From Urechis unicinctus (lineage: Eukaryota; Annelida; Polychaeta; Xenopneusta; Urechidae): 64,000 bases of DNA. The DNA lies in the NCBI GenBank assembly GCA_034190875.2, contig CM067356.1, positions 23,154,307 to 23,218,306 of the forward strand. Direction: 5' to 3'. The first letter of the stretch is position 1. Every line of letters starts with the position of its first letter. The translations under genes and the position numbers were made by a program. Below are positions 1-64,000 of the stretch, in pieces. The notes beneath the pieces were generated by a model. The model ran no database searches, was not told where the DNA came from, and saw nothing but the letters and a program-made list of their open reading frames with translations.

Positions 1-625
1 GACATATAATTGTCGTGCCCTTGAAATGCCAGCTTATATACATTATAAATCAAGGGCAAAAAGGGTGGATGATATCAACCAACCAGATGATTTTGACACA
101 TGTTTTTCCATATAAAATGACACCTGGACATAGCCCTATAGACCAACATCAGGTTTTATCAAGAGGGAGTGCATGCATCACTCCCGTACTTAGTTTGAAA
201 GAGCTGCCTGGAAACAGCTCGTGCCACAAGTTGGCATCAAAATGTACGACAAATCGAACAAATCACTGTTTTCTTCGATAAATATTCAATTTATTTCATT
301 TCACTTTCCGCTGATTATATATGTTATAGCTCTGTAACACATTATTAACCATAAAGGCATCAATGAAGTTTAATTAATACGCGCTCTAGAGGTACTCTGT
401 GATTAGTTTCGACAAGACGTACGGCGACGTGAAATTGTCTTTCTCTGATCGAATTCTTTTTTTATATTTCTACATTCATAACTTATATGTTCAAATGTTA
501 TTAAGGCGATCTAATGATGGAAAAGTAAGTAAACCATCATATATTCACGACGCATGCCAGTTTTTTTCTTCACCGAAGGTCCGTCGCTACGAGGTTACTT
601 CCGGCGGACGTAAGCTTCTCAGATA

Positions 626-672
<47 letters not shown>
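626..672. repeat. (CT)n(TA)n compound microsatellite
   Basis: About 13 CT units run directly into about 10 TA units. This is a simple-sequence repeat. The short serine-leucine and tyrosine-isoleucine reading frame across it is an artefact of the repeat. Confidence 0.97.
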
Positions 673-779
673 ATTTTTGGCCACTCTGTCGTATATGATC
701 ATATTTCAATGATATGCAATTTACTACATCAATGCTGGGTTAATGGAGTGGGCAGTTCTGGAAATGTAACAGCTTCAAT

Positions 780-850
780 CACAGGGATTTGCATTGGCCG
801 GCCGGTATCTTCTTTGAATAGCGGCCGGCCGGCCAATGCAAATCCATGTG
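780..850. repeat. GC-rich inverted repeat with octamer motifs
   Basis: Arms 785-805 and 825-845 are perfect 21-bp reverse complements around a 19-base loop. Allowing one mismatch (784 against 846), they extend to 26 bp (780-805 and 825-850). Each arm contains the octamer ATTTGCAT or ATGCAAAT, next to CCAAT and a GGCCGGCC core. The AT-rich surroundings make the G+C core stand out. It could form a hairpin or cruciform. Whether it is a regulatory site, a foldback element remnant or something else is unknown. Confidence 0.9.
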
Positions 851-1955
851 GCTTCAGTAACAACATGCGGGTAGGATTGACATGCGTATGGGATCAAGTA
901 GAGGGCACGATTTTCACCGACCACTGTGTCACAAAAAGAACGGAGTAGGAAGTCAGAAATTTATTTGTTACTAAGTGGCCAGGCTCTTGCTATGCCTGCC
1001 ATAAACAAAACATGGAAATATTATCACAGCATATGATTACCGCCGATAGTTGTAGAAACAGTAGCAAATGAACCACTAAACAAATGCCTAAAGCCCACCT
1101 CATCAACTAAAGTGCTACATCAAGGCAGAGAAGTATAGGCTCTTCGAGGGAAAAATAACATCTGAAATAGACAATGGCAACAATGAAAATTGAAAGATCC
1201 TACAATAGGCCACAATATCCACTGGTGCTATATGAATATGTGAGAACAATCACTGTATCTCTGCCTCCCCCATCCCCACCAGACTGAGCTAGAGCCTTAA
1301 CCAAACATCCAAACCAAAACAACATCTTCCAAGGAACTCCATGGTAGCTAAGAGTATTTGAAGAATACTGCTTCACCATTACATGCCTCTGTTTGTGCTC
1401 TTCAGCAATTACATAAATGGTTGAAAAACAAACAAACATTGGTTTAGTAAATTATAAAAATATGGGGAAAAAACTACCCTCAGTCTACACGCAATTTAAA
1501 TAATTTTTACATCAACAGCATTCATAAATGATAAGAAAATAACAGCCACATAACCTCCAATATCATCAAGAAAGGCGGCAATAAAATCGCCACCTCAGGA
1601 TTACCATCACATTATGATTGCTCATGTATAACAAGATTGTTACAAATATAACTCAATCCAACACATATCATGCAACTGCAACAGTGACACTGATTTCTGA
1701 CTGAGTAAGGTTGATTTCTTCCTCTTGAGACATAACAAACAGGAACAGTGTCCTGCAAATTATAACTAACAGCAGCATGGCTAGATATGGTTTCAACTGC
1801 TACTCCTGCTTATGATCGGAATCAGCATTGTTATAACTGATTGCAATGCCTTGTATTGACATGGTTATAAGTAACATCAAAGGTAACAACCAGTGGCAGC
1901 ATAGGCCAATAACCCGAATTTTTTCAGCAAGTTACTCAACTTGGACCAGCTTGGA

Positions 1956-2081
1956 ATCACTGCTACCAGGATGGATGTAATTTGTACCAACACTGTTATA
2001 ACTGATATCAGCATGGGTATAACTAGTACCAGGATAGGTATAACTGGTACTAGTATTGTTAGAACTGGCATCAGTATTACT
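1956..2081. repeat. 21-bp minisatellite, six units
   Basis: Six head-to-tail 21-base units start at 1956, 1977, 1998, 2019, 2040 and 2061. The middle units begin ATAACT and share a following TACCAG-like stretch. The unit is a multiple of three, so overlapping reading frames stay open in both directions, but they read as simple threonine/isoleucine repeats. A further ATAACTGAT copy near 1831-1840 suggests the array was once larger. Confidence 0.85.
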
Positions 2082-2729
2082 TGTAACAAATGGATCATGA
2101 CACCAACAAATTTGCACACAATAATATCAAAAGCTCTGACGTGTAACTGGACCTAGGAGCCAATGATTGGCTGACCTACCTGCAAGATGTGCTACATGGA
2201 TATTCACAGTGAAATGCTCTCTAAATATTACCTATATTAAACAGTCAAATAGGATCAAAATAGGTAGTATAAAAATCTTGGTTGAATATAGAAATAAAAC
2301 CCTAACTAGGGATTGATGAAGATCCCATACTGTTCACTACCAGAGACAAAACAATACCCATATTTGCTAACTATATAAATAAGAAATAATGTATAGATAA
2401 GGAGTATGCTAGATGTGTACATCATAAGATGTTAACAACACAGGCATCGTCAATCAAGTGCTTGTTACAACTCCAGCCTGCACCTCACTGCTTCATACTA
2501 TGAGCATTTGAAGCTGATATAGAACAACAAGTGTTATTCCTAGAAGAAGCACCAGTGGGAACCAAAACCTCCGCCAATCAACACAGCTGACTTATGAGCA
2601 CGTTATGACGGCATCAGTGAAATTTAATCCCTGGCTCATTGTCTATAAAAGAACAATCCAAGCACTAAGTATATACGCCGGATTGTGCTTGCTGGCAAGA
2701 AGTCACGCAAAGAAGGTGCAATTATAGCG

Positions 2730-5700
2730 CTATAACTTTTTCTTGGCTTCCTCTTGGCTTCTGTATTTCTCCATGTAGTCAGAGCTGGAGGATGCCTCTG
2801 CATCAGAGCTGTCTGATGAGCTCTCTTCAACCGTGGACATCTAGTAACATGACGTAAATAAACAATCTGGTACAAAGAACACCGACTGGTTGTAACAGTG
2901 AATTGTTTGATCTGAAAGTTAACCTCCCGTAAAAAAAAAAAAGTATTTCTGGGCATTCTCCTTTCACAATGCAAGAGGTCAAGGCCACTTACATGGAATG
3001 TATCCGAGTATCCCATAAGGCAGTTCTTCTGCTTGCTGAAGTAGCCCAGGAAGTACATACCAGTATCAAGGCTGCGGAGGTAGGTCTTATCAAACTCCAC
3101 GGTGTAGAGTGTGCTGCCATCTAGTAGGTCCTCCCCCTTTGTGGACCCCCATACATAAGTCACATAGTCGCGGGGGTGTTTGAAATCATACTGCAAACAT
3201 AACACATTACCTTTGTATCTATATTTGTATTAATACTGGTGTAACAATACAGATATATGATTGAAGCTGCATTGAGTTGGCTTCTTTGATACTTTCCCAT
3301 AAGCCTCACTTGATAAAGTCCGATCCAATCACTAGAAGCCACAGCCATGTCTGATGAGATTGTGTATGTACATTTCTTGGTGACGGTCATACACCATGTG
3401 TCCTGTGGCTCAAACATCACCGGCAACTCAGGGGGGTTCCTCAATACCTAAACAATGTAAAGCAACGAGTGAGGCACGACAATATTCAGATGATAGAGGA
3501 CATTGTTAAGAGGGGTGTCAAGTTACATGATGAAAAAACACAAATGCATAGCAGCAGTTCTTCACCAACCAAACAGATGTACGGAGTAGACCTTATACAA
3601 ACCTTGATGAGGAACTCTGAGACAACTGGTTTGTGGTCACTGATCAGGTACTCCTGTATACTGGTGTATGAGAGCTGCTTTACCTCCAGATCCACGCCCT
3701 CAAACCAGTCCTTATTAACAAGCCACATAATGCGATCACACCAGCCTGGCTTGCGCTCCTTCTTACTGACACACCATCAGGTCAATCATGATCATGATGA
3801 TGACAATAATATAATAAGAGTCGTAATAATCAAGGAGATATATTGCTAAAGACATAACTAGAATGAAAATAATGACGGTACACTCGCAATAATATTAATG
3901 ATAAGCAGAGTTCAAAAGTTATAACAATTTAATATGTTAAAACTAGCTATATCAAAATTAGTAATAGACAAAGATTACAATTACAGCAAGTACTAAACAC
4001 AGGCACTCGAGTCAATACTCCCGAGCACTTATAGAATGAATTGACTTGAGTGCCTGTGGTACTAAATATCCAAGTACTTCTGGTTATGGCTGAAAAAGGG
4101 AGGAGCCTACCTTGAATCATACTGGTTAGTATTTTGGTCATATTTGTAGGACGGGGGAAAAGTAATGGGTCCTTCATTAAAATCTACCAGGATAGCTCCT
4201 TCAGCCATTGCTTTCTTAAGCTTCAAGCAAAGGCAAAACACACATTTGAACATGAAGATTTCAACAATGTTTTCGACCCTTTTGCTTAAAATGTTATTGA
4301 TAACATAAACATATACTTGGTCATGAGGTAAAAGAGACTCCAAATTTGATTCCTGTATTCGTTTGATAACTTCATCTCTTGGAATGTCGTCAAGTCGGAA
4401 ATTTAAATCACCCATCCAGAATACATAACTGCAAAGTGGAAGCAGAGGTTAGTACAGGCACATATCCCCAAGTCAATGACAGACAGAAACAAGCCTGGCT
4501 TCTTTCATTCATAGATTTGAATTAAAATCAGAGATGAATAATCTCTATAACATAACAGGACTTTTACCAGATTACATTATTCTGGTGCTTGTTTGTCCAA
4601 TATTGTGAAATGAACATACTCATGATCCATGATTATGTCAGTATCCTCATCCCTGAACTTTTGACCATCAATGATGGCATCATAATCCTGAAAGCCAAAT
4701 CAGCCAGTCAGTCCACCATAGACACATCCATTCCACTTTAAATGATTCCTAGTACTTGATTCTTACTACCTTTTAAGTAATAGAATACAAATAAAAAGGG
4801 AGAAAAACAACATTCAGGAAAGTGGATTGGTCAGTTTCAAACATTGTCACAATGAATGGCCCAAGTTCAAATTGAAACATGACAATAACCATGACTTACA
4901 AATGGTTTCTTACCCATTTATTTTATGGCTTGGCCATCAATACCATCAGACGTGGAGTAGAGTTGAATTTTATTACCTTGAATGCCATAATTTAAAGAAG
5001 TAAGTATCTCACAGCAATGCGCTCCTGGACGTTGGGGAGGTGAGCAGCCAGATGACAGTTCACGATACACACATTGATCCCTGATATGTCGAGTCGTATA
5101 CTGACTCCTCCTTTGTTGCCCTGTAACAACGACAACTCTACAACATGCTTACTCATCACATTTTACAGGCTAAGTTAGGAAGATATTACAATTGCATGAA
5201 AACTTGAATGATGAATAATGGCTCTGGCTGACTTAATGCTTCCATGATCTGAACCCTTGGCGCTCCACATAACAGCTGCTCTTAGGGTTTCATTAACGGA
5301 ATCATAGACTTCTTTTCCGTGACCCAAATTGAACCATTATTACAGTATAACAACTTACCCAGAGCCCATTAAAGCCAGCTCGAGTGAACTCAGACTCAAT
5401 GTTCTTCAAGTACATTAGGTCTAAACGGCGAACATACACCACCAGATGGATGCCCTGCATGCGGACATTCTTCACCTGCAAATGTAATAATAATTAACAC
5501 AATGACTCCAGCATTTAACAACAAGCGGTCAATAGGCCTCTAAGCTCTACAGCTATTGAAACAGCCATGTGGAATTTAACTTAGTAAGGAGAGATCCATG
5601 AGTGATTTATGGTTGCTCAACATCATAAGTTTACAAACCAACAGACAGACTGACTAACGGACAAAAATATATTGCAATGGTATTTGTTGAAGATGATTTT

Positions 5701-7158
5701 GATGCGTAGACTATACTAAGTGGTCCTGCACACTTGACATATACATGTTGCCCACAATTCTAGCTGTAAACATGGAAGTCCGCCATGACAGCATCGAGAA
5801 ACCAGGTGGGTACTCCAGCACACAGAAATTCAACAACTAGCATTGAATCATATAAAATGTGCATCAAAATATTAAATCCAGCACTAACTCTGACATAGTT
5901 CCTCTTTGTGAGACATTGCATGAGACTTTTGCTCCATGGGTCATCGTACATGGCATCCTTTATAAAAGCTCCAGGAGTAGACTTGAGTTCTTGAAGACTA
6001 CAGAAATACAGTAAAACACTTCGTGAAAAGTAGGCCTTTCACCCATATGGAATAATTTGAATCACTGACCAGATAAATGTCGGATGAAGCCTCAACATTG
6101 AGAGAACTTATTGCTTTGCAGAGTCTGTGGATGCTAATTGCTCACATATATCAGACTTACCCTATGGCATAGAGGTTTGGAAGGACCCTAGCATCAAGAC
6201 CAAGAAGTCTGGTGAAGTCTTCCGGGGGGTCGGCATTAGCTACATTCCATGTAACAAGATATAGCCTGAATACACACACAACAGAATGGCAGATATAGTG
6301 TGTGGGGTTGGGGGTGGTTGTCTTTTCAATTTACTAACATTGTACAGTAAATACAGTTCACAATTGAAGAATATTATTCTGTCATATAATAGAAAATACA
6401 CTTTAGCTCTAATGAACCAAGATAGTGAGGACAAAAGAAATAGCTTAAGTCTAAATAAAATGCATGAATACAGACCGCTTGTGACTGTTACATAGAAAAG
6501 TATCTAGAGGTGCAATCAATGTTGTGTGAGCAGCACCCCAAATTATACACAGATACGCTATCAGACAACATATATCATTTAAGAAGGGCACTGGAATGGA
6601 TTAATAAGGCAGCGTCCTCCATCCACACTTATGTATCTAGTCTCATCTAAATTCTTACTCTTTAGTTCTTACATTGTCTACTGTTTATATACTTCACTCA
6701 ATCTGACCGTGACCTACATATCGAATAACTGTGACAGATGACAGAATACTTGTGAGTTACATTGTGTCATACGACTATGATATGACATGACGGGTGATTC
6801 AACGCCTAAGACGTCTAACCTACAGGTTAAACTAACCGAGTTTGTGGAATCGTGGTACTGGCCTGTTTGGAGTAACCATCGAAGGGGGTAAGGGTCTTTA
6901 TCTGTTTATAGTTAGCTGATCGAACTTTGCTGCTATCAGAGATAGTCCTTTCTTGCCCACTCCCCACTACAAATGCGGGCTACGGCCCGTGTACGGGCTT
7001 GAATGACGGAGTGCGATTTATCATTTCGATCGTATGCCGTAGTAGTACTAGTAGGTGCCGCAAACGTTAGGTTTATCTCTCTGTACTGTAGTCTAAATCA
7101 CTCTCATAGTCATACTACCGCTCTACCAGTGAAACACTCACTTAAAATTGGTGGTCAT
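2730..7158 (-). CDS. INPP5K: Inositol polyphosphate 5-phosphatase with C-terminal SKICH domain (INPP5K/SKIP-like)
   Basis: The predicted enzyme removes the 5-phosphate from phosphoinositides such as PI(4,5)P2 and PI(3,4,5)P3. I reconstruct 12 coding exons (high to low): 7142-7158, 6161-6265, 5889-5997, 5359-5475, 5013-5120, 4620-4687, 4317-4428, 4111-4220, 3603-3765, 3310-3447, 2993-3190, 2730-2840. They total 1356 nt and 451 residues, close to vertebrate INPP5K. Visible family motifs are TWNVAN near the start, RMQG (about 82), NKGG (118-121), NCHLAAH (137-143), GDLNFR (181-186), PPSY (234-237), KPGWCDR (254-260) and SDHKPV (291-296). The SKICH domain spans about 308-417 and is followed by a Ser/Glu-rich tail. 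The 17-nt first exon is the least certain part; it fits in phase with a GTGAGT donor. INPP5J also has a SKICH domain, but the short N-terminus here favours INPP5K. Confidence 0.93.
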
Positions 7159-7908
7159 GATGCACAAATCGATTGACAGTTGGTAAAAGAAGCTAAATGT
7201 TGCTTCATATGTGATGTCAAACTGTATTGCAAGGGCATATAGCACTTATGCTGATATGTACGAAAGTAAACAGAAGTCCTCGAACGAATCACTGTGTTCA
7301 AAGATGTTGATGACACCAAATGAAAATATCGAACAGTCGCATTGCTTTTCACCGAGGTAAGATGAGCATAATTATGAATAGCACAAGTAAAATTAGGTAT
7401 CTATCAAGCCATCTTAATCTTCCGATGATAAAAAGCCGAATTAATGGATAGAAATACATGTTCGAATTTTTGATCGTAATTTTCAAGCTGGAACAAATGC
7501 TATGTATCTTTCCTACTTAAAAAATATCGCGCTTTTATAAGTTCGGAACTTCATCTTCAAATTGTTGGTGTAAATTGCGCGATTCATGATTATCATTGCT
7601 CCTCAGCATCTAAATGGGTCTATTAGAATTGGATCATTCTTGATTGTGATAGCAGGCTGTTTTTGTGTAAAGCAATCAATGAACGGTGCTGCTGGCATTT
7701 TTAGTCGTCATTTAAACCATAATGTCCCTATTTCAAACAGTACACGCAGAACGATATTAGCTCTTTTCGAGATCATATAACTATTTGATATTCTGTATCA
7801 AAAAGACATCAACATGATAACTCTCGAAGAAATTTGTGCATTTGTTGGAAATCGTTAAAAATAGTTACACAGAAACCTGCGGCTGTTGTCTAATAATATA
7901 ACTATCAA
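7159..7908. promoter_or_regulatory. Divergent promoter region between INPP5K-like and RPL39
   Basis: This stretch separates the inferred start codon of the minus-strand phosphatase gene from the inferred transcription start of plus-strand RPL39. It must carry the promoters and 5' UTRs of both. I see no TATA box at a convincing distance. No coding exon is supported; the 65-codon minus-strand frame covering 7155-7352 overlaps the start region in another frame. Confidence 0.5.
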
Positions 7909-7921
7909 CTTCCTTTTCCGG
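7909..7921 (+). promoter_or_regulatory. Candidate 5' terminal oligopyrimidine (TOP) start of RPL39 mRNA
   Basis: CTTCCTTTTCCGG is a pyrimidine run starting with C, the form typical of ribosomal-protein transcription starts in animals. It lies 44 bases before the proposed ATG. If it is the start site, the mRNA would be under mTOR/LARP1 TOP translational control, as is known for this class. The position is inferred from sequence only. Confidence 0.5.
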
Positions 7922-7952
7922 TTTGTCGTTTTGTGAGGATAACCCTTAGAAA

Positions 7953-9699
7953 ATGGTGCGATTTATTATCCTGTTCCATTGCATTAATCACAATAAAGCT
8001 CAATGTATTTGTGCTAGCATATAATAGTTATGTCTTTGATGATTCAAATCCCTTTTTATCAATGACCGTTCGTCGTTGGAACACGGTCGTTCGTGGTTAT
8101 TTTGCGACCATGTTGTGGTTACTTGTGGTGTCGTTCGTCTCCTGTGGTATTTTGCGTACGCGATTGTGACCAATTTATACATGTATATCTGGTGTATATT
8201 GTACTTGTTGTAATATCTATCTCTTAATACGATTTGAAAAACGTTCCCAGACGTCTTGTCGATTGAAATGTCTCTACGATCAGATACCTTGTTTCTTCAT
8301 TGCTGTTTCATAGTTTTGGAAGTTTCTTTCCTCTAAAATCCTCAATATGTGTCAAATCATCTGTATTGCAGGCTGCCCACAAGTCGTTGAGGATTAAGAC
8401 CAAGCTGGCCAAGAAGATGAAGCAGAACAGGCCCATTCCTCAGTGGGTGAGAATGAAGACTGGCAACACAATCAGGTAAATAGATTGCAAACCTGATTAC
8501 CCTTCACCTTACCTGCAATACACTGCTATAAAATATGAGCTTGTCAATTGTCTCAATCTTGTGCTTCTATTGTGGTGGTTATAAGTCTGTTACCAGATAC
8601 CCTGTTTGCATATAATTGAGGACATTTGGTAACGAGTACCTCGTTATTTATAACAAGAATGTAGTTAACTTGCGGAAATTATTTTATTGTCATAATCTTG
8701 GAAACGACCATTGGAAATGACCGATGACGTTTATGCATGGTAAATTGTTTACCTGTTCTCGTTCTTATACATACATGTAAAAGTGTCTTATCGAAAACGA
8801 CAGCTCGGTGTCTCATATTCGAAAACCGACTGAGACGTTTATGCGGTCACCTGTTCTCGTTCTTATATACATGTAGACTAAAGTGTCTAAAATGACAAAT
8901 CATCATCGCTACTAACATCCAAATCATCATCAGTACTTTGACACACAAGCGTTCCCATGCCTATGCTCATTTATTTTCGCCGAAGACAAATATTTTGATA
9001 AAATTGTTTAAAAATGCACTAGCAGCCATCTTCAACGTCAATCATAAACCAAAAGTCGGAAGCGTTGTTCCTCTATTTGCTTGTAATTGGATAACAAGCT
9101 CAAATGATGAATATTTATCTTGTGTAGTGTACCCCACTATCAGCATCAAAGTTAAGGGATGTCATGCACATATGATTTGATTGGTTGATGCTCAAAACGT
9201 TACCGTTACCGTTCATGGTTAAAAGTTGCATTATCGCATCCCAGCCTGCTCCCCGGGATGCATTAATGATACTAGCGCCGTGGATGTTAAGGTAGACTTG
9301 CATGGACGTAAGTTTTTTTACAACTGGGGTTTGCATGCTATTGTATCTCAGCCAGGTACCATGGGCATCGCCTCAAACCATGGGTGATCATCATAATTAG
9401 TAGTGCTTGAGTGTGCTTCACATCACCTGTGGCTGCTTAATTTGTCCCAATGTTTTCACTAGATGCTTGTAATTATTCTGTAGACTTGGGAGCAAAATCA
9501 TGTGTACATAATTTGTTGTAATTTCAATTTTATTGATAGCTTAGTTTTTGTAACAAGTGTTTGTAATTTTAAAAATCATATTGCATGATATATTTACAGC
9601 TTTGAACTAAATAGGATATGGTTATGAAGTTTAATTTTGGTTTTTTTCAGATATAACGCCAAGAGGAGGCACTGGAAGCGTACAAAGCTGAAGTTGTAG
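7953..9699 (+). CDS. RPL39: 60S ribosomal protein L39 (eL39)
   Basis: eL39 is the small, very basic protein lining the exit tunnel of the large ribosomal subunit. Exons: 7953-7955 (ATG only, tentative), 8372-8475 and 9651-9699, giving 156 nt and 51 residues, the usual eL39 length. Exon 2 reads A-A-H-K-S-L-R-I-K and contains the hallmark [15 protein letters not shown]. The AG|A codon is split by the 1.2-kb second intron, and the last exon reads [15 protein letters not shown] then TAG. Putting the intron right after the ATG gives M-A-A-H-K-S, but the donor is GTGCGA, which is weak, so exon 1 could lie elsewhere. A possible ATTAAA poly(A) signal lies at 9842-9847. It is head-to-head with the phosphatase gene. 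Confidence 0.94.
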
Positions 9700-9841
9700 A
9701 TCTCCTGTGTTAGTCTGGTGAGTTCTGATGTGTGATGGTCAGGTACCTGCTCAAGGTCATATATTGCAAATAATGTTCATAGATTGCTTCAGTGATGGCT
9801 TTTATTTGAGAGAACGTTCTTGGATGTATTGATTGGTAAAC

Positions 9842-9847
9842 ATTAAA
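9842..9847 (+). terminator. Possible RPL39 poly(A) signal (ATTAAA)
   Basis: A variant poly(A) hexamer about 140 bases after the RPL39 stop codon. A canonical AATAAA also occurs near 10162. Short 3' UTRs are usual for ribosomal protein mRNAs, which favours the nearer site. Confidence 0.35.
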
Positions 9848-10364
9848 TTTGTGAACAAATGTGATGGACATTTACGATTATGGAACATTTGATGAGCATG
9901 GGGTGACAGATAGTCCCTCTGGGGAAGGAACGGCAAGATGTCAGTGAAGGTTGACGGTACAGAATACATACTGGGTAATATGAAAGGAATAGGGCTTAAG
10001 ATTGGGGCAGGACAACTATTCTGTCATGATTTACGTAGGTTATTAATGACCTTTTATATTGACAGCATATTGTTGCAGGAAACCAATTGGATATACAAGG
10101 CTCCTGTAGCTGCTAAGGTGATGATGCTGGCCGCTACTTGCTTATGTACTCTTGGTGTAAAATAAAACAAATACCCACATATCATGTGTGAAATCTTATT
10201 CTCTCTTAACTGTTGGGATAAGCAATCGGTTAATGTTAATTGAATGGAAATACTATCTGAAACTTTGACCTAATCTGCCATGTTGTGGAGCATTGGCAAG
10301 GCAATAACAAGTGCTATATAAGTGATGCACTATTGGTCCAATTATGACACACTGACCTATTAAA

Positions 10365-10501
10365 CAGGGATGCCAATTTTCCGTGGATTACGTGGCCGCC
10401 AGGGTCCATTTGGATCCATTAATCCGCAGGGGACATTTGCGGCCCAATGCCCCAGGCAAAATTATCTTCTTTTTTTTTACAAAATCCTGTTGGCATCCCT
10501 G
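10365..10501. mobile_element. Non-autonomous hAT-like MITE
   Basis: Perfect 12-bp terminal inverted repeats, CAGGGATGCCAA at 10365-10376 and TTGGCATCCCTG at 10490-10501, bound a 137-bp element with no open frame. The same hexamer, ATTAAA, directly abuts both ends (10359-10364 and 10502-10507), as a target-site duplication would. Termini starting CAG are typical of hAT DNA transposons, whose duplications are usually 8 bp, so either two bases have changed or the family differs. The internal part is richer in G+C than its surroundings. Confidence 0.8.
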
Positions 10502-12379
10502 ATTAAATTGTCCGTGCTAAGCTTGAGGTTAGATTAATATCCTTAATATTCATACCTATAAGTCTTCTAATGCCTGTCTGTGTCCTAGCCAGGATTCCCT
10601 TAATCCATCCAGCACAACCCAACTTGTTAAGATGTATCTTTATTAAGCCTGCATGTACCAATGATAGAAATTTAATAACTGTTGGGAAGCCCCACAAACC
10701 ACTAATTTGATGCAATGTGTATCTGCACCATTAAATTTCTGTTCGCTACCATAGTCATGATGTAGATCATCCAATGGAAATGTGTATAGTTTAAATTTGT
10801 AATAGGAAATCTTATCTGGTATCTCACAGACTGCTCCAAAGGTGACTCAATTATGTTGTGGAGTTATCCTTTCAGTCCTTTCTCTTTTGCTGAGAGGAGG
10901 GTCAGTGTTAAATCTAACTGAAAGCATAACACAATCCCTAACTAGAGATAACCCCCATTGGCCCATAGTATTTGTCATTTAAATATAGCAGAAAATTTCT
11001 AACTTAAAATAGAGTATTCCACTTCAATTCTGTAATTAAACATAGCGTGTTCCATTCCTGCACCAGTAATCGAACCGATTGAAAAGAACTAATACTTTTC
11101 TGTAGCTGACTGGTCATTAACTGCATGTTGCCATCGACTGAATGCAGCTGTGCAACAGGTGCTTTATGTCTGCCTTTTATTGAGCCGACTAACAGAAGAA
11201 CTCGCTGTTAAGTTGCAATAATATACTCAGCAGTCCCTATACAACAATAAATATAGGACGCTTCCCATTGTGACAGCCTGGAGTCATTAACTTGGCGCTT
11301 TTACATACTGATGGATGATCGCAGTAAGATCGATTGGTACTTCATGGGACAAAAGTTAGCCCCAACTACTATGTTGAGTTAAAGGAAAGCTTATTGATAT
11401 TTGCTAGCTTCATGCAGATCTAACATCGCAGGCCGCAATTGAATCGGCTCTTGGGAAAAGCGATACCACACCTCACATAGGCTGAACAAGTGCCACATGG
11501 TAGGCATTTTTCTGAATGATGCTACAATCGGTAGTGCTTAATTAACACCAGTCATCTAGCATACTTATTTTACTTACTAACCTTGAGATATTTTGTTTCA
11601 TTTTAAGAAATATGATGAAATCAACATTATATTGGGCCTTGTTAGGGAGACGATGATGCTGTGAGGTATTTGATTGTCATTTCATTCACCAACCATTATG
11701 ACATTGATAAAACCCCATGCATCATAAGAGGCTTTATCAAGCTGCACACTAAGCATCAGTTGAAGGCTAGGTATGGTGGTATACATACTTAATATTGTAT
11801 GTCATAGAAAGGCATTACATTACATCTCATTATCTTTCAAAGAACCAACAACCATATTGGTAGAAGTCGGATACTCAACATTCTTCACATTTACTTCACA
11901 TCATACACAGATCATTGTTAAATAATACAAATATCACATCGAAACTGACCAATACACATCTGACTTGGATATTTATCCATTTGGCTTACTGCACACTTGT
12001 AAAATAACCCAAGATTCAAATCGTATTCTCAGTTGATCACAACATATATCCTTTACAAAGCATAGATAGCAGAAATGACAATATCTATTTTGGGTGCTAA
12101 AGACTGAATAAAACAATCATCTACAACAATTTTTTCGAAATACAACAAACAAAGCATTATTATTTCTACGATTACAATTTAATGTTCAGTAACCGGTTAA
12201 GTAGATAATTTGAATAGAAATAATCTTGTTTGGCATTTCCATAGGCAGATGGCTCTCTTTACCCTCAAATGGAGTCAACTGACATATTTTCAAACTGCCT
12301 TTGTGCTGAAACATTAGCGACTGATCTATTCCAGAATGTATGGTGATTGGAATTTATGCATACTGTACAAGGTTGTTCA

Positions 12380-12385
12380 TTTAAT
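12380..12385 (-). terminator. Possible AIP poly(A) signal (ATTAAA)
   Basis: TTTAAT on the plus strand reads ATTAAA on the minus strand, about 40 bases beyond the AIP stop codon. This is a variant hexamer at a short but usable distance. Confidence 0.3.
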
Positions 12386-12425
12386 TTGGCCAAGATAAAT
12401 TCCAGAGGTTGACACAATTCAAGTA

Positions 12426-15403
12426 TCATCCAAATATTTTCCCTTTTAATTTCTCTTTGTCTTCACTGTCTTTATCCTTTTGCTGTTGTTCAAGGTCATG
12501 AAGTTCTTTAGTCACAGATTTTATGAGGGATGGGTCTAGTTCCATGACTCGATGGAAATCTGACTTCGCATCCTCTGGATTCCATGCTCCAATATGGGCC
12601 TTAGCTCGTCGAAATAAGGCTTTCACATTATCTGGAAAGCAAACAACAAACATGCTAGCTTATAAGTCATTCATGACCATTGGTATGAAATATTTCGAAC
12701 CTACATACCCAAATATAAACTATCATAATAACATTATTTGAGTTTTAGGCTGTCATATATTGTGAAGTAAAACCTGGTTCTCTTTTGAGCACTTCCGTGG
12801 TGTGTTCTATAACTGGGTAGAAGTCTTTCTCAATAAGCTTGCACTGAGAAAAGTTGAGCAGGAAGGGCATTTTCATTTTGTCCAGTACATTCCAGTCCTC
12901 ATCGTGTGGTTTTTCTCTATCGGTATAAATAAATGAACAAAATACAAGATCACATTCCTAAATCAACAACTATGGATTGACACAGCATGTGCTTAAACCA
13001 TTACCATAATGAAAAAAACCTAAGCATTACTGTGACTTCACTCTTTCAATTTCTGAACAAATTTTTAAAATGACAAGTGAAAAAAGTCTGATTTCTTTCA
13101 TATTAGATGACATTATAATGAATGAGATGACATGAACTGAAGCTTCATGATAGGATTTTAGAACCAGTTCAAAGGTTATGCTTATAAAGTAAAATTATAT
13201 AGAAAACAGAACTTGACTATTGTGCTCCATCCACAGTACAGCAATCTACCTGAGCAAGAGTTGTTCTAACATTCCCAGAGCTTCTGCGTACTTGTCAGCA
13301 GCGTCAGTATATTTCCCTGCTTTGTACAATGTATTGCCCTCCTCCTTTAATTTTGGAATGGCAGCCAGCTTCTCGTTTTCATCCATGGCCCATGTTTCCT
13401 TATGGTACTCACCAGGAGCCAATATGCTGATTATCTCTGATACAGAAACACATCACCATGAATGATTAATAAACAAATAAACAGATGAGTGAATAAGAAG
13501 TACTTTTTGTTAGTTGTTATCTTTAATTAGATTTAAAATTTGAAAACACAGTGCAGATTGCAGGAGTAAATGGAAACAGAAATGAGCAAATTAGTCCAAT
13601 TGTTGCCAATCCCATTGAATGGGACAAGTGCAGCACCCTAAATACTAATATGGATATGATGATGATGATGCAGAAGCTGAGAAAGCCATTAGTAATTCTT
13701 TACAGAGTTCATAAAAGAAATTGTTTACTGACCGAATATAAACTCCAATGAGCATGGATTTCTGACAAATTCATCGAGGTCTGTGTATCCTAGAGTTTGT
13801 TCTTTGAGAGCATGGCCACAGCATCCTGATGATGCTTTGGGTGCTTTGCCTTGACGAATATCCCGAAGACTCTTTGCAACGGCTGGGTAAGCCCCTAGTA
13901 CCTGTATCAAGTGAAATCATCAACAAAGGTCAAGGTGAGCTCTGAACTTTCTGGAGTTTATGCAAATAAATTAAGTAAGGTATTTGTGTCCATATTATAA
14001 GATGATCAACATAATATGATGAGGAAGATGAGATACCTCAGGTTTTACAGCAAAGGATGCCACTTCCTTGGGGCGCATGGTCTTGATGCATGTTTCCCAT
14101 ATTTCTAACTTAAACTTCTTACCAATTAGGACCTCAAGAGGCTGGTTGTCCTTACGACTGTCATCCAACACAGTGTGTTCTTCATTACAGGAACGTGTCT
14201 GGTAGTGAAATGTGATCTGTTCACATGCAGCAAAATAAACTTAATGGTAGTTACAAGATTTCAAGTATGAATAAAGACATAATGAATTATTATTCAACCA
14301 TCTGGTACAGAAAACCTCCAAAAAGGAAGGTGACTATCATATCATTCCCATATTATTTAGATCAATATATACTTGATCCATCTAACCTGACAGTTTTAAA
14401 TCCCTGGAATACCTTTTTTTTAGTTCAATTTTATATTCAAATATATGTTTTGTCAAGGGTTGCTTTGTTAAAGTAAGGTGAGTCAACCTTGTTAGTTAAT
14501 CTACTACTTTATATCCATCAGTAGCCCTATACCTGAAAACTGTTCACACTAACTGTCATTGCCAGCTTGAAGACACATAACCCTATCAAACCAAGCTGCA
14601 TTCAACATGGTATCTGGGCATTTTAAATTTGTCTTAGTCGGCTGTTGGGCCAGTAGAGATGGAGTAGTAAACAGAGCAGACCCTGTCAGCATCAGAGGCA
14701 ACGTCTCCTTGTTTACAGTAGTGACGTAGGCAAGGCACTCGCCCCTGGTGTTTTGATGATCTGATACCACCTTAGTTGTAAATAGCGCGGCGCTGTCAGA
14801 GGCGGAGTTTCTTTGCCCAATTAGCGACGTTGATGCCCAATGTACAACGATCAACATAGAGTGTTGACCATAAATGACAGATGTGAAACTTTACCTCTTA
14901 CAGCTTGCCTCAGTCAGACGGTGATATAAATACATAAATAAACCAAATAACGTTCAAGGCATCTGATTGGAATTGTGCATTGGAGCATTGCGTTGGGATC
15001 AAACATCGCAGGCGTCCTGTGGCAGCATGCTATGTTAACTACTTTCGATCTCTAAAGTCTGCGTGAATGGTGATATCTGCATCAAAAACCAAGGATGAGA
15101 GGAAAGTAACTTGCCAACATCAAGTAGTACAGACTACACTACTACAGGCTACATTCTACCTGTCTACAACCAGTGCCAGTCACTGAGTCAGTGCCCAGTG
15201 CCAGTGGAACGTATCTCTGTGAATTAGGAAAACAAATATTCTAGCACCACAGATGATCATTAAAATTTTGCAGACAACTCGGAGTATTCTATGGGGATTT
15301 CGACCTTCGTTCCATTTGCATAACAAGGTACATCTCCCTCCCCAGCATGAAGAACGCGCTTTTGTGCAGGAAGATTTTCACCACCCCAAACAAGATTGGC
15401 CAT
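12426..15403 (-). CDS. AIP: AH receptor-interacting protein (AIP/XAP2), FKBP-like plus TPR co-chaperone
   Basis: AIP is a cytosolic HSP90 co-chaperone with an FKBP-like N-terminal domain and three TPR motifs. Exons (high to low): 15305-15403, 14037-14216, 13733-13901, 13250-13436, 12774-12916, 12426-12631. They total 984 nt and 327 residues, against about 330 in vertebrates. Diagnostic stretches are NGTK followed by ITFHYQTRS, VLDDSR (about 47-52), IGKKFKLEIWE, YPAVAKSLRDI, CCGHA, then APGEYHKETWAMDENEK at the start of the TPR region. Later come LLNFSQCKLIEKDFYPVIEH, DNVKALFRRAKAH, DFHRVMELDPSL and the C-terminal helix ending KGKIFG. The donor of intron 1 is GTCGAA, unusual but the only one that gives the conserved GTK-ITFHY join in phase. 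The gene is head-to-head with TUFM and convergent with RPL39. Confidence 0.94.
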
Positions 15404-15764
15404 GTTTGTTCGTCTGCAAAATATGTTATTTTCGTAAAAATATCCAAAACCCAGCAACAATATAAATGAAACAAAAAAAACCCAAGTAATAGAAATAGCA
15501 AACTAATGAAACATTAAGCATTTGGGCAAAAGTGCATATTTTATCATGTATTTGTAGAACCGAAACAGATAAATATTAAGTTTCGTAAAACTTGATTTGG
15601 AAAGGTGAAGGTTGGTGTTTGATGCACTGTTTCTGTCGGCCGACAAAGTCATGATTAATTCTGCGGTACTTCGTCTTGCGCGAGGCACTAGTGAGTGTGA
15701 AGCAGTGATTTTTGGAATCTTATATCGCATGAGACGCAGTTTATTGTAACATTGACTGCTGTTC
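15404..15764. promoter_or_regulatory. Bidirectional promoter region of AIP and TUFM
   Basis: Only about 360 bases separate the proposed start codons of minus-strand AIP and plus-strand TUFM, so they probably share one promoter region. No TATA box is evident for either direction. An acceptor-like TTTTGCAG precedes the AIP start on the minus strand, so a 5' UTR intron in AIP is possible. The TUFM side depends on the tentative first exon. Confidence 0.55.
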
Positions 15765-18700
15765 ATGAGTAAATCAGCTAAGTTTGTGACCCGGTGGACT
15801 GACCGAATCACAGGTTGACTCACGTGTGAGGATTCGACTTGGGACTTGCAGTTTTTGTTTAATTATATGAAGTAAAACGGCTGTAGTCTTATAAGAATGT
15901 GTTGCTTTTATGGAAGATAACCATGAGGATATATTACATCGTCATATCAACCCTGCGCGATGCGATACTCAAATTGAGCGATAATATAGTGAATGAGGAC
16001 AAAACATATTTGGAAGATTTTCTGCCATTTCTGGTTATTTAGGTTGGTCTTCCCTCTTTTGCACCATTAAATAGAGAAAAAACACACATGAGTGAATATG
16101 TAATGTGTTTTTTTCCAGGTCTGTGCAATGTGCTTACCCGGGCCTCAGCACAGGTAAGATATGTATTGGAGAGTCCTACCACCAATTGAGTTCGGAAGGC
16201 ACTACTATGTGACACTCAGAATTTGGGCCTATGGAGTTTCCGAATGGGAGATTTTGTTAGTGTTTTGGTGAAGGGAAATTTCCTTGGTGCCGAGAAACCA
16301 CACTTAAAACTCACTTTGTGCAGTTACTTTTTGCTCAGCACATTTGTTTGATATTTTGATTGCATTCCTTCGTAAAAAATCTCTCCCAGTAGTGCTACTA
16401 GTTTTTGTCATTTTTATTGAAAGAGACTGACTTTCACTGTATATGGACCATTAAAATTAGGCAATATGGCAAACAAAGTATTTAAAAGATAACAGTAGGA
16501 TCTGACTGGCAGGATTTTAAGTTTGGCTTAAATTCAATGTTCGGTCTAATTTAGTCCAACTAACAATCCAGGGTGGCCTCTGATCAGGGAAAATTCATGG
16601 TGGGGTGAAATTCCTTTCAGGTCATGGAAAAGTCGTGGAATTTCGTTAAGTAGTGAACGTGCAAACTGTGTGGCAAAAATGTGTTCCAGTTATGCACCAA
16701 AAAAGTTGTGTATTAACCTCAGTACCTGTCTCTTCAGAACCACATCAAGCACGCCAGATGGATCTCATTAACATCAAACAGGTATGCCAAACCTGCTGGC
16801 CCTCCCACGGGCAAGAAAACATTTAAAAGAGACAAGCCACATATGAACATTGGCACCATAGGTCACGTGGATCATGGGAAAACTACGCTCACAGCAGCTA
16901 TCACTAAAGGTATTCTTAAAACATGGTGAATGATTTTGTAATTGGAAACAAAAATCTAAACAATGTTAGAAACCTATGTTACTGGGATGTCCTCAAGAAA
17001 ATGGTAATGCTTGTTCTCCTGTACAGTTTTGTCAGAACAGAAATTAGCTAACTTCAAAGCCTATGCTGACATTGACAAGGCACCCGAGGAGAAAGCTAGA
17101 GGCATCACTATCAATGCTGCTGTAGTGGAGTACCAGACCAAGAACCGTCATTATGGTCACGTGGACTGTCCTGGACATGCTGACTTTATAAAGGTTTGAA
17201 GCTTTGCTTGTAATGCAATGAAGCCATATTCGTTCCCTCCATTCAACTGATTCAAGTGTGGTAAATTTTATGATGATTATTAGATCCATGCATCCATTAG
17301 AATAGATTTGATTGATATATTTAACGTCTTTCGTAGCACACTTTTCACCCTTCTGGCCTCTTGTCAAGTCTTCTCAATGACAGTAGGATCCCAGAAGGAT
17401 CTAGATCTGCAGTTCAACTTTCCTGGAAATCAAATATATGTTTTATACCTTGCGTTTAATTTGATCAAATGGTAGAGTGATATATGAGTCGTGGGATCTG
17501 CAGTCCAGGCAGTACCGCCTGAAGGAATGTTGAAATAATGCCTGATATTTGTGATGGTGTTTGGATCTCCAGAACATGATCACAGGAACGGCACAAATGG
17601 AGGGAGCGATTCTCGTGGTGGCAGCAACTGATGGTACTATGCCTCAGACACGAGAACATCTTCTTCTGGCAAAACAGGTAGTTGCCATATTGTAGTTGTG
17701 TTTATAGCTCATGGTATCCCTGGCCATTCCTCACTAAATTCAGTTTTGGATATGAATGTGCTGACAAGATATTGTGTGTGGACAGATTGGTATTGACAAG
17801 ATTGTAGTGTTTGTCAACAAAGCTGATGCTGCTGATGAAGAGATGCTGGAGTTGGTGAGTAGCTCTTCTTCATCAATTCTCAGTTTCCTTGTTGCATTTA
17901 GTCGGGGCCCCTCCAGCCCAAGCAATGGGAGTTGGCATTCAAGTGTGGGACATTCAGAATATTGTCTCAGAATCACATTCAACATCAAACATGAAAACAA
18001 CAAAGGTTTCATGTTGTTGGTGCATTTATTTTGTCACTTTGTTAATGAGGCATTTTCTTTGATTCCAGGTGGAGATGGAAGTTAGGGAGTTGCTTGCAGA
18101 GTTTGGTTATGACGGTGAAAACACCCCAATCATCATCGGCTCGGCTCTGAATGCTCTAGATGTAAGCCTGCTCTCACTCCACTCTCCCTTAATGGACAAC
18201 CATTGTCTTGTTCAATAACTCAACTTATGCTTTGACTGTGTGGGTTGCAGGACAAGGATGAGAAGCTGGGGAAAGAGAGCATCTTAACGCTGCTGGACGC
18301 CGTTGACAATTACATCCCCCAGCCCACGAGGGACCTCGACATGCCATTCATGATGCCCATCGAGCAGGTCTACACTATCGCTGGTATGTTCATCTGTCAT
18401 TTGGAGTCAAGCTATTGCCTTTCACAGGACTTTGTATCCAATTAACTATTGAAGCTATGAGGGTTACATTCGTCACTAATTTCTGTTAAAATGATCTTTA
18501 CTAGACGGAGTTGAGAATTGGAATAATTGAGCGGTTATGTAATGTGTGTTGTTATTGGTGTGTGATTTGACACAGGGCGTGGCACGGTAGTGACTGGTAA
18601 AGTGGAGCGAGGCGTCATCAATAAAGGGGATGATGCAGTCATCGTGGGCCACGGCAAGCGCATGAAGACCACGATCACAGGTGGAAACTCAATGTGAATC

Positions 18701-19676
18701 AAGTTATTGTAGTTGCAAGGGTTGGTTCTTGTTTTGACTGTGATGAAGGCGAGGGGAATACAGGAGAATCTGTTTTGTTATCAGGGATTGAGATGTTCCA
18801 TCAAACGCTAGATCGGGCAGAGGCTGGTGACCAGCTTGGAGCTCTCCTGCGTGGAGTCAAGAAAGATGAGTTAAGAAGAGGTCATGTGGTGGCCAAGCCA
18901 GGAACAATCGATATGTATAACCACTTCAATGCACAGGTCCGTTTCTCTATATTACTTGTAAATACAATTGTGGCTGTTCTGCCAGGATTATGAAATGTTG
19001 TACCTCATTTACTTGTAGAGGATATTCTTATACCATATGTAGAATTTTATTTTAATGTGCAAATATGGTTTTCCCCCTGCAAATCTGGATTTATTTCCAT
19101 AGGTGTACTTCCTGACCAAGGAAGAGGGAGGTCGACCCAAGCCATTCACCAATTTCTTCCAGGCCCAGATGTACTGTAAGACATGGGATGCCCCAGCTCA
19201 CTTTACTATGCCTGCTGGCAAAGACATGGTGATGCCAGGCGAAGATACCACTATCTCGCTGACACTCTTCAGAAAGAAATGGTAGGTTATAGGATCGGGG
19301 TGGACAACGTTTTCAGGAAGTATATGAACTGATCTGTCATCCTTGTTGTAAATCAATGATTAACATGTATATGGTTTACTTATTATTGGGGGTGGGAGGG
19401 TGGTGTTACATTGGGTCCGGGTCTTTGTGGAAAGTGGAAATGTGTTAATATTGTACACTGATAATATGCCTTTTCACCTCTCTCTGACTTGCCCATGTAT
19501 GACGTGGTGATCAGGTGCTGGAGAAGGGCATTCGGTTCACGATGCGAGCGGGCAGTCACACACTGGGCTACGGTGTGGTGACTGAGCTTCTGCCTCCCGC
19601 CAACATGGAGGAGTATGAGGAGATACGGAGGCAGGCCAGGAAAGCCAAGCAACTGGAGGCAGCCAATGAACAGTAA
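15765..19676 (+). CDS. TUFM: Mitochondrial translation elongation factor Tu
   Basis: TUFM is the GTPase that delivers aminoacyl-tRNA to mitochondrial ribosomes. Exons: 15765-15813 (tentative), 16119-16153, 16738-16909, 17027-17193, 17573-17677, 17786-17854, 18069-18161, 18251-18383, 18576-18680, 18785-18936, 19103-19281, 19515-19676. The product is about 473 residues with a basic, Ser/Thr-rich mitochondrial presequence (first about 55). GTPase motifs are all present: GHVDHGKT (70-77), RGITI (110-114), DCPGH (132-136), NKAD (187-190) and SAL (224-226). Domain 2 starts near [13 protein letters not shown] and domain 3 near [10 protein letters not shown]. All exon phases fit except the last junction: the donor after AAATG leaves two bases, while the final exon ([11 protein letters not shown]) needs none. 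One A appears to be missing near 19275-19280. AATAAA at 20052-20057 is a likely poly(A) signal. Confidence 0.95.
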
Positions 19677-20891
19677 CCTATTCTGTGTCTCAGTTAGTGG
19701 ATGCTTTGCCATCCCATGTGTGCTAGAACAATGTTTTGTTGTGCATTTCTTAGTCATCGAGTGTCAAGTCAGGAGTGGAGAGTAGGAAGGTTAGGGACGT
19801 ACACTTTCTGGTGAAATGTATCAGGACTTTTCTTGTCAAGTGTCAATTATTGTGAAAATTCCTGCACAGAATCTACCGCATTACGGTAATCTCAAGTTTT
19901 TCGTGTTGTAAAATAGATTCGTACTAGCCAGATATGTTGGTACCATCAGTCATTCTGCCTACAAGTCTCTCATTTCATCCTCATTATGGGCTAAGCAATT
20001 AAAATGCTGACTCGCCATTATTTCACCAATGTTCGCCGAAAACGGTGAAAAAATAAATTGTACAAACGTGTTATTCTTTTTTCTCATACCCGATACCCTA
20101 GCCAAATGGCATGGAATATGTTCAATATTTCATTCAACTAGTACAACCATATAAATACCTTGCTGATTGCATTGTGTATTTTTAAGTAGTTGAGTAATCC
20201 ACCCACTATCTTATTATAAAAGTATGCTGATCAGGCTAAATTCGCATTTTGAATGGGAGAACTTCCTTCTAACATAACCTATTCGGAAGTAGGGATTTTT
20301 CTCAAACCCGACCAGATCAATAAAGGTTAATTTCATTGAAAAACTTCAATATAGTGATAAGAAATAACCAAGAACCGATTGATTCCTAGTTCTACAGAAG
20401 TAATTCTTGTACTGAGATCAATTGGTGACAGGTTTTTTAAGTGCATTTGCAAAGTCTGATCCTTTATTTTGGTGACTGATTAATTTAACAAATATATTGT
20501 GGTTGACGCTAGTGGACATCTGAAGCTGCTAACAAGTACAGTTCAAGCATTTATACAGGAGTAAGATTGCCTACACATTTGCATATTTTTGAAAGAGCTG
20601 ATATTTAGAAATAGTTGATGATTTGGTGTTCCAAATACCAAGACATTTAAGTGACAAGACAAAATGGACACAAAATAAAAATTGCATGATATTGCTGAAT
20701 AATGCCTCTTGAAATGAAGCCACCCATGGCTTAGATATACAATCCCAGAAGCATATCTAGCATCTCCAAACGTTTGAGGCATGTGAAGGCCTTGATTGCT
20801 CTCAACAGCTTAGAGGTCACCTGCAGTAATAATCATCATCAGCTGATATATAGAATAATTGGAGGAACCTTTGTTGATGACTAGTTTATTG
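19677..20891. other. Intergenic region between convergent TUFM and COQ5
   Basis: This holds the two 3' UTRs. A canonical AATAAA at 20052-20057 suits TUFM. For COQ5, AATAAA on the minus strand occurs at 20885-20890, immediately past the stop, and around 20463. No additional gene is seen; the minus-strand frame at 20543-20782 shows no family features. Confidence 0.6.
20052..20057 (+). terminator. Likely TUFM poly(A) signal (AATAAA)
   Basis: Canonical hexamer about 375 bases after the TUFM stop codon; it is the first AATAAA I find downstream on the plus strand. Confidence 0.5.
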
Positions 20892-25865
<4,974 letters not shown>

Positions 25866-26747
25866 GATTATTGACAGATCAAGGTTGTTTCACAGACGGA
25901 TATTTACAAAAACTATATCATAACGTTATCCATTTTTTGGTGGTTCTAGGATGGTCATAACGGCACAATTTCCGATCGTTAAATTTGCATCAGTTTGCAA
26001 TATTACCATTCCATTGGTATTACTCGGTATATAATGAGATGGTAGGATTGTTGAGTTTGGGGTTTGATATCCAAGGATTTTATTCACCAGTGGATACCAA
26101 AAGGCCCATTATGCACCACCCAATCACAGAGACGCCATGACGCGTGACCCCTTCCAGAAATTACACAATTTCCCTAATGACAATAGCATGATGGATCTCC
26201 AGCCGCTTCTTTACTTATGACAATGAAGGAAATTAACTATCGGCATAATCGTCGGCGAAGAGAGTCAAGGTTGACAAAAGAAAATCCTTGACATTGCTGT
26301 ACTTGTCACTGCTGATTTGATTACTGATTCGTCTCTTCTTGCAGAATTTCCTGTAGTTTGCTTGCTGTGTAAATTGGCAAAGGCTTTATAAATTGTGGCA
26401 GAAACCCCCGATTTTAGCGGAACTTACATTAAAGTTGAATCAACTTCCAATCTCTCTTTCTCCCATCCCAGCAGGACGTCCAATGACAGTTCCACCAATT
26501 TCATCTAACGGATTCCAATAAAACCCCAACTTTGTGAAGAAACAGATGCCCCTCTCTCCCACCTCTCTCTCTCTCTATCTCTCTCTCCTCTCTCTCTCCC
26601 TCTGCTCTCTCGCTCTAATTCACTCTCTCTCTTTGACGTCCCTCTCTGTCCCTCTTTCTCAACTCCCTTGAGATCTGACATATAATATAGAGGATATATA
26701 TATATATATATTATAATATAGAGTCTGAATATATATATATATTAGAA

Positions 26748-26780
<33 letters not shown>

Positions 26781-28740
26781 ATATGAACATATACACACAC
26801 ATATATATATAAATATATATCCCTCTCTCTCATTCCAGTAACCCCCAACGCCCCTCTCCCACCTTCTCAATGCCAAATATACCCCAGATGACACTTTCAC
26901 ATAGCAAATGGTGGAGGCATTTGCGGAGAGTTTCATTCCTGCTTTTGGGATGTAGTCTATTTCATGGATCTTACACCAACTACATCCAGCAAATGACTCA
27001 CTCCTTATTTGGGATTGTTCATGCGTATGTCACGAGCAAATACGCTGTTAGGAGCTTTCCACTGCAAATGGGTCGTTCCCACAGAATCCAGCGGTTTGGG
27101 GTTGGAAGTAATTTTCGGAAGTTTTCCACGAGGATGCGTCTGATCGTTGTCTCCCTTTTTTCCACAGTAGTACCGGGTTCTTATGATCGATTTTATAAAT
27201 CTTTTTCTCTTCGCACTACCATCTGTCGGGGGGTCATAGGTTGATAAAATATATATCTTTCTATCTTCAACCTACCTTCTGATACGAAACCCTGTGGTTA
27301 CAGGGGTGTTATCTAACAGACAAGCTGACATGGTTAAGTATGAAGAGCTTCGATATTAATGCTGTAAACAGAAGAAGGTGAGTAAGAAATCTCGTCCCCC
27401 GGGGCCAGCCGTAGTTATACGCATCACATGCATCAGCGTGACAGAAACAGATGGCATTGACGAAGTAACTCTTTAAAACATCAGCTCTCATTGAATATCG
27501 TTCGCGTATATCAATGTTATTCTCTAAACATAATGCCAGTTGAAATTTATCATTGAACTTGTGTACACTCGACAGAACATCGTTGATTTTGTGCTTTAGC
27601 AATTCTTCCCAGCCGAGGACCCGTATCAAACGCAGCGATTGCAATAACAGAGTTCGAACAACTCAACTAGGACATCCAATTCAACATGTCCCACTCAAGT
27701 CTAATCTCGACTACTCATCAGTTTGTTCTATAATTGGTGGGTGAAAATACAGAATATTAATGTATTTGGCCAATAAAAGACAAGTCTGAATGGCCCGTCA
27801 TTTTTCCGCGCCATATGGTAACAACAAAAGACGATTAGTTTTGCTGCCAGCTCCGACTCATTAATCACAAGCTGCGTAATGAATGGGGTAGTTAGGCGCG
27901 AGCGGGACCGGCTAGGCCATCTCCAACAAGCGGATGCTCGAGCAATGAGTGTGTGCGCGCTGAGTGGTAAATGGATGCGTGAGTGCTTGTTCATAGCTTA
28001 TTTTACTACGCACACAACAACGCATCGACTCCAGTTGTCACATCCAGACGTCATTAGGTGCAATAATGCTGTGGAAAGCGAGTTATTCACTAAATGTTTA
28101 GTTTCAAAAACATAATTAAGTAGTGAAGCTATCTATATTGAGGTCAATTCATAATCGTAGTTAATTTTTGGATGCCTGTTAATCGCGATATTCGTCGTGA
28201 TTATCGGACTCATGCGACACTGTCACAATACTTAAAGTTTCAGGAATATTTCATACGTTGGTGGGACAGGAAATGTGATCAAATGTGAGGTTTCGAATTT
28301 GATGGCTCGCTGATGCTCGTGCCCAGTTTGTCAAAGCGAGCTGGTCAAGTCGGATGGAGGTCCGGAGATGGACATTGATAATTGACACAACCTTAGTGTT
28401 GTCACGTCTACGGTCCTATCGCCACCCTACACAATAGGATGTCATACGATTCCTTACAAATTGTCTTCTTCAAACTAACATCCGATGAACGATTTACCGC
28501 CGCCAAATCACGAAGTCACTTCGGTTACATCATGGGGTGTATGGTAAATCACCTACGCTCTTAATGTAAAGGTCTCGAAACAATACCTGAACAAGACAAA
28601 TGACCCATCGTGTGACACACCAATGCATCATGGATACAGATATATCAATTGACTCTAGAGCGGCACCCACGCTGTACCCGCACAATGCCAAGCAAAAGTA
28701 CAATGAGGACACATAAGGCGGCAACACGAAGTGGGGATGA
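25866..28740. other. Intergenic region upstream of COQ5
   Basis: This contains the COQ5 promoter side, a CT-rich and TA-rich low-complexity tract (listed), and no supported gene. Two moderately long frames, 26870-27244 plus and 27309-27644 minus, lack recognised motifs and flanking splice logic that I can establish; they are treated under rejected items. Confidence 0.5.
26552..26820. repeat. CT-rich tract followed by broken (TA)n
   Basis: CTCTCT runs with short interruptions fill about 26552-26670. Several (TA)n blocks broken by short unique pieces follow at about 26690-26820. This is low-complexity DNA. Confidence 0.93.
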
Positions 28741-31161
28741 ATTCAGGCAATTAATTACAGCTGCCATGACAATAAAGTACTCTCTCCATTATTCAGAAAT
28801 TTATTGACACCGCCTCATTGCTATATTCTACTACTGGGCCTTTTTGGACGAAATTGCTACGGCTTTTTTGTTATCAGGTGATTGAAAGAAATTATAACCT
28901 GTTTCATCAACAGAGCCATCAGATGAGATAGGGGTGACGCATCACATCAGCTGACAAAAACCTGCATGGAGGCTTGTTTTGTGCGAGCCTTTCGTCTACC
29001 TATGTCACACATGCGGTAGAAACGAACATGATATACCACGTGACCAACTGCGCATGTCATTGCATCGTGTGACGTCCAAGTGTATCGTGAATGAATGCGA
29101 GATGTTTAAGTCACTGTGGATGCAGTATAACTCTAGTTCAAATAATCAAAATAACATTCTTGAACGACGTAGAATTCATTTGCAATCGTCTTATATTTGT
29201 ATTCCGGCATATGGAGTTCAGCTCGTCTCCGAGTCCAGACATCTGATTACTTTCACAACCGTGAAGCCATTCAAAGTATCCGAGATCACGTATCACCAAG
29301 TCTGTATACGGTCACACAGGGTCCTAGTTCATGTACGGTAACCATGGTGCGAACTCCGCCACCACCAGTTGCTTGACTCTTGAAACTTACCCAGAAACGT
29401 TAGGTTATGTGCGAGCATTACGTAAAACATACATTTCACATCGATGGACGCTTTACCAAAAACCTTACTACCACCGTGAATTCTATGTTGTCGTCCAAAA
29501 TTCCATAAAATGACTAGTTAGATGACTCTTGATTCAGAATCGACGTGTAAATTCTTAAATATATCCACATTCCAATTTATGAAATATCTGTCTGTAGATA
29601 CTGTCCTAGACAGTTATTATCGGCTTGCGCATGGACGACCACATAAGTGCTGTTGATAATACGAGATGCTAAATTCTGTTATCTAAGCAACCAATTTCAA
29701 GGTTTTTCAATTATTGCGTGAAGCTGAAACTTTCGTTTAGCAGGAGACAAATCTTCATTGAAGACGTTAACTGTTCATGAAGCTCGGCTGCTGTTTATCG
29801 AGCATCATCAACAATTCATGGCAATAATCAAATCTCTGTCAACTCGTGTCAGCAAGAGCGCACATTGGTTATAATGACACTATATGTCGGAATATATGTT
29901 GGTACGAATATGAACTGCAAATGAAAGTTTGATAATCCTCCGATATGATGCATAATGTTATCTAGTGAGGAATTTTTACAAATTCCGTTGATGAACAACA
30001 AATGTATTGAGCGTACGCCAGAAGTAACATCCAATAATATGCCGTTGAAAATAGCCCGAAGTGACAGAGTAATTCACACTAGGGTCCTGATATCATCCTT
30101 ATGCAGAGTCAATGTCCCCTAGCCGGATGGCTGCGGGCGCTGTTTATTGTTACTGATATTCAATAGTCTCGCCATCAGAGAAGCGTAGCGGAACCCCTGG
30201 AGTCTGGGACGCAGACTACTTATGCAGAGGTATTTAGGCAAATTGTGATTTTCATTACTCACAATGTCGGGAATGATAGGTCTCATAAGAGCTACGGAAA
30301 TGCTTTGGTTACCCACCAGCCCATTGATCAATACGCATGTTCATATTGAACTCAACTATTAGAATAAGCTTCGTATAGTAGCGCGATTTAGCTGACTAAC
30401 GGACCTCTTATAAATACAGCTTGTGGATTTGATTTGACTGACTGGTATTTAATGACGACACAGACACACCCACACTCACCTTCCCACCTGGAGAGTTTTC
30501 CCGTCGCCTCCGTTTCATTAGAGCGGTCACGCCTCGTTGAGGAGAGTTCAGAACCAATCACCAAAGCGATGTGTACAGCAACCAACAGTTATGTGTAGCC
30601 ACCAGCCTGACAGGTACAGTCACATCAAGACTTATGCAGCAACCAGTACTGATGATATCAGCGACCTGCAGATATGACACCTGCATACGGATATGTACAA
30701 CAACCTTTTGACAGCGACCCACGGACGTGTACATTAGCCTACATACTTGTACAGATACACAGGGATAAGTTAAATGAACCACACGCAACACAGCTAGGCA
30801 CAGATGTGGACTTATACATTATGTAGCAGAGTACAACCTACACACCTGCCTTGTCCTCAATTGGCGGTTTCGCAAGAACTTGTCCCCGCTCGAAGGTGAT
30901 ATACATATATACGACGTCATGCAGGGCAAGTTAGAACTTAGCTCCGGTCGAACTGTTATATAAATATATACGTCTTGTAGGGCTAGTTAGAATAGAGATT
31001 GAGAAGCAAAACCTTGAAAAACTATGGTGGGAACTGTAGATATTGATTTTCACATATTTAATTGAGGGACGTTGAAATGTCCAACATCCACGTGAACGAT
31101 TGCAGCAAACACTCCCTGACCCGTGCCAGCGAAATACAATTAAATATAATTGAAAAGATTT

Positions 31162-31235
31162 TGGCCAGTGTGGGGATCGAACCCACGACATTCGCGTTAT
31201 TAGCACGACGCTCTAACCAACTGAGCTAACCGGCC
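31162..31235 (-). tRNA. tRNA-Ile (anticodon AAU)
   Basis: This 74-nt cloverleaf read on the minus strand has acceptor stem GGCCGGT/ACTGGCC (one G-U) and D-arm TAGCTCAGTTGGTTAGAGC. The anticodon stem TCGTG/CGCGA encloses loop CTAATAA (anticodon AAT), and the T-arm is GTGGG-TTCGATC-CCCAC. The B box GGTTCGATCCC is intact, there is no intron, and a T4 terminator (plus-strand A run 31153-31156) follows. AAU is the standard eukaryotic Ile wobble anticodon (A34 becomes inosine). It should be functional. Confidence 0.97.
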
Positions 31236-34200
31236 ATATAATGCAAATCAGAATTATATTAAAAATTATGATGCTAATGGTAATAAATGTCGGATATAAC
31301 CCATAATTTATTGATGCCTAAGATCCGAAAGAGAAACGTATGCAAATCATATGAATGCACAGAGAGTTAATTTGTGTCAATTTGGCTGAAGCTGTGGATG
31401 ATATCAACATTTTACAAAGCATGGAATTAATTGGCATATAAGCATGCATGTTTTGAATACTGGTTTTGCTACATTCATCAATACTTCTTACGCGCCATTC
31501 GTCAGACAAATGTATATTAGGTTTTTTTTTCAAGAAAAAGAGCCTAGATTAATATAAGAGCACATTGTGTACGGTACTGTCATTCAAATGGGAAGTTTTA
31601 CTTACGGAACTGTGCAGGACAAATAATCCATTCAGTTAAGAAAATTATCTTTCATAGAACCAACCACCAACCCATCAGAATAGATTTTCCCATCAAGCTT
31701 AGCTCGTACTTAACAACGGCTCTCTTTGAACTTCCACACATAATACACCTGTGGCATCAACACTAACTGTTCTTGCGATCATTCTTTTTACAGTGCATAC
31801 AGCGTTTCACAATAGTGTTTGGGAAACGAGCCAATTAAGCTCTCAACGACTTGGACAGGTGATTTAATGTTTATTTTTGATAAATATACTGACAGTTATC
31901 TTTATGTAATCACTGGTAGAGTAACAGTGTTATTACTGACAGCATCCTGATTTATCTCCGATACTTGTACACTGTGCTTCTTCTGGCGGTTAATCTGCTT
32001 TGATAATTACAAAGGATGTTAATAACTTGTACCATGGTCCGAATATCAGGAGGAAACAGATTGGAAGAGGCAAGCCTTGACGTACTGCACGCTAGGAATT
32101 AATCCTTTAATGCTAGCAATTTGGTGGTTGAGAGACCCCACTTTTTTGTGTGTACCGTTTACTATCAACATCGCAATATTTGTATCAAACCCATGGCCCA
32201 TTACAGTGAATATTTTCTGTATTTGTCCGGCATGAATTGCCATATCTTGATATCATTTATATACCAGTATAACTAGTGCTTAAGTGTCTGTATGGAAATA
32301 TGATATGCTATCTTATTAAGTTGGTATGGAAGACATAAAGTCAGGATTGACAGGCATATATATCTGTTTCGAATTTAATAAATTAATTCAATGAATAGTA
32401 AGTACTTCAAATCTAAACCGCATGTCTGATACTTCAAACGAATGTGAATAATATCATAAGGTACATCATGTACCAACATGAGGATTTACGAAAGCTCATC
32501 AATCAAGAAATTTCACAAAGGAAGATTGTAGATTACAACTGCTGCCTTGTGGTAAATGTACCGGAAGATGGGCACTAATATCAGGGCAGCAGGGCAATTA
32601 TAATCAATGGAAGCATCTTATAACGGTCAATACCAAATCCCATTAAAAAAACCCCGATCACATATGATTATGTGCTGTTGTGTCAGATGAAAGCAGACGA
32701 GTTTAGCCTAACGGTTGATACACTTACAGCACCACCTGGTCTATACTAAGGTGACGTGAATAACTTGTAAATGGTATCATATGCCAGGATTAATTTGTAT
32801 TTAGCGTGCGAGTTCTCTAGGTCTTGTGCGACCATTGATGTCAGTGGACCCCTGCCTGCAGAATACGAATCAAATTATTCACCATGGTAACAGATAATTG
32901 GAAGACAGGATTGTAGTTGGTACTAAGTGATATTCCACAAATTCGATTTCACAATATCGGCTTAGTTCTACCCTCGAAGCAACTCATTTCTGAGCTTTCT
33001 TTAGCTAGGCGTTTAGGAACAATTAAGTTCCGTGCAAAATGTCTGTCATTGACGAACTTACACTTTTATTGAGCAGCATCACAGAGGTGGGAGCGGAAGC
33101 ATCACCTGAAGAATATTGTCAGTTACTACATCGATAATTCCAGATAACAGCCACGTTCCTGTTGGCTAGTGTCATTAGTAATGACGTTGTCGACAAAGGC
33201 CATGAATTGCTACAATAGTTCAGCGCAAATGTCAAGGGCAGTATATTAGTTATATCTTTTTGTAATATATTTATGTACGAGAGTTTTGACAGCAAAAACG
33301 TATTTTATCGGTTTTAATTGTAAAATAATTTCCATCCTATTCATCAGTTATCAATAGACACGTTATAACAGCATCTACTCCGTCATCTGCATAAAAAATA
33401 ACACATCCACGGACGATAATATCATTGACTTCAATACAGCGATATACGTTACGTTGTTGCTACTGAAGTATCAACTGGCCAATAACAGTGTATACTAGAG
33501 CTATGAGTTATTGAAACCTTCTACACGTCATTCACGATGGACACGGTGGTCGGGGTCATTGGTTGGCTAACCTTTTAGTCTCTCTCCATTGAATACAACA
33601 ACGGCAACTGTTATGTCTAATCCCGGTATAGTGGCAATGTTCCTGTTCATTGTGTCTGGGTTTTATTACAATAATATTAAGGAGAACATAAATGTCACAT
33701 TATCACTTAGCGGAAATCAACGTTACGCAATCATAAATGATGTGGACATTGTGGTCTCTCATCGGAGATGTTGTAATTGATGGGGTGGCTCAGTGCAACA
33801 TGCTCCAATCACCGTGTAGCCATTAGAATGATGCATCGAATCAGTCAATTCTAAAGCACAGGAGTGATTGCTGGAACTGCCTCCCTATTGCTGCTAACAC
33901 AATCATCAAACAGCTAGCTTGTCGAAATAGATAAACCAACAACTAATGATTGCTAACATAAGGATGGGCCAGTTATTGCGCATAACAACCCAAAAGCGGA
34001 TCGTCTGTGTGGAATTGACAGTCCGACAGAAGTCACCCACTCTAACTCTTATTGAAACCGACACCATATCTTACAGCCAAGATAAACTTCACGTTATGTA
34101 GTTTTGGGAAATTGGGTATCCAACCACTGGAGCTGGTTGATTGGTATTTAATGACGATCATTATTTTACACTTTTTCTGCGTGTAATTATTGGTAACCGT

Positions 34201-34484
34201 CTAATACTGGGACTGACGAAATCGCATTTTCTCTTGCTGATCGTCAATGCGCACAGAATATGCCATTTCATCTTAAACACTTAGTCGCGAATACAGCTCA
34301 GTCCAATGTTTCCCGGGGCACCATATTGATTGCCTTACACGAGCAACACTAGAAGAGAAAACACGCTAGGAACGATTCCTTTGAAATCTTCAAATTGGCC
34401 TTTCACAGAGTTATTTACAATTTGGTCTTTTGATAGTGAATACTACTGTAACGCTTGTATAAATCGGTCTATGAGGAATTATAG

Positions 34485-34701
<217 letters not shown>

Positions 34702-36103
34702 CAGCCAGGAAATACTTATCGTACCATTACATACGACAAGTTATAAATGATGTTGGTATTTGTCAGCATTACGTCAGTAACACAACTAATAGAAGAGAAG
34801 GCAATGCAATGTGGCCTTGGTATTGAGTGTTGTTAGCTCCTGGTAATCATCGACATCGAAGTCATCATATTATAGATTAAAGGACTGCATAGAAGTATAG
34901 AGTATATTGTACCAATCAAGGTACACACAATTCAATCACAATTGGCCATTGTTTGTTTACATTCAATATTACGACATTTGCATCGTAAATCATCACTGCA
35001 AACTAGGCAATCTCTGTTTTAGGGTAGACATTCCTTTAAAAATTCTTGAAACATATCCTTCAGTTGTTATTCCAATGGTTACAATTGCCAATCAAATGAG
35101 TAGATTCTTTAACGGAAATTATTGATATGAGGTAAGACGTAAATTCACAACAGCTGACGTAAATGGTTGATTGTATGATATGAGGTCAGATTTTGCGTCA
35201 GTGCAATTGGAAACAAGGTAAGCATATCATGATGGCCAATACCTCATCTAATCAACAGGTAAAAATAGGCATTGAAGGAGGCAAGCTTTGCGCGAGCAAT
35301 TAGATACACAAATATGGAGCGAATGTGTCACGTGACCGGCTGCGTATGGCATCACATTACTCGACGTCTATCCACACGACATATGAATGTGCAGCATATT
35401 AGTGAATCTGGGGTAGAGAGCCACTCCACCGCGAATGATCACACAAGCGATCTTAAACGACTCAAAATTCACTGCGCTCTAGTAGAAGCCGTTGAATTCG
35501 TCCGCCTCTCTTATTGAGTTCCAACATTTCATCCCTTTCACAACTATGATACCAATCGAAATATTTACACGAAATGGAGAACGCCATCACCGCCATATGC
35601 TTGATTTCCCTAACGAACCTGAAAGCATTGGGTTTTGAAGGAGCGGCATGTGGAATATAATCACGCACTGATGGACACATAACAGAAACGGAGGTGGGTA
35701 CTATCTGTCGCTATAAACTGACGTCACCATATTTGTTATGGCCATGCTTGTGGACGATCATTGAGGTCAGGTGGTCTACCGTGGAACACGAATGACATTA
35801 TGAAGCCTTGTCGAATGTGATTAGAAAACTGCATTGTTGTTTGGCCAATGAGTTGCATAATTCCATCATCTAAGCATCCAATTGCAAGGTTTTCATGTAG
35901 CTAACTTTCGTTAACGAGAAACATCTAATAGGTGTGGGAGAGCGCATCATAGGATGAATGGCGTACTGTGACACATCAATGATTCAAGGCAATAACTAGG
36001 TCCCTGCCGGCTCGTGTCTGTAATGACGAACATTGTTTTATATGTCGGACAGCATAATGTTGTAATTCGTGTTGGAAAGGATAGTATATCCCCGCAGTAA
36101 CGG

Positions 36104-36410
36104 ACTGAAGTACAGTTCGTGTGTTGCGGTCCGCCAGTAGAACAGTTTATGCCTTATTTATTACCTCAGTTACATTAGGGGGGTCTTTTTACCCATTCGT
36201 TAAGATGAGTGGATAAATAGATTATACTCACGCTGGATACTAAAGCGGTGACAAGAGATTGTAATGACGCGAAAGCGCTTTGATAATGTCATTCTCATAG
36301 AGAGGTATTTGGCCAAATCATAACTTCATCACATATATGGTTGGGCGAGGTGTGTCGTACAGAAGCAACTGAAATACTTTAAGTACCCATCAGCCAATCA
36401 TAATGAGTTT
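36104..36410. repeat. Repeat module shared with 60390-60700
   Basis: About 300 bp align end to end with 60390-60700, with scattered substitutions and few indels. The shared stretch includes the run from AACAGTTTATGCC through GGTGACAAGAGA to GGTTGGGCGAGGTGTGTCGTA. It is better conserved than the older modules, and lies far from its partner (24 kb). Confidence 0.85.
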
Positions 36411-38859
36411 CTCCATCGAGCTCAATAATTGGATTACGTCATGGCGACTGTCGGTATTCAAGTTGGTTTAACGAACCTCTTTATTAATGTCAGCCGTTGA
36501 GTCATTCATGATTACGACGGTAATGGAATTATTGTTTTTCGACATTTGTATATCTGTTTATGGACCGAGCTACGGCCGATGTTTTGCATTCTCCTGATGA
36601 AATTGCTATGTTATTGTAGATTACATATGTGCGTTATACAGATATCATTATGGGAAACAGTTACGTCGCTTTATAAATTTCTGTGGGCGGCCATCGGGAA
36701 ACCACATATGATGCAGACAGAAACCTGAGCGATCTCGTAACTGAATTAGTTACCATGTGATCTCCATAACCATAGATGTTTAAACTGTATTTAATGACGA
36801 GACATACAAACGCCCACCCACCCACATAATTTGTATGTAATCTCCAGGGTAACCTTAACTCGGACACCGGGGGTAGCGTGGGATGAATAATGGATAGCAG
36901 ACGACTAGTAACTATAGTGTTGTCGCTTTGCTTCCATCCTGATCAATTGACTTATGCGTCTTGCCGGAATACATTAACTAACAAACAATTAACTGGTTGA
37001 GGGTGTCAAGCACTACAACAGCTGTGACAAAGTTTTCACTTAAAGCAGCATTAGTAGCATAACTCATGAGTCAATTTAAGGAAGTATGTGTTGAAACTCA
37101 AATTGTACTCGTCTTCGGCTGCTGGCAGATTACACCTCGAACGTATCTGTTCTATCCCCACTGCAGAATTAATACCCGGTCATCTGAAAAAAACAGCAGC
37201 ATCCAGCGTTACATCCTATACCTTTCATGTTGTGATGCTTGTCATATGACGCTAGTTGACAACCACTACTGTGGCTGCCTAGCGATGTATCAATATGTTG
37301 ATCAAATATGTAAATATTGGCTGTTACAAGTGTGATATTACAGGTGGAGAAATGATTTCAACAAAGAAAGTATATGAGGGATACTTTGTTGATTTACGAC
37401 ATGCGAGCAAAGCTGAGAAATGTGAGTAAATCGATTTCATTTATACTACACCTGTAAGGTAGGAATATATTTATTTATACTATTTCAGAGACGAGTTTTA
37501 AGATGCATAGAATATTGTGCCTTAGTTCATCAAGTGGTCAGAATCGCCATTAATATGATGTTAGGCTTTTAACCAAGTTGCGATTTAAAGTGGTGAATGA
37601 TGTAAGTAGAAAAGACGCACATTGTAATATCGACTGTTCTGTGATACCTCTACCTATGTCGGACATATCAAACTGTGTCGTCCCTTTGATGCTGCTATGG
37701 AGCAATAGCGATCAATAGAAACCTGCTTTAAGGACGTTATATCACATCCAATCAACAAATAGGCATTGGGCATTGGATTAGATCCTGCTCTGTTAAATGT
37801 ACCCCGCCGAGGTTACCCCACAAACTCGAGTACCAGTCGTGTCAGATGGGGGATGTGTGAGCATGATGTACGGTTCGTTTACTTCTATATAAGGCAAACA
37901 TGACATCTTGAGTGTTACGCTCAACGTGTGAACCAGGCATGGCAGATCGAGTACCCATAAGCATCTGGTTGGGCTCAGTCTCAGCCTTGGATCATCACAG
38001 TCATTAATTGGCGGATCAGAGCCCTGTTGGGGGCAGGGGCGGGGTGTCATAACTCAGGTGTGGATCATTTATCTCTTAAGGATTGAGCAGCATAATAAAC
38101 CATTGGCAATGCTAGCACATTACATATCATCAATAGACATATGCGGCGAATAAGTTATAACCTCTTTCCTGGCCCAAAGTGATACGCGTTGCTGTCAAAC
38201 TCTTCCAATTGAAAGCCTATTTATTGTGCCTCTCTTATGAACTATGCCTACAATGCATCACACTGTTAACGTCCAAATGCAAGGCATTAATTGTTATGTA
38301 TGCCACTGTGTCGCTGGTCACACTTATGCATCTTATGAATATGCTTGTGTTTGGCTGAGCGGATAGGATATGACGGATTTCGTCGCTTATTTGCATTCGT
38401 GAAGACACGTATATAATGGAAGAGTACAAATGAAATATCTAACCTAGTGGGCAAGTCGCGCCGCGTGTGGCGGCCAGTGAATGCTTGCCCAGATGATGCA
38501 CTTTTCATGATTGTTCATGATTGTCAAGATGGGGACAGTCATATAGCTTCATCGCAGCCAACCAACAGAGCTATCCTGTAATTAGCCCTAGATAAGCTTG
38601 TTGGCATTTTTGTATTCCCTTATCTTAAACAACTCTGTTCGATTGATATGTTTTAGCATATTTCTTGATTACTAACACAAACATGCGTGTCCTTCAGTGT
38701 CGAAACAGAGCAATGTACTGAGCATATCACTATCTGTTATGAAGATAGCTGTCAGTGCTCATGGTGTACGTTCTATTGATGCGTTAGATCGGAAAGATAA
38801 AATAATGCAAAGCATATTATTTCATATACGATCCAACTGTGCCAATTTGGCTGCAACTT

Positions 38860-39331
38860 TGCATGACACCAGGCATGTCACAAAACATACAATTAATTGA
38901 CTTATATGCTTCATTCAACAGAAGCTTTGAATACTGGTTCTGCATCATCATCAATACCCCATACGCACCATTCGTAAGACAATATATATATGTTTGTATA
39001 TGATTGAAACTCACGAATATTGACAGCTATATCTATGTAATCACTGGTTGAGTGTCAAGATTGGCATCCTCTATCCACACGACGATATCGGATACATACA
39101 GACGAAGCTTCTCGTCACAAGACGCCACCAACACCCTTCTTACTACACTCACCATGTACCAGGAGTAAACAAAGAACGCGTAAGAAAGAGGAAAGCCTTG
39201 TGCTGGCAATTTGACGCTTGAGCTACCCACTTACATCTAATACCGTTCATTTTCAATGTCATAATAAACCTATTGGAAGACAGGAATTCAATTGGTACCG
39301 GGCGATTTTCCATTTAAACTGACTTCATATC
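38860..39331. repeat. Repeat module shared with 60779-61451 and 31400-32160
   Basis: Matches include GCATGACACCAGGCATGT at both 38860 and 60779 and the run containing CACGACGATATCGGATACA. The 60.8-kb copy retains about 200 bp absent here, part of which (AATCAAATTATT) is also in the 31-33 kb copy near 32870. So this copy has lost it. Confidence 0.8.
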
Positions 39332-41848
39332 TCACTGTGTATAGGGTTAAATGGTTCATCAACGCTTGTCTGCTAAATGGTGTCTACAAAGTGGAGTATT
39401 TATGGAGAGATACGAATGACCTGATTGAGCAGCCGCCTTCTAGGATCAACTGATACAAAAGTGAAATCCACGTGGACGAAAATGAACAAGATGGTGGGAA
39501 ATATACAAATGTGAACGATTACCCTAAGGCATGTCACCACCAGCCGATTGACTGTACCAGGCCATTCCAAGTCTCTAGGGTCTCTAGTTTAGGTGAAATG
39601 CATCGACACGAGTCGCATCTTACGTCATGCAGGATGATACAGTTGGCTAACCCCGAACCCACGTGGGGGTTTATTCAAAAGGCCTATCACTGACGAAGCC
39701 AAATAGTCAGTGAGCGGGATCTAAGCATTCTAAATGAAAGCGTAGCCTGTCAGTTGATATTTCAGTATTGATCCAATTATTTCAAATAATCTGATCAATA
39801 GACAAACAAAACAGACAACTGTCGTCTCCAACAGGCCGAGTTCCACAATAACACGGATATCCACAGATGATAATATATTTCCCACTAGGAGAAATGCATT
39901 AGAATTAACACTTCATTACAACAAGGCATGTTTTATTGTGGCTACAGAAATGCTTTATTTACCCATAAAGCAATCAGGATACATTTTGCCATTGATCTCC
40001 ATTATCGCATTAAGCTTTAAGAGTAATGGTTTAGCAGTACCGTTATTGAGTCACTCACGGTAATAGGAATAGTGGCTTTCTAAGCTCTTTATCTTTATCG
40101 ATTGTATACAGCAACGGTAACTGTTTCGTATTAACCCGGCATTATGGCTATGTGTCTGTCTGTTCGTTGTATCTGGCTTTTATCCTGGCAGCATTAAGGA
40201 GAACAAAAACAACTCATCATATCTTACCGAGAGTGGCCGTTAGAGAACACGTGGTGTTTGCAGAAAGAAGTCAGGGCGGTCTCTTCAGAGGTATAGTTAT
40301 TAATGGGATGGATCACTGTCACTGCTCACAGTCACTGTGTGTCTATAGGTATCACGCATCTACTCGGAGAGTTTCTAACACGATCATTATGCAGTTGTGT
40401 CCTGACGGACAAGAGAACCTAGCAGCAAATGATTGCTAATATAAAGACGCCAAGCACCACTACAGTAGTGATACATTGTTATCCCAATGTAACAAAATAA
40501 ACTTGACTCAAACATTCATGTGCAGCCACCACATTAAAACCCACAATCGCCTCGTTCATTGCGGCTGCTTCCACACAGATTACCTCCTGACAATCCCTGT
40601 TCCCCACGTGCACAGCGAAACCTACATTTCGACCGACTGACTCATATTGAGCGGCTCTTCGTAGGCAATGATGATTGTGAGATTAAACCAAATTACATCC
40701 AGCAATAATTGATCTCATGCACAGCCCAATTCATAATTTAGTATCAATTCGGTTGCACATATTTTGTTTCTTATAAAAATGCACCCTCTGGGGTAATTAA
40801 TGCATGTTTATACAGAGAAGTCGCTTAGTATGGCACCATAACTAAATATGTAGTCTGTAATGCGTCTATAATGTGGATGCTTAGTAAGAGCATTCCAGAA
40901 AAAACGCACTGGTATTGATACATATATATTTTGGTTTTGCATCTGATAAGCAAAATGTAAAGATTGCATATCAGGTTCTTCAACAGCAATGACCAAGTGA
41001 GAGACATCTCAAATTCACATTGTTGATTGTATGATATGTATATCCGAATAATTACGACTAGACTTCACATATCGGATTGTGCCTAAGGGTAATATACATT
41101 ATCTCATAGTGTTCAATAGAACATCCAATCAACAAGTAGCCATAAACATTGAATGTTTGTTCTTTGTCTGCGTTTAGAATGCTTCCAACGTGTAATTGAT
41201 GGAATATGCAATTTCATCGCCCATTACCTTATTGTCAAACTTCCAACGAATGTTTTGATGATATTTATTACTGCTGTCATGAAAATAAAGTGCTTACTGC
41301 ATTATTGATACGGTCGTATAGCTGTTGTTATAAGACATAACTAATGCCTCGTCATATAAAAAACAAAACCTGTAGCAAAAACTGACTGCGCATGAGTTAG
41401 TTGATAAGATCACGAACTCCATCAGCAGACAACTGATGCACGCAAACAATTGGATCATTGTCTAATTTGTAACAGCATTTGCAAATAAATAAAATGATTC
41501 GTTAGGGAAATGTAATGTTTTACAACCATTAGTAGAACCATTTCGAAAGCTACAGCAGAGTCATTTTGCCGACCCTTTTAAATGATCAGATAAAAATATT
41601 GAAATATCGTTAGATAAAACAGCCAATCAGTAGTGATTAGCGAATAAAGTTGTGCAATAGCACAATAATAACATCATCCCATGGAGAGGTATTCATCCGA
41701 ATCGCAATTTCTTTTATAAATGGATTACGCCCTATTGACTGTGTTGATATTCAGTTGACCAACGATTTGTTTGGGTGAACATCAGCTATCGACGGTAATG
41801 GGATAATCTGGAAATTGATGAAGAAATTGCAGTCGGTTTGTATTATCC
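39332..41848. repeat. Segmental duplication, proximal copy (partner 61452-64000)
   Basis: From the TCACTGTGTATAGGG run to the window-end sequence, this 2.5-kb block is nearly identical to 61452-64000. Differences are isolated base changes and small indels, such as a 39-nt insertion in the distal copy after 62494. The offset is about 22.1 kb. No gene is inside; the short frames that are shared owe their similarity to the recent duplication. Confidence 0.93.
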
Positions 41849-43467
41849 TGATGGAATTGCTATATTACTATAGATTACATCTGTGCTTTATCAAGATAAC
41901 ATTTTGGAAAATAGATGCATCGTGGGTGGCCATTAGGGAATCACATGTAATGCAGAGAGAAACCAGATTGGCCATATTGCACGCATGGTCAATGGCACAA
42001 ACCCCAGACACCATTTGGTCAGAATCATATATCATATTGGATGAAAATGTAGGTACCTAAATGCAAGTATTATTACACCAACCCATCTACATAATTCGAA
42101 TATTAGCCCCAGGCAGGCGCTAAGGATGGTATAGAACCAATCAGCCAAGTACTATGACAATGCTTTCATTCAATATTTGTGCGGTTGCGTCTTGTCGGGA
42201 TAGATTTGGCACCAATCAATAATTGCTTAAATACGGCGTGGCTAATCAGTACAAGAACATCTACCAGTGATGTAAACATGTGTTTGGTATTTTGCATATA
42301 AAATATCTTCGTCAGTGCAGCTGCTTGCAAATTTTACCCCGACTTTCCCTCTCCTATCCCCATGTCAACAACACACAGCGCAACAGCTTCGACCGTGTCT
42401 TCTAGACACTTCTTCAATACGTACTGGATGTTCTATATTTATTTTCCTGACCGAGAATACCATGATGTGCCGTGCTCGTTTGTCTAATGCGTGTGTTGAT
42501 GTGGTAATTTGCGTTATGCAGGAATCACGTGAAGTATTACAAATTGGATATTGGATAACACTGTTAGTACCGAGACGGCTGTGTCAGACCAATGACCAAT
42601 ATGCGATGTCTTACGGCCGTCCTTTCATGCATCCATCCGAGCAACATGGTATCTAGGGTTCAGAGTCCCTATTTTAGATTTCCCGCTATTGAGAAGAGAA
42701 AGTGATTTTGTATATGTGAGAAAACGGTGAGAGAGTAATTAGTTGGAGGAACCAAACTGATGAGTAGGTATTGGATATTGTCAGGTTTGAATAAGAATGA
42801 TGTAACTTGAAAAATTGAGATTGATTGTTCTAAGCTACCTAATAATCAAAATGATTTAGACGTGAAAATAATTTCGATGTACTTAAAGAGCATTGTCTTT
42901 TTGATGTTGCTGCGGGGAAATTAGGATCAATGGAAACATCCTTTTAGGACGTAATACCAGATGCTCTCAATAAATGGCCACAGGCGTTGGATTAGAAGCT
43001 GTTCTATTAAATGTACCACGCTAGTCTCACCAACAATCACGTACTGTTAAAGGTCACACACAGCATGAGTACCAGGCACGACAGATCGGAGATATAAGTT
43101 GTTGTTGTGGAGTATAATACTGAGCTATGCCTCAGCTCCTGGTAATCATCATGATTAATTAGTGTATCAAATCGCTGTTGGGCAGGGGGTCAATCAATTA
43201 CGGATTCAGTAGCATAATTATCTGGCCAGTTCTTCCATTCAACATTTTATGAGACCAATAGTCGATTTTAAGAAGATATCGCAGCCTGTTGAATGTAATT
43301 ATTCGTGTAATTATTCGTTGGCTGGAAGACATCCTTGTAGATTGCTGATATGGGGATGTTATTCTGGCTTGAGTCACAGTAGCTAAACTTGACACTCTGT
43401 GTTGCAGTATCCACGTGAAAGATCGTGTCAAACGAAACATCAATGAAAAGCTATGGGATAAAAAAAT

Positions 43468-43541
43468 TGGCCAGTGTGGGGGTCGAACCCACGACATTCG
43501 CGTTATTAGCACGACGCTCTAACCAACTGAGCTAACCGGCC
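43468..43541 (-). tRNA. tRNA-Ile (anticodon AAU), second copy
   Basis: Differs from the 31162-31235 gene by a single base in the T-loop (GGTTCGACCCC instead of GGTTCGATCCC), still within the B-box consensus. The cloverleaf, the AAT anticodon loop CTAATAA and the 74-nt length are the same. A seven-T terminator follows immediately (plus-strand A run 43460-43466). Short flanking similarity (ATCCACGTGAA about 60-75 bases from the 3' end in both) suggests the gene moved with its surroundings. Confidence 0.97.
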
Positions 43542-43611
43542 ATCTGGTTTGCCATTATACATACATTATTCTTATTCGCCTTGATGAGTCTGTAAACATG
43601 ACTTCCTACCT

Positions 43612-43920
43612 TTACATTCTCGGGTTTCCGTCGCGCACAGTGATTTTGACCGGAACTTGGGGCATATATCTGTCTGTCAAGCTGTTAGCGCTTTGTTCGC
43701 GCTTAACCAGTTGCTGTTTTAAGCTCCTGCGTTGTTGCGCGATTTCTTGTTGCCTGTTTCTATAGCTGTAAAGGACATCAAAGACGACGAATGTGTCATC
43801 ACTGTCCCCTTCTAAGTGGAAAGTACCCCAGCTGAAAACTTTCCTCAAAGAAAGAGGAATCCCTTTGCTCAAGTTATAAGAAAACCTAGCTCGAGGAATT
43901 AGTAGGAAATGCCTTAGGTT
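43612..43920 (-). CDS. Coding-like open frame, possible terminal exon of an unknown gene
   Basis: The minus-strand frame is open for 103 codons from just after a TAA at 43921-43923 to a TAA at 43612-43614. Its composition is protein-like and richer in G+C than its flanks. It includes RKVFSWGTFHLEGDSDD, then FVVFDVLYSYRNRQQE and a charged, probably coiled-coil run of Gln/Arg/Lys/Glu. There is no early methionine, as expected for a 3' exon. I recognise no family. It could be an exon of an unseen gene, a remnant of a mobile element, or chance. The tRNA ends 70 bp away. Confidence 0.25.
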   Translation of the reverse strand, partial: NLRHFLLIPRARFSYNLSKGIPLSLRKVFSWGTFHLEGDSDDTFVVFDVLYSYRNRQQEIAQQRRSLKQQLVKREQSANSLTDRYMPQVPVKITVRDGNPRM

Positions 43921-45313
43921 TTAATTTATGTAATTAGAAAATTTAACTTAAGAAAGTTGAAAACAGAGATGTCACGCATCTTATGAATATGTATAAATAC
44001 CTGGAAAGACTTGCTGGTACAATATTGACCTTGGGTTTTGTTTTATTTGGTGTTGTTGTTTGGTGGAAGAGAGGTAAAAATTTGTTATTTATTTTCTCAT
44101 CTTTCTTTGCAGAGATGATGGTGATTGCAGACATATTGTGGCCATGATGATTCACCACAGCTTAAATCTATTCGTTCTGCGTCGTGTATTGCGCTTGCTT
44201 ATGGAAAAACATTCCCCTACTTCCGGTTGAAAATCAGTATCGCCGCCTGACAGAAAGTACTCAACATTACAAATACTGGAGTTCCATATATTCAGCAAAT
44301 CAGTACTTGTTATAGAAAGTAGGTGTATATGGTCAATTTTGTATTGATGCGATACAGTCAAAAGAATGTTGAAAGCATATTATTGCACAGTCGATAAATT
44401 CGAATCTGGTGGCTTGCATCAGATTTGCAACTGATTTCTTCCAGTTGACGGGTCAATTGCCACTGTACTCATTCAAAGAAGTATCTTTGCTTGAATTGAC
44501 ATATATACATCATCAGTTTTGAACAACTTTTAATGATATCAGTTGCTTCGACACTCACACTTATGCTTATACCATTAACACTAACTGTTAATTAACATAT
44601 AGCGCTTTGAATTGTAGTTATGTAACGAGTCAATTTGACAGCCACCATTTTCTGCAGATTATTCAATGGTTGCATTCAATTATAATTAACGAATGCTTAA
44701 AGCCATTACGTAATGGTGTTTGTTTAAAGAAGCCAGTTTATTCCCCAAGAAGCTCTGTAGGTTAATGAATACTTTTATTTGGGTAAAGTACACAAATGTT
44801 GGTTGCCAGCCTTGTTATCGTTGGTAAAATAATCCGGATATAGGCATCCACTGTATCCCATGGCTTGTGGATGCGCCATGTATCACGCTTAATTCAAAGA
44901 TGAAGAGTGAGGGAGTGAGAAGGCAAAATCACGGCTCGATTCACGCCATGAACAAATCCTTTGAACCAAGCTAAGTGGCCTTAGAGGCCCATTTTCACTT
45001 TGCGCTATCTATCTCGCAGTCCTTCCCCTTGATGGGAAATAAAAACCATGACATGTCACAGAAAAGAATGCAGCTTATCTCTGTTTGACACCTTCACTTA
45101 TAATGGATTGCTTAATTCATATTTGACACAATCAAGGCAGCTCCATCCACGTGAACACGCACAACTATGTAAACTTTGCAGTTTGATATATTTGCAATGC
45201 ATAATTATACACACAGCAACTGTTTATCTGACCATGTTTGTTATTTCAACAAGCTCTTGGATTATATAACAATAATGCAAGGCTCATTTGATCCCGAATA
45301 ACAGCTCCCAGGT

Positions 45314-45420
45314 GATCAATGAACTGCGTGGATATGATGAATGCGCCGTGTGTCAGGTCAATATTAATGCTTGCAACATTTCTGACCCGCAAAGCAAGCT
45401 ACGGGAGCAATATATCATAT
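45314..45420. repeat. Direct repeat with 49671-49768
   Basis: Both blocks share ATGAACTGCGTGGA, a diverged middle and a CGGGAGC-ATATATCATA end. They are about 4.36 kb apart in the same orientation. Confidence 0.8.
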
Positions 45421-45730
45421 AAATGACTATCACTTAATTCTATGATGTTTGTATTGCACATATTTGAAGTATCCTGTTGGAAATAAGTACTCACAGACAC
45501 TAGTAGCGCTCGAAACTCAACCGAGAAGCATAGCATTTTGGAGACACAAAACATAGTTTAGTCACCCAAACCTCATCCATGATATCATTGTTGGTCGCAT
45601 ATATACAGGGGCCCAAACTAAGAAAAATGGCCGCAAGCCGAACAGCAAGTGTGAAATAAGACCCACTTCTCCATACAATTTTCATCTGTCTAGATTTGTT
45701 TTTTGAAGGCCGTAACTAAACCCCTATATG

Positions 45731-45788
45731 CAAAGTGCATCCACACATTTTAATTGTTGACTCTAACAGAAAAACAGTGTGGCGATGT
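45731..45788. repeat. Inverted repeat with 50388-50569
   Basis: A 27-bp stretch (45731-45757) is the exact reverse complement of 50543-50569, and 19 bp (45770-45788) is the exact reverse complement of 50388-50406. The 12-base gap here corresponds to 136 bases in the other copy, so one copy gained or lost about 120 bp internally. Confidence 0.88.
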
Positions 45789-46879
45789 GATCTAGGTAAC
45801 ACTATATGCTATAGAGACTGAGACAGGGCAGCTGCAGGGGCCTACGACCAGACCAGGTGAGGACATAAAGCGCGTGTTACGACGCGATATGCTGACGCCG
45901 CACAGGACGACTTATTTTCCAGACACATTTAAGGCAGTGACTCCCCCACCCCACGCATTTTTGAATAAGCCTGTATAACATACGGACGTATATTGGCCTT
46001 GAACAATTTGGCGCCGATAACAACAAACACGAATTTAGACAGAAGGCGGATACATGTCATGTGACTGATTAGCTACTCCGTTAATGTTTTCAAATTACGC
46101 TTGAAAATTCGATGATGCATGAGAACTTGACAGAAAAGCGCATATTTGTGGAAGATGAAATCGGCTGCTCACAGCCATTTGATTGGGGGATCGTGATGCG
46201 CAAATATATATTTTGCAGTCGCCTTCGGCGAGCGAGCGAGCGACCATTTCGAACTCTGCACTAGGCCCTTTTAATGCAGCATGCCAGTCTGAAATTACAA
46301 GGGTTGTGTTTGTAAGCTACCAGTGGGTGGCTGGATATCTGTTACGGGGACGGAACAATAAGCACATATTGCAATATTGCCTATATGTGTGATGATTATG
46401 CCTGGATGAAATGCAAGCTGTAATTATGTTTGATTGGCAACGCTCGAGGCACTAAGCTAACAGCATTAATTATGACTATGCCATATAAGCCAACATTTTA
46501 TTGCGTGAAGATGCTATTACGAATCAAAAGCTCATAAGGGCTCATTCAACGTTGAGAGTAGTTTATTTTAGATTAATGTTATTTTAATATACTCGTGCAT
46601 CATAACGTAATCTGGATTATTTGATTACAAACGTATTGTTACCTATCAATCTGTAACTTTGGAAATTAAGATAAGATTCGCATTGTCAAGTCAGCTTAAA
46701 TGTTGCTTCACATCCATATTCATGCTTGATATTGATAAACAGTTAATACCATTTGGGTAATATGCTATCTGTTAAGATTGGTCACTCACTGACGTTACAA
46801 CATATTTCTAAATCGACTGTCATCTAAATCCATAACAACAGTAATTTTTATATTGATATTTTCCGCTACCTTCTTTTTT

Positions 46880-48232
46880 CGCAAAATATAGTTACCTTCA
46901 CATGAGACTAATATATTTGAACACGTCGAGGACTAAGATGCCTGCATGACGTCATCACCATGTGATATGACCTCTCGACCATATATGCCAGATTGATAAT
47001 AACCACACATCCAATATTGCTTTTCTTAATATAAAAGACACTGTTATTATCGTACTCGAATTGTTATGTTCCTCGCGAATATAAATGATGCATCGTATAA
47101 GGGACTGAATTGGGATCAACTATATTATCCCTGCATGTCCAAAATATAGTTACCTTCGAGAACTAAGATGCCTGCATAACGTCATCAACATGTCATTTGA
47201 ACTCTCAAACATATATGCCAGATTGATAATAACCACACATCCAATATGCAGCTATTATGTTCCTCGATGTACGCTTCGAGGTGATTCCTTGTTTTTATTG
47301 TATCTAGGGATAACATTGTAGTAATATGGCGGCGCAACGGTTGGTCGTGTATCACTGTGGGTAAGTGTAATGTACAGCAATCGAATACTCTGATAAGGTA
47401 GACTATACATCACAAAATATAGTGTATGGTGCCTATCGCCATTTCGAGTATGCTAATCAGATCGTTTTAGACCATTGATAATACCGGCTTGTTCATATCT
47501 GCTCCTTGCCATCCGGAAATCCGGCCTTTGGAGTGATAATATATTTTGCAGCAGGTTATTGTGGTGCCAAGTGGTTGTTTTTATAAGTAGCGGGAATCAG
47601 TAATCATATATCGATGGTCTGTGCCAAGTGGGATGGCTTTTAACACTTGCCATCGATGATATTGTGAGATGATGATGATGATGATGAAGATGATGATGAA
47701 GATTATGATGATGATGGTCAGCGCCTTACAAATGACAGTCTTTGTTCGCATTGACGATATCCACATGATCTCGTGACTTAGGTCAAAACTCAGTGGAATA
47801 TATAACGAACCTGAATATATTTCTCAAGCAACTACCATCAGTAGCTTTTGAAAATCGAAACCCTTGTAGAAATATATCATCTGCAGCTATACGTCGTCTT
47901 AATGACAACCTTGACATTTGTCCTATCATGTGGCTTAGCTTGGCACCAAGCGCTGGAACAAGGCAAATTACTCTCCACAGCAGCATGGGATACTCAAGCC
48001 GTTCACATTGTCAAGTCATATAACAGCCTATGCTCGACTTTAATCAGCTCCTGTTCACTCGACACGCGGAGATACCATGTTTCGGACACTAATGACTTCT
48101 TCTGAATATTAAAGACACTGTCATAATTGAACTCGAATTGTTTTGTTGAAATTGATGCCATGCCTCGCGAATATATATGATGCATCGCATTAGTCACTGA
48201 ATTAGTTCAATTGTATTATTCCTGCATGTCCT
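46880..48232. repeat. Nested local direct repeats
   Basis: Block 46880-47016 recurs at 47140-47248, sharing ACTAAGATGCCTGCAT and CCAGATTGATAATAACCACA. Block 47017-47140 recurs at 48100-48232, sharing AAAGACACTGT, CTCGAATTGTT and a TATTCCTGCATGTCC-like end. The arrangement suggests a partial tandem duplication followed by a more distant copy. Confidence 0.85.
47668..47717. repeat. (GAT)n microsatellite
   Basis: GATGATGAT/GAAGATGAT trinucleotide run of about 50 bp. Confidence 0.95.
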
Positions 48233-50098
48233 TTATGTGTGATGGATAACCAATTCACTATATTTATCTCTTTGATCGATGGCACTATAGGAGCTGCCAT
48301 GGTATAATAGAAAGCAGACCGACCAGATATGCACCAAGTCTTGTTGTTGCTGTCACCCTAGCTTATACCACAACAATACATCATTAATCATACCATCAGT
48401 AGAGAAAGTCAATGGAGACTATGAATTGCAATCTCAACATGGCCGCCACAACAACCATATGGAACTTCCTTACTCGCATTTGAGTACTAAAATGGTATAA
48501 GGAGTAAATGTTGTGGGAAATAAATACATCATCAGTATAATATTATACAATAGAGTACGATTTATGCATTGCTAAAGGCACATTGAGCTGGTTTATGAAA
48601 AGGAAATGTTTCAGAGAAGACGGATTTAGATATTACAGTCTTGTAGAACAGGTAGGTAATTGAGAGAGCAGCAGCTGCGACGGCGAATAAAGTTATTGGA
48701 ATACCTGACATCAAGTAGTTCATTAAGCCAGCAGGGGTTATCGTGGTTATTCAGGTGTTCGTTGTGTCGATTACAAGCTGTTTCATATTATCAAATCATT
48801 TCTAGCTTTGCCTCAGGTTTGATCAAATCGTGTGGATGTCCCCTGAGTAACGCGTTCTCAGAATGCTTCAAAACCAATCACCACATAAACTCATTACTAT
48901 CGCAGTTTAGTCATACAAGCTCAGCATCTTTATAATGATTAATATCAGTAGAAACCCACTTGCTTTATCCGCTATACAATGATATTTACTCATGCTAAAT
49001 TGAAACTAAATTTGTATTTAGATAAGCAATATAGCCTCATTCGTCTCTACAAGCTCTTATTTGACACAAATATATTCACATCTTCTGTGCGGTCAATTAA
49101 CACGTGCTCGGTAACGGGGGCTCTTTATAACTATCAACATCGCCATCAGACGAATCAAGAAATCCATTTTTAGTTGTCTTTATGTTATTTCAATCTCAAC
49201 CATGTCTATATATAAGTTGACATATCGATCCTACTTCGAAACTGAATAGCAACGGGCATCAAATACAATGCAATCACATCAAATGACTTAACTTTACGAA
49301 TGCGCGGGAATTACTTCCCATGGTACAGGCACTGCCAACACCACCAATGACAGATTGACTGGCTGTGAAACTGATTATTGATTAATGGTCATCAACGAAA
49401 AGTAGAAGTTATTGGTATATGTCAAAACATAACCACAAAACATTCCCTGAATAAATATTTTGACTCATGTTGCAGCAATAAATTTCCCATAAGCATTATG
49501 TACAACTGCTAAGCCTCAACGCGTATCATTTGATATATCGATAGACGGGCTGTGGCTAACACGAAACGGCTTTGATGTCTTTTTTATTACTGCTGAATAC
49601 TGAATGTTTACCATTTCATGTTATGCACACATGTCTGCCACATGTTTTACGCCTAATTACAGCCAAGCGCGATCGATGAACTGCGTGGAAATGATAAATG
49701 CACTATGTGTCATGTCAATGTTCGTGTTTGCAATATGTCTGACCCACAGCGGGAGCGATATATCATAAAACATGCATTCATCAAGCTCCATGTGGTTTTT
49801 ATCGTCAATATTTGAACCGCCCTCTTTGAACCCAGCAACCAGCAAACACAGACCGGCGAGACGCTCAGCAAGCATACCTTGTTATGCAACATTTTGTTTT
49901 CAAACCACCAGTGATCTAGTTGCTTATCATATGGACAGCATGATGCACACAATATTGCAATATTACCTATTCATAATCAATAATCATGCATAAATTATTA
50001 ATATTACCGCTGATCGGTAACGATATTCGTACTTTACTAACAGCATCAACCTTTACCATCCTTTATTAGTAACCACTTGAGTGCATTGAGTTGTTTTC

Positions 50099-50102
<4 letters not shown>

Positions 50103-50189
<87 letters not shown>
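50103..50189. repeat. (TA)n microsatellite
   Basis: Uninterrupted TA dinucleotide tract of about 86 bp. Tyr-Ile frames on both strands are artefacts. Confidence 0.98.
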
Positions 50190-50192
<3 letters not shown>

Positions 50193-53100
50193 AATATGAT
50201 CAACATCACCCCGTTGTCACATGTCAATGTCATCAAAACAATAACACAATGTGATAATGTTTCGCTGCGTACCTCATATTCTATCTCCACATCGGTATAT
50301 CGAGAGATTGTCGTGAGTTTTAAACTCTAGGTAGCTCAATGCGCTGGATGTTGATATCTTGTTGATTTACTGTTCCCAGGAGAAATAACATCGCCACACT
50401 GTTTTTGTGTCATGTTGTCAGTCAAACACGACAAATACATCAATATTTGCATTACTTATCAGCTTGTGACGTTTGGCTGAGCCCCATTAAGCACAAGATA
50501 TACATCAACCTTTGATACAGCATCATTCAGATGTGTAACGGTACAATTAAAATGTGTGGATGCACTTTGTATTGAAAATATTGTGTGGCCGTATGAGATG
50601 TGCCTTACTTCTTTATGATGATGTATTTGTCTACAGACACCGATGAGTTGTATCTGCTGGAGTTAGCTGCATGCAGTCATCCCAAATCATAACTGGATAT
50701 ATATAAAGATGAACTGTGTTCAGCTTCATCAGCAATGGCGTATGTATGGGAGTTATCAAGGCAGAGGACGCGTACTGTAAAAGGTTCTTGTCCGTTTACC
50801 TCTTCAATTATAGTATTTGTTGTCTTTTTATATGCAGCACATGGGACGCCATGATATGTGCGTTCTTCATTGCGTCTCGAATGCACAAACATATCCCAAC
50901 ATGCCCCAACATACCCCAACAAAGGCGTGACATAACTCAAGAAGCCTAAATTAACATATTCCGACATAACATATGGCCGAGTATGCTAAGAATGACGCAG
51001 TGCAACACCCTGAGGTCAACGAATGCTTGTTTGTATATGTATACCTTGCTCCGGTTCTGGCATGTTCCTAGCTTCGTTAGGTTGATATATGTGTGTATGA
51101 ACACGCATTCGTTTTAACGTAATCCCATGTAACAATTTGGTTTGTGTTGCCAAAGGCAGTATTCAGCTTCATTAAAAGGTAATGGTAATATTGGAGATTA
51201 ACGTCACTTTCAACAACGAGGTGATATCTCGACGGTGATCGATGAATGTGATGCTTGGACAGCTCCCCTTTAGTACCAGCGCCCACTCGGCACAAGCAAC
51301 GTGATAATATTTAAAACGGGGGTTTAATCCTGTACAAGCAGGTGTTTATTTGTACAATAAACCATGCGACAAATCTGTACGCAAAACCCTTTCAAGAGAT
51401 TATGCGAACGTCCATGCTGTTTATTGCGAGTGTTCGGATGGTAATCTAGCAATCTTATTTACATATGCATAATTTAGATGATGGATGGCAGATATAGATT
51501 TCCTATTGTGCATATGAAAGCAGCCTAAAAAGACTATTTGCCATTGGTCATTATTCACAAAATTGCAAATAATCGCCGGAAATGACAGTTATAGTTGTAT
51601 GTGCATGTAAATGAATGCAGCCTAAATCATTCTCGTCATGTATTATCTCACATACTAAGGAATAGTGCGCATATATCAAGCACAATAGCTTCCTATGTCC
51701 ACAAACGAACGCCGACGAGTCATTCAGTGTAGGAGATCGATGCAATATGTGATAGCGATAACAATGTTATCGTATTTGCGATAGTTGTTAAGTGCGCGCT
51801 ACAAATGATCTAACAGCGCCTATAAACTACTACTTATTATTAAATATTATCACACGTAGCATTGCGGACTCATATATGTTAACTATTTTTGCCAATCCTA
51901 TAATTTAGTATGCATTGTTAACGTAGGTATAGATGTCATCGTACATTACTTAGCAGATGGTTACCTTGAAGAATGCAGCCGTACGCGTTGAAGAAATTAG
52001 ATAATTGTAAATGATGTCAGCTGTGCTGATGCAATCATCAAATACCATCTGCTCTCGTTGTTAACATTCCATTTGTGATGGAACGTTAATCCTGATAATG
52101 TTTGACAGCAATCTACCATCTTCACAGGTCCGAGCCCGCAGATGAACCAACCTGTATTGACTGACGACGAGCTATTTCATTTGGGTAAACACAGATTACT
52201 GGTTCGTTTGTCCAGCTTTGTGTGTGTGCCTATATTATCTTTTGGACAGACACCCAGATGCCACAATTTGTTCAGCTTGTACACTATGTTTGACAGGTTT
52301 TTAATCAATGATTATACAATATGATGGTCGTTTCAACACAAAATAATCATATTAGTGTTGAAGCCGTTACATGGTGTCACACACTTGTATAAAATATTTC
52401 GCGTAATTATCGATATGAATATAACGCAATTACAATATTTTTGTTATTTATGCGGAATCAGCTGCTCATTGAGGTTTTGCGCATCGAACATATTGCAGAA
52501 TGATATTTTTCTAACTGTATTCCCCCCAATTGTAGCTACACAAAATAAGTGGGAATTCATTTCTGTCTGTCATCGTGTTTTTCCGATAATGAATGTCCCA
52601 TTCTTTCGAGTGCACACAAGTCAAAAACCTGAATCTAAGACCATCGAAAACCGAGTTTTGCATAATTCATTGTTCATTATTATCATTTTTATAATACATG
52701 ATAAGGTTGTATTGAGGAAATATTCTTAGTAGCGAAAAAATGGAGAGCTTGATTTGACAAATTCCTAATGGACCTTTTATATCATGAATACTAAACGATG
52801 GTCCCCTTGATGTACTAAGTTGCTATAGTATCGTAAAAGAGTTGTAATGCTGGTATCGTGTCATAAATAAGAACCTGCTGTGCAGTACATGCTAATGTAT
52901 GGGCGTGTACTGGCGGGATTTTGAATCAGTGCTTATCTCATGGATGCTGTTTTAGTAGGCTATAAGACCTTTTTAAGTACTGAATGGGTTAAACCCATTT
53001 TTTAAGATCGATAGTTGCATCAAACGTTATGGGTTTGTGTTCACCTTGCAGTTTTGGAAACTGATAACGGGTACAATGGGGGCCGTATATCCTTTCTGCC

Positions 53101-54727
53101 TAGATAACCACAAGTAGCAGACAAAGGTGATATCGACGCTTTCATAGTCATGTTAAATGCCCGCTTATGGAATCGGGGAGAAATCGCATTTATTGTATGC
53201 AACAGCACACATGAAGTACAATTTGTACTTCATGTGACTTCAAGCTGGTGTTTACCGCGTTTTATGAATTGTTAACAATATCCCATATATGTGCATGCAC
53301 TGCACAGCAGGGTCGTATTTATATGGAATTAAATGACACGATGGCACCACTCATCAAACGTTATGCGTATCGTTCGATGCTCATAGCTGATGCATTGCCG
53401 TCTAATTTTACCTTAATTAAGTCATGCAATAATCGTTATTGCATAACGATACCATTTTGGGCTGGATTATTGATTATAAAAGAAAATAGCGTCACCGAAG
53501 AGCTTGGTCGTCGTATAAAACGTGTACCTAATTGTACAACTTCAATACACGACTGTAATAATGGAGGACATTGCCCACGATATCTTCCATCTCCTGGATC
53601 TACTTTAACAGGGAGTGCGCAATGGCCTACAAGATAAGCAGGCATTAATTCATTTGTTTTATTGGAAATTGGGGCAGATTATTATTGCCAGAATCCAAAT
53701 CGAAATATATATGACTAAACTCTCTTACGCAAATACATGTAATCTTCCATCAAATATAGAAAGTGATTTCCAAACATAACGCACCGTAGACGATCACCAT
53801 CACATGAACAGCAATATTCAATTCCCTTGTCGATGGCTTACATGCTGAGTACATAGTTATTGGTATGGACAAGACGGCGAATTCGCTTGTGTCTTACGAA
53901 GCTTGAAATGAATGCGCAGACATTCATTCAATTTCAAATTGATGTGTACAAAAGGGTTATAGAATCAATACTTGCTAGCCGTGTGATAGCCACATTCCAT
54001 TTGCGTATTTCGCTAGATTGCAATGATATAACTCAATATGAATCAGAAAGTATCCCCAAGATCGCTTTGTAGGCACAAATTGTGATGGATGATCAGCAGC
54101 GTTCAATCGTCTCATCACATGGATTCAGGCAATAACGATTCCTAATTTATACCTGAAGCAAAATATCATGGCGTGATATATATGATGATGATAACGCCAT
54201 GCTGCATTGATATATCCGTAACTGTACATGTAGACAACCTGATGCATCACCAACAGATACATGATATAAGAAGGTGTCAAAATAAACGTAGGCGGATACT
54301 TCATTCATTATGGCCGACATATAAGGAATAACCATTCACAGAGAGTTATGAACTAGTATTTTACTGACGAATTCCAACACAGAGATTGTGCCTGACACCA
54401 TTCGTTATATGCATCTAAGGACCAAAGCAGAACCGTCGTCAAAATAGTTCGCTATATGCACCAATACATTTTCAAAACAATGTGGTTGTGGTTTATCTGC
54501 TGAACTTCTTCAGTGGTATTGGATGCGGAAATAGAAAGTCAATTCACTTGCCTGTATCTGAAGTGACTCGCATAGAAAGGCTTCGACCAAATCATTGAAT
54601 GGATCTTCACATGTTGTGTTTCATCACATCATACACCAATGAGGCATAGCAGTGGGCATGTTTATTAGTGTCTAAGACCACAGTAGTCTCTTAATAACGA
54701 TACATCATAACTCAAAATGTGCCCTAA

Positions 54728-55236
54728 ATTAGGCTCTACTGGCTCAATGTGTGTCATAAAGCTGGCCCTACTCACTCAAGTTGTGTTCTGATTTAAGCGC
54801 TCCTGTCTCTAGTCATATTCTTATGTAGACTCTTCATTCTATCGACATCTAACAATAGGCCCTCCATACTCAAGTTATGTTCCGAGGTAGGGACTGCTCA
54901 CTCTAATTGCTTGTTTCTGTAGAAACCCTCTTTACTCAAATACTTTTTCAAAGCATGCACTCCTCATTCAAGTAACATTCTAAAGTAGGCTATATTTAGT
55001 CTATTGGTGTCTTAAAGTGTGCCCTTCTCACATCTCACAAATAATGTTTTTAAGTAGGCTCTCCTCATTTGAGCTATGTCTATGAGACTGTCTTTACTCA
55101 AGTACTGTTCTAAAGCATGCACTCCTAACTTAAGTCATACTCTAAAGTTAGTACTTCTCGTTCAAGCCATGTTTCAAAGCAGGTTTCCACTTCTAACTCA
55201 GGCCACATTCTACGGTGGGCACTCTTGTCACATTGT
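54728..55236. repeat. Degenerate ~32-bp minisatellite, about 16 units
   Basis: Consecutive units of 29-36 bases follow a loose consensus: G(T/C)AGGC-CTCCTCACTCAAG then TNATGTTCTAAA. Clear unit boundaries are the repeated TCTAAAG or TCAAAG joins, for example GCATGCACTCCT near 54952 and 55117. Units have diverged strongly, so the array is old. A short stretch before 54728 may be further degraded units. The tract is CT-rich on this strand and has no long open frame. Confidence 0.85.
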
Positions 55237-56818
55237 TTATTATTGAGGGGCATCTTCCTGAAAACTACTCATTTCGCTCTGTACGAAAAATACGGCATCG
55301 GCAGGGAAATGGTTGTACTGTGTATTGAGCATTATCACAATCCTTGATGAGGCGTAAGGGAATCATAAGCAATGTGGAGAGAAGCCTGGGGGGTATATTC
55401 ACACACTGTCTTATGATGACTCATCGTCACTCACAATAACGATTAAATCCCTACTTTATATCTTCCTATCTGAAGGATTGCCATCATGATTAAGTAGGGT
55501 TCTCAGTAAGATTTAACAAATATATCGACATCATCGGGCGTATTCTATGATCATTGAAAGGGTAACTATTTCAAACTCAGTTATTGATTTTCATAAATGT
55601 ACGGCAGCAGAGGTCTGTATACTGATTGTCTGGTCAAATATATTAAAATGTGGCGTGTAGTAAACCCTAAATATTACGTACCGCTGCACTATCAGTAAGA
55701 GGGCAACACACCACACACCATAGCCGAACTCATCTCGCTCCCATCAATCAATTTAATGACAGCATCTAGGCAAACCGTTTTGAGGATTGATGGATTATCT
55801 CCCAGAAACCCAAGAAGGTATTTTCCAGATAATCCTTCCAGAATTCAATAACTTCAAGCAGCTTTCCCCGTCATGTATGTGTATGGACGTAGTGAGTTTT
55901 ATGATTGTTCATCCCATGTAATAAACGTTCCTCACCCAAAGGCTTTCTATATAATCAATGACCAGAAGATTTTACTACTGGGTGACTGGCCGTATGATTA
56001 ATTCGTCTGTTTATTGCGGCAGGTATACTCCAGCCAATTGAACGAGATTATAATATCATGGACACTTATTTATTAATATCTACGTGTTTTAATAACGGCG
56101 ACAACGATGGTTTTTCTCGTTTTTTCGAACACTATGTCCGGGGGTGACTTTCTGTTCGCCACGTCAAAGTCACACAAACAGCCCCAGCAAGCGGCCCCGT
56201 TGTATACTGGCAGAGTGTATTCGATCAGTAACTCGTTTTGCAAGCGGCACGAATCTTGGTTGGTACTGATTATTTCTATCCATTATGTAGGAAAGTTCTG
56301 CCTACCAATGTGAACCTAAGAAGAAGACGTTTGGTTAGGAAAAACGAACAACAGGTGTAAGAAAGAGGTAGTGTCGACGAAAGCCCCTGGAACGGGTCAG
56401 ATTTCGATACCGATGGGCGACGACTTGAAACGTTACTGTTGTGTTCTTTTGTACAACGTGAAATTAAGGCGATTATTCGAGAGATGTGTGCGAGGCGATA
56501 CATGCGCGACATTGAAAACGTGTTCTTACTCAAACTTTATCATTTATAACATTTTGCCTCACACCAGCTGTCTCATATACTGAGTCCAAGGGCAGTTTGT
56601 GGTAAGAAACGAAACATTCAAGGAGCGAGTGTGTACCTTAGATTTATTGTGGTTGTGCCAATGTTACCAATATGTATGCGCTGTTCACCGAGCAGCTACT
56701 ACAGAAATATAAGAATAAATTCGACCACCTCTACCCATGTCTCAAGTAAATACAATGATTGTTCATTCAACTTGAATATATCTAAGTTTTTTATAAGCAT
56801 AACAATGGGAAAAGTCAT

Positions 56819-56848
56819 CCAATGGTAATGGTAATGGTAATGGTAATA
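56819..56848. repeat. (GGTAAT)n microsatellite
   Basis: Four to five copies of the hexamer AATGGT. Confidence 0.95.
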
Positions 56849-57596
56849 TACATTTGCCCTGTAAATGCACAACATACCCATTGGAAACTAAACCTTGTCC
56901 AGGACCAGAGTATCAGCTATATAATGTGTACAATATGAGACTAATCTGATCATGGCAGTGTTTAACAATCAGCATTTGGTAGGTGTAAGGTGAGTTCCAA
57001 AGGGAGCAATGAAAAAAAAGAGAATAATGCCTCACGTTAACACAGAAATATTTCTCAACATCCTTTGAAGGGGAACAGTGATTTGATAAGTGCACAAGGT
57101 GTAAAACAAATCATCGGCAGTACGGCTTGGGCCTCTGACGTCACCAAAATGTGCGCCATAACATGGCCCAACGAAGAGAGAGTTTACTTTTCCCAGAGTT
57201 TTAAACATTAAATATGGCTTAATTATTTTCATAAATCGGGCCAATTTCGCTCAAACCGATGCGCAACAAGATTAATGACTGGAGTAGCACTTTAATGAGA
57301 GAACAGAATGCCCATCGTATATTTTGTTAAGGCATCTTATTGATTCAGATACCATTGTGTCAGCCCACTCATATAAGTAACACCTAACATGCCAATTTGT
57401 GTTTCCCAACGCGATGGGCGAGCCTCGCAAATGACAGTGATAAAGCTTTCCTCAGAAATGCAAGTGTATATGTTTTGCAAAACACCTAATCTGTTTCTGC
57501 ACACGCGATATAACGTGGCACTGTCTCTCCAGAGGATGCAATTTGGGTCTTCTATAAATAGTCAATAAGAGATTGAGAAACTTGGTGAATTATGAA

Positions 57597-57730
57597 AATG
57601 GATGATGATGATAAAAATGAAGAAGATGATTATGATAATGCTCACGAGGGCATTGTTGATGGCGATGATGGTGATATTCGTGGAGATAATAATCATGATA
57701 GTGGCAATGATGGCGATGGTGGTGATAAGA
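57597..57730. repeat. GAT/GGT-rich imperfect trinucleotide repeat
   Basis: Imperfect GATGATGAT/GGCGATGGT sequence over about 130 bp. The minus-strand His-rich frame and any plus-strand Asp-rich reading come from the repeat. Confidence 0.9.
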
Positions 57731-59329
57731 CTTATTGCAGTTTATGATAACTGTAATTATTATGAACCCATGGCCACATAAGTTAAACTGTAGACTGGAG
57801 AACGACAAGCCGGGATTCAAACGGGCCGATTCATTTTCAAATTGTTTCTTCAATTCTTGTGACACCATTGGGCAGGGTATCACTAATTGTGCATGGCGTT
57901 TGGAGGTTTATATTTCTAAAATGGGCCAAATATGTGGAAATTTGTATGTGTCCTGTGTGTAGCACAAGCGGTTTGGTTAAGATCTGTTAGTTGAATGAGC
58001 AACTTAAGCACGTCGTTGTCCTGCTATTACGCATCTTATTCACCATTCGTATAGTAGTCACAACGTTCAATCGACCATCTAAGGACTAGTTAGAGAAATA
58101 TGTAGTCACGATATGAATGCAGACTAAAACGCTTCCAGAACTACCTCATGCTACACGTACAACCATTCTGAACCTAAAACGTATTCAATACATTCAATGT
58201 GATTGTCTCTCTCTAAATGTTTAAGGGCGCTGCAGCTTTATCGGCATCATGCACATAACTAGAGACACGTGCGCATGTTAAGGCAATGCACATTAAAGAA
58301 AAACCTAACGTTTCGTTTTAAGCCTCTTGAGGATGTGTCGCATGCCCAGTTAGCACAATCTTGTGCATATTTCATGGTTGATCTCACTCTGGCAAAACAA
58401 TGACACACAAACACACGAAAGCTTATGCATAATAAATTGGTCAGCATTCAACATCATAATCACATTGCGGTCTGTTTAGCAGTTCAAGTGTACTGCTTGG
58501 CACTGATGTCAACACCGTTTCCAGCCCCGCATATCGTTAAAGGCTTATCAACTTGCCATGAAGAACACATCTATATCATTAATATACTTCTGGTGTTTCT
58601 CCATGTGCAGCTCTTGTAATATGATTATCATGGTTACATATTACAGGCAAAGATGGCTTATAATTGGAAAATGGTAATGCAGTACCAGTCGATCACCCAA
58701 AACGCGTGCTTAATCAGAAAGTTAAATGACAGCCAATCATTGCATTTAAACATGAAGCTACAGACAACATCTGCCAATCTATATTTCAGACACCAAAATG
58801 AGTACCTGGAATTTTCTGTGATGATTTTCAGTTGTGTATTTGATTAGTGTTTTAGAATTATGTCTTAATGTTGCAACACAGTACCACGACTGACCACAAA
58901 TATAATATCGACATGTACAACTGCATAGTTGAATTAGACATACACTGAATTAATTTGAATATCGTTTGCGAAATGTTATTTCATATCCTTGATATGTGCA
59001 TATGTCGTATGGATGATGATATAAAAGTTGTGAAATTGTCAATATACAACATAGTACATGTGACATCTGCTGAACGCCATATTCATTAACCCGATCAATG
59101 CCAATGGTGATATGCTCCACTTGTCCTCTGGTGCCGTGAGGCATGCCCTGATGCTAATAGGACACCCTCTATCCCATCACACAGAATGTAGTTATTTATG
59201 TTTGCTATCTGTTTACATCAATAAAATGCTGTTAGTTTTGGAAAGCAAATATCTGCTTTTGTAAAACTCGATTCAATGATATTAACTGCCATTGCTGAAA
59301 TGCTCTTGCTGGGAAAATGCCATCGAACT

Positions 59330-61451
59330 CAATTATTGGATTAAGCTTAATCGAGTTGTGGATAAATATAACCGTATTTGATTAACGCTTGTTGAGTCAT
59401 GCACGATATTGACGGTAATGAGATTAGTCTATTGCGATGAATATGGGTTTTATCCCAAAAACATTAAGGAGTACAAAATACGGCATATTATCACTTACCA
59501 TGACTGGACGCTAGGAAATCACACATGATGTGATAGAAGCCAGAGTTGTCTCATCACAGATGGTGTAATTGATGGTACAGCTCACAGTGTCAGTTCTCAG
59601 AAACCTTGTATCCATTAAGACCATACATCGAATATGACAATTAGATAGAAAAGAACACATCACTATGGATGGATGCCTTAGCTTCTACTATCATCAACTG
59701 TCCGGATGATAAGAAAACAACTATAAGCTGAAATAAAGATGTCAAGCACCACTATGGGGATGATATATTGCCAACCTAAAACCACATTAATGACATGACT
59801 CATGAGTACATTTGTACCCAGCGAGTCGATGAGTGTGATAGTTATCACACGTTACAAGCAAAAAATATCTCATCATTGCGGCTGCTTCAATATAGATTAC
59901 AACCTGAATTCCTAGCTATACACCCGGAGTGATATCGATTACCCGACTGACGGCACCCCCATTAATTGTATCTTCACTCAGCGTCACATCTTCAGGTTAT
60001 GGCATTTGTGAAACGAAACCTGTTGATGGTTCAATGGCGATCAGATACACAATAATTGGCTGTTATCTCTATGTTATTGACAGTCGAGTAACACTATTAG
60101 TTACGACAGTGTCCTTCAGTCACTTGGCCATCTTGAATGCGCGCTAATTCTGTTATTGTCTCTGAAATAAATGGTCTTATTTACAACCCAGACGATTCTC
60201 AATGGATGCGCCATGTTTCTTTGCCTAACACGTATGAAAAACGGTGTTTCTGCTTACCTGGAAAATGTGTTGCATTTCAAATTATGAATGAATCCTTTTT
60301 ACCAACCCACGCTATTGACGGGCCATATCGTGCTGATAATGAATGGGGGAGGCAGGGGGTATAGCTAACTAGATTTAGTATTATAACACAGCCTGAAGTA
60401 CAATGTGTTTATTGCGGACCGTCAGTGGAACAGTTTATGCCTTATGTATTAATTCAGATACATTAGGGAAGTCTTTTTACCCACTCGTCAAGATGAATAG
60501 ATAAATAGATTATACTCACGCTGGATACTAACGCGGTGACAAGAGACTGTAATGACGCGAAAGCACTTTGATAATGTCATTCTCATAGAGAGGTACTTGA
60601 CTAAATCATAACTTCATCATATATATGGTTGGGCGAGGTGTGTCGTATAGAAGCAACTGAAATGCTTTAAGAACCCATCAACCAATCATGATGAGTTTCC
60701 CCAGGACGAGTATTTCAGCAATGGCAGTTGATATCATTGAATCGAATTTTACAAAAGCAGATATTTGCGTTCTAAAACTGCATGACACCAGGCATGTAAC
60801 AAAACATACAATTAATTGACTTATATGCTTCATTCAACAGAAGCTTTGAATTCTGATTCTGTATCCTCATCAATACATCATACGCACCATTCGTCAGACA
60901 AAGTATATATGTTTGTATATGATTGAAACTCACGAATATTGACAGCTATATCTCTGTAATCACTGGTAAAGTATCAAGATTAGCATCCTACATCCACACG
61001 ACGATGTCGGATACATACAGACGAAGCTACTTGTTACAAGACGCCACCAACACCTTTGTTACTACACGCACCATGTACCAGGAGTAAACAAAGAATGCGT
61101 AAGAAAGAGATAAGCCTTGTCGTGCGGCACGCTATCCTTTGGTTCTGGCAATTTGATCTACCCACTTACATATGATGCCGTTCATTTTCAATATCATAAT
61201 AATCGTATCAACGCTATGACGCATAAAGTTAAATGATTGGCCAACATAGACTGCCCTTTCCTAGTGTCAATCATAAACCAGTACAGCTAGTGAACAAATG
61301 TTCTTTTTATGAGACTATGAATCAAATTATTTAGAAGTGTCACTGAAAATTGGTACCAGGAGATTTTCCAGTTGAACGGATTTCTTCATATCTGCTGAAA
61401 TCTGTCATGAAGCAAATGCTAGCTTAGTTATGCTCAATACTTAAGGTAAGG
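59330..61451. repeat. Further repeat modules of the 28.7-43.2 kb family
   Basis: Sequence near 59390-59420 (GTTGAGTCATGCAC then GACGGTAATGAG) matches 36496-36526 and 40046 onward. Positions 59440-59770 match 33570-33970 and 40090-40445. The TGCGGCTGCTTC stretch near 59878 matches 40560 and 62716. Positions 60390-60700 match 36104-36410, and 60779 onward matches 38860 onward. The region is therefore a mosaic of the same modules. Confidence 0.75.
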
Positions 61452-64000
61452 CTCACTGTGTATAGGGTTAAATGGTTCATCAACGCTTGTCTGCTAAATA
61501 GTGTCTACAAAGTGGGGTATTTATGAAGAGATACGAATGACGTGAATGAGCAGCCGCGTTCTAGGATCAAATGATACAAAAGTGAAATCCACGTGGACGA
61601 AAATGAACAAGATGGTGGAAAATATACAAATGCAAACGATTACCCTAGGGCATGTCACCACCAGCCGATTGTACCAGGCCATTCCGGCCTCTCGTTTAGG
61701 TGAAATCCAGCGACACGAGTCGCACCAACGGCATACAACATGCTCCCTATAAGTCGCATCTTACGACATGCAGAATGATACAGTTGTCTAACCCCGGACC
61801 CACATGGGGGTTCATTCAAAAGGCCTGTCACTCACGAAGCAAAATCTTCAGTGAGCGGCATCTAAGCATTCTCAATGAAAGCATAGCCTGTCAGTTGATA
61901 CTTCAGTATTTATCCAATTATTTCAAATAATCTGATCAATAGACAAACAAAACAGACAACAGGCCGAGTTCCACAATAACACGGATATCCACAGATGATA
62001 ATATATTTCCCACTAGGAGAAATTCATTAGAATTAACACTTCATTACAACAAGGCATGTTTTATTGTGGCTACAGAAATGCTTTATTTACCCATAAAGCA
62101 ATCATGATACATTTTGCCATTGATCTCCATTATCGCATTAAGCTTTAAGAGTAATGGTTTAGCAGTACCGTTATTGAGTCACTCACGGTGATAGGAATAG
62201 TGACTTTCTAAGCTCTTTATCTTTATCGATTGCATACAGCAACTGTAACTGTTTCGTATTAACCCGGCATTATGGCTATGTGTCTGTTCGTTATATCTGG
62301 CTTTTATCCTGGCAGCATTGAGGAGAACAAAAACGTCTCATCATAACTTACCGAGAGTGCCCGTTAGAGAACACGTGGTGTTTGCAGAAAGAAGTCAGGG
62401 CGGTCTTTCCAGAGGTATAGTTATTAATGGGATGGATCACTGTCACTGCTCACAGTCACTGTGTGTCTATAGGTATCACGCATCTACTCGGAGAACATGC
62501 AGCGCCGACCGATTCATATGGCCATGTTTCCTTGTTTCTAACACGATCATGACGCAGTTGCGTCCGGACGGACAAGAGAACCTAGCAGCAAATGATTGCT
62601 AATATAAAGACGCCAAGCACCACTACAGTAGTGATACATTGTTATCTCAATACAACAAAATAAACCTTCATGTGTAGCCACCACATTTAAACCCACAATC
62701 GCCTCGTTCAGTGCGGCTGCTTCCACACAGATTACCTCCTGACAATCCCTGTTCCTCACGTGCACAGCGAAACCTACATTTCGACCGACTGACTCATATT
62801 GAGCGGCTCTTCGTAGGCAATGATGATTGTGAGATTAAACCAAATTACATCCAGCAATAATTGATCGCATACACAACCCAATTCATAACTTAGTATCAAT
62901 TTGGTTGCACATATTTTGTTTCTTATATAAATGCACACTCTGGGGTAATTCATGCATGTTTATACAGAGAAGTCGCTTAGTATGGCACCATAACTAAATA
63001 TGTAGTCTGTAATGCGTCTATAATGTGGATGCTTAGTAAGAGCATTCCAGAAAAAACGCACTGGTATTGATACATATATATTTTGGTTTTGCATCTGATA
63101 AGCAAAATGTAAAGATTGCATATCAGGTTCTTCAACAGCAATGACCAAGTGAGAGACATCTCAAATTCACATTGATGATTGTATGATATGTATATCCGAA
63201 TAATTACGACTAGACTTCACATATCGGATTGTGCCTAAGGGTAATATACATTATCTCATAGTGTTCAATACCACATCCAATCAACAAGTAGCCATAAACA
63301 TTGAATGTTTGTTCTTTGTCTGCGTTTAGAATGCTTCCACCTTGTAATTGATGGAATATGCAATTTCATCGCCCATTACCTTATTGTCAAACTTCCAACG
63401 AATGTTTTGATGATATTTATTACTGCTGTCATGAAAATAAAGTGCTTACTGCATTATTGATACGGTCGTATAGCTGTTGTTATAAGACATAACTAATGCC
63501 TCGTCATATAAAAAACATAACTTGTAGCAAAAACTGACTGAGCATGAGGGAGTTGATAAGATCACGAACTCCATCAGCAGACAACTGATGCACGCAAACA
63601 ATTGGATCATTGTGTAATTTGTAACAGCATTTGCAAATAAATAAAATGATTCGTTAGGGAAATGTAATGTTTTACAACCATTGGTAGAACCATTTCGAAA
63701 GCTACAGCAGAGTCATTTTGCCGACCCTTTTAAATGATCAGATAAAAATATTGAAATATCGTTAGATAAAACAGCCAATCAGTAGTTATTAGCGAATGAA
63801 GTTGTGCAATAGCACAATAAAAACATCATCCCATGGAGAGGTATTCATCCGAATCGCAATTTCTTTTATAAATGGATTACGCCCTATTGACTGTGTTGAT
63901 ATTCAGTTGACCAACGATTTGTTTGGGTGAACATCAGCTATCGACGGTAATGGGATAATCTGGAAATTGATGAAGAAATTGCAGTCGGTTTGTATTATCC
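61452..64000. repeat. Segmental duplication, distal copy, truncated by window end
   Basis: Near-identical to 39332-41848 and still matching at the last base, so the duplication continues beyond 64000. Relative to the proximal copy it has a 39-nt insertion after 62494 and several small indels. No supported gene is inside. Confidence 0.93.

What the first reader, a model, noticed from the sequence alone, without database searches (positions are those of the whole stretch)
28744..64000. A large non-coding repeat family of unknown nature
At least eight sets of modules (100-400 bp) recur in similar order across 28.7-43.2 kb and again at 59.3-64 kb, with units of about 6 kb and internal spacings of 2-3.5 kb. 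No module shows a transposase, reverse transcriptase, LTR or terminal inverted repeat that I can see. Possibilities include a long-unit satellite, a non-autonomous giant element, or a duplicated long non-coding RNA locus. This is the part of the window least explained by standard feature types.
Basis: partly seen in the sequence, partly recalled or inferred. Interest (0 to 1): 0.75.

Follow-up and report, generated by a model that had tools for sequence, protein, structure and literature searches.

The report
Ancient locus-bound nested tandem duplications
The repeats are real: one stretch of apparently non-coding DNA has been copied next to itself over and over, at several scales and over a long time, at one place on one animal chromosome; it is an unusually old and layered local duplication, but no new kind of mobile element or gene was found in it.

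Summary
Inner copies differ by about 0.5-0.9 substitutions per site. They are nested in larger, younger tandem units (about 17-26 kb, 83-99% identical) that include the apparently empty 45.1-59.3 kb stretch and run past the window end. A second cluster lies about 408 kb away, inverted, on the same contig. In the three whole-genome searches that were scored completely, all 39 matches lie at C15:22.69-23.46 Mb; short dispersed repeats embedded in the units occur elsewhere. No protein domain reaches cut-off in six frames, substitutions show no codon phase, and only tRNA matches Rfam. So this is neither a dispersed transposon nor a detectable gene family. Best reading: a locus-restricted, hierarchical segmental duplication grown by unequal exchange and conversion, largely neutral, carrying tRNA-Ile genes that stay 75/76 identical while their flanks are down to 41-46%. 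A transcribed or regulatory role is not excluded; a 0.2-kb island near 48.2-48.4 kb is more conserved.

The parts
28931..32302 (+). Unit 1: a 28931-29180, b 29181-29639, c 29637-29910, d 30217-30413, (e weak 30443-30573), tRNA-Ile, g 31277-31537, f 31796-32302
   Evidence: module HMMs; pairwise matches
31161..31236 (-). tRNA-Ile (AAT)
   Evidence: ARAGORN; Rfam RF00005 66.6 bits
32518..34339 (+). Unit 2: a, c, d, e, f
35065..37322 (+). Unit 3: a, b, c, d, e, f
   Evidence: genome search (5 matches including itself, all C15:22.74-23.30 Mb)
37595..39266 (+). Unit 4 (variant): a, h, g, f, with no tRNA found by ARAGORN
39663..40700 (+). Unit 4b: c, d, e, f
   Evidence: genome search (10 matches including itself, all C15:22.74-23.30 Mb)
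40936..42249 (+). Unit 5: a, d, e
42780..45090 (+). Unit 6 (variant): a, h, tRNA-Ile, g, f
43467..43542 (-). tRNA-Ile (AAT), 75/76 identical to the first; flanks 66/144 and 39/95 identical
45091..59317 (+). K segment of the outer unit; copies (pieces mostly 85-98% identical) start at about 70.9, 88.3 and 107.4 kb in window coordinates, and inverted at C15:22.72-22.757 Mb; no Pfam domain at cut-off; holds a small e fragment at 55,330
48190..48430 (.). More conserved island inside K: 87.5-97.9% in 10 other copies; 100-base windows at 48,150-48,399 show 3-5% divergence from the outlying loci L033-L037, median over windows 16%
59382..62850 (+). Further units: e f | d g f | c d e f; 38,860-39,273 and 39,331-41,848 match 60,779-61,208 and 61,452-64,000 at 87% and 92%, and 36,105-36,415 matches 60,393-60,703 at 90% with the 2.4 kb between missing
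63088..64000 (+). Next unit: a, d, e; continues past the window end

Best explanation
This is a locus-restricted, hierarchical tandem (segmental) duplication of intergenic DNA in an animal genome. Step 1 (inferred): a roughly 3-kb intergenic block carrying a tRNA-Ile gene was tandemly duplicated long ago by unequal exchange, and its copies drifted to about 0.5-0.9 substitutions per site. Step 2 (pattern shown, mechanism inferred): blocks that joined some old units to a 14-kb neighbouring segment (K) were themselves tandemly duplicated, giving outer units of about 17-26 kb whose aligned pieces are 83-99% alike. Step 3 (pattern shown): a related cluster lies about 408 kb away on the same contig in inverted orientation. 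A tract of about 7 kb between the clusters is 99.5% identical beside tracts at 95-97%, which suggests inter-cluster gene conversion or a recent exchange. The sequence as a whole appears non-coding and mostly neutral; the tRNA genes are the exception.
For: Overwhelmingly direct repeats within the window, against a reversed-sequence control. Ordered modules, + in the window's cluster and - in the other, 0 null hits. Divergence tiers: K2P 0.49-0.92 among 10 pairs of module e, 0.55-0.74 among 3 pairs of c, 0.51-0.60 for 7 of 8 reported pairs of d, the eighth being 0.09; outer copies 83-99%. Window 32.76-40.10 kb against the inverted cluster has 37 differences in 6,991 compared bases (34,257-34,595 not printed, so not counted); neighbouring tracts have 48/996 (left) and 40/1,496, then 40/2,976 (right), summed. 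Locus restriction: 5 of 5 matches, 10 of 10, 24 of 24, all on C15:22.69-23.46 Mb; (40 of 297 candidates scored) every match above 150 bits is there. Non-coding: no Pfam family at its cut-off in six frames of 29.60-34.45 and 34.75-64.00 kb, while the same method finds EF-Tu exons at 15-25 kb. Median N/S ratio 1.09 over the 510 ORFs that had at least 3 aligned copies and 8 changes. No codon phase in 2,348 variable sites nor in 2,549 sites against outlying loci. tRNA 75/76 against flanks 66/144 and 39/95.
Against: Not every repeat is direct: one inverted pair in the window (59,234 against 60,779), a 191-base inverted piece of K near 50.4-50.6 kb, and inverted e and f modules at 23.301 Mb. Non-coding modules still alignable at K2P 0.5-0.9 are old for wholly neutral DNA; some constraint could have helped. 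One island near 48.19-48.43 kb is more conserved than most of K. ORF 43,615-43,920 (-) has a sub-cut-off match to a restriction-endonuclease-like domain (E 5e-5, 23.9 bits against 27) and an N/S ratio of 0.38, though open in only 1 of 3 copies. Very short exons, or exons under positive selection, would escape the phase and Pfam tests. No RNA data and no second species were available. The genome search does not see very divergent copies.
Confidence: 0.77

Rival explanations
1. A cluster of duplicated long non-coding RNA or regulatory (boundary/enhancer) units, in which a short promoter-like core such as the 48.2-48.4 kb island is under selection while the rest drifts, as described for the DXZ4 macrosatellite.
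For: Island 48.19-48.43 kb is 87.5-97.9% identical in 10 other copies and all 24 genome matches to 48.10-48.46 kb lie at this locus. [quoted passage not shown]
Against: No RNA data. In L036 the island (87.5%, 184 aligned bases) is not clearly better than its surroundings. Module e gives no supported consensus RNA fold: -1.76 kcal/mol with an unfavourable covariation term of +2.32. CTCF-like motifs (motif recalled) are not clearly enriched: 30 in the whole window against 20.8 +/- 4.9 expected, 8 of 100 shuffles reach 30. Islands were sought only in K, not in modules a-h.
Confidence: 0.12
2. A cluster of fast-evolving protein genes (small secreted or immune proteins) with exons too short or too divergent to be recognised, comparable to the sea urchin Sp185/333 clusters.
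For: Nested duplications and simple repeats resemble such clusters (abstract of PMC5103432). A few ORFs have a low N/S ratio, e.g. 47,786-48,010 (-), ratio 0.26, open in 5 of 7 copies, and 43,615-43,920 (-), 0.38, open in 1 of 3.
Against: No Pfam domain at cut-off; no codon phase; 22% of 453 and 17% of 359 indels are multiples of three; median N/S 1.09, so some low outliers among 510 ORFs are expected. The ATG frame in the island is frameshifted or stopped early in at least 2 of 11 copies.
Confidence: 0.06
3. A degenerate non-autonomous transposable element family that happened to accumulate in tandem here.
For: Short dispersed repeats do sit inside the units (about 39.34-39.64, 45.8-46.2 and 30.1-30.2 kb).
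Against: The units themselves were not found elsewhere (15 of 15 matches at this locus, at the sensitivity of that search); one module orientation per cluster; no transposon domain.
Confidence: 0.04

Closest known systems
Clustered tandem/inverted segmental duplications (low-copy repeats)
   Same: Kilobase-scale copies at about 83-99% identity, tandem plus inverted clusters on one chromosome, conversion-like tract, mosaic unit borders
   Different: An additional much older inner layer (about 48-65% identity) of 3-kb units, and no protein-coding gene detected in the units
Macrosatellites such as DXZ4 (3-kb units, human X)
   Same: Apparently non-coding tandem units of about 3 kb at a single locus
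   Different: Inner units are highly divergent and interrupted by K segments, and there are two clusters; DXZ4 is described as an uninterrupted array (abstract)
Sp185/333 immune gene clusters of the sea urchin
   Same: Local segmental duplications with simple repeats in clusters (abstract)
   Different: Those clusters are made of genes (abstract); here none was detected in the units
Tandem tRNA gene arrays (Entamoeba; PMC2652664, seen only in the search listing with the start of its abstract)
   Same: tRNA genes recur at a similar place within tandem units
   Different: Only 2 tRNA genes among the 11 module groups of the window, and the units are not homogeneous

Membership tests
Segmental duplication / low-copy repeat cluster | Copies >=1 kb at >=90% identity, low copy number, same locus or chromosome | tested here: met
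   Many outer pieces of >=1 kb at 90-99% on C15; other pieces fall to 83-90%
Macrosatellite | Tandem kilobase units at a single locus | tested here: met
   the locus holds two clusters about 408 kb apart
Macrosatellite | Homogenised, near-identical units | tested here: not met
   Inner units K2P about 0.5-0.9 for modules c, d, e, with one d pair at 0.09
Macrosatellite | Copy-number polymorphism between individuals | not testable with these tools
   one genome only
Macrosatellite (DXZ4-like) | CTCF sites in each unit | tested here: inconclusive
   30 matches with up to 2 mismatches against 20.8 expected over the whole window, 8 of 100 shuffles reach 30; motif recalled
Transposable element family | Dispersed copies on several chromosomes | tested here: not met
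   39 of 39 matches (three of them the window itself) at C15:22.69-23.46 Mb, at the sensitivity of that search
Transposable element family | Transposase / reverse transcriptase / other element domain | tested here: not met
   a non-autonomous element would also lack these
Protein gene family cluster | Conserved reading frames with a codon pattern of change | tested here: not met
   short exons could be missed
Duplicated lncRNA locus | Transcription of the units | not testable with these tools
   no expression data
Duplicated structured RNA | Conserved fold with compensatory changes | tested here: inconclusive
   module e only, one strand: not supported; the other modules not folded; Rfam finds only tRNA
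Tandem tRNA array | A tRNA gene in each unit | tested here: not met
   2 tRNA-Ile genes in the window, a third at about 65.6 kb, one further copy in the second cluster seen by profile but not by ARAGORN

The most novel reading that the evidence does not exclude
A long-lived, locus-bound family of non-coding units whose copies are kept by selection on a short core (such as the 48.2-48.4 kb island) that acts as promoter, boundary or small-RNA source, with inverted clusters about 408 kb apart that could also promote recurrent inversion of the gene-bearing segment between them.
Probability: 0.1. Interest if true: 0.6.

Novelty: new member of a known kind. Interest (0 to 1): 0.3.

Why it matters
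It shows, in one animal locus, duplication at several nested scales and ages (about 0.5%, 1-17% and about 35-52% difference) without a detectable protein gene driving it. That makes it a usable natural record of how tandem duplications grow, convert and decay. The inverted clusters flanking about 408 kb could mediate inversion polymorphism, which can be tested directly. If the conserved core proves transcribed, it would be a case of a non-coding array retained by selection.

Tried and rejected
Transposon or giant element: disfavoured by locus restriction and orientation and by lack of domains. Protein gene family: no domain at cut-off, no codon phase, no excess of multiple-of-three indels; one ORF with an apparent 'VSGFYY' string had no match in solved structures at E<=1. 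Known RNAs: only tRNA. Shared RNA fold for module e: not supported; modules f and d were aligned but not folded. CTCF-site array: inconclusive. Short peptide in the conserved island: broken in at least 2 of 11 copies. Pfam matches below cut-off treated as chance: in the frames, SAP (16.0 bits against 23.9) and PvuRts1I-like_N (19.1 against 27; 23.9 against 27, E 5e-5, for ORF 43,615-43,920); in the ORFs also DUF7562, Hint_2 and Zn_ribbon_IFT122_C. The divergence script stopped with an error after modules c, d and e, so K2P for the other modules was not obtained; one search failed on a missing file and was rerun. Literature: four searches; two papers opened at abstract and outline only; the rest seen as listings. 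No claim is made that this locus is absent from print.
Full report
WHERE IT IS. The window is C15:23,154,307-23,218,306 (+) of an unnamed 1.19-Gb genome in 926 contigs. It is an animal by its genes, which is my inference: upstream frames match GH31 (in L028), SKICH, a 5-phosphatase-type domain (Exo_endo_phos2), EF-Tu and ubiE/COQ5 by Pfam above cut-off, and a TPR below cut-off; names such as INPP5K and AIP are by eye only. The species was not identified.

CHECKING THE OBSERVATION. A more permissive run gives 75 pairs at E<=1. At >=40 bits there are 45 direct and 1 inverted real pairs (whole window; 42 of the 45 wholly in the interval by the list) and 4 control hits against the reversed sequence, reported as 2 when halved; all four start in the AT microsatellite at 34.4-34.7 kb. 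The repeats are therefore not chance, and they are overwhelmingly in one orientation.

ANATOMY, INNER LAYER. Tiled iterative profile searches (E-values inflated because copies enter the profile) led to eight module models a-h. Scanned on both clusters and on their reversed sequences, they gave 46 hits from 28,931 to the window end, all +, and no hit on reversed sequence. Many hits are the seeds themselves, so one search shows order and spacing rather than independent significance. My reading of the order, in 11 groups: a b c d (e) tRNA g f | a c d e f | a b c d e f | a h g f | c d e f | a d e | a h tRNA g f | [K, with a small e fragment] | e f | d g f | c d e f | a d e. Successive 'a' modules from 28.9 to 42.8 kb start 3.6, 2.5, 2.5, 3.3 and 1.8 kb apart. 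Divergence among copies is high: K2P 0.49-0.92 for 10 pairs of e, 0.55-0.74 for 3 pairs of c, 0.51-0.60 for 7 of 8 reported pairs of d and 0.09 for the eighth (pairs with 50 or fewer aligned sites dropped; the script failed before the other modules).

ANATOMY, OUTER LAYER. With flanking sequence fetched on both sides, 39.3-44.7 kb matches 61.5-66.8 kb at 95%, and pieces of 45.0-59.8 kb (segment K) recur from about 70.9, 88.3 and 107.4 kb at mostly 85-98%. A further 6.4-kb pair (107.4-113.8 against 115.1-121.5 kb) is 98.9% identical. A second cluster at C15:22.687-22.775 Mb holds K and the modules in the opposite orientation (only its part from 22.72 Mb was fetched and scanned for modules). Its modules end at 22,774,698, about 408 kb from the first module of the window. 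More divergent K copies lie at 23.367-23.460 Mb (69-90%, the longer pieces 74-87%; pieces of 69-95%), and a c-d-e group at 23.302 Mb with inverted e and f beside it. Between the clusters, window 32.76-40.10 kb has 37 differences in 6,991 compared bases (34,257-34,595 not printed, so not counted), while tracts to the left have 48/996 and to the right 40/1,496 and then 40/2,976 (summed). I read this as conversion or recent exchange; an assembly effect is not excluded.

GENOME-WIDE DISTRIBUTION. Three searches were scored completely. Unit 3 (35.2-37.8 kb): 5 matches, all C15:22.74-23.30 Mb. Units 4b-5 (39.65-42.3 kb): 10 matches, all C15:22.74-23.30 Mb. K island (48.10-48.46 kb): 24 matches, all C15:22.687-23.459 Mb. 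Three were capped at 40 scored candidates. K 45.76-49.64 kb: 80 matches from 40 of 297 candidates; all above 150 bits are on C15:22.687-23.460 Mb, and those outside the locus fall in two short stretches of the query, about 45.8-46.2 kb and a GAT-rich repeat near 47.65-47.72 kb. In the other two, dispersed repeats took most or all of the scored places (39,336-39,636, 40 of 1,218 scored; about 30.09-30.23 kb, 40 of 996 scored), so for unit 1 absence elsewhere is not shown. The first look of this search misses very divergent copies: most inner copies within the locus were not reported by it either. 'Not dispersed' thus holds only for copies of about 70% identity or better.

CODING TESTS. Six-frame Pfam scans with X at stops over 29.60-34.45 and 34.75-64.00 kb reached no family cut-off; 28.74-29.60 kb was covered only by one ORF, and 34.45-34.75 kb, mainly the AT array, not at all. 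The nearest miss is ORF 43,615-43,920 (-), PvuRts1I-like_N, 23.9 bits against 27 and E 5e-5; it is open in 1 of 3 copies with N/S ratio 0.38. The same frame method on 15.0-24.9 kb recovers EF-Tu exons. The 510 ORFs with at least 3 aligned copies and 8 changes have a median N/S ratio of 1.09. Variable sites show no codon phase among near copies: 2,348 sites, best chi-square 8.7, 8.3 and 7.9 in windows of 90, 150 and 240 bases, against mean maxima of 9.8, 11.5 and 11.5 in 60 jittered controls. Against the outlying loci L033-L037 there are 2,549 sites, best 8.3 and 11.1 against control 95% points of 12.4 and 13.0 (the 11.1 lies above the control mean of 9.1). Indels are multiples of three in 22% of 453 and 17% of 359 cases. 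Short or positively selected exons could escape.

RNA TESTS. Rfam gives only the two tRNA matches, at gathering threshold and at E<=1. Module e folds with -1.76 kcal/mol and an unfavourable covariation term; 12 of 39 predicted pairs have a sequence with a compensatory change, which I do not regard as support at this divergence. The two tRNA-Ile genes are 75/76 identical while their flanks are 66/144 and 39/95 identical. A third copy lies at about 65.6 kb, and one in the second cluster is found by profile but not by ARAGORN. The position of the tRNA before module g in two units suggests it was in the ancestral unit (inference). This contrast is the best internal evidence that the bulk of the unit has drifted with little constraint.

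A POSSIBLE EXCEPTION. Against the outlying loci, the 100-base windows covering 48,150-48,399 have 3-5% divergence against a median of 16%. The island 48.19-48.43 kb is 87.5-97.9% identical in 10 other copies. Copy by copy the effect is clear in L034, present over 48.25-48.40 kb in L035, and weak in L036. Its 32-codon ATG frame is frameshifted or stopped early in at least 2 of 11 copies, so a peptide is unlikely. A promoter or RNA core is possible; local conversion or a low mutation rate would also explain it.

VERDICT. The thing is an old, nested, locus-bound segmental/tandem duplication of intergenic DNA with tRNA-Ile passengers. Unequal crossing-over and gene conversion are inferred from the pattern, not observed. 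Interest is modest: the depth and layering are unusual, but each ingredient is known.

Noticed in passing
window 39336-39636: Short dispersed repeat, 35 further scored places across the genome at 71-82% identity (40 of 1,218 candidates scored); aligned to other copies
   Followed up: partly
window about 30090-30230: Roughly 113-bp high-copy dispersed repeat, 39 further scored places at 86-95% identity (40 of 996 candidates scored)
   Followed up: no
window about 45790-46225: Roughly 430-bp old dispersed repeat (mostly 65-71% identity, on several contigs) inside K; neighbouring bases are absent from the K copies in L034 and L035
   Followed up: no
window 48190-48430: Island of raised conservation in K copies, found only at this locus
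   Followed up: partly
window 32757-40095 against C15:22.764-22.771 Mb (-): About 99.5% identical inverted tract between clusters about 408 kb apart, beside 95-97% tracts
   Followed up: partly
window 1-28000 and L028:6479-8290: Ordinary genes: GH31 frame of 604 aa, SKICH and 5-phosphatase-type domain, TPR (below cut-off), EF-Tu, COQ5
   Followed up: partly
C15 about 22777300-22782320 (L020-L021): Run of N of about 5 kb close to the edge of the inverted cluster; gap or withheld stretch, not pursued
   Followed up: no
window 54695-55257: Diverged short tandem copies (offsets of 155-325 bp) inside K
   Followed up: no
window 43615-43920 (-): 102-codon open frame with a sub-cut-off PvuRts1I-like_N match (E 5e-5) and N/S 0.38, open in 1 of 3 copies
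   Followed up: no
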